A stretch of 64,000 nt of DNA from Periplaneta americana (taxonomy: Eukaryota; Arthropoda; Insecta; Blattodea; Blattidae), in assembly GCF_040183065.1 (NCBI RefSeq), contig NC_091132.1, positions 163,234,102-163,298,101 on the forward strand, given 5' to 3'. Shown here piece after piece: positions 1-64,000 of this stretch (its first letter is position 1; each line of letters starts with the position of its first letter). The position numbers and the translations under genes are program-made. A model generated the notes under the pieces. It saw only the letters and a list, made by a program, of their open reading frames with translations, was not told the origin of the DNA and made no database searches.

Positions 1-142
1 TACCCAGCATTTGCTCATATTGGGTTGAAGGAAAACCGCGGAAAAAACCTCAACCAGGTAACTTGGTTCCACCCGGAATTGAATCCGGTCCACCTGGTTT
101 CGTGGCTAGACGCGCTAAATGTTAGTCCACAGGTGTGGACTG
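1..142 (-). mobile_element. tRNA-headed SINE (family S1), cut by window start
   Basis: On the minus strand this reads as a tRNA-like head (ACACCTGTGGACTAACATTTAG, then a degenerate B box near 80-95) followed by the body 'ACCTGGTTGAGGTTTTTTCC ... CCTTCAACCCAATATGAGCA'. The same family recurs at 25216, 25782, 27250 and 33079. Only the head and first body block lie in the window. Confidence 0.85.
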
Positions 143-567
143 TAGGATGTAAACGAATGCTGTACAATAAGATATTGTTTTGCTCAAGCAGATACTTATT
201 TCCTTACCCTATTCTCACATATAAATATATTTCATTTCTGAGTGACTGTTAAGCTATTACAGAAAATGTATGACTGGAAATGTGAAACTAAATTTTTAAT
301 AATTCCATTAGATGTTTCTTCTGAGAGTAATCAGTGACAGAAAATAGTACAGTTGTCAACTGCAATGTTGATTCCACGACTTCTAACGTCTCTTACTACA
401 ACGAACAAGTTCGAATGAAGGCTATTTAATCTGTAACTCAAAGTTATGACCAAGGTAAGAAATAAATGAAAGTCATGTTTTAAGCAGTAACATCTCCTTG
501 CTGATGAAACTGATAGTAAGTCATCACAAATAACCTATTCTTCCAGTTTAGTAACTGAATTTGTTAG

Positions 568-1850
568 GAGCAAAGGCCGATGAAACTTGACTCAACCCAT
601 TGCAAAAGATGCGACAAGCAAGAAACGCTTCCTCACGTCTTGTGTTTCTGCCATCATGGAGAATTGCTCCAAATCAACAGACATAATACAGTTTCTTCTC
701 TCATTGCATCTTCAATCCGTCAGAATGCTTCCTATGAGGTTTATGAGGAGGTTGGTTGCGTCTCTTCTGATGGCTCTACTAGACGTGCTGATATCATAAT
801 TATGCAAATCTAATCTTACAGGTAAAGCTTCCTGTAAAGCAGATTTGAATAATTTCAAGGGAAAAATTGTTCCGGGGCCGTGTATCGATCCCGGGACCTC
901 TGGTTGAACGTACCAGCGCTCTGCCACTGAGCTACCCGGGAACTCTACCCGACACCGTCTCAACTTTCCCCTTTATATCCACACAACTCGCGTGGGCTGA
1001 TGAAACGCCAGAGACCCACATCGAGTGCACACAAACTTTGTGTGACTTGAAATTGTGGCCCCGGAACAATTTTTCCCTTGAAATTATTCAAATCTGCTTT
1101 ACAGAAAGCTTTACCTGAAAGATTAGATTTGCATAATATATACGTCACTGTGTACGTTAACAGAAAACATTTCAAGTCACAAAGAGTTTGTGTGCACTCG
1201 ATGTGGGTCTCTGGCGTTTCGTCAGCCCACGCGAGTTGTGTGGATATAAAGGGGAAAGTTGAGACGGTGTCTGGTAGAGTTCCCGGGTAGCTCAGTGGCA
1301 GAGCGCTGGTACGTTCAACCAGAGGTCCCGGGATCGATACCCGGCCCCGAAACAATTTTTCCCTTGAAATTATTCATCATCATAATTGATAGGCAGAAGG
1401 ATAAGGGTGTCATTCTTGATCCCACAATCCGTTTCGAGATGCTTGAGCAACAGCCACAAAAGGTGTATCATAAAAAACAAGTCATATATGAGCCTTGTTG
1501 TCAGCATCTTGGAGCACAATACCACATCACACATTGGACAGTTTTTGGGCTCATGTTCGGTACCCGTGGAACGATCCCACGAGAAACTTTAAATCAACTT
1601 AAACAATTTAAAATTTCTGATGCAACGATTGATGCCATAGGATCTCATGTGTTAAAATCATCCTTAGCTATAATTAGTAATCATTTGTACCCAACAAACT
1701 TTTATTGTTTCTTTGTTTTCGTATCATTTATCTTAATGTTTTCTTTTTCCTTTCAAATTGTCACACTATTGATTTTAATGATTACTCTTTATGAATTGAT
1801 CAGTAGGCAGATCTATTCGAACCCTTATTTAGGGCGGCCTAAAAAATTAA
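568..1850 (+). mobile_element. 5'-truncated R2-like LINE, C-terminal part, interrupted
   Basis: The coding remnant starts inside the CCHC knuckle typical of R2-type LINEs (HCKRCDKQETLPHVLCFC: C-x2-C-x8-H-x4-C). It continues with RHN and RRADII blocks, is split by the insertion at 802-1378, and resumes with DKGVILDPTIRFE, IYEPC and ARGTIP-like blocks, ending with NHLY near 1690. These blocks match the LINE copy at 4197-4970. The downstream part is the region where R2-type elements carry a restriction-like endonuclease. The 5' truncation is normal for LINE insertions. Relative to unit A the insert lies between homologues of about 21075 and 21140. Confidence 0.75.
802..1378. mobile_element. Palindromic pair of tRNA-like elements (family S2) inserted in the LINE
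   Basis: Two inverted copies of a unit made of a leader of about 150 bp with ATATAAAGG, a tRNA-like cloverleaf, and a tail CAATTTTTCCCTTGAAATTA. The tRNA-like parts are at 870-943 (minus) and 1279-1353 (plus), with A box TAGCTCAGTGGCAGAGC, anticodon arm CTGGT/ACCAG, loop ACGTTCA (anticodon position GTT) and T arm CCGGG/CCCGG. The whole 577-bp block is flanked by the 9-bp direct repeat ATCATAATT (793-801 and 1379-1387). Removing one repeat and the block restores the LINE frame (RADII-IDRQ), so this was one insertion event. Confidence 0.75.
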
Positions 1851-1868
1851 AATTAATCTGTATAATAC

Positions 1869-2054
1869 CACAATCTAGTATATACAGTCACAAAGCTTGA
1901 GTTTATGAGGGTACTACTAGAAACAATAGACTGTGCAGGTACTATTTCCCATTGTCTCTAATGAGGCGATAGTAGTGATCCTAGTGATTAGCAACTATCT
2001 ATGGATGCATATTTACTACGTACTGAGCTTCGTGACTGTGTATACTAGACTGTG
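1869..2054. mobile_element. Short MITE M1 with ~29-bp TIRs
   Basis: Terminal inverted repeats CACARTCTAGTATAYACAGT continue to about 29 bp on both sides. A target duplication ATAATAC is present at 1862-1868 and 2055-2061. The paralogous sites in units A (about 21143) and B (about 48358) carry a single uninterrupted ATAATACC, so they are empty sites. A second copy in the opposite orientation is at 5142-5323. The 7-8-bp duplication would fit hAT, but the family is not proven. Confidence 0.8.
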
Positions 2055-2244
2055 ATAATACCCCAGGCAACTCAGCATTCTGATGATGCTGAGCAACTAC
2101 AACAGATGGCGAAATATGGTTCCGCGGACCAGCTATAGTGATAGGGGATATGCGGACAAGGCCAGAAGTCGGCTGATCGCCTTCTCCCTATGTGGGCTGT
2201 CCCGCCCAGAGACATTCTACGATGCTATTTGCGCCATACGATAA

Positions 2245-3032
2245 GCTATATTGTTAAAAACGACATATTCAGGAATTAAAAAGTAATTAGGCAAATTAAG
2301 CTTTCAGGAATAACTCTCCGTAAAACTAATTTGAATAATTTGGAGGGAAAAATTGTTCCGGGGACCTTTGGTTAAACATACCAAAGCTCTCCCACTGAGC
2401 TACCCGGCAACTCTACCCGACACCGATCCAATTTTTCCCTCTATATCCACAGACCTCAAAGTGGGCTGACAACTGTCAAGCAACCAACATTTGTGTGCAC
2501 ACTAACTCTGTGTGACTTTAAATTGTGGTTTTCTGTTACGTACAGTGACGTGTATTATGCAAATTAAGCTTTGAGGAATAACTCTCTGTAAAGTTAATTT
2601 GAATAATTTCGAGGTAGCTCAGTGGGAGAGCGTTGGTACGTTTAACCAAAGGTCCCGGGTTCCCTCGAAATTATTCAAATTAACTTTACAGAGAGTTACT
2701 CCTGAAAGCTTAATTTGCATAATACACATCACTGTACGTAACAGAAAACCACAATTTAAAGTCACACAGAGTTAGTGTGCACTCAAATGTTGGTTGCTTG
2801 ACTGTTGTCAGCCCACTTTGAGGTCTGTGGATATAGAGGGAAAAATTGGATCGGTGTCGGGTAGAGTTCCCGGGTAGCTCAGTGGGAGAGCGTTGGTATG
2901 TTTAACCAAAGGTCCCCGGAACAATTTTTCCCTCCAAATTATTCAAATTAACTTTACAGAGAGTTATTCCTGAAAGCTTAATTTGCCTAATTACTTTTTA
3001 ATTCCTGAATATGTCGTTTTTAACAATATAGC
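2245..3032. repeat. Large near-perfect palindrome built from tRNA-like S2 units plus host flank
   Basis: Two arms of about 390 bp in inverted orientation are centred near 2640. Each contains S2 leader and tRNA-like sequence; the right arm has GTAGCTCAGTGGGAGAGCG with anticodon arm TTGGT/ACCAA near 2868-2930. The outermost ~48 bp of the arms (2245-2292 and the reverse complement at 2984-3032) is not element. It is the host flank that also lies beside exon E1' in units A (about 21393) and B (about 48603). Few differences separate the arms, so the inversion-duplication is recent. A stranded T-arm and tail remnant follows at 3033-3085. Confidence 0.85.
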
Positions 3033-3121
3033 AAGGTCCCGGGTTCGATACCCGCCCCGGAACAATTTTTCCCTCGAAATTATTTAAATAGTAATTAATA
3101 ATCACTCTCAATATAGAATAC

Positions 3122-3214
3122 CTCAGACAAAGATTTTCCCTCTTCCGTATATGTGTAACCACTTCTTTCTATTGCCAGAGGGTCTTTCTCACGTTCCATC
3201 TTGATCATGTCCAT
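3122..3214 (-). CDS. Unit 0 ZNF gene, first coding exon (E1')
   Basis: The minus-strand exon begins a few bases after a pyrimidine-rich acceptor (TTCTTTTTCAG|TCTTG ATG) and ends at the donor GAG|GTATTCTATA. It encodes 31 residues starting MDMIKMEREKDPLAIE and ending at a phase-0 junction. Exons at 21462-21548 and 48679-48765 are clear paralogues with the same acceptor and phase. The acidic, lysine-poor N-terminal peptide is the lead-in of this insect ZNF family; I know no biochemical function for it. The acceptor implies at least one upstream untranslated exon. Downstream exons would be left of the window. Whether this copy is still expressed cannot be told: a large palindrome has landed about 40 bp past the donor. 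Confidence 0.7.
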
Positions 3215-3869
3215 CAAGACTGAAAAAGAACATAGGCTAATAAGAGAGTTAAACTACCATGCAATATATCAGCTACTTGGATATATATACTTACTAGCAT
3301 GTGAAATAATTCTACATCGTTGTGCGCACACACAAATGAGCATGTTGATTCTAGAGATGTTACATTAGCTTATTTATCTCACAAAGCCCGAGAATCGATG
3401 ATTGAAGGAGTCAGAAAGACATTAACCGCCGATATATAATTGTTACACTAAGAATTCAATGATAATGGAAAACAACAGCATGCATAGCACTGCATAAACG
3501 CATCAAATGTAAATACGTCTTCCTTTTGGCCAATTTGTATATACGATTTCAAAGTATGAAATAAATTTCTCCACTATGAAAAGACGTACACCGCAAAGGA
3601 GAAATTCTATCTTGGTTTGGGCTAAAGCCGTTTGTGAAGAATAGACTATGTAACTTGCGTTGATATACAGTAGAATACAATGTAACTATATACATATCTT
3701 TGTAAACGAAATGGGTTTATAAGTTATACCTGTTTCAGTCTGCAGCATCAGTCACGTCCTAGAATTTATATTAATACAAATAAGAGGAATAACATTACAA
3801 CTTCATTCCCGTGAACGTTCAAGATGTGATCAAGGAAGCCGTGACAGATGTTCCGTAAAACCCTAGATC

Positions 3870-3952
<83 letters not shown>
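3870..3952 (+). repeat. (TAA)n microsatellite
   Basis: About 27 uninterrupted TAA units, lying in unit 0 sequence. Units A and B do not carry it at the matching place. Confidence 0.98.
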
Positions 3953-3954
<2 letters not shown>

Positions 3955-4196
3955 TTAGCTTCCCTTATGAAAAGGTTGCCAGATTTGACAAAGCGTATTA
4001 CATATAATTTGGAAACACACCTAAAAGGTAAAATGATAAACATTTGAAACGGTTAGGGAATCGAATATACAAAATGTGCCCAATGTGCCCATTTACAGTT
4101 AAAAAAGGGGGAAAAAAATATCATCAGACATACCGCGAGAAAAATAATAGTACGGATTTATTGGCACTGATATCTAAACCAATCAACAGCCATCGG

Positions 4197-4970
4197 TTAA
4201 GATAACTTGAAATTTCCATTATCACTCCCATACAAGTGATTTCTCAATATCTGAACCGACCCTTTGAGGGCACTAATGGCTATTTCCTTCACAATGATGT
4301 GTGTTAGCCCCAGGTTTTTACATTTGTTGGCAAAGAAGGAGGGCATGGTACCTCGTGCTCCCACCATCAGATCTATTACATCAATGTGGGAAAAGCTATA
4401 TTTATCTTTATAGAACGGGATTGTTGGTTCATAGATCCGTCTCTTTTCACTGTCCACCTCATGCGGTTGATCTGCATGTGTCTCAAATCTGATGGTGGGA
4501 TCGAGAATGTATGCCGAGTTGTTCTTAATGGCAATGATATCAATTCGCCCAACACTTGCTTGTGTGGCTAGTCCCCACACCTCTAGATGGACTGTGAACC
4601 CCACTTCAATGCCTCGGCCAGCATATGTAGAATGGACAGCATGGTGACGGATGTTCCAAAGGGCCTGACTATAGGGACAGAAGCCAAGGATATGGGGAAG
4701 AGTTTCAATCTCGCTGAGACAGTGGCTACAGCGGGTACCATCCCGACTACTATCCAGTACAGCCCGGACCAGAGCGACATAGCCTACCATTTTAAGGGCG
4801 TATATCCATTCCGAGAGGGTTAGACCTTTGTGATTTCTTATCCCGCTGTTTGCTGGGGGGAACTCTTTGTTAAGAATCACTCCTTTACCCTTTTGTTGCA
4901 ATGTACACCAATTTTCAAATTCTTTTTCTTTTAAAGCGTCTCTATCTTTTGAGACTCCACAAAATTTTCA
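4197..4970 (-). CDS. R2-like LINE pol, C-terminal fragment
   Basis: An open minus-strand frame runs from about 4970 (readable upstream of the first ATG) to 4197. In order it shows a post-RT segment (FENWCTLQQKGKGVI, EFPPANS, GLTLSEWI), a CCHC knuckle CSHCLSEIETLPHILGFC (C-x2-C-x8-H-x4-C), a RHH block, RIDIIAI, YILDPTIRFE, IYEPTI, GARGTMPSFF and a terminal LKGSVQILRNHLY. This is the C-terminal third of an R2-type polyprotein with CCHC and restriction-like-endonuclease region. It is intact over about 255 codons but lacks the reverse transcriptase, so it is a 5'-truncated, non-autonomous copy. The fragment at 568-1850 is from the same family. Confidence 0.8.
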
Positions 4971-5141
4971 CGATTAATTAAAATATATATCATACATACA
5001 TATATGATCTAGGGTAAAACCAAGGAGTTTCTAAGTATTCCTAACTCTTTGCGCAAAACACAAGAGGGCTAGAATAGTCCTCTTGGTAAAAGACAATGCC
5101 ACGAAGGAGACTGGATAATGTAATAATTTTTGGACATTCAC
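4971..5141. other. Unassigned AT-rich spacer
   Basis: I see no gene, no repeat and no match to the tandem units here. Confidence 0.5.
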
Positions 5142-5323
5142 CACAGTCTAGTATATACAGTCACGAAGTTCAATACGTAGTAAATATGCATCCATAAATA
5201 GTTTCTAACCACTATGATCACTAATATCACCTCATTACAGACAATGCGAAATTGTACCTGCACATTCTATTGTTCCAAACACCCTCAGAACTCAAACTTC
5301 ATGACTGTATATACTAGACTGTG
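5142..5323. mobile_element. MITE M1, second copy, inverted
   Basis: It carries the same CACAGTCTAGTATATACAGT ends as 1869-2054 and an inverted internal order (TACGTAGTAAATATGCATCC lies at the left here and in complement at the right there). No clear target duplication remains. Confidence 0.8.
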
Positions 5324-6333
5324 CTTATACGTAGGAAAATATGGACATCTTCCTTTCCCTCTTACTCCAAAATTTCAACCTTGTGCACACAAAATAAATT
5401 ATTGGCCCAGGAAGCTTCCTTCTCGTAAGCATGATGATACGCATTCGACAAACACAGACGACTGTGCGCCTTTATTATTATTATTTTGTGAAAATTGTCA
5501 GTGAGATATTCGTATACCGAAATTCCCCAAAACCTCCAGTAGTATATTAGGATACAAGGTTTGGAAATGCTTTTTGTAAAATGGAGGAAAAGTCTGAAAA
5601 ACGATATTGTACAACATTTTTTGCACGATCATATTTTAAAAATTGCATATGCAATATATTCTGCATTGGAAATTTAGAGCAATTAGAGCTTCGGCCTTAG
5701 CAAAACTGCAATGTAATGGCAACTAAGTAACAATAAGTGCACTGTAATGAGTCTATTTCAGTACAGTTTTATGTTATGAAGAATGGTTTCCCTAAGTTTC
5801 TGTGTGGGAATTCTTCAAGGCCTAACAACAATAGCTATAATTGCAACAAAAAACCACGGTGTATTCTATTACACTCTCCTACAATTAATGTGAAATCCCG
5901 ACAGTCTGTTTAACTCCACTAATCGTAATATTAATTTAGGTAATTTTCATATTATGGTGCCTAATGGCGGATGTACATAAGCTACTACGTGAAACAAATT
6001 ATGCATGGTAGCCAACACTTAAGTTTACAATGACAGTAAAGATTAGCGATGAGAGAAAGGCTGCTATGTTGTATTTGAAAATCTTGTGAATAGTGCACAA
6101 TCTATGATAACCGCAACCCTAGGGGTTGTCTCAAGACGTACGCATCCCACTGAAAAGGCATGTAACAGTTCAGACCTATTTATTTCATTATATGCAGGCT
6201 ACTTGTTAATAATAATTATTGCAGTTTACAAAAGTTTTTTATTAGAATAACAATTGTTGTATTCGTTGCTTCAGTAATATTTATACATAATTCATTACTA
6301 TTATTCCATTATTACTGTACGTATATTAATCAC

Positions 6334-6388
<55 letters not shown>

Positions 6389-6546
6389 GTAATAATAATA
6401 TAGTACGCTAAGAACCAGTTAATTCTTCGGCAGCTGGGTGGCATGGTGCTTGAGTGACCACCAGCAACCATATCCTTAAATTTGCAGCAGTTCACCGAAT
6501 TAAAACTTACATGCATACTTACTAACTAACTATAATGTATTTACCA
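5324..6546. other. Spacer with a (TAA)n tract, no gene seen
   Basis: The stretch contains a (TAA)n tract at about 6336-6387. I find no supported coding region and no homology to the ZNF units; this is part of the 3-kb segment that separates unit 0 from unit A. Confidence 0.5.
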
Positions 6547-6769
6547 GGTAATTTGCTAGGAGACGTCGTTGCATATAGCTCACTTTTACACTAAACCTAA
6601 AATTTGTTTTTGCAAGATATACTAAAACACTAACGTAATCTAACCTAACCTTTTCCTTAATCTGTGACAGGTTACGTTAGGTTAGTGTTTTAGTATACGT
6701 TGTATACATTAAGGTTAGTTTTAGTGTAAAAGTTTTCTATATGCAACGACGTCTCCTAGCAAATTACCT
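6547..6769. mobile_element. Foldback MITE, ~220 bp
   Basis: The left arm AATTTGCTAGGAGACGTCGT (from 6552) is answered by its complement at about 6745-6768, and the interior pairs as well (CACTAACGTAATCTAACCTA against TTACGTTAGGTTAGTG). Possible flanking repeat ATTTA(C/A)C. Family unknown. Confidence 0.65.
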
Positions 6770-7204
6770 ATTTAACATTAATTATTATACATTACATTAA
6801 TTTATTGCGATAGTTTGTACTCATGACAGTACACGAGATTGTGGTTGTTTTCTTCTGCCAACTACATAACCTGCTTAAATAAACTTCTGATCGGAACTCG
6901 TGGCCCTGGAAAACGATTTCAAAATTTTCGCCTTTTTTGCCACATAATTTTTTTCGTATAATAATTTTTTTACAAAGCATGTACATCCAAATACAAAATA
7001 TGTCACCAATATGCTATTTTCAGGTGGTAACTAAATGAGCGGCATAGCAAAACACAACACAACTACTCTCTAAATATTCCAATCTCAGAACGACTAGTCA
7101 CTGGAGCGTTACATGAGGTATTGAAAGCCGAGAGAGGGGGAGCTGCCAACCCGGCAGTTGCTCAACCACTGCTGCCACCTAGCGACCGACGAATAAACTG
7201 GTAC
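6770..7204. other. Spacer before unit A
   Basis: I see nothing here that I can support. The homology to units B and C starts at about 7205. Confidence 0.45.
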
Positions 7205-7485
7205 TTAAAGCAGGAAAAATCGTAGATCGTGTAAAAAGTGGTCAGTATTTTATAATAATAGCGGATAAGACATCAGACGAAACTGGGCCTACATGTGAGC
7301 AATAGAAACTGTGCATTAGTTATTTAGATACGCCAGGTTACAGAGTAAAGGAAGATATTGTAGGATATGTAAACATCAGTAATTTGACAAGAGATGAACT
7401 AACAAATACGACACTAAACATTGTTAGTAATATTGGATATTGGAATATGGGTTCACAACATACGAATGTAAGCCTTTCATAGAGG
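7205..7485 (+). pseudogene. hAT-type transposase fossil (DUF4371-like), unit A copy
   Basis: The plus strand reads SGQYFIIIADKTSDE then YLDTPGYRVKEDIVGYVNIS, matching the DUF4371 pattern seen in ZMYM1-like hAT transposases (YFsiIaDeTtD ... RYVD ... E.FlG). At least one stop interrupts it. The same remnant heads units B (28870-29395) and C (55640-56190), so it predates the duplications. Confidence 0.7.
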
Positions 7486-8494
7486 CGTCAGTATGTTTTA
7501 TTTCTACATTACCAAGTTACCAACCCACTTTGAAGAATCGTTAACATTTTCTATTCTTTTTTATCCTTCTATATTACATAGCTTTTCTCGAAGCAACTGT
7601 TCTAGGTTCCCTACATGTGGTAGGCTATTGAACTTTCTTTTAAATTGAATTTTATTACCTAATCCTAAAAATATGTCTTTGTTTTAATCAAATTTTACTC
7701 TCATCTGAAACAGATTTTTCATCTTGAAAACAAAATTCATCTACATTTTATGTCTGCTGCAATTCAGTTCATGAAACAAACCACACTAATGCCTATGTTT
7801 TAGTTCTTACAAATACAAATTCTTACCACCTTCTAATACTACTTACTACAAAACTTAAGCTTACAAAACAACTGAATTGCGCTAGAAACGTCCACAAATG
7901 CATGACACGTTACTAGTTTTCTTCAAATTACTGTCCTGTACTTATACCTATTGATTGTAACTGTTCTCAAAGAAATATATTCACTTCCGTTCTCCTGTCT
8001 ATCTTAATATTGATATCTCTGTTTTCAACATTTATAGTCCTCTATCAGACTTTTCCTACACTATTTATACAGCTCACCTAATAATTAGTGTTTCGAAGCA
8101 CATTGCTCTTTCCATTAATTCTCCAGTAATTGCACTAATGTTATCACATCCTTCTTCCATTACCTTTGTTACACTTCTTCTCATACACGCATGCGCAAAA
8201 TCATTCACTTACACCTTTCACATTGCTTTCCAATAGCAGACTGGCAACTTCCTCTCCACCTCTATTGCATACATTGCTCATTAGTAACATATTACACTAA
8301 TCAGACTTCAGATGTATACAAACAATATTATTGTTCCTCTGACACATATCATCAAGTCAGCATTTTAATGTGACTAACACTGTACCCTTCAACTACCACT
8401 ATTTTCAGAATTGTTCTATTTATTTCCTTCCACTTCTTTTTCATTGTAAGAAAACCATTGCAGTAACGACAATTTCTGTGCGACAGGAATGATT
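7486..8494. other. Unit A spacer, conserved in B and C
   Basis: Collinear with 29396-30440 and 56190-57190. T/C-rich, no open frame conserved across the three copies; I see no gene. Confidence 0.6.
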
Positions 8495-9693
8495 CACTGA
8501 ACAACAAATTTTTACTTTTCGTCTTGCTCCGAAATAAAAATAGGTGAATATTACTAATATGTGTGCCCTAAATCTGAATTTAAAATCCAAATTGCCCTAG
8601 AACGTACCATTTCCCGGGGAAAATTAAATGATTTGTTTTATGACAAAACTTGTTTGTTTTTAATTTTTCACTGCTACTGATAAAATTGGAAGACATAAGG
8701 AATTCAAAATTCCTCATAATACTTGAAAAATATGTATTGGATACAAAAATGATGTTAAATCCAAGATTTGGACGATTAACATTTCGATGATATTCTCTCT
8801 CATTATAAAACAGAACAACAATAAAAATATTTCATGCGTATGAGAAAAATCCTGGAATTTGAAGTTACATTTAAAATAATTTTCTCGATGACTTGTGTTT
8901 ATAAATAGACCCGGAAATGTATTTTAAAAGGAACCAACAACAGTCTGCAAGCATGCTGGATAATGATCTTCCTTTATATCACCGTTCCAATTCAGACATT
9001 TCTTGATGAAATCTTTCCCCATGCTCGTCGCTTACTGCTCCAAAATGAGGAGGAAAGAAATCCAAATGAGAATGTAAAAAGTGCATTTTGAGAGACATAT
9101 TACTCTCCATTTTGTAATATGCACTTAACAAGATTTCCACAACAAGTTCCATGTAATTCTCTGCCCTACAATTTCCAAAGAAATTTGAGCAAACATCATT
9201 CAAAGTGCACCATGCCATTCTTCCTCTAACAATAAGATTTCCTCAAACAAAGGGTCAGCCATAACTTTGAGAATTTGTGGGCCGATGAAAATGCCCTCTC
9301 TTAATTTGCCTTCACTAAAACTGGTAAACTTTTCCTTTTAATACTGAAAACCACACCCTTGTTTGTTCATTGCATAGACCTCACTTTGAACTGTTATGAA
9401 ATTTACTTAATAGAAGGGATCAATATCTGTTTATTTATTAGAAGCACAAAAGAACTTGCCAACAACCATAAGAAACCGAAAATAAATTATAAACTCATAA
9501 AATGCATTAAGTTTTGTTTTGGTTTATACCCACAACCCACACCAGATGTTTCCTGGGAGAGCACTTATGGAGAAGTGAAATCATACTATATCTTAAAAAT
9601 CACACGTGATACCAAGAAAAGAGATACATTTTCGGATTCAGCGCACATTGCATTAGTTATTTAGATTCGGAGCAAAATTATTTTTGTTCAGTG
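8495..9693 (-). mobile_element. CACTG-ended DNA transposon carrying a widespread arthropod ORF
   Basis: Ends CACTGAACAACAAATTTTTA and, in complement, CACTGAACAAAAATAATTTT, with CTCCGAA shared further in. The flanks are GATT (8491-8494) and AATT (9694-9697). Units B (about 30430) and C (about 57190) read straight through as AAATGATTATTTTTCAT, the empty site. A CACTR terminus with 4-bp duplication is the pattern of Chapaev/CMC elements; that assignment is inference. On the minus strand, about 9290-8900 encodes a decayed copy of an ORF I recognise as repetitive in arthropods (NMSLKMHFLHSHLDFFP, GAVSDEHGERFHQ). Confidence 0.75.
8900..9290 (-). pseudogene. Decayed 'HFLHSHLDFFP' ORF of the CACTG element
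   Basis: Longest open piece is 8979-9218. Blocks in order: TNSQ, AWCTLNDVCSNFFGN, RAENYMELV, NMSLKMHFLHSHLDFFP, GAVSDEHGERFHQEMSELE, then past an in-frame stop YKGR, SSMLADCCW. Stops also interrupt the upstream part. I recognise the family as an uncharacterised repeated arthropod protein; its placement inside a TIR-bounded insertion says it is part of a transposon, possibly the transposase C-terminus. Confidence 0.6.
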
Positions 9694-9789
9694 AATTATT
9701 TTTCATAAATGACCATAAGAAGATATCGTGAACTGAAAGTCTGTGTCTAAATCGGTTCGAATGTTCGATTAAAACTATAGAAATCACAA

Positions 9790-10124
9790 ACAAAAGATCG
9801 ATAGGCATGACTGTTTGTGCCAGTCTTAAGAGTGCATATCTTTTGTGGAGGCTGCAAACGACACATAAATGGCTACACGCCTAAGTACCTGGCTTTACAT
9901 GTCTTTCAGTTCTCACGAAAAGCAGAAAAATTTACCACAAATATCGCAGTCACATCGGTTCTCACTTATGTATCTGGTTACAAGCTGTTTCAGGTCTTGC
10001 GAGAACGAGAAAAATATCCCACAAACATCGCAACTGATCCTCTCACTTGTGTCTAAGAGTGCATACTCTTTTACACTACCAGATTCCGAAAATAACTTTC
10101 CACTTATATCACAACTGAATGCAA
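9790..10124 (-). pseudogene. Decayed distal zinc fingers, unit A
   Basis: The minus strand still reads FSCDISGKLFSESGSVKEY, SCDVCGIFFSFSQDLKQL and CDCDICGKFF, fingers that have lost Cys or His ligands. Matching decayed stretches are at 30545-30840 and 57303-57590, so the distal end of the array was already dying before the units split and now works as 3' flank. Confidence 0.7.
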
Positions 10125-10202
10125 TTCTCACTGAGTGACGAGTGGAGCTGGACGTGAATGACAGCGCGTCGTATAAAGTACCAAAGTGAAATAGTGCTAA
10201 CA

Positions 10203-11632
10203 AATTGTTCTATAATCTTTTCGCTGTAAGAAAAATCCTAATATAAACAATAGCACGTGACTGAAGTGAGGTTTCATTGGCCGCTGTTTGGCGCCATAGA
10301 TTCTCAGTACGTGTTCCCGCCTACTGTTGTACATTCTGTTCCATGCTAATCATTTCCCGTTACTCGTCAAGTAGTCCTAACCTCACTACAGTGCATTCGT
10401 TTGCTTAGGAAACATTTACTTTATAATTACTATAATTAAAACTCACTTAACTTATTATCTACAGTTAAGACTGTTTTCTTTTTGTCCGCTCTTGATTAAT
10501 AACCACACACACCGAGGATGCAGAAGCCATGTGCTTACGTGAACAACGACGACCTCAAGTGACGCCAGCTTTTTACAAGAACAAACCAGCGAATAGGGAT
10601 TATAAAGAATGGAAGTGAGCGAATTTTCCTGTGTTTTGTTTCTCTGTGCGCCAGTGTATAGTTCCACTTTCAAGCGCTAGAGGTTAGTGTAATCGAGCAT
10701 ACGCTAAGATAATTATTGAGAATAGAGTTGAGACACAGGATCCAAACATCGCCTACCTTATTGCATAATCCAGTAACGCTTTGCTTCAAATAAATTCAAG
10801 TTAACAGCTTTTCCTTATTTCTCAGTGACAAACTAGTTGTAATAATAATATTTTATATTTCAAATATCATAAATTATATTATAAAATAATATAATACATT
10901 ATAAAATTAAGTATCGAATTCGTTTAATATTTGTATATAATATAATATAGATATATGGTTTTACTTCTCGTAAGAGTTTTGTTTTTCCATTTTCAGTGCT
11001 ATTACATCATTACATATTTTAATTGTTGTTGGGGTCAACGTCTCAACTCTCATTATAAAGGAACTCTAGAGTCTAGACATTACAGTTAATGACGGATTTA
11101 CTATTTTATGGATCCAATTTATTTTATTTGAGTACATAATGTACCTAGACGTATTAATTGTATGTGTTATATTTCCGCTGTGTCGACTGCTAGCTGGTGT
11201 GATGTCAGCGCCAACTCTAGGGAGAAAGCAGAATCTCACGCTTTAGCTGGCTTGAAGGTCATTGAAATCAGTCCGGCTACATCAAAGGTTCCGACGCTCA
11301 GTGTCCATCTTTATAATCCCTATTCGCTGAAGAGACTACCTCGGTATTACTGTTGGTATTCATCCGCGTTCATAGTACATAACAAAATATAAAAATAGCT
11401 TTTCTTTTACATAGCGTTTTACATATGAGTGAAGTTATATGTTTCATCGTAGGCCTATTTCACAAATAGAATTCAATTTTTTATTTTCAAATAATACAAG
11501 ATTATGCTTTCCAAATACGAACTACATTTTCCTGCGTCGTGTGAGTGTTTCGACTGGGAGCCAACCACGGGTATGACAGCAACGTGTTTATGTTTACATT
11601 AGGATTTTTCTTACAGCGAAAACAGTACAATG
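10203..11632. mobile_element. Foldback/TIR element nested in the LINE-like insertion
   Basis: Inverted ends TTTTCGCTGTAAGAAAAATC (from 10218) and its complement (to 11622), about 30-45 bp with gaps. A second inverted pair, CAGCGAATAGGGATTATAAA near 10587, pairs with 11307-11332. No coding region that I can support. Target duplication not resolved; it may instead be a rearranged 5' region of the LINE. Confidence 0.5.
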
Positions 11633-11642
11633 TTTAAAGAAT

Positions 11643-12245
11643 TTGGAACTGAGGGTTCCGACTAAAATGGATTCGGAAAGTATTAATGAAAGCATCATTG
11701 AAATTAATAAGAAGATACAGGAGGAAAACAAGATGTTGAAAACAAAAGTGAAAGAATTGGAAGAAGAGAAGCGGAAGAATAATTTAATATTTTTCGGGAT
11801 TGAAGAACAGGAAAGAGAGCAATCTTTGGAAACATAAGAGGTGATATTGAATGTGTGCTGGGAGTGGATGGGATTAGACACTATTAACGGACAAGTGAAA
11901 GAAATCTATAGAGTGGGATATGAGGCCAACTGGCTCATACTAGTCAAATTGGCGAACACTATGACAAAGGAGAAGATAGTGAGCAAGAGGAAAGAGTTAA
12001 AAGACTCAAATATTGGTATGGATTATGACTTCGACTACGAAGTGAGGTGCAGGAGGCAAGTGCTTGTACCTTTTCCGAAAGCAGCAAAGTCCAACGGTCT
12101 CTACACAAGACTAGCGAAAGACAAATTAAAAATAAATGGTGAGGTATTCGACATGGAATTACGTTTGGATGGCTTAAATAAATCTGGGACAGGAGACAAT
12201 ATAAATGAAGAAAAAAGAAAAGCGATCAAGGATAAAGTAATGTGA
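11643..12245 (+). CDS. LINE ORF1-like protein (coiled coil plus RRM-like), one internal stop
   Basis: The frame from ATG 11667 gives a heptad-rich coiled coil (IIEINKKIQEENKMLK...LEEEKRKNN), then NLIFFGIEE, the usual start of the ORF1 RRM-like domain, and KEIYRVGYEA...LVKLANTMTKEKI...SKRKEL, the distal RRM/CTD of ORF1 proteins in RTE/CR1-like LINEs. A TAA at 11835-11837 splits it in frame; otherwise open to 12245 (about 200 codons in all). No ORF2 follows, so the copy cannot move by itself. Confidence 0.65.
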
Positions 12246-13146
12246 ATAGTGAAGAAAAATTCAGGAACGAAGTCGTGAAAAGCAAGAAGCCAGAAATGCA
12301 AGAGACTGCGGAAGTAGGAGTTTTGTTGAATGCAGCAAATTCCGATCTAGCAGCAGGCAACAGTACGAAGACCCGGAACTTTTTGCTGACAGGAGAAAAG
12401 AGAGGGAAGGCCGTGAAGAGTAGAAAGGGATTGAAGTCGGTAATGATGTCACCATGAGGTCACGATAGGAGTGAAGTGTGTCAAGAGAGTGGAAGTGATG
12501 ACGGAGACATTTGTGGTGTCAGCAAGAGAAATAAATGCAACGTGATTCAACAGCTGGTAAAGGAGCACAAGAAAGACGATAGGGGAAAAAAGGAGGGTTA
12601 GGAATAAGGAGAGAAAGTGTAGTAATAGTATATAGAGCAAGTAGTGAAAATCGAGCGGGCAGTAGCAAGGATAAACCCTCTTATAATTTCAGAAAATGGT
12701 ACGTTAGTGGATTCTAGGATTAGTTAAGAAGTGTGCAGTGAAATATGGAAGATTAATGATTAAGAATTAGGAGTAGGAAATGATGATTTTATTTAAAATA
12801 GTGGGCAAAGAGTATCAATGTAAAAAAAAATTGGGACTATAGGAATATGGAGTAGTAAAGGAAATTTTAGGTTTTATTATGAATAGGAAGTAGTAGAAGA
12901 TAGGATTAGAAGATAAGCAGGATTAGATAATAAACGTGGACATATAGTAAGTATCAAGTATAGTGAATAAACATGGAGGAAAAAAGTGAATGAACAGATG
13001 AACAATGTAATGATGAATATGCGTCGGTTTTAAACGTCTGGTAGTGTAGTAGTTGTAAATAGTGTAAGAACAGGACTCCTGGCCCGAATATAGAAAAGTA
13101 AAGGGCCGGCAGGACCAAAGAGATTAGTGTGAGAATAAATCATATA

Positions 13147-13758
13147 TCATATGATATCACAACTGAATGCCTTCTCTTCGTGTGTGTACGAGTGAATGTC
13201 TTTTCAGGGTATCAAAGAGAGAAAATTTCTAAATACATCACAACAGTATTTCTTCTCACCAGTGTGTACGATTCTATGCAATCTTACAGTGCTAGATTGC
13301 GAAAATATTTTTCCACATATATCACAAATGAATGTCTTTTCCCCTGTGTGTACCATTCTATGGCTTTTTACAGAAAGAGATTGCGAAATTTTTTTTTCCA
13401 CATATATCACAAGTGAATGCACTCTCCCCTGTGTGTACGAGTGACTGCACTTTAAAATGACCAGATTCCGAAAGCTTCTTTCCACATATATCACAAGTGA
13501 ATGCCTCCTAACCTCAGAGTCTGAGTCGATGCTTTTTTAGATAAACTGATTGAGAAAATGTCTTACCACATATATCACAACTGAATGCCTTCACACCAGT
13601 ATGCACGATTCTATTCTTTCTTGCAGTACAAGATTGCGAAATTTTTTTTCCAAATATATCATAACTGAATGCCCTCTCCCCCGTGTGTACGACTGAATGC
13701 TTTTTAATACTACCAGAATCCGAAAACTTCTTTCCACATATATCACAACTGAATGCCT
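13147..13758 (-). pseudogene. Frame-broken fingers 3' of the unit A array
   Basis: After a one-base deletion at the stop of the main frame (13759; HTG|VKAF expected, HTG-stop found), the next frame reads three more fingers (FSCDICGKKFSDSGSIKKH; a finger with Cys to Phe change; FSCDICGKTFSQSVYLKKH) to 13514. Further breaks follow, with FICDICGKIFSQSSTVRLH still readable near 13310. Either true decay or a consensus error at 13760; read depth would tell. Confidence 0.75.
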
Positions 13759-15394
13759 TCATCCTGTATGTACAATTCTATGCTTTTTTACAGAACCAGA
13801 ATACGAAAATTTCTTTCCACATATATCACAACTGAATGCCTTCTCACCTGTGTGTACTACTAAATGTCTTTTTAGATTACCAGATTCCGAAAACTTCTTT
13901 TCACATATATCACAAGTGAATGCCTTTTCTCCTGTGTGTACGAGTGTATGGTTTTTCAGAGTACCAGATTGAGAAAATTTCTTTCCACAAATATCACAAC
14001 TGAATGGCTTCTCATCTGTATGTAGGACTGAATGTCTTCTTAGGCTACTAGATTCCGAAAACTTCTTTTCACATATATCACAAGTGAATGCCTTTTCTCC
14101 TGTGTGTACGAGTTTATGATTTTTCAAAGCATTATACTGCGAAAATTTCTTTCCACATGTATCACAACTGAATGCCTTCACCCCAGAATGTACGATTCTA
14201 TGCTTTTTTACAGAACGAGAATGAAAAAATTTTTTCCCACATATATCACAACTGAACGCCTTCTCTCCTGTGTGTATGCGTGAATGCACTTTAAGATGAC
14301 GAGATTCCGAAAACTTCTTTCCACATATATCACAAGTGAATGCCATCTCAACTGAGTGTCTGAGTCGGTGCTTTTTTAGATAAACTGATTGAGAAAATTT
14401 CTTACCACATATATCACAACTGAATGCCTTGACCCCAGTATGTACGATTGTATGATTTTTCAGAGCACTGGATTGGGAATATTTCTTTCCACATATATCA
14501 CAACTGAATGCCTTCTGCCCTGTGTGTACGAGAGCATGCCTTTTCAGAGTACGATATAGAAAAAATTTCTTTCTACATATATCACAACTGAACGCCTTGA
14601 CACCGGTGTGTACGACTGTATGATTTTTCAGAGCACTAGAATGCGAATATTTCTTTCCACATATATCACAACTGAACACATGCTGCCCTGTGTGTACGAG
14701 AGCATGCCTTTTCAGAGTATCAGATAGAGAAAATTTCTTTCCACATATATCACAACTGAAAGACTTGTCCCCAGTGTGTACAATTGTATGTTTTTTCAGA
14801 GAATTGGATTGCGAAAATTTCTTTCCACAAATATCACAACTGAATGCCTTCTCACCTGTATGTACGACTGAATGTCTTTTTAGACTACCAGATTCCGAAA
14901 ACTTCTTTTCACATATATCACAAGTGAATGCCTTCGCCCCTGTGTGTACGAGTGTATGCTTTCTTAAATTACAGGTACGCGAAAATTTCTTCCCACATAT
15001 ATCGCAAATGAAAGGCTTCTCCACTGAATGTACTCGGGCATGATTTTTCAGTGTATTAGAGTTCAAAAATATCTTTCCACATACATCACAACTGAATGAT
15101 TTGTTGCCTGTGTGACGAATAGTTTCCGAAAATTTCTTTCTACAAATATCAAAACTGCATGTCTGGTCGCGTTTGTGTACGCAAGGGTGTGTTTTGAGAA
15201 GATCCACCTGCAAACAGTCCCTTCCACAATCATCGGATATCAACGGTCTCTTGCACTCGTGTGGAACAGTATGTCTTTTGAGTTCTATCGAATCGAAAAA
15301 ACACTTTCCACAAACATCACATTTGAAGGTCTTCTCACATGTTTCCAGGCATTCATCTTCTGTATTACTGGTGCAACAAGGTAGAACTCCAGTG
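13759..15394 (-). CDS. ZNF-A terminal exon: C2H2 finger array
   Basis: The exon starts at the acceptor TTTTCTTCACAG|CACTGG and encodes 544 residues. A short lead (TGVLPCCTSNTEDECLETCEK) precedes finger 1 (FKCDVCGKCF). Finger 2 has lost its first Cys, and finger 3 lacks its helix. Sixteen intact fingers follow, of the form FSCDICGKKFxxxxxLKxHxxxH with HTGEKAF linkers: 17 intact and 2 degenerate in total. Predicted contact residues (-1,2,3,6) vary widely: QNSK, LDTR, HSAN, LRTR, QVYK, ERHV, HRSK, EGNR. With E1, E2 and E3 the protein would be about 637 residues. It is presumably a nuclear DNA-binding protein; targets are unknown. The frame ends after an HTG linker through a one-base loss, so the ancestral array was longer. 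Confidence 0.85.
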
Positions 15395-15545
15395 CTGTGA
15401 AGAAAATGTGATGTTAATTCGAGCAAGAAGACTAAAGAAAGATATATAACCAAAAGTAAAACTACATCCATTACAAATATATTATACTTAGTAAATACGT
15501 GGAAGTACGCAAGTTAATTCTTTTAAGTGCTTTATAGTTGGTCTT

Positions 15546-15700
15546 TACACGATTTATCAACAACTATCGTTGGTTATCTAGCGTCTGGATGAGATGAAGA
15601 TGTAAATGCTAGCGAGATGAGTCCAGATCCCAGCGCGAAAGTTACCCAGCAATTTATATTAATTGGTTGAGAGGAAAACCACGGAAAAAACTGAACCTCA
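15546..15700 (-). mobile_element. SINE S1, truncated, ancestral to units A, B and C
   Basis: 3' body of S1 in minus orientation (ACGATTTATCAAC, TAGCGTCTGGATGAGATGAA, GGTTGAGAGGAAAACCACGG). The same truncated copy is at 42206-42345 and 60324-60475, so it was present before the duplications. It lies in the intron between E3 and the array. Confidence 0.75.
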
Positions 15701-16286
15701 CGGAACTAATATTTCAGTAAACATATATTTCAATTAATAGAATTTACGCAGCTGCTTTTCTTGTGTGGAATTCCCCATGACAGTTTATTCTTGACTGTCC
15801 AGTATGACAATCACTGAGAAATAGGTGACAAGTTCCACCTGCTCCAGGAATTGAATAGTTATATAAGGAAGTAGAATAATGAAAACTTCAAGTAAAGATA
15901 TGGGGGATAACATTAGTGTCATCCACTTTTAAGGTTTGGATATTGGAAATATTAAAATGAGAACAAATCGTTTACAAAGAAGTTAATATGGATGGGTAGG
16001 GGGAAGAATGGATACATAGACAGACTATCACACAAACGTATAAATGGACGAACAGATTGACAGACAGAAAATGATAAAGAGAAACAGATAAGGAGAGACA
16101 GATAGACAAACACAAAGAGAGACATACAAACAGATTTACAGGTGAACATAGGAATTCAGAATAATGAGTCCTTCATTTGAACAACAATCATGTTCAAACA
16201 AATTAGTAATTCCTATTCTTCGCCACTATTATTTAAATAAAGCTAGGAAACCAACAAACATGTAAAGGCCCACACACTTCACTCAC
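15701..16286. other. Intron of ZNF-A with purine-rich GACA/GATA tract
   Basis: Intronic sequence conserved in B (42346-42918) and C (60476-60919). A low-complexity run of AGACAGATAGACAAACAC type lies at about 16040-16140. No gene. Confidence 0.7.
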
Positions 16287-16369
16287 CCTTCGGTAAATAC
16301 TTCATTCTCTGCTGCCGTTACTTGTAGTTCGACCTCCTTATCCCCTTTAATTATGTCACTTGCCTCGTC
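16287..16369 (-). CDS. ZNF-A exon E3 (shared acidic linker exon)
   Basis: 83 bp between acceptor TCTTTTACAG|GACGAG and donor GAAGG|GTGAGTGAAG. It enters in phase 0 and leaves in phase 2; GG|C joins to Gly at the array exon. It encodes DEASDIIKGDKEVELQVTAA followed by ENEVFTEG. Units B and C carry the same 83-bp exon with the same sites (42919-43001, 60920-61002). The acidic segment tethers the N-terminal cassette to the fingers; role unknown. Confidence 0.85.
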
Positions 16370-18224
16370 CTGTAAAAGAGAATGTGAAGAAAAACTATAG
16401 AAAAAATATTAGTAGAAGGCTCACTGAATAGTAGCTTAAAAGCAGCAGACTACTTTTTTAAATCCCACTTAATCCTGTAAACAATTGAAGCATTATTGGT
16501 ATAGAAGGAAGATGAATTTAACAAAAATGAAAACAAAATATTATTGCATTCTGTGAATAATGTTCCGTTTTAAGTAACAATTTTGTAAACTATAAGTCAA
16601 TTGAAAGAATAAATAAGAATGAAACTTGAATCGTATTCTGAGATGGTCATAAGTGAGGATTCATAAAGATCTAGTCGAGAAGTGATCAAATTCTTACGGA
16701 AAAGTTGGTGATGGAAATTTTTGGTAAGGTAATTTGAAACTATTTCAGATATCTTCGGAATTATAACAACCATACGACTAAACTAAATGAATGAAGGTTA
16801 GCAAAATTCTAAAACAATTTGAAAACAGAGGAAAAGTAATTTGCATAGTGTAAACAACAATGGAAGAAATTTCCTCAATTGTGAATATTCAGGTGACAAA
16901 TCCAAGTATAACTATGTTCATTTACTTCACTTACGGCTTTCATATTTTTATTCTTTTCCAAAGTCCAGATCCATGTTATTGATCCCAATCCTTTCTATTC
17001 GTTTAAGGTGGGATTTTGAACTCGATGAAACGATTAAATAGTCCTCACCAAGTAACAGTGTGAGGTTGCTACTGAAGAGTGGAGGGGAATGGCAAAGGAA
17101 CTCTGAAGCTAAATTTGGGTGATGCTGTTACATCTCCCAACTGTGTAAGCTACGACAAAATCGCTGCGATTATGTCGAAATGTGATTTTTGTGTTCAAAT
17201 CATTCTTGGCGACTGTGGGGAGGTAACCACTCCTATCTGTGGATTTCCAATTCGCATAAAACTCAATATAACTGTAATCAACATATCTCTGAATAAAACA
17301 AAAGGAGTACCCAGCCTTTAATGAGCAGAAAGATGTTTATCTTTATCACTATTAAGAAAATTGAATTGATATGCCAGTGCCTTGCTTTATGTGAACAACA
17401 GCTATTAGCTCAGCGTGCAAACTGAAGAAAAAAAAGCGCCCTCAACTGTCATCACCATATGTAGGCATGTAAATTCATGTTCAAGAATATTTTCGAATGA
17501 TTAAGAGAAGCATTCATGGAAGAATATAGCGACAGCATAGCTTCATTAACAAAGAGTTACTGACGTCAACTTTGGGTTGAAACAATATTAATTAATCTCA
17601 TTTGTGTTGACCTACAACAGAACCATGTCACTTGCAACTGTCCGGACACTGAAGCTGTCATTTATACTTACCACAGTCGCTACCACTGTGAGTCCCATAT
17701 AGGGCAGAGATAGTGGTATGTCGGGGCTGTGATTTTGGGACTCTAGAATCCAGTGACAAACCTATCACACAGACGAATTTACAAGACTTCAAAGCACACC
17801 CCATCAATACTCTGAAGTAGTCATCGTGAAATATGACGTTCATGCAGATTTGCCAACTATTGACGTCCCAAGAAATAGGCGTCTATGATGTGGATTTCAA
17901 CTATCGAAAGAATTCAAAACGAAAAATTACAAGAAACCTAAATAACTGTAATGCCTACACCAGGCACGAAACAAAAGTTTACTCACCAATCACCGAGTAA
18001 TTCTATACATGGCTATCAATTAATTAGAAGTAGATATATTAAGAATTCAAGACTGATATGATTTAGTAAACCCTCAGCATCAGTCTGTGGAAGGAAAACT
18101 GAGTGGAAAAAATTCACGAAGGACTACAGGACAAAGAATTGGACAGCATGAGAGCTAAAATCGTTTTCGTAGCACCCATATGTGAGTAAAATACCAACTA
18201 ATACACTTCATAAAATGCACTTAC
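16370..18224. other. ZNF-A intron E2-E3
   Basis: Conserved at about 90 percent by eye with 43002-45909 and 61003-62771. A 61-codon minus-strand frame at 17658-17843 stays open in all three units (45357-45542, 62297-62482) and in A ends near a good donor (GTG|GTAAGTATA); whether it is an exon is uncertain. A block at 17050-17330 is also well kept, but I recognise nothing in it. Confidence 0.5.
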
Positions 18225-18362
18225 CTCCATCTCGCTTTTCATGACGGGGAAGTCAATCGGCACAGGAGACTCCTCAAATGTCATCTCTGATTTCAGATCA
18301 TAGCACTCATCCATACATTCCATCTTCATTTCTGTGATGTCCAGATCTAATATATTTGCTTC
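18225..18362 (-). CDS. ZNF-A exon E2
   Basis: 138 bp, 46 residues, acceptor TATTTTGCAG|GAAGCA and donor ATGGAG|GTAAGTGCAT, phase 0 at both ends. It encodes EANILDLDITEMKMECMDEC ... DLKSEMTFEE ... VPIDFPVMKSEME, very acidic with a VPIDFPVxKSE end typical of this insect ZNF family. Paralogues: 45910-46047 in B, and the related cassette exon E2' at 20322-20459 and 47963-48100. Confidence 0.85.
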
Positions 18363-18661
18363 CTGCAAAATATACAACATAATAATTATGTCATATAACA
18401 TAAGTGTCTCACGAAAACCACTGACAGTTATCAAAGTGTGTCCACTCTATTATTAATCCTGATGTCAAGGATTTCACGTGCACCCAGTCCAGTGTGAGTA
18501 GTGAAATAATTTTTATGAAAAGTCGGAAGGAACCAATGAAGAGTCGCTGTAGTCTGATCAATAAGTTGGATGACGTAAGAGGCTTATATGACGTCATGTA
18601 TATCTACACATTATTTTGCAAGTACGAAAAATTGTTATAAAATTTTGATAATCTAACTTAC

Positions 18662-18718
18662 CTCAAAGTTGTTGTTCAGTGTTGGTGTAGGTTCTAGCTG
18701 TAAATCGAGTATGTCCAT
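18662..18718 (-). CDS. ZNF-A exon E1, alternative first coding exon
   Basis: ATG at 18718, then MDILDLQLEPTPTLNNNFE, donor TTTGAG|GTAAGTTAGA, phase 0. The copy at 46347-46403 keeps the ATG, donor and 15 of 19 residues or better. No convincing acceptor precedes the ATG. An AT-rich TTTATAAATAT lies about 35 nt upstream (18742-18753) and is kept in B (about 46428), so this may be a true first exon with its own promoter, though that spacing leaves almost no 5' UTR. Confidence 0.75.
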
Positions 18719-19287
18719 AGTCCAGGTATGCTTTTCTAATGATATTTATAAAGTACATAAGGATTTGATGAGCTTCTGTTGTTCCGTTTTCACTATACGA
18801 AGGGCGGTATAGCAACTCATGTATACAGCACATTGATCGGAGGTTTCTATTGTTTTATCTAGTTACCTAATAATATTTCTTCGATGCTTCAATTTACACT
18901 ACTTTCGCTATCCATGTCGACAGCTTTACATAATTACGGAAGTTAAAGTTCTTTCGTGATGCACTAGTCATCGTAGGATTACTAGAATATTAAACCGTTT
19001 AGTCTAAATGGAGTAGTGTAGTGAATTGATTTATTACACGTACTGTAAATAAGACAATTGATAGTAGATAAGTGGACTAACGCCATCTTTTGAATATTTA
19101 CCATATTAATTTACTGTTCTGTATAATAAATAATTTGTAATTCATTAGCGAGGTTACTTGTCATTAGGCTAATAGGAAACCAATGCATTCAATTGTTATA
19201 TAACAATCAAATTATACATTTAATGAATTTGAGAGTATTTCGCGTTAATTGTGTCTAAGCATTAATTTTTAAGAGTTTATTCTTGAA
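18719..19287. other. Spacer between E1 and SINE S3
   Basis: Conserved in B (46404-46975). It may hold a promoter for the E1 start; only the TATA-like string near 18745 is visible. Confidence 0.4.
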
Positions 19288-19423
19288 CGAATTCGTAACA
19301 TAATGCCTCTGATGGTGGACCACTGAACAATAGGTTCTAGGATCACATCCCGTGGTATTCAAAGGTGAGAGATGTATTCCAATTTCAGATGGAGAACTTT
19401 TTTATAATAAGGTAGGTAATAAT

Positions 19424-19473
<50 letters not shown>

Positions 19474-19640
19474 TTTAGGGTGTGAAATAGAGAAGAATAT
19501 GTGAGGAAGAGTGGATAGTAAATGATGTAGAGTGGAAGAGATATAAGTGGTGGTAGAGGGGGTTTCGGGGTGTGAGCCCCTGATTTCATTCATGATTCCA
19601 AGGATTATTATCGTGCGTGACGTCATACGTTGCATCATCG
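19288..19640 (+). mobile_element. tRNA-like SINE (family S3) with (TAA)n
   Basis: Head with A-box-like ATAATGCCTCTGATGGTGG and B-box-like GATCACATCCC, body ending GGGTTTCGGGGTGTGAGCCC. (TAA)n at 19424-19472. A minus-strand relative is at about 22010-22308. The unit B copy at about 46975-47340 has the microsatellite reduced to a few TAC/TAA units. Confidence 0.55.
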
Positions 19641-20321
19641 ATCTCCAATTCGTCTGGAACAATAGCATCTAAGTCCTGGATATTACTGAAAAAACTCGTA
19701 TAGAATGATTTCAGTGTTCACAATCACTCCGTTCGTTTATTCAAGGGTTGGGCGTGAACACACAGTTAATTCTTCCTCCCCATGCGAGTAAGTGAGAGGA
19801 AGCTACATACTGCAGAATGGAGGAAGATGAAAAAAGGAACACTGAAGCAGTCTTTGTGATATAACATTATTGCGTAGCTGCAAACAAATGGTACCAGGAA
19901 ATAAGAATCAAAGACATTTGGGTAAAAAGCAATTTAAAAAGAAGAATTGGAAAGAAAAAAAGAAAAACAAAATTAAGATTATTTGCTAAAGCAGGTGCAT
20001 AGTACAGCTTTAGTCACCTACTACGAGATCAACTGAAAGTGGCCCACATTAAATGCTGGACTGCCAATTAAATTAAAAGCAGACATGTTAAAAATAATAA
20101 ATAGTGGAATGAAATCATCATGTATATCATTTTCTAAATGTTCAGTTTTGCATTTTCTATTATAAAAAAGAGGTGGAAAAGAATAACGAAAAATGTAAGG
20201 TGAAGAAATGGACTGCATGAAAGCATCAATCATATCCCCTGCTGACCCGAATGTAGCAGCCACATCAGCCAGTGAAGAACAGAGAGAACTAGCGATCAAC
20301 ACACTTCATAAACGTACTCAC
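19641..20321. other. Spacer between S3 and E2'
   Basis: Collinear with 47341-47962 apart from small indels. No gene seen. Confidence 0.55.
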
Positions 20322-20459
20322 CTCGATTTCCCTTTTGGCGAAAGAAATGTCAATTGGCACATCAGTTTTATCAAATGTCATCTTAGAATTTACTTCATAG
20401 CTGTGGTCCATACATTCTGTCTTTATTGCAGTCACTTGCAGATCTAATAAATTTCCTTC
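20322..20459 (-). CDS. ZNF-A exon E2' (second exon of the upstream cassette)
   Basis: 138 bp between GTGTTGCAG|GAAGGA and ATCGAG|GTGAGTACGT, phase 0 at both ends. It encodes EGNLLDLQVTAIKTECMDHS ... EVNSKMTFDKTDVPIDISFA ... KREIE, the canonical form of this family's second exon, and is the same length as E2, from which it is a tandem paralogue. It could splice to E2 or skip to E3 without a frame change. Unit B copy: 47963-48100. Confidence 0.8.
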
Positions 20460-21461
20460 CTGCAACACACAAAAGACAATAACTATGAAATGTACCGTAT
20501 GTAGTTGTTCACGATAAACCAGTCACCGTATTTAATGGCTCTCCACTTTATTATTAAATCCTGATCTCAACGAAAACACATGTAGACAAATCAGAGTCAG
20601 TTGTGATATAATTTGTACAGAAAGCATGGTAACGCAGTGTATAAAAGAATACCTGTATATTATTAGATTGTTTTGTTCAAGTACATTATTAAACCTTTTT
20701 ACATTTGCACATACAAACACATTTCACTTCAGAATTACTTTATTTATTGCTAAATTAATGATAGGAAATTTGAAACATGTTTTAAAACCATATATTGCAT
20801 GAGATATTTCATGCGAGGGTATTCGATGGCAGAAAATAGCAGAGTTTTTCTCTTAAATATTTACTCCAGCAGCAATTGGCTTCGAACACTGACGTCTCTT
20901 ATTATATTACTACAGCGAGACAAGTTAGAAAGCAGGCTATATAATCTGTACCTCAAAGCTAAGACCATGGTAAGAAATGAGTGCCATGTTCAAAGCAGCA
21001 ACATCTCCTTGCCGATGAAACTAGTAGTAAGGCATCACAAATAATCTATTCTTCCAGTTTGGTAATTGAATTTCTGTGGTGCATTAGCCGATGCCTCTTC
21101 ATCAGGATGAAATTTTGTGATAACACTTTAACAATTGTATAATACCGCAGCACACTCAGAATCGTTCTGATGAGTCTGAGAAACTACAAGTGGCGAAGTT
21201 TGGTTCCAAAGAAAAGCAATAGTGGCAGGGAAGAATATTACGATAACCATAAGATACCCCTGGACTGGTCAGACCATAGTGCACCATCAATGAGATATGA
21301 GGAAGTTAGGTCAGTATTCAGCTGATCGGCCTCATCCCTGTGTGATCTCTAGCGCGCATTTATTGCAGGATGCTTTTTCTGCCCACACTATATGCTATAT
21401 TGTTATAAACAATATATTTAGAAAATAAATAGCAAGTAGTAGTCACTCTCATGTGGGATAC
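20460..21461. other. Intron E1'-E2' of unit A
   Basis: Matches unit 0 at 255-2300 (with that copy's insertions removed) and B at 48101-48678, where about 450 bp are missing. No gene seen. Confidence 0.6.
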
Positions 21462-21548
21462 CTGATGTTTCTTCTCTTCTATATCTGTGTTATTACTTCC
21501 TTCGAATGCTAGAGTGTCGATCTCACGTTCCTTCTTGACTATGTCCAT
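21462..21548 (-). CDS. ZNF-A exon E1' (canonical first coding exon)
   Basis: Acceptor TTTCTTTTTCAG|CTGTG followed at once by ATG (21548), donor CATCAG|GTATCCCACA, phase 0. 29 residues beginning MDIVKKEREIDTLAFEGSNN and ending IEEKKHQ. Copies: 3122-3214 (unit 0) and 48679-48765 (B). The acceptor just 5' of the ATG shows that a further untranslated exon lies upstream. Joining to E2' gives EEKKHQ-EGNLLDLQV, the usual join in this family. Confidence 0.8.
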
Positions 21549-21901
21549 CACAGCTGAAAAAGAAAAAAAAAGGAAACTTCAATTGACAAAGAATATGGCA
21601 TCCATTTGAATATACTTACTAGAAGCTGGAATAATTATTCCACATATTTCTAGCAGACAGAAACAAACGAGCATGTAGATTATAGGGCTGTTAAAGTGCA
21701 TTTACACAGTTCAAATTTCTATGCTTGCACCGTTGCTTACGAGATTATATACAAAATATATTTGTATAATTTCGTAACGCATGTACGCATGTAATTTGGG
21801 GAGAATATTGAAAGAATCAAGTTGAAAATGCAGGTTCTATTGAGATGCATATTTAGCCTGTGTGTACACGGTGGGCTGTGTTGAACATCATCTTCATTAC
21901 G

Positions 21902-21902
<1 letters not shown>

Positions 21903-21962
<60 letters not shown>
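21903..21962. repeat. (TA)n microsatellite
   Basis: About 29 TA units; at the matching place unit B has (GT)n(TA)n (49115-49179). Confidence 0.97.
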
Positions 21963-21964
<2 letters not shown>

Positions 21965-22009
21965 GTGTGTGTGTATTAATATAATATTCATTGGTTTGAT
22001 ATTGAATAT

Positions 22010-22308
22010 TGGTAAGATCCAAGATTCAGTCACCGTTTTTCCAGACCAATAGCAGATAGATGATGCGGTATATGGCATATGTACCATGGCAATACTAGAA
22101 AACATGAATTTAGTCGGGGGCTGCCATCTCCGAAACCCCCACAGTCTCATATTTCTTTCTCTTATCTTACACCATTTCACTACTCTCCCTCATTCACATA
22201 TTTTCCTGATTAATTTGGAATACCTAATTACCTATAAATACGCAGGGATTCAACCATAGGACCTTTCATTTAGTGAACCACTATGATAGCCATTACGCTA
22301 CGAATTCG
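22010..22308 (-). mobile_element. tRNA-like SINE S3, minus copy
   Basis: The minus strand reads TAGCGTAATGGCTATCATAG (A-box region), GGTTGAATCCC (B box) and later GGGGGTTTCGGAGATGGCAG, parallel to 19288-19640. Also in B at about 49200-49510. Confidence 0.55.
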
Positions 22309-22373
22309 TTGATGAACAAACCCTTAAGAATTATAGCATACTTACGAACAATTAACATCAAACACTTCCAAAG

Positions 22374-22580
22374 TTTGTATGATTTGAGGCTTTCTCGGCG
22401 TTGGTTCGCTAATATGTTTTCGCAGGATATCAGCCGAGTTAAGATTTTGGAATGCTCCAAGCTTTCGACTGCTATCTCTGCAGACATCTTCAGGGAAGAA
22501 GATGGCTGCAGAGATAGCAGTCGAAAGCTTGGAGCATACCAAAATCTTAACTCGGCTGATATTCCGCGAAAACATATTCG
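22374..22580. mobile_element. Foldback MITE with 10-bp target duplication
   Basis: ACTTCCAAAG flanks both sides (22364-22373, 22581-22590). Unit B at about 49566 has the single site GCTTCCGAAG. The arms pair over about 75 bp (ATGTTTTCGCAGGATATCAG against its complement, GCAGAGATAGCAGTCGAAAG at the centre). The left end has about 33 bp more than the right, so the right terminus is clipped. A 9-10-bp duplication would suit Mutator-like elements; that is inference. Confidence 0.75.
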
Positions 22581-22849
22581 ACTTCCAAAGTTATTAAACA
22601 TATGAGTATTATTATACCATAGCACTGAATTCATTAGTTTGCCATTAAATTTATTACAGTCAATATGACAAATAGATCACGAATCGATTAGCTTTATATT
22701 GTACAGGGAACTGATACGATATGACTGCGTTACTACACATATCCACTATCAATTGTGTTATTATACGTATATGAAATCCAATCACTACTCTACTTCATTT
22801 AGTATTCTATTAATGTTATTTAGCTATGTTTCACTGTCACATTTAAATT

Positions 22850-23060
22850 AAGATCATTCTTCCAACTTGTAATGTAATGTGCGGACATGCGTGATGTCAT
22901 ATAGGCCTATTACGTCATCCGTCTTATTTTTAGGGAAAACAGCTACTCTTCCTTGGATTGTATCACTGCTATCTAAGATGGCGGTAAAAATACCCAATCC
23001 AATACTCAGGCCTACGTAATTCTCAAATTTGTCATTGAACACTCCATACGCACTCGTATT
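22850..23060 (-). promoter_or_regulatory. Candidate promoter/5' UTR region of the E1' transcript
   Basis: It lies about 1.4 kb upstream of E1'. It contains AAGATGGCGG (plus strand, 22975-22984), a YY1/Pho-type motif common near insect transcription starts, and TGACGTAATA (minus, near 22910), CRE-like. Unit B at 51430-51600 keeps the block but has AAGATGGAGG and a weakened second site. A 5' exon somewhere upstream is required by the E1' acceptor; placing it here is a guess. Confidence 0.3.
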
Positions 23061-24067
23061 TGAGATAATCTTCCATAAAGCTAATCGTACTTGCAGATAT
23101 TTTCAGTTCAAGAAGTCCAACATCACCAATGAAAAACATTTTCAGTTTATTCTCGGCCATCTAAAACAATCAGCTGCTCACTACAAACTACCATTGAAGA
23201 AAATACGCACAGGATACCCAGCAGCATTGCTAGCTTTCAATTGCCGCATGCACTGTCATTTTTACGAGAAAAAAATATGCACAATTGAATGCGATTAATT
23301 TCCTCTTGCATTCATTATTTGAATGGTTAAAGGGGAAGGTAAAGTTGAAGCGTGTAGATGCACTTTTACCAGAATTTGCAAAATCTAGTATATATATATA
23401 CTAGATTGTGATATTTGTCACATAAAGCCGAACAATTGAGAATTGCAGTCGTGTGAGACACATTAACCGCCAACATATGTTGTACTAACAATTCAACAAT
23501 AATACAAAACAATAATCAGTATAGCATAAAAGTTTGAAATGTAAATGTCTTCTTGTTGTCCAATTTTTACATACGAGGATACATATACACCATACAGAGC
23601 AGATCGGTTCCAGTGCAAAGTACGAAAAATGTGTGGATGCTCTTCAATTCAAAAGGTCAAGCTTGAGTCACTTGAACTCCATTTGTGAAGATCAGATCAT
23701 ATAATTCACACCTATATAGAATATGATAAAATTTAACAATATACTCACTCGTATGAAATATAACGTAACGTAATTATTATCATCCCTCAGATATCAGCCT
23801 GCATAGTTGCAACTTTATTTTTACAACCTGCTCAGGATGATGTGATCAAGGAAGCTATGACAGCAACTGTGTTGTAGATAGACTTCTACTTGATTCTTTC
23901 AAACAAATGAGATTTTTCCCCACAATCTAAATAAAACAATGAGTTAGAAGACACATTATAAAGTGGCCAATTTAACTTGTATAGCGCTCTTCGCGGTGCG
24001 GAAGTTATGGAATTAAGGTTTTCTTGTGTAAATTGGTCTGCTTACAACGTTGTGTATAGGATGGGCG

Positions 24068-24129
<62 letters not shown>

Positions 24130-25105
24130 AAATCTCGTATGCTGCTTATAACTGCAATACCAAAACAAAAAGAAACAAATGATATATAATATTTTAGGCA
24201 AATTTTATAAAGTTACGGCCGTAGTTGTTAATAAGCAGCACTTTTTTCGTGCGTACTTGTGTAACAAAGCCGGGCATTCCTTAGGGTCTTTTTCTTGCAG
24301 ATAAAAAAAAAAACAGAAACTGGCAAAATAGTGGGTAATAAATGTGAAACAAAAAACTATTCTTAAGTAATCTGTAATAATGTTATATCCAATTTTATCA
24401 AAATATCTAATACACATACACAGAGACTTATGATCAGATATATCAGTATATTTGCCCAATATTAACGAATAAAATAAATCACCTAAAAACTTAGTTACTG
24501 ATTTTAACATTTATGGGGAAATAACACAATCTAATAATTAAAAAAAATATTAACGCAAGAGAGGAAACGCAACAGTAACGGGAAGCAGTTGAATCATTAT
24601 TCGCAATGAAAATCTGACTTAACCACAAGTTCATTAAATAGATCTGTAAACAGGTGATTGTATTTACAGAGAATAAACACATGAAAGTGCAGTCGTATAT
24701 TTTTAGATCATATAAGAGAATTGAAAATCTGAGATGTTCATTCCATATAGAAGACTATATGGCTGACCAGTATAAATTTGTATTTCGCCTAGAAGTGTTT
24801 AATATTATACGTTAGGTAGCTATAATGTTGACGATATGATAAAATAAATGATCAAAATATATGCCGTTGCTTTTCATGTTAATGTCGATTATCTTCCTTA
24901 TACTTATTTTCTTTCAGCGAATTATCTTTATGTGAATTACGTGTTTTGTCATACAGACAGCGATATGAATGGAGAAGGATTAATGATTCGTCAGGCGACA
25001 CCATTTTATTTTGTTTCTTCGAGAATTCTCCGACACCGGTATTGTTTTTTGCTTCATCGCTGATGTCAACGCAAAGAAAACGCCTTGAGTTTGCAGGCTT
25101 CTGTG
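23061..25105. other. Unit A upstream spacer
   Basis: Collinear with 51600-54720 of unit B. Holds a 30-bp palindrome AATCTAGTATATATATATAC.. at about 23380-23410 that resembles the two ends of MITE M1 joined, and a (TA)n tract at 24070-24127. A plus-strand frame of 89-93 codons (23029-23298) is open in both A and B but has no recognisable motif; I do not call it a gene. Confidence 0.5.
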
Positions 25106-25215
25106 TTAGGCCCGTAATACACATGCAGAGTTTTCGCCAGCGAGAAATGTGTTGCGAGAAAGGGGCGAAGAGCCTTCCTCCACACACTTGGAGTTCTCGC
25201 TTGGGGGAATTATTA

Positions 25216-25467
25216 TAGGAAAAACCCCGGAAAAAACCCCAACCAGGCAACTTGCCCCGACCGGGATTCGAACCCACTGGTTTCGCAGCCAGACGCGCTG
25301 ACCGTTACTCCACAGGTGTGGACTATATGATAGAGGATTCTTTGCTATGTTCTGATTAAAATTATGTAAACTGTTAACACATCCTATAGATACATTATCT
25401 CAAATGTTTAATTAATACTATTAAATCTCATCAAAATAAAATATAGTCCTATTTATTTTCAGATAAT
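25216..25467 (-). repeat. SINE S1 plus flank, first copy of a local direct duplication
   Basis: S1 head and body (minus) at 25216-25323, followed by about 144 bp of flank that repeats, SINE included, at 25926-26196 (offset about 728 bp). The duplication therefore took the SINE and its neighbour together after the SINE had landed in the Harbinger element. Confidence 0.85.
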
Positions 25468-25781
25468 ATAGGTTATGTATTTACGTATATTATCCTACTT
25501 AAATATATAATCTTTAAGTATATTGTCGTATTTTACAAATTACGTACGAACGCTATCTGAGTATTCAGATGATGAGAAAATCGAGTTACATGAACATATT
25601 TTGTTAATGAAAAGAAAAAGTAGGCCTAAAATTAAAGCCAGAAATACCTGAAAGTCACATTGTATCTTACGAAAATAAGGGCGAGTTTTGGACACTGGTT
25701 TCGATTTGAATGAAGATATGTTTCGGCATTATTTCAGGTTGAATAGACCACAGTTTTTTGCCATTCATTATATGATATATT

Positions 25782-26052
25782 TTATTTTATTGGGTTATTT
25801 TACGACGCTGTATCAACATCTAGATTATTTAGCGTCTGAATGATATGAAGGTGATAATGCCGGTGAAATGAGTCCGGTGCTGGACCCCGGACTCATTACC
25901 TTGCATTTGCTCGTATTGGGTTGAGGGAAAACCCCGGAAAAAACCCCAACCAGGCAACTTGGCCAGAAGGCAACTTGCCCAGACCGGGATTCGAACCCGG
26001 GCCACCTGGTTTCGCAGCCAGACGCGCTGACCGTTACTCCACAGGTGTGGAC
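25782..26052 (-). mobile_element. SINE S1, near full length
   Basis: The minus strand has the head ACACCTGTGGAGTAACGGTC, B box GGGTTCGAATCCC, body TTTTTTCCGGGGTTTTCCC, and the 3' part ending CGTCGTAAAATAACCCAATA then a TAAAA tail. A 15-bp internal repeat (CCAGAAGGCAACTTG) is extra in this copy. Confidence 0.9.
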
Positions 26053-26689
26053 TATATGATAGAGGATTCTTTGCTATGTTCTGATTAAAATTATGTAAAC
26101 TGTTAACACATCCTATAGATACATTATTTCAAATGTTTAATTAATACTATTAAATCTCATCAAAATAAAATATAGCCCTATTTATTTTCAGATAATCTGA
26201 TATTTGTCTCTAAATTTCTTCTTTAAGTTTCGTGTTTTTATAGTTTTCATCCCGTGTATCCTATAAATAGGCCTACGGGTGACATCGTACAAGTTCGATT
26301 ATCAGCCATCTTTCCTCATTTTCAAATAAAAACAATACAATTCATCGCCACCTGTGATATCTTTTTCTACATTCAATCGTCATAAAGAGTATAAATGTCA
26401 AACATCTTTGATAAATGTGTCAAGAAAATTCGCTGAGCTACCGATCCCAGCGAGAAACTCGCGCGAGGTTTTTGCCTCGAGCGAGAATTTCTTCCAATGT
26501 GTGGACGTCCATTTGAATTCATGTTATCAATTTTTTAATTTTCTCGCAACACATTTCTCGCTGGCGAAAACTCTGCAAGTGTGTTCCAGGCCTTAATATT
26601 GTCGTTTAGGTTTAAAACGTTTACGAAAATCATTGTGAATGCTTACATTAAATAACCTGACGGTTACTTTTCATTGTGAATGTCTATTT

Positions 26690-28512
26690 TGAGGTTAGAG
26701 TTTTCCGGACTAATAGGCCGTGGTCTACTGGCGATGTTACGACCAGACGTTTTGTCTACAACTGCGGAAGACATCATCAATGGCGTGCCATTCTGGGCCA
26801 TAGTGTTTCTCCAGCGTGCCAGGGACAACTAGTGCTATGATTGGAAGCGCGTCTTGATTTATATGGGGAACTGGGTGTGGATCGCTGTTGACAGTGCTGT
26901 GCGGGCCGTGGTCCGAAACCAAAACATTGAAACCGCCGGCGAGGACCGCACTGTCAACAACAAAACCTCCAGCGCACACCGCATTATCAACAGCGAGACA
27001 CACCAAGTTCCCCATATAAATCAGAACACGCATCGAATCGTACCAGCAGTTGTCCCTGGGACGCTAAAGAAAACACTACGCCCCAGACTCCTCCCCGCTG
27101 ATGATGTCTGCCGCAATTGTAGACGAAACGTCTGGTCGTAACATCCACGGTTGCCAGATAAAGGAATCGAAACCATCGTACTAAATTATGAAAATTGTCG
27201 TACTACAGCATAAAATTGTCGTACATTTCTCAACTTCCCAATATATTTCTAGTCCACTGCTGTGTAGTAATGGTTAGCACGTCTGACTGTGAAATGAGCG
27301 AGTCAGAGATCATACCCCAGATGAGACGAGTTGTCTGGTTGACGTTTCCAGGTTTTCCCTCTACCCATTAATAGCAAATGCTGGTTAACTTTCGGTGCTG
27401 GAGTCATTTCGCTGGCATTATCACCTTCATATCATTACGCAGTTGATAAAGAATCGCAAAATAAATATATCTACTAGTAAATTTTAGTTCCAATTAGAAA
27501 TACTACTAATTATAGTTCACATCCATAATGACATTCAGCACTGAAACAAATCACCACCCTTTTCTTCATCATCAAAACTGTCATCGCTGTAAGGCGTGCA
27601 CGATGACGCTTAGTTAGAATCAACTTTCTTATATTTAAAGTCAGTAGAACTTGATCTTTGGCCGGCGCAGCAGCACATAGGCCAATAAATGCGGCTAAAA
27701 ATTATATCAAATTAATTCATCTACAGTCGACTCAAACCCGACACGTCTATAATGTCGGCGGGTTTAGACTTCTTAATGCTACTTCGGTACTATTTCATGA
27801 TAAAAGATTTCCTTCATCGAACAAACAAGGCATTTAATAAAATTAAATTCGTATTACTTTGATATAACTACGCCGTCTGCGTGAAACCTAGAGCTCAAGA
27901 TGACAAATTATGACTTGCATGGCAAGCGTGGTTAACAGAGCGATTTGAAAACATCCCCCCATCCTTAAAACATGTTTCTTTCATATTAATCCAGGACATA
28001 TGAAGAGTCCAGTGCAAGAATGATGGATGTCACTTTCTTGTCGAAAATGAACCAAGACTGTCAATGCATAGCTTAAGACATATAGAATGTACACATAGAG
28101 TTAGATGGCATTAACACTGATAGTCATTGTCCAGTAATGATAGGAAAATCACAGTTAAGCTTTGAGCGCTAAGCATTTCAAAATTTCAATTGCTTCTCCT
28201 GCAAAATGTATTCCAAATTATATCCATCATTCTTGCAGTGTACTCTTCATATTAAATTAAGAAAAGTTGTCTAAAAGGTACGAATTAACTGTCAATATTA
28301 TTTTAATTATAAACCAACATTATAAGTTCCCAATTATTTTTTCCCCTCAGTGAAATATTCGTAGAAAATTGCGTACGACATAGAGTGCGGTCGTACCTCG
28401 TACAATTAGTCAAAACAGTCGTATGCGTACGACTATAGTCGTACATATGGCAACCCTACTAACATCGCCAGTAGACCACGTTCTATTAGCCCAGAAAGTC
28501 TAACCTCATTGA
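26690..28512. mobile_element. Palindromic MITE with ~130-bp TIRs, split by a hAT insertion
   Basis: Left arm from GAGGTTAGAGTTTTCCGGAC through TACTGGCGATGTTACGACCA; the right arm is its complement, divided by the insertion 27146-28458 and finishing CTAACCTC at 28512. The core holds ACCAAAACATTGAAACCGCC-type sequence. Unit B has the same element at 54819-55290 but with its right arm deleted. Confidence 0.8.
27146..28458. mobile_element. hAT-like non-autonomous element, 1313 bp
   Basis: Ends CACGGTTGCCAGA and, in complement, TAGGGTTGCCATA, near the usual hAT CAGGGTTGCCA. The 8-bp flanks GTAACATC (27138-27145) and CTAACATC (28459-28466) agree at 7 of 8. It is rich in CGTAC-type repeats near both ends. 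A degenerate S1 SINE (plus) lies at about 27250-27465. No open frame. Confidence 0.8.
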
Positions 28513-28869
28513 CGCTGGCCATGAAAGCCTACATTCGATTATTACTTTTGTTGATTATGGATGGATTAGCTGTATTCTTCCATGGATACTTCATTCTTAA
28601 TGGTTCTGAATTTAGACTGCCATTAAGTCGTGATGTTATAAACTTCCCAGCTTGATATATTTATTTGGCGTAAATTTATGCTATCATAGAAAAAAACTTT
28701 GTATTATACACATTCGTAAAGTTATCGTTTTAGCCCTCGTATGTTTGTGGCACGAGGCAAAGCCGAGTTTCACAAACTTTACACTCGTGTCAAAAAAAAA
28801 AAAAAAAAAAAAAAGAGAACATTTACGAACTTGTCTCTTGAATAATAATTCTCAAAGCCAGCCAATAGC

Positions 28870-29395
28870 TTTAATGGAACAATGGAAGGAAAATGAGACA
28901 ATGTGTTCATGCAAGCTGACAGGCATTTGAAGAAATTAGTAGAAGAAAATTGGCAATGATTAGTACCAATCGCAAAAAAGGTTCTTTTGTTAAATAGTCA
29001 TAATATTCCAATCTGGGGTCATCGGAATAACTGCATAATCATAATGGATTCAAGCGCGGTATCTGAAAGAAAGACAGTTACTGCGCCCCGAAAGAATGGA
29101 ACCCTATCAGCAAAACCCCTCAAAATGATGTAATTGAAAATTGTAGAGATTTAATACTTCAGTAAATTGTAGATCATATAAAAAGGGGACAGTAATTTAC
29201 AATACTTGCCAAAGAGAACATTTATGAAAATAGACTTGCCTACATGTGAGCAATTACGACTGTGCGATAGTTATTTAGATATGCCAGGTAACAGAGCAAA
29301 CGAAGATATTGTAGGTTATGTAAACATCAGTGACTTGACAGCAGATGAACTAACAAACACGACACTAACCATTGTTACTAATATTGGGTTATAAG
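28870..29395 (+). pseudogene. hAT-type transposase fossil (DUF4371-like), unit B copy
   Basis: Longer than the A copy. Upstream blocks IPIWGHRNN and IIMDSSAVSER correspond to the 'LPLRGHRDN ... dSs' start of DUF4371. The open piece 29206-29394 contains CEQLRLCDSYLDMPGNRA, EDIVGYVNISDLTADELTNT. Several stops; same relic as in A and C. Confidence 0.7.
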
Positions 29396-30544
29396 TTCAC
29401 AACATACGAGTGTAAGCCTATCATAGAGGCGTCAGTATCACAGAGATTTTTCCGACTCTCTAAATTTACTGAGTTACTAACACAATCTGACGAATCATAA
29501 ATAATTTCTTTATTTTTATCCTTCTACATTACATAGCTTCTCTCTTAGCAAAGGAACTCTTCTTGGTTGCCTAGAACTGGTAGGCTGTCGCACTTTGCTT
29601 CAAACTGAATTTCACTTCATCTTTAAAGTTGCTTAATCCTAAAAATATGTTAATAAAATGTTACTCTTCACCAGAAAGTGATTTTTCATCTTGAAAACAA
29701 AATCAATCTACATATTAAGTCTCCTGGAATTCAGTTCACGAAACAAACCACACGAATGCCTGTCTTTTGGATCTTACAAATACAAATTCTTACCATTTCA
29801 CATACTAATTACTACAAAATTTATGCTTACAAAACAACTGAATTGCGCTAGATACGTCCACAAATGCCTGAGATATTACTAGTTTTCTTCAAATTATTGT
29901 CTTGAACATAGACCTATTGATAGTAACAGGTCTCAAAAAATATATTCACTTCCGTTCTCCTGTCTACCCTAAAACTGATATCTCTGTTTTCAACATTTAT
30001 AGCCTTCTACCAGACTTCTCCTACACTATTTACACAGTATAGATACTTGATGTTTCGAAGGCCATTGCTGTTTCCATTAATTCTCCAGTAATTACACTAA
30101 AGGTGTTATTACATCCTACTTCCATTACCTTTGTGACACATCAAATCATACACCCACGCGCAAAATCATTCACTTACACCTTTCACATTGCTTTTCAATA
30201 GCAGAATGAAAACTTCCCCTCCACCTCTATTGCATACATCACTCATTAGTATGATATGACACTAATCAGACTTGAGACGTATACAAACAATTACTGTTCC
30301 TCTGACATATATCATCAAGTCAGCTTTAATGTGACTAATACTGTTCCCTTCAACTACCACTGTTTTCAGAATTGTTCTAATTATTTCCTTTCCTTACAGT
30401 AGCGATAATTTCTGTTCGACAGAAATGATTATTTTTCATATGTGAACACACGAAGATCTCGCGAACTGAATGTCTGGGGTCTCAATCGGCTTCCAATCTT
30501 CGATTAAGACTACAGAAATCACAAGCAAAATGATCGATAAGCAT
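29396..30544. other. Unit B spacer
   Basis: Collinear with 7486-8494 plus 9694-9790 and with 56190-57300. It carries the empty site of the CACTG element near 30430. No gene. Confidence 0.6.
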
Positions 30545-30839
30545 GACTGTGCCAGTCTTAAGTTTGCATATCTTTCGTGCAGGCTGCAAACCACATTATG
30601 GCTACACGTCTAAATATCTGGCTCTACATCTCTTTCAATTGTCACGAAAAGCAGAAACAGTCACCACAAATGGCGCAGTCACATCGATTCTCACTTACGT
30701 ATCTCGTTACATGCTGTTACAGATCTTGCGAGAACGAGAAAAACGTCCCACAAACATCGCAGCTGCACCTCTCACTTGTGTCTAAGAGAGCATACAATTT
30801 TACACTACCAGATTCCGAAAATAGCTTTCACTTATATCG
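30545..30839 (-). pseudogene. Decayed distal fingers, unit B
   Basis: Degenerate finger remnants matching 9790-10124 and 57303-57590; they lie 3' of the stop codon at about 30828-30840. Confidence 0.65.
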
Positions 30840-31335
30840 CAACTGAATACCTTCTGCCCGTGTGTGTACGTTTCTATGGTTTTTTGCATTAATGGATCTC
30901 GAAAACTTCTTTCCACATATATCGCAAGCGAATGCCTTCACCCCAGTGTGTACGAGTCTATGCTTTTTTTGCATTACTAGATTCCGAAACCTTTCCACAT
31001 ATATCACAAGTGAATGCCTTCTCCCCAGTGTGTAGGATTCTATGTTTTTTAACAGAACCAGACCGGGAAAATTTTTTCCCACATATATGACAAGTGAATG
31101 GGTTCTCCCCTGTGTGTACGAGTGAATGCATTTTAAGATGACCAGATTCCAAAAACTTTTTTCCACATATATCACAAGCAAATGCCTTCACCCCAGTGTG
31201 TACCAGTCTATGCTTTTTTGCATTACTAGATTCCGAAAACTTCTTTCCACATATATCACAAGTGAATGCCTTCTCCCTAGTGTGTAGGATTCTATTTTTT
31301 TTACAGAACCAGACTGCGAAAATGTCTTTCTACAT
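30828..31335 (-). pseudogene. ZNF-B array, part cut off by the DUF7869 element
   Basis: The minus strand resumes with KTFSQSGSVKK, then FTCDICGKKFSESSNAKKH, FACDICGKKFLESGHLKMH, FTCHICGKKFSRSGSVKKH, FTCDICGK with a short frame slip, and FACDICGKKFSRSINAKNH, ending HTRAEGIQLRYK and a stop. ZNF-C ends in HTRTEGIQL and a stop at the same place, so this is the ancestral C terminus. The reading frame slips at least twice here, and the piece is separated from the main array by 2.7 kb. Confidence 0.75.
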
Positions 31336-31859
31336 TTGAGGCGCCCGAGATGAAAATGGGCTATGTGACTTTTTTTTTTTTTTGTTTTTTCAGAAAATGA
31401 GTTATTGACGTCATTGGCAAGTTTGGGTTGAAGACTTTTAAGCTGTGAAAGGTGCAGTTTCAAAATGGTTTATTTTAGACATGTAAAATGCATGGAGAAA
31501 ATTAGTACTTGTATCAAAATGGGATATGTTATTATTAATGAATTAATCAAAATGGGATATGTCAGCCATTATTTGAACAGATGAAAATGGGCTATATTTC
31601 ATATCTTTACGTTATATTTCCAGAGCACATGAAACAGAATGGTCTATGTTTGCCAAAGTTTGTGTGGTTTAAGTTTTTCCGCTAGATTTTTCAGAAAACT
31701 AATATGGTTTAGACCTTAGTTACACAGTGATTATGCCTCTACAAGTCTGTTCTAATTTATAAGGCAAGGTCTGTATTGCTATGAAAAATATTTATTTAAA
31801 CTAATGTAATGGGCGTTAATTTATGAATTACGGTAACACTACATCTGACAGAAGATTAC

Positions 31860-32500
31860 AGGCTATGACTGCTCAACGTATTCATCTGCTAAGAGTGAAA
31901 AGTTTTTATGAAATCAAGAATGAGATGTCTGCAGACCTTCTCACTTTGATCTATGATTGTCAGCAAAATTTGGCATTTCCACGTCTTCTAACCAAGTAAC
32001 ATATTAAGCCAGGCAATATTACATGTACAATGAAACAGTAGTTGAGCAGAGGTAAGACAAAATATTGAGACACAGTGCATTTTCTTACACATGCTAGAAA
32101 ATGAGACTTCTAAAGGAAATTCTGAAGGAATAGACTGATATGTAATGATATGAATGGAATTGAGAAAATTCTTTTGGTCTCAAATGTCACAAAAATGCTA
32201 CTATAATATCGACGATCTGTTGATGGTTCTACAATGAAGCTCCATCATCCCTGATATATGACGGGATTCTATTCCTTCTTCTTGGACAGTTTTCTACCCT
32301 GCGACAAAATATTCGGAAAAGTGGAGAATCGAATAAAAAAACAAGAGTTGATTGTGTTGCCAAAAGAATATCATATTATCATTGGGAAACATGCAACTGT
32401 AATCAAGGTTGGCAATGAAGAATGTCCAGTCTGTAAATGAAAGAAATTTACAAAAGATATGATGAAACCGAACAGCTCCATTCTGTTTAAGATCTCATTA
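31860..32500 (+). pseudogene. DUF7869-like coding remnant
   Basis: Blocks in order: FYEIKNEMSADLLTLIYDCQ, QNLAFPRL (about 31905-31995), stops, then the open piece 32258-32440 with FYSFFLDSFLPCDKIFGKVE, KQELIVLPKEYHIIIG. The family pattern is 'FDLQKVLPTPKL ... SFLPCDxDFGxIEK', abundant in arthropods. Its activity is not established to my knowledge; a transposase role is inferred from the TIRs. At least four stops. Confidence 0.6.
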
Positions 32501-33078
32501 TTTAAACATCTTTTTTCTTCATCTTATTTAAAGGACAAGCATGTTTACGCTTTTAGAGCAAACAATATTTTCATATGGACTGTGCAAACGAGAAAAATTT
32601 TTCTGTAGGTTATCAATACATCAATACATCATGGATGTAGAAGGATTGTTGTAGAAACATTTTGGATTATTCTGGGAAGGGCAAGACCATTCGCAGGTAA
32701 ACCTTCAAATTCGTATGACCAGGAATGTGCCAACAAACGAACAAGATGGAGAAGAGGACGTTAATGGCCTTTGCAGATGCTTTTCCCTTGTTAGGTTAGG
32801 TTAGGTCACGGTGGCTACAGGCGGTTAGGACGACCCTTTGCACATCAATCATACTAAGACCTATTGTGCACGCCGAATTTATGGGATGAATGAGGATGAG
32901 GTTGTACCAGCCAACCGGCCGCATGTCAACCCTCATCTACTCACCAATGGAGGCCTCCTACCCTCACACCGAAAAGGCGACCAAGCAGCATAGAATCCAT
33001 TCCAACGACCCTTCAAAGGTGTCGGAGTGCCCTTGGAAGTGCTCTTAAGGAATGAATCCTGAGAGAGATATAGCGGAA

Positions 33079-33337
33079 GGTCCACACCTGTGGAGTAACG
33101 GTTAGCGCGTCTAGCCGTGAAACCAGGTGGCCCGGGTTCGATTTCCGCTCGCGGAAAATTACCTGGTTGAGATTTTTTCCGGGGTTTTCCCTCAACCCAA
33201 TATGACCAAATGCTAGGTAACTTTCGGTGTTGGACCCCGCACTCATTTCACTGGCATTATCACCTTCATCTCATTCACACGCTAAATAACCTAAGATGTT
33301 GATAAAACGTCGTAAAATAACCTACTAAAATAAAAAT
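33079..33337 (+). mobile_element. SINE S1 (plus strand)
   Basis: Head CACACCTGTGGAGTAACGGT, B box GGTTCGATTTCC, body TTTTTCCGGGGTTTTCCCTC, and 3' end CGTCGTAAAATAACC followed by TAAAATAAAAATAAAA. Intact but for point changes; sits in the DUF7869 element. Upstream, 32791-32806 is three TTAGG units. Confidence 0.9.
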
Positions 33338-34043
33338 AAAAAATATAGCGGAAGGGTGGGAAACAAAGAACAGTTGGCTATTGAATGAGATGAGAAAGAT
33401 GAATGATTTGATATGAAAATCTAAATTATTTTCGACACGGGAGGGGAAGAAAAAATTAAACATTGCAATGAAAATTCCAACCCGGCATTTGGCTAAGTAA
33501 CATTCAGGTTAGTTGGTCTGGGAATCGAACCACGCACCCCCCCCCCCCCCGAATGCGAGTTCAATGCGAAACGCTCGGATATTTTCCTTGTTAAAGATTC
33601 CTTTGAACACGTTTGAAGAGTGATTTTGTTATAATTATCGTAAAACCATGCAATTACTCTATTAAGTAAAACACTTCCAGTTCTTGAAGTTTCTTGTGAC
33701 TGTTTTGGGAATAGCGCTATTAAAAATAAAATAATAGTATTTCGAAAACTTTACTTTAAAGAAATCATGTTCAAATGCATAATTAGATCAAGTAATGTAA
33801 AATTAGAGTAATGAGTTTCAAAATAAATGTATGAAAATGGGATATCAATATTTAAATTTTCTTACAAAACGAATATTTGAACATTATGATTTGAATAAAC
33901 ATGGTAGGCATGCTTAATACTGACGTCTTCATCAATTAGAGCCATTCCCACATTTGTATCTTTCTTGTATGAGATGTAGGCAATTTTTGCATTTTTCTTA
34001 AAATTTACTTTGGATGACATAACCCATTTTGATCTCGGGCCCC

Positions 34044-35859
34044 TCATACATCACAACTGAATGCCTTCCTCCGCGTGTGCAAAAGTGCATGCTGGTTAAG
34101 AGAACTAGAATGCGAAAACTTCCTGCCACATATATCACAAGTGAATGGCTTCTCCCCTGTGTGTACCCGTGTATGCTCTTTTAAATTACAAGAACGCGAA
34201 AAGTTCTTTCCACATATATCACAACTGAATGCCTTCTGCCTAGTGTGTACGAGTGAATGTCTTTTCAGATTGCCAGGGAGCGAAAACTTCTTTCCACATA
34301 TATCACAACTGAATGCCTTCTCCCCTGAGTGTACGATTGTATGCTGTTTTAGAGAACTAAAATCCAAAAATTTTCTTCCACATATATCACAACTGAATGC
34401 CTTCTGCCCAGTGTGTACGAGTAAATGTTTTTTCAGGTTGCCAGGGCTCGAAAACTTCTTTCCACATATATCACAAATGAATGCCTTCTCCCCTGTGTGT
34501 ACGACTGTATGCCGTTTTAGAGAACTAGAATCCAAAAATTTTCTTCCACATATATCACAACTGAATGCCTTCTCCCCTGTGTGTACGATTGTATGACGTT
34601 TTAGAGAACTAGAATCCAAAAATTTTCTTCCACATATATCACAACTGAATGCCTTCTCCCCTGTGTGTACGATTGTATGCCGATTTAGAGAACTAGAATC
34701 CAAAAATTTTCTTCCACATATATCACAACTGAATGACTTCTGCCCAGTGTGTACGAGTAAATGTCTTTTCAGATTGCCAAGGCTCGAAAATTTCTTTCCA
34801 CATATATCACAAGCGAATGCCTTCACACCAGTGTGTACCAGTCTATGCTTTCTTGCATTACCAGATTCCGAAAACTTCTTTCCACATATATCACAAGTGA
34901 ATGCCTTCACCCCAATGTGTAGGATTCTATGTTTTTTTACAGAACCAGACTGCGAAAATGTCTTTGTACATATATCACAGCTGAATGCCTTCCTCTGAGT
35001 GTGTAAAAGTGCATGCTGGTTAAGAGAACTAGAATGCGAAAACTTCCTCCCACATATATCACAACTGAATGGCATCTCCCCTGTGTGTACCCGTGTATGC
35101 TCTTTTAAATTACCAGAACGCGAAAATATCTTTCCACATATATCACAACTGAATGCCTTCTGCCCAGTGTGTACGAGTGAATGTCTTTTCAGATTGCCAG
35201 GGAGCGAAAACTTCTTTCCACATATATCACAACTGAATGCCTTCTCCCTTGAGTGTACGATTGTATGCAGTTTTAGAGAACTAAAATCCAAAAATTTTCT
35301 TCCACATATATCACAACTGAATGCCTTCTCCCCTGTGTGTACGATTGTATGCCGTTTTAGAGAACTAGAATCCAAAAATTTTCTTCCACACATATCACAA
35401 CTGAATGCCTTCTCCCGTGTGTGTACAAGTGTATGCCTTCTTAAATTAGAGGTAAAAGAAAATTTCTTTCCACATATATCACAACTGAAAGGCTTCTCGT
35501 CTGAATGTACTCGGGCATGATCTTTCAGGGTATAAGAGTTCAAAAACATCTTTCCACATACATCACAACAGAATGATTTGTTGTCTGTGTGACGAAAAGT
35601 TTCCGAAAATTTCTTTCTACAGATATCACAACTGCATGTCTGGTCGCCTGTGTGTGTTTTCAAAAGATCCACCTGCAAACAGTCCTTTCCACAATCATCG
35701 GATATCAACGGTCTCTTGTCCTTGTGTAGAACAGTATGTCTTTTGAGTTCCATCGAATCGAAAAAATACTCTCCACAAACATCACATTTGAAGGTCTTCT
35801 CATATGTTTCCAGGCATTCATCTTCTGTAATACTGTGGCAGCAAGGTGGAACTCCAGAG
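34044..35859 (-). CDS. ZNF-B terminal exon: C2H2 finger array, cut by a transposon
   Basis: Acceptor TTTTCTTCACAG|CTCTGG, then GVPPCCHSITEDECLETYEK and finger 1 (FKCDVCGEYF), degenerate fingers 2 and 3 as in A, and 18 further intact C2H2 fingers: 19 in all over 604 residues. The frame ends FSCDV plus a stop supplied by the transposon end (34044-34046). Fingers 7-10 (helices LDFSSLKLH, SLPGNLKRH, SRSGNLKEH, SHSSSLNQH) are repeated as 18-21, and the repeat runs on past the insertion, so a block of about seven fingers was duplicated inside the array. Many helices use the LDSSSLKRH type absent from A. With E1-E2-E3 the protein would be about 697 residues. Confidence 0.85.
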
Positions 35860-36202
35860 CTGTGAAGAAAATGTGCGCTTAATTCGAACAAGATGACTAA
35901 ACAAAGATATATCATCAAAAGCAAAACTACAACACAAATATATTATACTTAGTAAATGCACTGATTGGCAAAAAAAATCATGCACCAATAAGAACCTGCC
36001 ATTTTGCTGCTAACCTCGGCATACAGTTACATCTCCAGTAAAAAGTCACAATGTTTAGTGTAGTAATGTAATTAGTTGAAGAGTCTTGCCACCAGAGGCC
36101 GTGATCCTGCTGTCATCCGTGGCCTCTAAAAGGGCTTGCACAGGCTACTCAAATGTAGAGGACTGTTGTTTCCTGTTGTGTAAAACTCGTCGATGAATTG
36201 AC

Positions 36203-36460
36203 ATGCCTCTACGACGTAATGGAAGAGACTTTACCCAGTTAACAGAGTTTGAGAGGAGGCGCATTACTGGAGTGCGCGAGGCCAGGTGGTCGTATCGGCG
36301 AATCGCCAGCCACCTACGCCGTTCTGACCAGATTGTCAGGATGTGTTGGGACCAGTGGATGCGTGAGGGCACGCAACCACAGCCACTGGGCTCAGGACGC
36401 CCTCGACTGACAACCAGGAAAGAAGTTCGTCGGATCCTCCGACAAGAGCAAACAGATCCT
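36203..36460 (+). pseudogene. Tc1 transposase, N-terminal DNA-binding part (unit B)
   Basis: Reads FTQLTEFERRRITGVREARW, SYRRIASHLRRSDQIVRMCW, then GSGRPRLTTRKEVRRIL: paired helix-turn-helix with a GRPR hook, as in Tc1-like transposases. Continues at 41235 after the nested insertions. Confidence 0.8.
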
Positions 36461-36919
36461 ACAGGGAGCTACTACCTGAAAGCCAGATTTGTATAATTGT
36501 ATGTATTTATTTATTATCACTACAATTGGGTATACATCCGGTGGTAGTGATATATAATATACAATAATTACAATTACATGAAATAAAATAAAATAAACAT
36601 AAATGAAATAAAATAAAATAAACGTAAATCTATAAATAGTAAGTGCAATAAACCTAGGATTATAAGTAAAAACTATTCCATAATAATGCCTACGATAAGC
36701 AAAAGTAAATCTAACTTATAAGTACTTCTATTTCACCCAACTATTACCAATTTAAGTAATTACATATCACCTTAATTAATTACATGCGAACTTAATTACA
36801 TATCACCTTAATTTATTTACATATCAACTAAATTACATATCATCTTAATTAATTATATATCAACTCAATTAATTACATGACACAACTTGAATAATTACTC
36901 TGCACGTCCAATTAAATTT

Positions 36920-37528
36920 TCAGTCTAATCTTCTCAGCCTTTGCTTAAATGTATTGATTTTCAGAGGACCACCCTGAAAGATTGCCGCAGGTAAGCTGTT
37001 CCAGCCTACTATTGTGCGGTTAAGAAAGGAAAATTTTGCCACGTCCGTTTTTTGTTTTCTACATTTAAACTTCCTAATATGATCAGTCCTTCCTAAGTAT
37101 GATGGTGTTGCTAATCTAGCATTGATATCGGTCCATGCTTTGTGTCCCATTTGCGCCTTGAATAATGCGGTGAGTCTGGTTTTTCATCGCCTTGATTTGA
37201 GAAGTTCCCACCCTAAGTCTTTTACTATCTCCTCACCATGTCCCTTCCCCATTTTGACATATTTTGCTGCCTTGCATCGGACCTTTTCTATTGAACCGAT
37301 TTGGTTTTGTCTGTACGGATCCCAACCTACTGCTCCATATTCTATAATTGGGCGAACAAGGGTATTGTATGTTAATTCTTTTGACTTTCGGTTAGATTTC
37401 TTCAGAATACGCATAGAGAAATGTAGTGCTTTCCAGGCTTTCCTTGTGGTATTAGTGACTTGTTCCTCCCAACCCAGTTTGTTACTTAAATATATACCTA
37501 GGTATTTACAAGTGTTCACTTGTGCCAC
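36920..37528 (-). pseudogene. CR1 LINE ORF2, C-terminal region
   Basis: Two open pieces. 37184-37528 has NTCKYLGIYLSNKLGWEEQV and LVRPIIEYGAVGWDPYRQNQ, the usual post-RT thumb (YLGV, LVRPxLEYA). 36920-37150 has DINARLATPSYLGRTDHIRK and FSFLNRTIVGWNSLP, the C terminus of CR1-like ORF2. A frame break lies between them. Confidence 0.8.
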
Positions 37529-37683
37529 GGATGTACCATTCAGCTGATATCCGAGACAAATTTCTTAATGCGTTCTACAGAAGGATATTGACTTTTACTG
37601 ACATTGATTTTCATTTTATTTTCTGTCGTCCGGGTTTCAATAACCTTAAGATCGTTTTGTAAGGCGGCGATATCGGATTCACC

Positions 37684-38638
37684 ATTAACTTGTCTATATA
37701 TTATTGTCGTCTGCGAATAACCTTATTTGAGACGTAGTATTTCTATATATATATATATATATATAAGAAACAATAGAGGTGCAAGGACCGCCCCTTGAGG
37801 CACGCCTGATGTTACTTTTCCTAGTTCCGATATTTCTTTTCCTAGTCTGACTTTTTGGGTTCTGGTCTCTAAGAATTTATTTATCCATCTTACTACTCGA
37901 TTATCTATTGGAATCCTGCTTAGTTTGTCTAAAAGTTTTTCGTGAGGCACTACGTCGAAAGCTTTAGCGAAATCGATCACAACTCCGTCTATTCTTCCCC
38001 CCCCCCCCATCAACTTCATCGGATAAATCTTGTATTAAGGATGTGATTTGACTTTCGCAAGAGTATCCTGGTCTGAAGCCATGTTGATTTTTGTTCAGCC
38101 ATTCGTTATTTTCTAAAATGTTGCGAATATATTGTGTTATTAGATGTTCCATTATTTTGCAGATAACTGATGTGAGACTGACAGGTCTGTAATTGTTCGC
38201 ATCGCATTTGTCTGCTGCTTTATATATGGGGATTATGATAGCCGATTTCCAGTCGTCTGGGATACTACAATTATTTATTGATATATTAAAAATTTGCATT
38301 AAGTACGGGATCATGGCTTCATCTCCTAACTTTATAATTTCTGTGGGAATATCGTCTGGACCACGCGATTTTCGGTTTTGTAGTCTCTTTATTCTGTTCC
38401 GAATATCTTTAGCTGTTATTTCGAACATCTCTGAGCATTCACTTTCATCGATTGTAATCTCTCTTTCCTTTTTATTGAAAATAGTAATAAATTTTGAGTT
38501 TAGTAATTCTGCTTTTTGTTTGTCCCCTGTAATTATTTGGTCATTAGTGTCTCTCAAAACTGGTATTGATTCCCGATTTCCCCTTCTTCTGCGCATGTAA
38601 TTATAAAACCTACCCCAGTTATTTTCACCTTCTTTCAA
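37684..38638 (-). pseudogene. CR1 LINE ORF2, reverse transcriptase
   Basis: Blocks in order: GPDDIPTEIIK, IPIYKAADKCDANNYRPVSL, LNKNQHGFRPGYSCESQI, then after a frame slip at a C-tract (37998-38008) DGVVIDFAKAFDVVPHEKLL, VTSGVPQGAVLAPLLFLIYI. A (TA)n run pushes the frame off just before RLFADDNNIYRQ (about 37690-37725). So the catalytic FADD survives, but the frame is broken twice within the RT. Confidence 0.85.
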
Positions 38639-38956
38639 TAAATTTTGCAGGTAGTTCGCTTCTGCCTTTTTCTTTTCTTCTTCTGTTGTACGCTCGCCTA
38701 GCCTTTTTCTTTAGTTGTCTAACATATTTTGTATAATACTCCGGGTCTGAATTAGTTTTACTATTTTGTAAGGCACATATTTGGAGGTGGCCTCGGTTAA
38801 TATTGGTTTAAAATTTTCCCATACTTGATCCATGGTTTTGCCCTTGTCTAAGCATTTGTTATGTTGATCTATAAGGTAACCTCACAAACCGTTTATGTCT
38901 GTTTTGTTATACTGCCATATTTTCCTAGTGATATCTATTCGGAAATTTGTCTGAAG

Positions 38957-39292
38957 TCAGTTTAGCTCGAGTTGAACACTGTTATGATCACTGATTCCAG
39001 GTAATATTTGTGAAGAATGAAAACTATCCCAGGGTCGTATCAAGAAGACATCTGAAAGGTTATTGTTTCTTGTAGGTTTATTTGTGACCTGTGTAAATCC
39101 TTGTTCCCGTACTAAGTAATTAACAAAGGTTTGTGGAAGGGTGTTTGTCTCTACCTGACCATTCCAGTTCACTGCGGGTAGATTTAAATCCCCTGCTAAC
39201 ACAATCTTCCGTTCTAACGATATTGAGGAAATCTTTTCTTGTAACTTACTCAAAGTAAATAAATTTGTTTCGTTCAGAGGCCTATATCCCAC
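38957..39292 (-). pseudogene. CR1 LINE ORF2, endonuclease C-terminal half
   Basis: Contains KIVLAGDLNLPAVNW (GDxN of APE-type endonucleases) and PGISDHNSVQLEL (SDH motif). The N-terminal half of the domain lies further upstream (39293-39600) in broken frames. Confidence 0.8.
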
Positions 39293-39634
39293 TTTTCACC
39301 ATTGCATTTATTTTTGATTTGTACCGTTATAATTTCTGCTTCTGCATGTGACCATAACAAGCTGCTGTCTATACCTGTTTTAATACAAACAAATACTCCT
39401 CCCCCACTGGCATCTCTATCTCTTCTGTAAATCCTATAATCATTCCTGCATATTTCTGCATCGTATATGTTACTGTGAAGCCATGACTCCGTACCTATAA
39501 TTATCTCCGGATTGTAGATATCAACTAAATTCCAAAATTATTATTTTATTTACTATACTTCTGCAGTTAACCTGTAGCAACCTTAACAGATTGATCCTCA
39601 CCTGTTCGCTGTTCGGTTCCGCGTTGTCCCGTCT

Positions 39635-40201
39635 TCATTGCTGACTCCTGTCCTCTCTCGTCATTGCTGCCACCCTAGCAAAGAGAGCTCCCATCGCCAC
39701 CGTCCCTCTCCGGTTCAGGTACACCCCGTCCTGCCCGAAATCTCTGTCGTCCAGCCACGAGTTGCCGTCCACGTACTGTGTTCCCAGCTGCTCCGCAACC
39801 CACTCGAACTCCTTGTTTGCCCGTCCCACCTTCCTCCAGTTGATGTCGCGACGCCTGATGATCCCGCTGATGATGATGTCCGCTGTCAGGTACCGTTTCT
39901 TCGTAGATGACACCAGATCATATAAGTCCGCCATGATGTAGTCCACGCTTCTTCTTCTCAAATCGTTCGTCCACACATGTAGAATGATTTTCTTAGGTTC
40001 CCCTCTCTCGCGCTGCTCAATTTCGTGTTTCATTTTGTCGACTCGTATTCCCGGGTAGCATTCCACTTCCAGTTCTGGATTTTCTTCTGCCACATATCTG
40101 ACCATCGAGTCCCCTATGACAACACACTCCGCAATTCCTTTTTCCTTCCTCTGTCGTAGTCGTACATTTTCTTCTTCCAGGTTCTTCACTCGTTGTTCCA
40201 C
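39635..40201 (-). CDS. CR1 LINE ORF1, coiled coil and SGNH esterase
   Basis: Begins with a short coiled coil (VKNLEEENVRLRQRKEK), then an SGNH-hydrolase fold: block I VVIGDSMVRY, WTNDLRRRSVDYIMADLYDL (block III, usually GTND) and DGVYLNRRGTVAMGALFARV. Relatives have DGVHLNRRG; here the expected catalytic His is Tyr, so esterase activity is probably lost in this copy. The frame differs from the upstream PHD part (overlap at 40186-40201) by one base. Confidence 0.8.
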   Translation of the reverse strand: MEQRVKNLEEENVRLRQRKEKGIAECVVIGDSMVRYVAEENPELEVECYPGIRVDKMKHEIEQRERGEPKKIILHVWTNDLRRRSVDYIMADLYDLVSSTKKRYLTADIIISGIIRRRDINWRKVGRANKEFEWVAEQLGTQYVDGNSWLDDRDFGQDGVYLNRRGTVAMGALFARVAAMTREDRSQQ

Positions 40202-40614
40202 CCTCCCAGTTTCTCACGCAATGTCTTGTTCTCGTCCCGAAGTGTGTCCAGTTCGTTCTTCACGCTGTTGGTCCCGCAGTCTCTGCACACCCACGTTTCT
40301 TCGATGATCTGGTCACTCTTGATTTTCTGGCATCCCAGGTGAAACCATACCTTGCAGCCGTTGCACAAAACACCTACCCTTAGGTTCTTCTTGCATCTTC
40401 CACATTTAATGCTGGTCTTCTCGGGGTCGTTTATGAATCCTGGGTTCAGCTCCACGCCTCCTATTACCAACATTGTGGCGATTACTATGGCGAAGTAGAT
40501 ATTCACCTTCTGTTGCTTGTCCTGTCCACTTGCCAACCCTTGGCTCATCTTTCCTCGTCCTCCTTCAGCCCACATTCCAATCCTCGCACTGTACGTACCC
40601 ATGTCACAACCCAT
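40186..40614 (-). CDS. CR1 LINE ORF1, 2A-like motif and PHD finger
   Basis: A hydrophobic stretch (YFAIVIATMLVI) leads into GGVELNPGF (residues 52-60, about 40435-40458), close to the 2A ribosome-skipping consensus D(V/I)ExNPGP but with Asp to Gly and the final Pro to Phe. Then a PHD finger: KCGRCKKNLRVGVLCNGC, WFHLGC, WVCRDC, and a coiled coil. This layout is known in CR1/L2-type ORF1 proteins. Confidence 0.8.
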   Translation of the reverse strand: MGCDMGTYSARIGMWAEGGRGKMSQGLASGQDKQQKVNIYFAIVIATMLVIGGVELNPGFINDPEKTSIKCGRCKKNLRVGVLCNGCKVWFHLGCQKIKSDQIIEETWVCRDCGTNSVKNELDTLRDENKTLREKLGGWNNE

Positions 40615-41234
40615 TGTCCCGTAGCAGGTAGAAAACAGGACTTAACTCTACCGAGGTCCGACTGCGACTGTGAGGTCCGACAGCGACCTCGTTACTGGAG
40701 GTACGTTAACAGAAAGCCACAATTTAAAGTCACACAGTATTTGTGTGCACCAACAGTTGAGTTGTGGCGTCTTGTCAGCTCATTTGAGTTGTATGGATAT
40801 AAAAAGGAAAAATTGTGACGGTGTCGTGTATAGTTCCTGCGGTAGCTCAGTCGGTAGACCGTTCGCGCGCTAAGCGAAGGGTCCCGGGATCGATACCCGG
40901 GCCCAGAACAATTTTTCCTTGAAATTATTCAAACCTGCTTTACAGGGAGCTACTACCTGAAAGCCAGATTTATATAATACATTCGTTACTGGAGGTACGT
41001 TAACAGAAAGCCACAATTTAAGTCACACAGTATTTGTGTCCACTCACAGTTGAGTTGCGGCGTCTTGTCAGCTCATGTGAGTTGTGTGGGATATAAAAAG
41101 GAAAAAATTGTGATGGTGTCGCGTATAGTTCCTGGGGTAGCTCAGTCGGTAGAGCGTTCGCGCGCTAAGCGAAGGGTCCCGGGTTTGACACCCGGCCCCA
41201 GAAAAATTTTTCCTTGAAATTATTCTGATCCAAC

Positions 41235-41990
41235 TCTTTCACCGCCCACCACCCTGAGACAGGTTGCAGCATTATTACAGGCCCCTGAGTCTGCTTGAAC
41301 CATTTCCAGGCGCTTGATTGATGAAAATTTGGTCTCACGGCGCCCATTACGTGTCCTGCCATTGACACCCGCCCACCATGGCCTCCATTTGCAGTGGTGT
41401 CGTGGGCAACAAACCTGGACTGCTGCAGACTGGAACCGGGCTTCTTTAGCGATGCATCCACATTCTCTTTAAGCTCTGACGACGGTCGTAGTCGTGCCTG
41501 GAGACCTTGTGGTGCGCGTCTCAATCCTACATTAGCTGTGGCGCAACACACTGCACCCACTGCTGGCGTGCTGGTCTGGGGGGCCATCGCATTCGACAGT
41601 CGGTCACTCCTAGTAGTGATATGAGGGTCAATAACAGCGCAGCGAAATGTGCAGGACATCCTCCTCCCACATGTGTTGCCACTCGTGGCATGGCGTCGAA
41701 GAGGGCTTTTTTAGCAGGATAATGCTCAGTCGCACACAGCAAGGGTGTCACAGGAACGCTTCCCCAACATTGTCACACTTCCATGGCCTGCACAATCGCC
41801 AGATTTGTCACCAATCGAACATTTCTAGGACCACCTGGGACGTCAACTGCAGCTGACTAGAAGTTCACAAGATCTAGAGAACCAGTTGCAGTAAATATGG
41901 ACAGATATGCCGCAGGACATCATACAAAACCTGTATGCCTCCATGTCTATTCGTATTACACCTTGTATCCAAACTAGAGTTGAAGAAACA
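41235..41990 (+). pseudogene. Tc1 transposase, catalytic part (unit B)
   Basis: The plus strand reads VWGAIAFDSRSLLVVI, RNVQDILLPHVLPLV, FQQDNAQSHTARVSQERFPN, LPWPAQSPDLSPIEHFWDHL, the DDE catalytic blocks of Tc1-like transposases (second D in QDNAxxHxA, third in SPDLxPIEHxWD). Stops occur in several places. Confidence 0.8.
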
Positions 41991-42918
41991 GGGTAATACA
42001 ACCACAATTCAGGTGGTCAGTTTTCAGCAATACAATTAATATTTTGCTCTAATATTGCAATCATTTACATACATCAACGTTACGATTATGCATATCAGGT
42101 TTCATGCAATTTCCACAACTCCTTTTTGGTGCGTGATTTTTTTTTTATCAGGCAGTGTATATGGCAGTACAGAAGTTAATTCTCAAAAGTGCTTTATAGT
42201 TGGTCTTTTACGACGATATATCAACAACTATTGTTGATTGTGTAGCGACTGAAGATGTAAATCCTAGCGAGATGAGTCCAGGAACGAAACTTACCCACCA
42301 TTTTCTATTAATGGGTTGAGAAAAAAACCACGGAAAATAATTTAAACTCACATAACTACTATTTCTGTAAACATATATTTCGAGTAATAGAATTTGCGCA
42401 GTTGCTTTTCTTGTGTGGAATTCTCCATGACAGTTTCTTCTTCACTGTCCAGTATGACAATCACTGAGAAATAGCTGACAATTTGCACATGCTCCAGCAA
42501 CTGAATCGTAATATAAGAGTGTAAAATAATGAAAACTTCAAGTTAAGATATAGGGGGTAACATTATTGTCATCCACTTCTAAGGTTTGGAGACTGGAAAT
42601 GGAAAAATGAGAACAAATCGGTTACAAAGAAGTTCATATGGATGGGTAGAGGGCGAGATACATAGACACACTATCACACAAACGTATACATAGACGAATA
42701 GATTGACACATAGAAAATGATGCAAAGAAACAGATAAGGAGAGACAGATAGACACAAAGCGAGACAATTTACAGGTGTACATTGCAATTCAGGATAATGA
42801 GTCCATCTGAACATCAATCATGTTGAAACTAATTAGAAATTCCTATTCTTCGTCATTATTATTTAAATAAAGCATTGAAACCAACAACGAATTAAAGGCC
42901 CTCACACACACTACTCAC

Positions 42919-43001
42919 CCTTCGGTAAATACTTTATTCTCTTCTGCTGTTACTTGTAGTTCGACCTCATCCTGCTCTTTATTTATGTCACATGCCTCGT
43001 C
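42919..43001 (-). CDS. ZNF-B exon E3
   Basis: Acceptor CTTTTGCAG|GACGAG, donor GAAGG|GTGAGTAGTG, 83 bp, same phases as in A. Reads DEACDINKEQDEVELQVTAE then ENKVFTEG, closer to C than to A, in agreement with the shared Tc1 insertion. The intron to the array is stretched to about 7 kb by the nested transposons. Confidence 0.85.
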
Positions 43002-44137
43002 CTGCAAAAGAGTTTGTGAAGAAAAACTATAGAAAAATAACAGCTGAAGGCTCACTGAATGGTAGCTTAAATGCAGCAGACTAATTTTTTAAATCCTACT
43101 TAATCCAGTAAACAATAAAAAAATTATTGGTGTAGAAGCAAGATGAATTTAACAAACACAAAAACAAAATATTATGGCATTTTGTGAAAAATGTCCCGTT
43201 TTAAGTAACAATTTTGTAAACTATAAGTCAATTGAAAGAGTAAATAAGAATGAAACTTGAATCGTATTCTGAGATGGTCATAAGTGAGGATTCAGGAAGA
43301 TCTAGTTGAGAAGTGATCAAATTGTCACGGAAAAATTGGTGATGGAAATATTTGATAAGGTAGTTTGAGACTATTTCAGATATCTACGAAATTATAACAA
43401 CCTTACGACTAAAGTAAATGAACGAAGGCTTGTAAAATTCTAAAACAATTTGAAAACGGAGGAAAAGTAATTTGCATACTGTAAACAAGAATGGAAGAAA
43501 TTTCCTCAATTGTGAATATTCAGGTGACAATGCCAAGCATAACTATGTTCATATACTTCTCTTACGCCTTTGATATTTTTATTTCTTCCAGAATCCAGAT
43601 CCATGTTATTGATCCCAATGCTTTCTATTCGTTTAAGGTGGGAGTTTGAACTCGATGAAACGATTAAATAGTTCTCACCAAGTAACAGTGTGAGGTTGCT
43701 ACTGAAGAGTGGAGGGGAATGGCAAGGGAACTCTGAAGCTAAATTTGGGTGTTCCTGTTACATCTCCCAACTGTGTAAGCACCGTAAAAATCGCTTCATA
43801 GGTAATTGCGATTTTGTCAGAGTGTGATTTTTGTGTTCAAATCATTCTTGGCGATTGTGGGGAGGTAACCACCCCTATCTGTGGATTTCCAATTCGCCTA
43901 GAACTCAATATCACTGTAATCAACAAATCTCTGAATAAACCAAAAGGAGTGCCCAGCTTTTAATAAGGAGAAAGATCTTTATCACTCCTCAGAAAACTGA
44001 ATTGATATGCCAGTGCCTTGCTTTATGTGAACAACAGTGAATAGCTCAGCGTGCAAACAGAAGAAAAGACACGCTCTCAACTGTCATCGCCATATGAGGG
44101 CATGCACATTCGTTCAAGAATATTTGCGAATGATTAA
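43002..44137. other. ZNF-B intron E2-E3, distal part
   Basis: Collinear with 16370-17510 in A and 61003-62130 in C. No gene. Confidence 0.6.
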
Positions 44138-44972
44138 AGGTACGGTCACACATCGCTACTTCTGCAGCGCTGCAGTACAAAAAACAGCTCAACCCTTGTA
44201 CTGCGACGTGTGAACAACAGTGGAACCCGAAAAGTAGTGGCTGCCGAACCTGCTGCTCGCTACTTTTCCATGCTGCGCGCAGCTTAAATGTAGCGAAGTG
44301 TGACCAGGGGTCTCAGGGTTGCAGCCGCAGCATTTTTGATATCGATTTTGTTGAAACTTTTGCTGCAGTTGCAACCAGTGTTACCACCCAAATGTGCCAA
44401 TGATACTTTTATTGTTTGGATATATTTTAATGTTAAATGTGATGAAAATAAATTATTTGTAACAGTTATTAAATACACAACACAGTATGAGCATAACTGC
44501 TGACGATATAATTCATTTTTTTAATTTTCCGCAGCGCAGTTCCAAACAGGAGGGTTGCCAACATTGATTTCGTGAATATATAGTTGGTTATCATTTAAGT
44601 ATATAGGCGTTTTTAAAAGATTTATAGTAAAAATAATGCCAATTTCTGAATACTAGACACGACAGAAAAGCAAATAATAGATAAGGAAGCTTTCACATGA
44701 GTTTATTAATAATGCGAACATAACCACAAAATGTATAGTGAGAAGTCAACATGGAGATGGGAACCTGCAGCATTACTGCGGCTGCAAAAGTAGCGCCATG
44801 CGTGTGAACAGACTCGCAACCTCCAGTTGCAACTTTTGCAGCACTCGGATTGCGCAGCACGAAAAGTAGCGTGCAGCGTGCTACTTTTGGCTTACATGTG
44901 AACATGGCACGCAACTTTTGCAGCTGCAGTACAAAAGTTGCGCTGCAAAAGTAGCGACGTGTGATCGTACCT
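44138..44972. mobile_element. PIF/Harbinger-like MITE, 835 bp
   Basis: TIRs AGGTACGGTCACACATCGCT and, in complement, AGGTACGATCACACGTCGCT, extended by CTGCAG/GCTGCA-rich subterminal repeats. TAA is present on both sides (44135-44137, 44973-44975). Units A (about 17498) and C (about 62138) read GAATGATTAAGAGAAGC, two independent empty sites. No transposase. Confidence 0.85.
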
Positions 44973-45063
44973 TAAGAGAAGCATTCATTGAAGAATATAG
45001 CGGCAACATAGCTTCACTAACAAAGAGTTACGGACGTCAACTTTTGAGTTGAAACAATATTAA

Positions 45064-45286
45064 CCCAGATAAGACTGACGTCCTACATATAGGACACCGG
45101 ACGTTTCACACAAATATGATAGTAACATTGACTATGACAGACTAAATATAAGAAAAAAAAATTGGAGGCAATTTATAACACTTAAGGATTATGGTATCAT
45201 GATTGCCGACTATGAAAATCTTACACAGCAATGTTAAAAAAATAAAACATCCGGGTCCTATATATAGGACGTCAGTCTTATCTGGG
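45064..45286. mobile_element. piggyBac-type MITE, 223 bp
   Basis: TIRs CCCAGATAAGACTGACGTCC / complement CCCAGATAAGACTGACGTCC, flanked by TTAA at 45060-45063 and 45287-45290. Empty sites in A (about 17586) and C (about 62227) carry one TTAA. TTAA plus CCC ends is the piggyBac signature. Ends look almost unchanged, so it is young. Confidence 0.9.
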
Positions 45287-45909
45287 TTAATTAATCTCAT
45301 TTGTGTTGACCTACAACAGAAGCATGTGACTTGCAACTGTCTGAACACTGTAGCTGTCATTTATACGTACAACAGTCGCTACAGCTGTGAGTCCCATATA
45401 GGGCAGAGATGGTGGTATGTCGGAGGTGTGATTTTGGAACTCTAGAATCCAGTGACAAACCTAGCACATAGACGAATATACAAGACTTCAAAGCACACAC
45501 CAACAATACTCTGAAGTAGTCATCGTGAAATATGGCGTTCATGCAGATTTGCCAGGTATTGACGTCCCTAGAAACAGGTGTCTATGATGTGGATTTCAAC
45601 TATCGAAAGAATTTAAAACGAAAAATTACAAGAAACTTAAATAAGTGTATTCCCTACACCAGGCACAAAACAAAAGTCAAATACCGAGTAACTGGACTGT
45701 CAATTAAATTAGATGTAGATATATTAAGAATTCAAGACTGATATGATTTAGTAAACCTTCAGCATCAGTCTGTGGAAGAAAAATTGAGTGGAAAAAATTC
45801 ATGAAGGAATACAGGACAAAGATTTGGACAGCATGAGCGCTAAAATCGTTTTCGTAGCATCCATCTGCCAGTAAAATACCAACTAATACACTTTATAAAT
45901 TGCACTTAC

Positions 45910-46047
45910 CTCCGGCTCACTTTTCTTGACGGGAAAGTCAATCGGCACATGAGATTCCTCAAATGTCATCTCTGATTTCAGATCAGAGCTCTGATCGACA
46001 TATTCCGTCTTTATATCTGTCATGTCCAGATCTAATATATTTGCTTC
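45910..46047 (-). CDS. ZNF-B exon E2
   Basis: 138 bp, TATTTTGCAG|GAAGCA and CCGGAG|GTAAGTGCAA, phase 0. EANILDLDMTDIKTEYVDQS ... DLKSEMTFEESHVPIDFPVK ... KSEPE. No stop or shift relative to A. Confidence 0.85.
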
Positions 46048-46346
46048 CTGCAAAATATACAACATAATAATAATGTCATATAACATAAGTGTCTCACGAA
46101 ATCCACTGACGGTTATCAAAGTGTGTCCACTCTATTACTAATCCTGATGTCAAGAATTTCACGTGTACCCAGTCCAGTGTGAGTAGTGAAATAATTTTTA
46201 TGAAAAGTTCGAAGGAACCAATGAAAAGTCGCTATAGTCTGATCAATAAGTTGGATGACGTAAGAGGCTTATATGACGTCATGTATATCTACATATTATT
46301 TTGCAAGTACGAAAAATTGTTATAAAATTTTGATAATCTAACTTAC

Positions 46347-46403
46347 CTCAAAGTTGTTGTTCTGTGTTGGTGCAGGTTCCAGCTGTAAATCGTGTATGTC
46401 CAT
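46347..46403 (-). CDS. ZNF-B exon E1
   Basis: ATG at 46403, MDIHDLQLEPAPTQNNNFE, donor TTTGAG|GTAAGTTAGA. All 19 codons open and in phase with E2. Confidence 0.75.
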
Positions 46404-46974
46404 AGTCCAGGTATGCTTTACTAATAATATTTATAAATTTCATAAGGATTTGATGAGCTTCTGTTGTTCCGTTTGCACTATACGAAGGGCGGTATAGCAA
46501 CTCAATTATACAGCACATTGATCGGAGGTTTCTATTGTTTTATCTAGTAACCTAATAATGTTTCTTCGATGCTTCGATTTACACTACTTTCGCTATGTAT
46601 CTCGACAGCTTTACATAATTACGGAAGTTAAAGTGCTTTCGCGATGCACTAGTCATCGTAGGATTATTAGAAAACTAAAGCCTTTAGTCTAAAAGGAGTA
46701 GTGTAGTGAATTGATTTATTACACGTAAATAAGACTATTGATAGTAGATAAGTGGACTAACGCCATCTTTTGAACATTTAGCATATTAATTTACTGTTCC
46801 GTATAATAAAAGTTAATTAATTTGTAATTTATTAGCGAGGTTACTTGTCATTAGGCTAATAGTAAACCAATGAATTCAATTGTTATTTAACAATCAAATT
46901 ATAGATTTAATGAATTTGAGAGTATTTCGCGTTAATTGTGTCTAAGTATTAATTTTTAAGAGTTTTTCTTGAAC

Positions 46975-47340
46975 GAATTCGTAACATAATGCCTATGACG
47001 GTGGGCCACTGAACAAAAGGTTGTAGGATCAAATCCCGGGGTATTCAAAGGTGAGAGATGTATTCCAATTTAAGATGGAGAACTTTTTTATAATAAGGTA
47101 GATAATAATTATAATAATAATACTACTACTACTAATAATAATAATGATTTAGGGTGTGAAATAGAGAAGAATATGTGAGGAAGAGTGGATAGTGAAATGA
47201 TGTTGAGCGGAAGAGAAATAAGTGGTGGTAGAAGAGGTTTCGGGGTGTGAGCCCCTGATTTCATTCATGTTTCCAAGGATTATTATCGTGCGTGACGTCA
47301 TACGTTGCGTCATCGATCTCCAATTCGTCTGGAAGAATAG
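46975..47340 (+). mobile_element. SINE S3, unit B copy
   Basis: Orthologous in position to 19288-19640 and inherited through the duplication. The (TAA)n is short and mixed with TAC units here. Confidence 0.55.
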
Positions 47341-47962
47341 CAACTAAGTCCAGGATATTACTGAAAAAACTCGTCTAGAAATATTTCAGTGTTGACAATG
47401 ACTCCGTTCGTTTATTCAAGTGTTGGGCGTGAACACACAGTTAATTCTTCCTCCCCATGTGAGTAAGTGAGAGGAAGCTACATACTGCAGAATGGAGGAA
47501 GATGAAAAAAGGAACACTGAAGTAGTCTTTGTGATATAACATTATTGCGTAGCTGCAAACAAATGGTACCAGGAAATAAGAATAAAATAAGTTTGGGTAA
47601 AAAGCAATTTAAAAAGAAGAAATGGAAAGAAAAAAAGAAAAATAAAATTAAGATCATTTGCTAAAGCAGGTCAAAGTGGCCCACATTAAATGCTGGACTG
47701 CCAATTAAATTAAAAGCAGACATGTTAAAAATAATAAATAGTGGGATGAAATCATCATGTATATCATTTTGTAAATGTTCAGTTTTTCATTTTCTACGAT
47801 AAAAAAGAGGTGGAAAAGAATAACGAAAAATGTAGGATGAAGAAATGGACAGCATGAAAGAAAGCATCAACCATATCCCCTGGTCACCTGAATGTAGCAG
47901 CCACATCAGCCAGTGAAGAACAGAGAGAACCAGCGATCAACACACTTCATAAACCCACTCAC

Positions 47963-48100
47963 CTCGATATCCCTTTTGGCGAAAGAAATGTGAACTGGCA
48001 CATCAGTTTTATCAAATGTCATCTTAGAATTTACTTCATTGCTGTGGTCCATACATTCTGTCTTTATTGCAATAACTTGGACATCTAATAGATTTCCTTC
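47963..48100 (-). CDS. ZNF-B exon E2'
   Basis: GTGTTGCAG|GAAGGA to ATCGAG|GTGAGTGGGT, 138 bp, phase 0. EGNLLDVQVIAIKTECMDHS ... EVNSKMTFDKTDVPVHISFA ... KRDIE. Intact. Confidence 0.8.
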
Positions 48101-48678
48101 CTGCAACACACAAAACATAATAATCATGAAATGTACCGTATGTATTTGTTCACGATAAACCAGCGACCATATTTAATGGCTCTCCACTGTATTATTAAAT
48201 CCTGATGTCAACGAAAGCACGTGTACACACATCAGAGTCAGTTGTGATATAATTTGTACGGAAAGCATGGTAACGCAGTGTATAAAAGAATAGCTGTATA
48301 TTATTAGATTCTTTTGTTCAAGTACAATATTTAGTGATAACACTTTAACAAATGCATAATACCGCAGCACACTCAGAATCGTTCTGATGAGTCTGAGAAA
48401 CTACAAGTGGCGAAGTTTGGTTCCAAAGAAAAGCTATAGTGTCAGGGAAGAATATTACGATAACCATAAGATACCCCTGCACTGGTCAGATCATAGTGCA
48501 CCATCAATGAGATATGAGGAAGTTAAATCAGTATTCAGCTGATCAGCATCGTCCCTGTGTGACCTCTCGCGCGCATTGATTGCAGGATGCTTTTTCCGCC
48601 CTCAGTATATGCTATATTGTTATAAACGACATATTTAGAAAATAAATAGCAAGTAGTAGTCACTGTCATGTGGGATAC

Positions 48679-48765
48679 CTGAAGTTTCTTCTCTTCTATA
48701 TCTGTGTTATTTCTTCCTTCGAATGCTAGAGTGTCGATCTTACTTTCCATCTTGATTACGTCCAT
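48679..48765 (-). CDS. ZNF-B exon E1'
   Basis: TTTTTTCAG|CTGTG ATG ..., donor CTTCAG|GTATCCCACA. MDVIKMESKIDTLAFEGRNN ... DIEEKKLQ, 29 residues, phase 0. The closest of the three E1' copies to the family consensus start MDVIKMExxxDxLAxE. Confidence 0.8.
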
Positions 48766-49113
48766 CACAGCTGAAAAAGAAAAAAGAAAAGGAAACTTCA
48801 ATTGACAAGGAATATGTCACCCATTTGAATATACTTACTAGTAGCTGGAATAATAATGCAACATATTCATAGCATACAGAAACAAACGAGCATTTGATTA
48901 TAGAGCTGTTAAGAAGCATTTACACGTTCAAATTACTATGCTTGCACCGTTGCTTACGAGATTATATACAATATATATTTGCATAATTTCGTAAGCAACG
49001 GCTTGTACGCATGTAATTTGGGGAGAATATTGAAAGAAACAAGTTGGAAACGCAGGTTCAATTGAGATGCATATTCAGCTACACGGTGGGCTGAGTTGAA
49101 CGTCATCTTCATT

Positions 49114-49114
<1 letters not shown>

Positions 49115-49179
<65 letters not shown>
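49115..49179. repeat. (GT)n(TA)n compound microsatellite
   Basis: At the place where unit A has pure (TA)n (21903-21962). Confidence 0.97.
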
Positions 49180-49199
49180 TAATATAATATACCTTGGTT

Positions 49200-49510
49200 T
49201 GATATTGAATATTGTTAAGATCCACGATTCAGTCGCCGTTTTTCCAGACCAATAGAAGATAGATGCCACGGTATATGGCATCATGTATAATGGCAATACT
49301 TGAAAACATGAATTTAGTCAGCGGCTGCCGCCCCAACACCCCCACTGCCTCACATTTCTTTCTCTTATCTTATACCATTTCACTGCTCTCCCTCCTTCAC
49401 ATATTTTCATGATTAAATTGGAATACCTATTTAACTATAAATATTCCAGGATTCAACCATAGGACCTTTCATTTAGTGAACCACTATCATAGCCATTATG
49501 CTACGAATTC
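49200..49510 (-). mobile_element. SINE S3, unit B minus copy
   Basis: Orthologous in position to 22010-22308. Confidence 0.5.
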
Positions 49511-49677
49511 GTTGATGAACAAACTCTTAAGAATTATAGCATAATTACGAAAAATTAATATCAAATGCTTCCGAAGTTATTAAACATATGACTATTATTA
49601 TACCACAAAACTGAATTCATTAGTTTGCCATTAAATGTATTACAGTAAATAAGGCAAATTGATCACGAATCAATTAA

Positions 49678-51258
49678 CCCTTAAGCACTGGCTTTGAGTG
49701 TTTTTTCTTTCCTCTGTTTTCTTTGCTGGAAGGTAATATGAAGAGTGCCGGTGGTGTGTAATTTCTTCTATTGTTGAAATTTTGAAACTGTTTGGCTGCA
49801 GTCATTGCTGAGTTTATCATTTAGCGCCAACAGCTGTTTATATGTGATTTGACCTGACGCGAGTGTGTGCATTCTTCTAAAAGACAGGAAGATTTTGTGA
49901 ATAACTGAGGAGATTTCTTTATTTATGCGTAAGTATTATTTGATGTAAGCTTTATATTATATTCTTCACATTTTCCGCGTTCATTTCAGCTGTATATGCA
50001 GCTCATTTTATTATTATTTCCAAAGAATGTCAAAGAAAGTAGTAACAGACGAAGAAATTGCAGAGAAGTCGAAGTCGAGGGAATTACTAGTAACAGACGA
50101 AGAAATTGCAAGGGAGTTGAATACGATTCTCAGTAATGCACTAATGATAATGACGATGGTGAATCTGTGGGGGAACTTTCTGAGCTTGACGATATCATAG
50201 ATGAAGACACAGGTTCGTCCAAAAAAACAGAAATTGTGACGTTTTATAACTGTACCAAGGGTGAAGTTGATTCATATGTAGCAACTATAGTGTTGGACGT
50301 AGAACAAGAAGGTGGCCACTGGCAGTGTTCTTCCATTTCATATATGTTTCAGCACTCAACTCATATGTTGTTTATTATAAGATGAATACCAGAGAGAAGA
50401 TACAAAGAAGAATATTTCGGAAGAACCTGGCTAAAGAACTTCTTATGGAAAACGTTGTCAGGAGAATGAGTAATCCTCATGTATCACGCAGACTCAGAGC
50501 AAGAATAGAAATATTCCTAATGGAGAGAGGCGTTGAAGTGCCACCGAAAGAACAACAAAATCAAGAAACAAGAAATGGTCCAGCATCTCAGAAAGGGAAG
50601 AGATATCATATCTGCCCTAGCACAAATAATATGCATTCAACACGATGTGCTGCTTGTTTGGGACACGTATGCAAAATTCATTGCAAAGTTGTTTGCACAA
50701 TATGTGGAGAATAAGCCAAGAAATGAAGCACTGTTTTGTTTTACAATGTCTGATTGAAGACTGAAGTGAGCAGTGCTTATTGGTTTGTAGTGACATCTTA
50801 GGAATCGATGAACCCCTTTGAAGGGCATTCACTGCAGTAGCCTTTAGGTACAATGATTTTTTATTACAAACCCAGTCAACATTTTTCAAGAATGTTTCCA
50901 ATCTAGGATAATAGTAGGAGTTTGTGTATTCCTCCAGAAGAGGACTGTAATAGTCTTTAGGTACCATTATTATGAACCTAAATTAAAATTTTTCAATCAC
51001 ACCTCGTAAAGAAACAGTATGGTTATAAGATTTCAATGTCAGGTTTTCACTTTTCTTTAGTTGAAATTGCATTGTATTTGATTATGTTCAATATAAATAA
51101 TATACAGTTCAGAATAAAAATATTTACTTCAGTTTAAACATTTTATTTTCCCCATAATTTTGCCATGAATCCACGTCCACATCTTAGTTTGTGTCAATGG
51201 GTCAAATTGACCCGACGCGAGTGTTTATGTAACTTTCTACCAGGCGAGTACTTAAGGG
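49678..51258 (+). mobile_element. piggyBac element, internally deleted, 1581 bp
   Basis: Ends CCCTTAAGCACTGGC and, in complement, CCCTTAAGTACTCGC, flanked by TTAA (49674-49677, 51259-51262). Unit A at about 22686 has the uninterrupted site (mutated to TTAG). GGGTCAAATTGACCCGACGC-type sequence sits near the right end. It encodes the start and end of a piggyBac transposase, with the catalytic middle missing. Confidence 0.9.
50026..50710 (+). pseudogene. piggyBac transposase remnant (N- and C-terminal parts)
   Basis: The N-terminal piece starts near 50027 (MSKKVVTDEEIAEKSKSREL) and is followed by an acidic stretch (ELDDIIDED). Then YNCTKGEVDSY and, in a second frame, FFHFIYVSALNSYVVYYKMN, REKIQRRIFRKNLAKELL, and the cysteine-rich end CPSTNNMHSTRCAACLGHVC, KIHCKVVCTICGE. 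The two DDD catalytic blocks before 'YNxTKGxVD' are absent, so this is a deletion derivative with a frame break. Confidence 0.8.
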
Positions 51259-52098
51259 TTAACTTTATATTGCACAGGGAACCCAAATGATATGACTGCT
51301 TTACTACACTTATCCTCCATCAATTGTGTTACTATACGTATATGAAATCGAATCACTACTCTACTTCATTTAGTATTCTATTAATCTTATTTAGGTATGT
51401 TTGACTGTCACATTTTTATTAAGATATTTCGTCGAACTTGTAATGTAATGTGCGGACATACGTGACTTCATATAGGCCTACTACATCACCCACCTTATTT
51501 TTCGGGAAAACAGCGACTCTTCCTTGGATTGTACCACTACCATCTAAGATGGAGGTAATTGTACCCTATCTAATACTTAGCCCTACTTGATTCTCAAATT
51601 TGTCATTGAACAAACCATATGCTCTTGTATTTGCGATTATCTTCCATAAAGCTAATCGCACTTGCAGACATTTTCAGTTTAAGAGGTCCAACATCATCAA
51701 AGAAAAGAATTTTCAGTTTATTCTCGGCCATCTAAAACAATCAGCTGCTCGTTACAAGCTTGTATTGAACAAAATACGCACAGGATACCCACCGGCGTTG
51801 CTAGCTTTCAATTGCCGCATGCGCTGTCATCTTTACTCGAAAAAAGTAGGCACATCGTTCACTCTTACATTCGTTATTTGAATTCTTAAAGAGGAATGCA
51901 AAGTTGATGTGTGTAGATGCACTTTTACAGTATTTGCATTGTGTAGTATACTGGTCTGTGGTATTTGCCACATAAAGCCGGAGAAATGAAAACTGAATTT
52001 GTGTGAGACACATTAACCGCCAACATATGTTGTACTAACAATTCAACGATAATGCAAAACAATAATCAGTATAGCACAAAAGTTTGAAATGTGAATAA

Positions 52099-53158
52099 GG
52101 GTCGAATTCATAGTCGTCACTTATAAAATGAGGAAACACTTAAGTAATGAGCATTTCCTTAGCACTTAATTCAGATCGTATTGCAGAGATGCTACTCATT
52201 CATATGCCCTGAGCATTCCCTTGACATCGAAAGAAATATGGCAACATGGCTAGACGTGAGCGCTTTCCTACATTCAATTGTTTTCCAGCGCCTTCAAATT
52301 GTTAAATCGGCACTGTCATACACAAATACAGAAGTAAATATTATAGAGCAAAAAATTATACCAGATGTCCAGAAAGCATTTTAAAAAAAAGAAAGAAGTG
52401 AGCATGATAACTAGTTATGAAATATAGAGATATCGACGAAAGTAAAAAAAAAAAAATTGATAATTGTTCTCTCCAAAAGAAGAAACTGACATGGAACAAA
52501 ATTGCAGTTGAGTGTAATGCAAACTCCGGAAATATTCCTGTAAGTAAATCATTTTCATTTATTTTTCAGTTATTTTTATGCTAAACAAAGTGGAAATGAT
52601 ATAATTACGCAAATTTTAACAGCTTATTCTTTGGGTAGAATACAAACAAAATTGCAAATAACACTTTGTTGGGACGTGAAAACTTTTCCAAAAAAATTGC
52701 CACTTAAATTTACCTGAAATGCTGCTGTATCATAAAATCTCAAAGCAACCAGTACCTTCAGCAGTGACGAAATCGGTAAGCCTCGTGGTTGTATTGTGAA
52801 TTTAAATGAGAGACACCAGAATATCCACAACAGTGTTCTTGTCGAAATGGCATCTCCTCTTAAATTGTTGATCATTATACATCTCTAAAGGGATTTCCAT
52901 ATCTCTGATATATCTTTTGCTTGCCGAAACTCATTTTCATTTTAATTACAGAACTCAATAAATTAAATTACATCGTAATCATCATCTATTGTATACCGCA
53001 TCAGCTGATTACAATGCATATGAGGGAACACTTGAGTAAACTGACAAGCTACCTTATTTCAAGAAGTGTTCACTTCAGTTGGATTTATGAATTGGAAATT
53101 ATTATAAGCAACTGCTTAAGTGTTTCCTTTCGATAAGTGTTGACTATGAATTCGGCCC
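52099..53158 (-). mobile_element. PIF/Harbinger element, truncated, 1060 bp
   Basis: TIRs GGGTCGAATTCATAGTCGTC and, in complement, GGGCCGAATTCATAGTCAAC; flanks TAA (52096-52098, 53159-53161). Unit A at about 23548 has no insertion. The minus strand carries the N-terminal part of a Harbinger transposase. Confidence 0.85.
52624..52925 (-). pseudogene. Harbinger transposase N-terminal remnant
   Basis: Blocks IPLEMYNDQQFKRRCHFDKN then, in another frame, PRGLPISSLLKVLVALRFYD TAAFQ, the family's 'NPLExYxDxxFRxRFRFxK ... LxPxxQLLVTLRFYATGxFQ' start. One frame slip, then loss of similarity; the DDE core is absent. Confidence 0.7.
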
Positions 53159-54818
53159 TAAGTCTTCCTGTTGTTCAATTTTTACATACAAGTGTAAATT
53201 GAGGAGACATAAGTTATATGCGTTGCTTACGTAAGCAACGGTTATATGCCATAATGAGCAGATGGGTTCCAGTGAAAGTACGAAAAATGTGTGAATGCTT
53301 TTTTAATTAAAATGTACAAGCTTGTTTCACTCGAACTCCATTTGTCAAGATCAGATCATATAACATACACTCATATAGAATGCAATAAATATTTAACAAT
53401 ATACTTACCTGTATGAAATATAACGTAGTTATTACCCTTCTGCAGATATCAGCCTGCATAGTTGCAACTTTATTTTTATCGCCTGTACAGGATGAGGTGA
53501 TCAAGGGAGTCGTGACAGCAGATGTGTTGGAGATAGACAGACACTTCTAATTCATTCTTCCACACAACTGACAATTTTCCCACAATCTAAATACAGTAAA
53601 CAAACGAGTTAGAAGACAGATTATAAAGTGCCCACGTTGTCTTGTAGAGCGAGCGCTCTTAGCGTTGCGGGAGACATGGAAGATGGGTTTCGTTGTGTAA
53701 ATTCGTCTGCATACAACTTGTGCATATGGAATGGGCGCTACGGATATAAAAAAAAATGTATCTTATGTGTGCTCCTTATAACTGCAATAGCAGAAGAAAA
53801 AGGGCAAATGATATACAATATTTCCGGGAAATTTTATAAAGTTACGGCCATAGTTGTTAATAAACAGCACTTTTTTTCGTGCGTATTTGTGTAACAATGC
53901 CGGGTATACTATACTGTCTTTTCTTTCTGATAAAAGAAAAAAAAAAGTAACTGGAGAAGTAGTGGTTAATAAATAAGCAACAAAAAAACTATCCTTAAGC
54001 AATCTGTAATAATCTTATATTCAACTTTATCAAAACAGAGAGAATTATGATCAGATACAGTATATCAGTTCATTGGTCCAATATTAACGAATAAAATAAA
54101 TCTCCTACAAAATTTCCTACTGATTTCAACATTTATGGGGAAATAACACAATTTAATAATTCAAAAAAATTAACGCAAGAGAGGAAACGCTACAGTAACG
54201 GGAAGCAGATGAATCATTCTCTATGAAAATTTGACTTTACCACACGTTCATTAAATATATCTGTAAACAGAGGACTGCATTCGCAGAGTATATTCACATG
54301 AAAGTGCAGTCGTATATTTTGAGTTCATATGAAATAATTGAAAATCTGAGATGTTTGTTCCATATAGCAGAATATATGGCTGACCACTACCCAAATTTGT
54401 ATTTCGCCAAGATATGTTTAATATTATAGATTAGGAAGCCATAATGTTGACGATATGATAAAATAAATGATCAAAATATGTGCCCTTGCTCTTCATGTTA
54501 ATGTCGATTATCCCCCTTATACTTATTTTCTTTCAGGGAATTACCTTTATGTGAATTACGTGTTTTGTCATACAGACAGTGATATGAATGGAGAACGATT
54601 AATGATTCGTCAAACGACACCATTTTATTTTGTTCTTCGAGAATTCTCCGACACTGGTACTGCTCTTGCTTCATCGCTAATGTCAACGCAAAGAAAACAC
54701 CTTGAGTTTGCTGGCTTCTATGTTAATATTGTGGTTCAGGTTTAAAACGTTTACGAAAGTCATTGCGAACGCTTACATTAAATAACCTGACGGTTACTTT
54801 TCATTGTGAATGTCTATT
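53159..54818. other. Unit B upstream spacer
   Basis: Collinear with 23550-25108 and 26593-26690 of A. Contains the empty site of the 1484-bp Harbinger element near 54722. No gene seen. Confidence 0.6.
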
Positions 54819-55290
54819 TTGAGGTTAGAGTTTTCCGGGCTAATAGGCAGTTATCTACTGGCGATTTTACGACCAGACGTTTCGTCTACAACTGCGGAAG
54901 ACATCACCAATGGCGTGCCATTCTGGGCCATAGTGTTTCTCCAGCGTGCCAGGGACAACTAGTGCTATGATTGGAAGCGTGTCCTGATTTATAGGGGGAA
55001 CTGGGTGTGGCCCGCTGTTGACAGTGCTGTACGGGCCGTGGTCCGAAACCAAAACATTGAAACCGCTCGAGAGGACCGCAGTGTCAACAACAAAACCTCC
55101 AGCGAACACCGCATTATCAACAGCGAGACACACCAAGTTCCCCATATAAATCAGAACACGCATTGAATCGTACCAGCAGTTGTCCCTGGCACGCTAAAGA
55201 AAACACTATGCCCCAGACTCCTCGCCACTGATGATGCCTGCCGCAATTGTAGACCACGTTCTATTAGCCCAGAAACTCTAACCTCATTGA
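54819..55290. mobile_element. Palindromic MITE, unit B copy, right arm deleted
   Basis: Same element as 26690-28512 without the hAT insertion. The right arm jumps from ...GCAATTGTAGAC to CACGTTCTATTAG; the lost piece is bounded by GTAGAC in the A copy, pointing to a microhomology deletion. Confidence 0.75.
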
Positions 55291-55639
55291 CACTGGCCGT
55301 GAAAGCTTACATTCGATTGTTACTTTTGTTGATTATGGCTGGATTAGCTGTGTTTTTCCATGGTAACTTGATTGTTAATAAATCTGAATTTAGACTGCCA
55401 TTAAGTCGTGATGTTATAACCTTCCCAGCTTGATATATTTATTTAGCGTAAATTTATGATATCATAGAAAAAAACTTTGTATTATACACTTTCGTAAAGT
55501 TATCTTTTTAGCCCTCCTGTGTTTGTGGCACGAGGCAAAGCCGAATTTCACAAACTTTACACTCGTGTCAAAAAAAAAAAAAAAAGAGAACTTTTACGAA
55601 CTTGTCTCCTGAATAATAATTCTCAAAGTTAGCCAATAG

Positions 55640-56190
55640 CTTTAATGGAACAACGGAAGGAAAAATAAGAAAATGTGTTCATGCAAGCCGACAGCCATTT
55701 GAAGAAATTAGTAGAATAAAATTGGCAATGATTAGTACCAATAGCAGAAAAGGTTCTTTTGTTAAACCATCATAATATTCCAATCTGGGGTAATCGCAAT
55801 AACTTCATAATCATAATGGATTCAAGAGCGGTATCTGAAAGGAAGACAATTACCGCGCCCCGAAAAAATGGAACCCTATCAGCAAAACCCCTCAAAATGA
55901 TTTAATTGAAAATTGTAGAGATTTAATGCTTCAATAAATTGTAGATCGTTTAAAAAGTGGTTAGTAATTTACAATACTTGCCAAAGAGAACATTTATGAA
56001 AACAGACCTGCCTACATGTGACCAATTATGATTGTGCGATAGTTACTTACATATGCCAGGTAACGGAGCAAAAGAAGATATTGCAGGATATGTAAACATC
56101 AGTGACTTGACAGCAGATGAACTAACAAACACGACACTAAGCATTGTTAGTAATATTGGGTTATCAGTTCACAACATACGAGTGTAAGCT
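55640..56190 (+). pseudogene. hAT-type transposase fossil (DUF4371-like), unit C copy
   Basis: Same relic as 28870-29395, with SGNRNNFIIIMDSRAVSER-like and EDIAGYVNISDLTADELTNT blocks; multiple stops. Confidence 0.65.
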
Positions 56191-57302
56191 TATAGAGCCG
56201 TCAGTATGACAGAGATTTATCCAACTCTTTCTAAATTTACTGAGTTACTAACACAATCTGACGAATCATAAATATTTTCTTTATTTTTCTCCTTGTACAT
56301 CACATAGCTTCTCTCTTAGTATGCTCCTAATTAGCAAAGGAACTCTTCTTGGTTGCCTACAACTGGTAGGCTGTGGCACTTTCTTTCACACTGAATTGTA
56401 CTTTATCTTTAAAGTTGCCTAATCCTAAAAATATGACAATAAAATGTTACTCTTCACCAGAAAGTGATTTTTCATCTTGAAAACACAATCCATCTACTTA
56501 TTAAGTCTCCTGGAATTCAGTTCATGAAAGAATCCACAATTATAACTGTCTTTTGGATCTTACAAATACAAATTCTTACCAATTTCACATACTCATTACT
56601 ACAAATTTTAAGCTTACAAAAAAACTGAACTGCGCTAGATACGTCCACAAATGCGTAAGATATTACTAGTTTTCTTCAAATTATTGTCTTGAACATAGAC
56701 CTACTGATTGTAACTGTTCTCAAAGAAATATATTCACTTCCGTTCTCCTGTCTATCTTAATATTGATATCTCTGTTTTCCACATTTATAGCCTTTTACCA
56801 GACTTCTCTACACTATTTATACAGTACATCAGATACTTGGTGTTTCGAAGGACATTGCTGTTTCCATTAATTCTCCAGTATTACATCCTACTTCCATTAT
56901 CTTTGTGGCACTTCAAATCACACACCCGCGCGCAAAATCATTCACTTACACCTTCCAATAGCAGACTGACAACTTCCTCTCCACCTCTGTTGCATACATC
57001 ACTCATTAGTAACATATTACACTGATCAGACTTGAGACGTATACAAACAAATACTGTTCCAATGACACATATCATCAAGTCAGCTTTATTGTGACTAATA
57101 CTGTTCCCTTCAACTACCACTTTTTTCAGAACTGTTCTATTTATTTCCTTCTCTTAAAGTTGCGATAATTTCTGTTCGACAGAAATGATTATTTTTCATA
57201 AGTGAACACACGAAGATCTCGCGAACTGAAAGTCTGGGGTCTCAATCGGCTTCCAATCTTCGATTAAGACTAGAGAAATCACAAGCAAAATGATCGATAA
57301 GC
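56191..57302. other. Unit C spacer
   Basis: Collinear with 29396-30544. No gene. Confidence 0.6.
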
Positions 57303-57590
57303 ATGACTGTGCCAGTCTTAAGAGTGCATATCTTTGGTGCAGGCTGCAAACCACATTATAGCTACACGCCTATCTGGCTCTATATCTCATTCAGTTGTCA
57401 CGAAAAACAGAAACGGTCACCACAAATATCGCAGTCACATCGATTCTCACTTGTTTCTCGTTACATGATGCTACAGGTCTTTCGAGAACGAGAAAAACGT
57501 CCCAAAAGCATCGCAACTGAACCTCTTACTTGTGTCTAAGGGTGCATACACTTTTACACTACCTGACTCCGAAAATTGCTTTCCCTTAAA
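57303..57590 (-). pseudogene. Decayed distal fingers, unit C
   Basis: The minus strand retains CDCDICGDRFCFS and neighbours out of frame, as in A and B; beyond the stop at 57591. Confidence 0.65.
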
Positions 57591-58488
57591 TCACAACTGA
57601 ATACCTTCTGTCCGTGTGTGTACGATTCTATGGTTTTTTGCATTAATGGGTCTCGAGAACTTCTTTCCACATATATCACAAGCGAATGCCTTCTCCCCCG
57701 TGTGTAAGTTTCTATGGTCTTTTACAGAACCGGACTGTGAAAACTTTTTTCCACATATATCACAACTGAATGGCTTCTCCCCTGTGTGTACGAGTGTATG
57801 CCGTTTTAGAGAACCAGACCGCGAAAACTTAATTCCACATATATCACAATCGAATGGCTTCACCCCTGTGTGTACGCGTGTATGCTCTTTTAAATAACCA
57901 GCATGCGAAAATTTCTTTCCACATATATCGCAACCGAATGCCTTCTGCCCAGTGTGTAGGAGTGAATGTCTTTTCAGATTGCTAGGGAGCGAAAACTTCT
58001 TTCCACATATATCACAACTGAATGACTTCTCCTCTGTGTGTACGAATGTATGCTTTTTTAAATTAGAGGTAAAGTAAAATTTCTTTCCACTTTTATCACA
58101 ACTGAAAGCCTTCTCGCCTGAATGTACTCGGGCATGATCTTTCAGGGTATAAGAGTTCAAAAACATCTTTCCACATACATCACAACAGAATGATTTGTTG
58201 CCTGTGTGAGGAATACTTTCCGAAAATTTCTTTCTGCAGATATCACAACTGCATGTCTGGTCTCCTGTGTGCACGCAAGGGTGTATTTTAACAATATCCA
58301 CCTGCAAACAGTCCTTTCCACAAACATCGGCTATCAACGGTCTCTTGTCCTTGTGTAGAACAGTATGTAGTTTGAGTTCCATCGAACCTAAAAAATACTT
58401 TCCACAAACATCACATTTGAAGGTCTTCTCACATGTTTCCAGGCATTCATCTTCAGTAATACTGTGGCAGCAAGGTGGAACTCCAGTG
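57591..58488 (-). CDS. ZNF-C terminal exon: short C2H2 finger array
   Basis: Acceptor TTATCTCCACAG|CACTGG, then GVPPCCHSITEDECLETCEK. Ten finger positions in 298 residues: 1 intact (FKCDVCGKYF), 2 and 3 degenerate as in A and B, 4 intact, 5 with a Cys to Ser loss (FSCDKSGKKF), 6-10 intact (helices SLPSNLKRH, SHAGYLKEH, SRSGSLKRH, SQSGSVKDH, SRPINAKNH). So 7 intact fingers. It ends HTRTEGIQL-stop, matching the ancestral end HTRAEGIQLRYK of B. There is no break inside the exon, making this the cleanest array in the window. N-terminal exons beyond E3 are not visible. Confidence 0.85.
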
Positions 58489-58591
58489 CTGTGGAGATAA
58501 TGTGCGCTTAAGTCCAAGAGGATGACTAAACAAGGATATATCACCAAAAGCAAAACTACAACCAACACAAATATGTTATACTTAGTAAATG

Positions 58592-60276
58592 CACTGATTG
58601 GCAAAAATATCACGCACCAATAAGGAGCTGCCATTTTCCTGCAAACCTCGGCATACAGTTACATCTCAAGGAGATGGTCACAATGTTTAGCGTAGTAACG
58701 TAATTAGTTGAAGGGTCTTGCCACCAGAGGCCGTGATCCTGCTGTCATCCGTGGCCTCTAAAAGGACTTGCACAGGCTACTTGAACTTAGAGGACTGTTA
58801 TTTCCTGTTGTGTAAAACTCGTCGAAGATTTGACATGCCTCTATGACGTAATCGGAGAGACTTTACCCAGTTACCAGAGTTTGAGAGGGGTCGCATTACT
58901 GGAGTGCGCGAGGCAGGGTGGTCGTATCGGAGAATCGCCAGCCACCTACGACGTTGTGACCAGATTGTCAGGATGTGTTGGGACCAGTGGATGCGTGAGG
59001 GCGCGCAACCACAGCCACTGGGCTCAGGACGCCCTCGACTGACAACCAGGAAAGAAGTTCGTCGGATCTCCAACAAGATCGAACAGATCCAAGAGTGAGC
59101 TACTACCTGAAAGTCAGATTTGTATAATACATTCGTTACCGGAGGTACGTTAACAGAAAGCCACAATTTAAGACACACAGTATTTGTGTCCACTCACAGT
59201 TCAGTTCTGGCGTCTTGTCAGCTCATGTGAGTTGTGTGGATATAAAAAGGAAAAATTGTGACGGTGGCGTGTATAGTTCCTGGGGTAGCTCAGTCGGTAG
59301 AGCGTTCGCGTGCTATGCGAATGGTCCCAGGATCGATACCCGGCCCCAGAAAAATTTCTCCTTGAAATTATTCAGATCCAACTCATCCACCGACCGCCAC
59401 CCTGAGACAGGCCGCTTGAACCATTTCGAGGCGCTTGATTGAAGATAATTTGGTCTCACAGCGCACATTACGTGTCCTGTCATTGACACCCGCCCACCGT
59501 GGCCTCCATTTGCAGTGATGCCGTGGGCGACAAACCTGGACTGCTGCAGACTGGAACCGGGCTTCTTTAGCAATGCATCCAGGTTCTCTTTAAGCTCTGA
59601 TGAAGGTCGTGGTCGTGCCTGGAGACCTTGTGGTGCGCATCTGAATCCTACATTAGCTGTGGCGCAACACACCGCACCCACTGCTGGCGTGCTGGTCTGA
59701 GTAGCCATCGTATTCGACAGTCGGTCACTCCTATTAGTGATACGAGGGACAATAACAGCGCAGCGATATGTGCAGGACATCCTCCTCCCACATGTGTTGC
59801 CACTCGTGGCATGGCTTCGAAGAGGGCTTTTTTAGCAGGATAATGCTCAGTCGCACACAGCAAGGGTGTCACAGGAATGCCTCCCCAATGTTGTCACACT
59901 TCCATGGCCTGCACAATCGCCAGATTCGTCAATAATCGAACATGTCTGGGTCCATCTGGGACGTCAACTGCAGCAGACTAGAAGTTTACAAGATCTAGAG
60001 AACCAGTTGCAGTAAATATGGACAGATATGCCGAAGAATATCATACGAAACCTGCTTGCCTCAATGCCACCCGTATTACACCTTGTATCCTAACTAGAGT
60101 TGAAGAAACAGGGGAATACAACCACAATTCAGGTGGTCAGTTTTCAGCAATACAATTAATATTTTGCTCTAATATTGCAATCATTTACATACATCAACGT
60201 TACGATTATGCATATCAGGTTTCATGCAATTTCCACAACTCCTTTTTGGTACGTGATTTTTTCTTGTCAGACAGTG
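58592..60276 (+). mobile_element. Tc1-like transposon in the E3/array intron of unit C
   Basis: Same insertion as 35959-42157, with ends CACTGATTGGCAAAAATATC and complement CACTGTCTGACAAGAAAAAA, TA at 60277-60278. Transposase remnants at 58845-59090 (RRCDQIVRMCWDQWMREG, GSGRPRLTTRKEVRRI) and 59690-60010 (NIVTLPWPAQS...). The gene is interrupted by one SINE rather than the dimer plus LINE found in B. Confidence 0.85.
59092..59372 (+). mobile_element. tRNA-like SINE S2b, single copy in the Tc1 element of C
   Basis: Flanked by CAGATCCA (59084-59091, 59373-59380). Leader with TATAAAAAGG at about 59240, then the 72-nt cloverleaf 59279-59350 with loop GTGCTAT (U33, GCT at 34-36), tail TTTCTCCTTGAAATTATT. 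No long variable arm, so although GCT is a serine anticodon this is not a normal tRNA-Ser gene. Confidence 0.8.
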
Positions 60277-60919
60277 TATTGTGGAAGTACACAAGTTAAT
60301 TCTCATAAGTGCTTTATAGTTGGTCTTTTACGACGCTTTATCAACAACTATCGTTGGTTGTCTAGCGTCTGAATGAGATGAAGATGTAAATGCTAGCGAG
60401 ATGAATCCAGGACCGAAAGTTACCCACCATTTTCTCTTAATGGGTTAAGAGGAAAACCACGGAAAATAATTTAAACTCACATAACTACTATTACAGTAAA
60501 TATACATTTCGATTAATAGAATTTACGCAGTTGCTTTTCTTGTGTGGAATTCCCCATGACAGTTTCATCTTCACTGTCCTGTATGACAATCACTGAGAAA
60601 GTAAAGATATGGGGGATAACATTATTGTCATTCACTTTTAAGGTTTGGAGACTGGAAATGGAAAAATGAGAACAAATCGTTTACAAAGAAGTTCATATGG
60701 ATGGGTAGAGGGAAAGATACATAGACAGACTTTCACACAAACGTATAAATGGACGAACAGATTGACAGACAGAAAATGATCCAGAGAAACAGATAAGGAG
60801 AGACAGATAGATAAACACAATCATGATGAAACTAATCAGTAATTCCTATTCTTCGTCATTATTATTTAAATAAAACAATGAAATCAACAACAAAGTAAAG
60901 GCCCACACACTTCACTCAC

Positions 60920-61002
60920 CCTTCGGTAAATACTTCATTCTCTTCTGCCGTTACTTGTAGTTCGACCTCATCCTGCTCTTTATGTATCTCACATGCCTCG
61001 TC
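60920..61002 (-). CDS. ZNF-C exon E3
   Basis: CTTTTGCAG|GACGAG ... GAAGG|GTGAGTGAAG, 83 bp, phases as in A and B. DEACEIHKEQDEVELQVTAE then ENEVFTEG. Intact. Confidence 0.85.
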
Positions 61003-62771
61003 CTGCAAAAGAGTATGTGAAGAGAGGCTATAGAAAAATAATAGCGGAAGGCTCACTGAATAGTAGCTTAAATGCAGCAGACTAATTTTTTAAATCCTAC
61101 TGAATCCAGTAAACAATTCAAGCATTATTGATGTAGAAGGAAGATGAATTTAACAAACACAAAAACAAAATATTATGGCATTTTGTGAAAAATGTCCGTT
61201 TTAAGTAACAATTTTGTAAACTATAATTCAATTGAAAGAGTAAATAAGAATGAAACTTGAATCGTATTCTGAGATGGTCACAAGTAAGTAGGAATCAGGA
61301 AGATCTAGTTGACAAGTGATCAAATTGTTACGGTCAAATTGGTGATGGAAATTTTTTGTGAGGTAGTTTGAAACTATTTCAGATATCTCCGCAATTACAA
61401 CAACCATACGATGGAACTGTAAATCAAAGAAGGTCAGTGAAATTCTAAAACAATTTGATAATGGAGGAAAAGGAATTTGCATACTGTAAACAACAATGGA
61501 AGAAATTTCCTTAATTGTGAAAATTAAGGTGACAATTCCAAGTATAAGTATGTTCATTTACTTCAATTACGGCTTTGATATTTTTATTTTTTCCAAAGTC
61601 CAGATCCATGTTATTAATCCCAATCCTTTCCATTCGTTTAAGGTGGGAGTTTGAATTCGATACGATTAAATGGTCCTCACCAAGTAACAGTGTGAGGTTG
61701 CTACTGAAGAGTGGAGGGGAATGGCAAGGGAACTCTGAAGCTAAATTTGGGTGTTGCTGTTACATCTCCCAACTGTGTAAGCACCGGAAAAATCGCTGTC
61801 ATAGGTAATTGCGATTTTGTCAAAGTGTGATTTTTGTGTTAAAATCATTCTTGGCAATAGTGGGGAGGTAACCACGCCTATCTGTGGATTTCCAATTCGC
61901 CTAGAACTCAATATAACTGTAATCAACAAACCTCTGAATAAACCAAAAGGAGTGCCCAGCTTTTAATGAGCAGAAAGATGTTTATCTTTATCAGTCTGCA
62001 GAAAATTGAATTGATATGCCAGTGCCTTGCTTTATGTGAACAGTGATTAGCTGAGCGTGCAAAGAGAAGAAAACACACGCTCTCAACTGTCATCGCTATA
62101 TGTCGGTATGTACATTCGTTCAAGAATATTTGCGAATGATTAAGAGAAGCATTCATGGAAGAATATAGCGACTCCATAGCTTCACAAAAAAGAGTTACTG
62201 ACGTCAACTTTTGAGCTGAAACAATATTAATTAATCTCATTTGTGTTGACCTACAACAGAAGCATGTGACTTGCAACTGTCTGGACACTGAAGCTGTCAT
62301 TTATACGTACAACAGACCTTACCACTGTGAGTCCCATATTGAGCAGAGATAGTGGTATGTGGGAGCTGTGAATTTGGAACGCTAGAATCCAGCGACAAAC
62401 CTATCACACAGACGAATTTACAAGACTTCAAAGCACACCCCAACAATACTCTGAAGTAGTCATCGAGAAATATCGCGTTCATGCAGATTTGCCAACTATT
62501 GACGTCCCAAGAAATAGGCGTCTACGATGTGGATTTCAACTATCGAAAGAATTAAAAAAAAAAAAAATTACAAGAAACCTAAATAACTGTAATGCCTACA
62601 CCAGGCACAAAACAAAAGTTTACTCACCAATCACCGAGTAACTCTATATGTTGCTGTCAATTAAATTAGAAGTAGATATATTATGAATTCAAGACTGATA
62701 TTATTTAGTAAACCTTCAGCATCAGTCTGTGGAAGAAAAATAGAGTGGAAAAAATTCACGAAGGACTACAG
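61003..62771. other. ZNF-C intron E2-E3 (partial)
   Basis: Collinear with units A and B. It contains the empty sites for the Harbinger MITE (about 62138) and the piggyBac MITE (about 62227) found in B. A poly-A run replaces part of 62553-62566. Confidence 0.6.
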
Positions 62772-64000
62772 GGGCCTGTTTCTCAAAACTCACGGACTAG
62801 TAATACTAGTCTGTACAGTAGTAATAATAGTTTGTTTTACAAGTCTGTGTTTCTAGAAACTACATGGGTAAAGTAGTAGTTACCAGTTCACAGACTAGTA
62901 ATATTGGTCGATTTCACCAGTTCCTAAGAGATTCTGTTTCTCAAAATGCTAATCTAGTTGATTATACTAGTATTCCACAGGAATATTCCTACAAGACTCT
63001 AAAGACTGGTGATTTCTATATTATCAGTTACCAGTGGCAATCTTTCTCAGATAATCAAAACAAAATATTGTAGTTATTTTTTTTAATATATGTGGTTTAG
63101 TGATTCCGACTGAAGTAGTAGAGAAGTTGTTGTGAGAAGAGCTAAAACTATATCGAGAAAGAACAATTATTATTCCTTTACGGGAGCATCGCTTAAATAT
63201 AATGAATGGTTTAAATAAAGTGCTGAAAAGCTTGGAGAGTTGTTCAATATAGAGGGACCTGCCATAACAAGACAAACAAATAGAAGTCATGCATTATCAG
63301 CAAAGCTTCAAATACAAATTGCTCTACAAATCGGGATGTTGATTATTTTCGAATGCCATCTGGTTTTTCTGCCCTAGACCAGCAACACATGCAGAATTTT
63401 TTTCCTAATAATCTGATACCAATTCATCAACTGCAGTAATTTTTGCTGGCTTTCCTCCTCCACTGCCAGTTCTTCTGACATTGTCAACTTTGGCCTACAA
63501 ATTAAATACAAAACGACACTAATTTACGAATGGATCAAACGTAAAACTGAAAAAAAAAAAAAAAAAAAAATTGCGAATTTTTCAAGTCATAAGTAGCATT
63601 CATGTTGCCAGTAGACCCACTAGCTACATAATGTGTTCATATTATGATACTGTGAATTTGAATTGGTACTCGTCAAAGTTGCTTTCTTAACGTCGGGCCA
63701 GTAAGTGTCCCTAACGTATGCATAATCTTTGTTCTGAGGTATCAGTTCCATAGCCTCACATATTACAAATTTTTTTTCCATTCGTTTACTTTATCATTTT
63801 TTGTTACTATGCTTGAAAAAGCACCAAATAATATATCCTTTGATTCATTAATCATATTGAGTTATAGTTAATTTGCTTTCAATTGATGGAATTTCAAGAA
63901 AAGAGAGAAGTAAGAACCAAAACACAAACAACTTAGCCTTCTAAACTCAAATAACAATATCTACCAATGGCTATAAACAAATGAACTCAATCAGCTGACT
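62772..64000 (-). mobile_element. DNA transposon with Myb/SANT-like gene, right end outside
   Basis: Unit homology stops at ...GAAGGACTACAG and is followed by GGGCCTGTTTCTCAAAACTC, a terminus of the type seen in PIF/Harbinger and ISL2EU-like elements. Rows of ACTAGTAATACTAGT-like motifs follow (62805-62905). On the minus strand 63340-63500 reads KVDNVRRTGSGGGKPAKITA, VDELVSDY-stop, NSACVAGL, preceded by a splice-acceptor-like TTTGTAG; this resembles the C-terminal part of Myb/SANT-like partners of Harbinger elements. The far end and target repeat are not in the window. Confidence 0.5.

Follow-up and report, generated by a model that had tools for sequence, protein, structure and literature searches.

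Tandem spliced C2H2 zinc-finger genes of Periplaneta americana share a private N-terminal module with likely SUMO-acceptor sites

The window analysed here is a 64,000-nucleotide stretch of the American cockroach, Periplaneta americana (contig NC_091132.1, assembly PAMFEO1_priV1, 3.23 Gb in 91 scaffolds, with repeats at 65.86% of the genome according to the assembly paper). It contains four zinc-finger gene units, Z, A, B, and C, with the coding order E0, E2a, E2b, E3, and finger exon. The layout proposed by the first-pass annotation of this DNA was largely right and is partly confirmed: units head to tail and all on the minus strand, acidic exons in phase 0, an 83-bp linker exon E3 in three units (16287-16369, 42919-43001, and 60920-61002), a single long finger exon after that linker, and splice acceptors and donors conserved between copies. 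The features are as follows.

3122..3214, minus strand: unit Z, E0 as first coding exon (MDMIKMEREKDPLAIERSGYTYTEEGKSLSE), with splice acceptor and donor both intact; the unit continues beyond the left edge of the window
21462..21548, minus strand: unit A, E0 (MDIVKKEREIDTLAFEGSNNTDIEEKKHQ), the first coding exon with the best support, with one psi-K-x-E site (the SUMO-acceptor consensus)
20322..20459, minus strand: unit A, acidic exon E2a, 138 bp, phase 0
18662..18718, minus strand: unit A, "E1" ORF, a doubtful or alternative exon
18225..18362, minus strand: unit A, acidic exon E2b, 138 bp, phase 0, with three psi-K-x-E sites
16287..16369, minus strand: unit A, E3 linker exon, 83 bp, ending in phase 2
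13759..15394, minus strand: unit A, finger exon with 17 C2H2 fingers, closed by a stop that follows a frameshift
13226..13758, minus strand: unit A, decayed fingers past the frameshift, with a further relic at 9904-10182
48679..48765, minus strand: unit B, E0 (MDVIKMESKIDTLAFEGRNNTDIEEKKLQ)
47963..48100, minus strand: unit B, acidic exon E2a
46347..46403, minus strand: unit B, counterpart of "E1", a doubtful or alternative exon
45910..46047, minus strand: unit B, acidic exon E2b
42919..43001, minus strand: unit B, E3 linker exon, 83 bp
37184..40641, minus strand: probable non-LTR retrotransposon remnants in the unit B intron that separates E3 from the finger exon
34044..35859, minus strand: unit B, finger exon with 19 C2H2 fingers, closed by a stop at the start of unrelated sequence
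30633..31299, minus strand: unit B, relic fingers past ~2.7 kb of unrelated sequence
60920..61002, minus strand: unit C, E3 linker exon, 83 bp
57591..58488, minus strand: unit C, finger exon, 7 strict C2H2 fingers

Four units gave open spliced frames made up of E0, a pair of 46-aa acidic exons (E2), E3 as the linker, and a single finger exon. The spliced ORF of unit A is 693 aa, open from E0 into 17 fingers, and a frameshift stop at 13759-13761 ends its finger exon. That of unit B is 753 aa, open from E0 into 19 fingers; its array breaks at ~34044 and restarts at ~31299. A classical transposon signature for the interrupting sequence was considered and rejected, as the compared stretches shared no word of at least 6 bases and gave only an 11-base internal inverted match. 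The probable remnants in the unit B intron have an RVT_1 match just above cut-off (37964-38710), a PHD match (40186-40641), and a GDSL match below cut-off (39635-40213), while 37184-37564 has no Pfam match. At the left edge, only E0 of unit Z is visible within the window; the next 8 kb of genomic flank contained one E2, and neither E3 nor a finger exon was found there. For unit C, the window holds just E3 and the fingers, with decayed relic fingers downstream; its E2 exons and E0, the latter carrying an in-frame TGA, lie in the genomic flank to the right.

The start of the chain differs from the first-pass annotation, which began it at a junction 18362/18662 with E1 and did not include E0 (extending to 21548 in A and 48765 in B). 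Besides A, B, and C, seven loci elsewhere have DNA that matches E1. E1 stays open, with an ATG and a GT donor, for 19 codons in the three window units and for 8 codons in L011 and L014, and is broken in L009, L010, L012 (two copies), L015, and L018. Its A-B identity of 94.6% over 147 bases is like that of the surrounding intron (82–96% in intron flanks, 55% upstream of the finger exon). We therefore did not accept E1 as the family-wide first exon, since its frame is broken in five of the ten units and its divergence is intron-like. E0 is the better supported start of the coding sequence; it lies upstream of E1, as does a second acidic exon, E2a. E1 may serve as an alternative first exon in those five units that keep its frame open.

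The first-pass annotation had described spliced tandem zinc-finger genes with a private N-terminal module and suggested searching the rest of the genome with the exon peptide. Searches with E2 and E0 returned matches genome-wide, and the family is far larger than the window shows. For E2, 1558 first-look candidates were obtained, and all 150 that were scored matched at E ≤ 2.6e-13 without a stop. For E0, there were 184 exact starts vs none for a reversed control, and 121 of 150 matches fell on C16 or C17. The exon chain and its splice sites repeat on several chromosomes. Candidates for E2 (31) and E3 (8) from 20 further loci of the genome all allowed an open exon frame, and ttgcag/.../gtgagt bordered many of them; this openness is partly selected, because the script sought splice sites yielding an open frame. 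The window is apparently a small piece of a very large, tandem-duplicating poly-C2H2 family in the American cockroach. The word "zinc" does not occur in the main text (as distinct from the supplements) of this assembly's genome paper, and the module peptide strings did not occur in the literature text searched.

Tandem C-x2-C-x12-H-x3-H fingers, 17, 19, and 7 in A, B, and C, place these genes among the poly-C2H2 proteins, and the matches to PF00096 and PF13465 are far over cut-off. Over 134 fingers, the helix positions -1, 2, 3, and 6 have four of the five highest entropies (3.40, 3.14, 3.07, and 3.46; position 8 has 3.27). In A, B, C, L009, and L021, contact codons had a pN/pS of 1.00, the conserved F and L codons 0.14, and the other finger codons 0.60. 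The structural estimate is restricted to F and L, as C and H are fixed by the search pattern; a pooled value of 0.09 for structural positions was dropped for that reason. We also discarded the contact ratio from a nearest-neighbour run, in which neighbours were chosen by third codon positions, lowering pS. On these ratios, the finger-fold positions are conserved and the DNA-contact residues are diverging freely.

Between A and B, omega for the N-terminal exons is 1.09, which is compatible with relaxed constraint, and in the head of the finger exon it is 1.1–1.5 among A, B, and C; for E2a, 77 of 78 pairs were used. Such values would also be expected if the window copies were mostly birth-and-death relics with little or no function of their own, the family working elsewhere. 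The frameshift end in A, the interrupted array in B, and the TGA in E0 of C point the same way. However, the frames of A and B run unbroken from E0 through 17 and 19 fingers, respectively, the truncations sit in the last exon, where they usually escape mRNA decay, and the pN/pS at the finger F and L is low. We consider it unlikely that the copies are mostly relics.

The N-terminal module has no Pfam domain above cut-off (below it were a CCDC90-like match, E 0.68, and a CS match, E 0.06) and no match in NCBIfam or PDB. KRAB (PF01352) gave none at E ≤ 10 in the N-termini of A, B, and L021. A genome-wide KRAB search was empty and cannot show absence, because its controls also gave no match. The zf-AD domain (PF07776) did not match the modules; genome-wide, it had 54 matches at E ≤ 0.001 among 150 scored, over many chromosomes.

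What the module does contain is psi-K-x-E. In four spliced proteins, there were 4–6 such sites in the 148-aa N-terminus and none in the fingers. Across 29 E2 exons, we counted 72 sites, whereas 2000 composition shuffles gave 4.7 ± 2.1 and never more than 13; the copies are neither independent nor unselected, because they share ancestry and the search queries contained the motif. E0 has 20 sites in 22 exons vs 2.8 expected; for E3, with 4 sites in 10 exons vs 1.1 expected (shuffle maximum 5), enrichment is not clear. The counts cover exons of standard length (6 of 35 E2 and 1 of 11 E3 exons were left out) and omit the L039 exon, which was found through its motifs. With the non-independence of the copies in mind, the psi-K-x-E sites are conserved beyond chance.

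Column rates were taken over 33 E2 exons (the 29, two from unit C, one from Z, and L040). At the K and E of the three sites in E2, pN was 0.070 vs 0.209 overall, and 0.055% of random 6-column draws came out as low; with the psi columns added (9 columns), 1.3% of draws did as well. Four of the six slowest columns are the K or E of a site. Constraint is uneven: K24 and E26 are outside the ten slowest columns, the psi columns of sites 2 and 3 are highly variable, and E2a of A, B, C, and L009 kept site 1 alone. On the supporting side, L026 and L040 lost site 2 and have a new site four residues later. The module may do something else or more, because non-motif columns are conserved too (D18 is invariant and C16 is within the six slowest).

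Two other readings of the module were weighed against these columns. The acidic N-terminus could be a transactivation domain that draws in Mediator or coactivators through clusters of acidic and aromatic residues; the proteins would then be activators with diverse gene targets. The acidic fraction is 0.23–0.40 over E0, E2, and E3, aromatics lie beside acidic residues in E2 (F29 in 25, Y21 in 20, and F38 in 18 of 29 exons), and the N-terminus has no known repressor domain. However, lysines 13 and 42, each with glutamate at +2, are within the slowest columns; acidic activation domains need neither and are usually depleted in lysine, which makes this reading improbable. Alternatively, the E2 peptide near PVPIDFPVVKSE could mainly be a corepressor docking motif, e.g. 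for CtBP, with the lysines mattering otherwise, e.g. for acetylation or charge pattern. P35 occurs in 25 of 29 E2 exons, most often followed by I36 (21), D37 (18), and F38 (18). CtBP binds P-x-D-L-S, to which this is a poor fit, and conservation at D37 and F38 is far below that at K13, E15, and K42 (29, 28, and 28 of 29), so that docking as the main role appears very improbable.

The reading we prefer, at a probability of roughly 45%, is that this is a lineage-expanded family of sequence-specific repressors with a multi-site SUMO-acceptor N-terminus. The fingers would carry the SUMO-acceptor N-terminus to DNA, and the attached SUMO would engage SUMO-dependent silencing machinery as for Drosophila Bonus (the E3 ligase Su(var)2-10, SetDB1, and NuRD), giving sequence-specific repression without KRAB or KAP-1. 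The zf-MIZ domain, known from PIAS-type SUMO ligases, was found at 2 places in the genome. According to PMC10672805, repression by Bonus needs SUMOylation at a psi-K-x-E site near its N-terminus. Less firmly, transposable elements could make up many of the targets and so drive the expansion, and transposon silencing by these proteins is put forward as a hypothesis. It seems rather unlikely that the family would amount to the cockroach's own KRAB-like system, with several hundred tandem repressors whose built-in SUMO platform bypasses the KAP-1 missing from insects, in an arms race with recently active transposons.

The first-pass interpretation, which likened the genes to vertebrate KRAB-ZNF clusters, is partly supported. 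The resemblance to the tetrapod clusters stands for organisation (head-to-tail arrays, a short module upstream of one finger exon, and variable contact residues) and fails for the domain, as the cockroach module has no KRAB match. The ZAD-ZNF genes are likewise expanded insect C2H2 genes with a private N-terminal module, but ZAD (zf-AD) is a folded zinc-binding domain, and the cockroach family proteins have no zf-AD match. The FiNZ-ZNF genes of cyprinid fish, as the available text of PMC10547256 describes them, have a short, glutamate-rich N-terminal segment that lacks a known domain and is encoded ahead of a finger exon; they number hundreds of clustered copies and show signs of selection at contact residues, which are diversified in the cockroach family. 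The likeness is one of description: FiNZ is a single 28-aa exon, whereas the cockroach module spans 148 aa and four exons before the fingers, with repeated psi-K-x-E; and transposon repression is backed by knockdown in the fish, whereas the cockroach family is known from sequence. Drosophila ZAD-ZNFs apparently do not specifically target transposons, and loss of Bonus barely affects transposons, in the available portions of PMC10547256 and PMC10672805. These Drosophila data count against the transposon-targeting reading.

The ZF271-like expansions of the milkweed bug and pea aphid are also recent, independent insect C2H2 expansions, with clusters, pseudogenes, and high turnover; only fingers are reported for them in the excerpted text of PMC6444547, whereas the cockroach family has a conserved N-terminal module. 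That excerpt states that insects have no direct KAP-1 orthologue and asks by what means the expanded C2H2 families of insects work in the absence of KRAB and KAP-1. Taken together, the data suggest, without proving it, that this family, with its likely SUMO sites, is an insect equivalent of the zinc-finger families that silence genes in vertebrates. The copy number and head-to-tail arrays make the family a strong system for rapid zinc-finger evolution outside vertebrates, and its built-in N-terminal SUMO-acceptor sites would offer a concrete answer to how such families act without KRAB and KAP-1, one that is testable by point mutants.

When the exons were mapped in the window and its flanks, all four C2H2 zinc-finger units (Z, A, B and C) were found on the minus strand, head to tail, bearing out the arrangement proposed in the first-pass annotation. 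The exon chain comprises E0 (the candidate first coding exon), two acidic 46-aa exons (E2a and E2b, jointly E2), an 83-bp linker exon (E3), and a finger exon.

Exons of the four units in the window
Unit A, minus strand: E0 21548-21462; E2a 20459-20322; E2b 18362-18225; E3 16369-16287; fingers from 15394
Unit B, minus strand: E0 48765-48679; E2a 48100-47963; E2b 46047-45910; E3 43001-42919; fingers from 35859
Unit C, minus strand: E3 and fingers inside the window; E2 exons and E0 just beyond it
Unit Z, minus strand: E0 inside the window; one E2 to the left of it

Spliced in silico, unit A gives an open protein of 693 aa with 17 fingers and unit B one of 753 aa with 19, while two loci elsewhere, L009 and L021, give 419 and 586 aa, with a 148-aa N-terminus laid out as in A and B. 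An internal block duplication was observed in the B finger array (34044-35453), where the finger run DFSSLK, LPGNLK, RSGNLK or RSCNLK, HSSSLN is present twice. Many finger repeats carry an alternative-frame stop (EGIQL-stop; in the window at 13759, 34044 and 57591), so a frameshift would terminate the protein near that finger, leaving a shorter array and not a long wrong tail. The arrays end in GIQL in C and L021, and in EGIQ in L009. Between E3 and the finger exon, B and C contain similar ORFs (41165-41710 and 59313-59831), probably an uncharacterised interspersed repeat; the B copy had no Pfam match.

The first-pass annotation began the gene at E1 (18662-18718 in unit A), a proposal that survives only in part. 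E1-like DNA is present in units A, B and C and at 7 of 20 loci. Five of these have it open, with an ATG and a GT donor: the frame runs for 19 codons in A, B and C, and for 8 in both L011 and L014. In two of the five the middle is deleted in frame. The frame is broken in L009, L010, L012, L015 and L018, and E0, further upstream, is the better candidate. An ATG is present in 28 of 30 compared E0 copies on nine chromosomes (absent in L015 and L022), and most of the 30 retain splice acceptor and donor; L022 is without the acceptor AG and the GT donor, and L014 has GC instead of GT. All six E0 exons taken from C3, C4, C5, C6, C12 and C15 are open. The E0 of unit C contains a TGA, so this unit is either broken or in need of another start; on this ground E1 may be an alternative first exon of recent origin.

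The genome searched comprised 3,231,669,367 bases in 91 contigs, an assembly of one individual (PAMFEO1_priV1, GCF_040183065.1) reported to have 17 chromosome-scale scaffolds (PMC12774602); the window occupies C16:163234102-163298101. With the canonical E0 query, the best 150 of 805 first-look candidates all had E<=2.4e-4, and one contained a stop. A genome-wide search with E2, part of what the first-pass annotation called for, gave 1558 candidates, the best 150 of which, on C16, C17, C9 and C12, all had E<=2.6e-13 and no stop; in both searches first-look candidates are not confirmed matches. The exact E0-start pattern occurred at 184 places (100 itemised), against 0 for the reversed control, and in 14 of 30 known E0 copies, themselves chosen by likeness to that pattern. 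From these searches we infer a family of several hundred copies, its gene counts being lower bounds or extrapolations.

Among the best 150 E0 matches, C16 has 75, between 150.8 and 182.6 Mb of its 190.0 Mb, and C17 has 46, between 0.1 and 15.1 Mb of its 137.7 Mb; the largest clusters occupy terminal stretches of these two chromosomes. The distance to a chromosome end is about 7 Mb or less for matches on C3, C4, C5 and C9; interior matches were seen on C12 (34.7-37.4 Mb), C6 (76.6-77.0 Mb), C15 (167.8 Mb of 186.7) and C2 (29.1 Mb). Strand runs numbered 14 on C16 vs 37.8 in shuffles (minimum 21 of 5000). Strand clustering was weaker on C17 (18 vs 23.9, minimum 11) and C12 (4 vs 8.2, minimum 3). 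A second compact array of E0 starts was observed at C4:202017242-202256500, about 6.5 Mb from the chromosome end. The E0-start 20-mer occurs there in 11 identical plus-strand copies, 10 of them spaced 12-26 kb. Two zinc-finger stretches at the ends of different chromosomes, C16:180885700-180887200 (L034) and C17:568800-570300 (L035), were 98.3% identical over 1478 bases; a recent exchange between the two ends would explain this, as would an allelic copy put in the wrong place by the assembly. Over about 0.5 Mb at these two ends, several finger matches agree both in frame length and in their order.

An E0 match lies within 60 kb of 33 of 150 finger matches, on the same strand in 32 of the 33, but the nearest E0 is both upstream and same-strand in only 19. 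In 20 loci sampled from E0 to 9.5 kb downstream, at the thresholds used, at least one E2 was found in 17, E3 in 8, and a finger-exon head in 2; such counts are expected if many genes, like B, exceed 10 kb. Of six 5.4-5.6 kb stretches from other clusters, three (L037, L038, L040) contain an E2 recognised by likeness, and one contains an E3.

Across 29 full-length E2 exons, a phylogenetically non-independent set, the median omega of E2a-type exons was 0.76 (77 of 78 pairs) and that of E2b 0.52 (120 pairs). Between far-apart loci, exons could be aligned in 34 of 34 pairs and intron flanks in 19 and 15. Of all 406 pairs, 338 and 310 still have alignable flanks, so a large part of the family is young. 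Omega was 1.09 between A and B (444 nt) and 1.1-1.5 for finger-exon heads; these recent copies by themselves thus give no sign of purifying selection. Within the fingers of A, B, C, L009 and L021, pN/pS (all between-gene pairs, uncorrected) was 0.14 for the conserved F and L, 1.00 for DNA-contact positions, and 0.60 for others. Contact positions were among the most variable, and position 8 was also high. The pattern is one of a fold that is kept and a specificity that is free, and does not prove positive selection.

The likeness to KRAB-ZNF clusters drawn in the first-pass annotation holds for layout but not for domain, as a Pfam search of these proteins found no KRAB. It found no zf-AD in them either, a domain present at 54 places on many chromosomes of this genome. 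Similar N-termini (MDVIK...) presumably occur in database proteins of cockroach and termite. FiNZ-ZNF genes are alike in layout, but FiNZ is a fish family (PMC10547256). Zinc-finger families are among the fastest changing in arthropods, with Blattella the species of most rapid family changes (PMC6977273), and more than 350 C2H2 proteins were counted in a termite (PMC6444547). The main text of the assembly paper contains neither 'zinc' nor 'transcription factor' (PMC12774602), and among the papers that literature searches brought up on zinc-finger expansion in cockroaches, termites or insects, no title or abstract opening names this family.

The N-terminus had no Pfam family above cut-off and matched no NCBIfam model or PDB chain. 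Its notable feature is the SUMO-acceptor consensus psi-K-x-E, found 72 times in 29 E2 exons vs 4.7 in shuffles and 20 times in 22 E0 exons vs 2.8; the same comparison gave no clear enrichment in E3. Three sites recur in E2 (K13/E15, K24/E26, K42/E44). K13 is invariant in all 33 E2 exons, and the six slowest columns are K13, K42, E15, E44, D18 and C16. Constraint is weaker at K24 and E26, and sites 2 and 3 differ between copies in their psi columns; pooled, the six K/E columns show nonsynonymous divergence at one third of the average level. Two copies, L026 and L040, have lost site 2 and carry a new site four residues further on in its place. The family and its motif enrichment are independent of the status of E1 and of the claim about the slowest columns. 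In Drosophila Bonus, where the consensus is written psi-K-x-D/E, repression requires SUMO at a psi-K-x-E near the N-terminus; Su(var)2-10 attaches this SUMO, which affects the interaction with SetDB1 (PMC10672805). The zf-MIZ domain, of the kind found in such SUMO ligases, is present at two places in the P. americana genome. Taken with the enrichment and conservation of the motif, the Bonus parallel and this domain point to a model in which the N-terminus of the family would serve as a SUMO platform.
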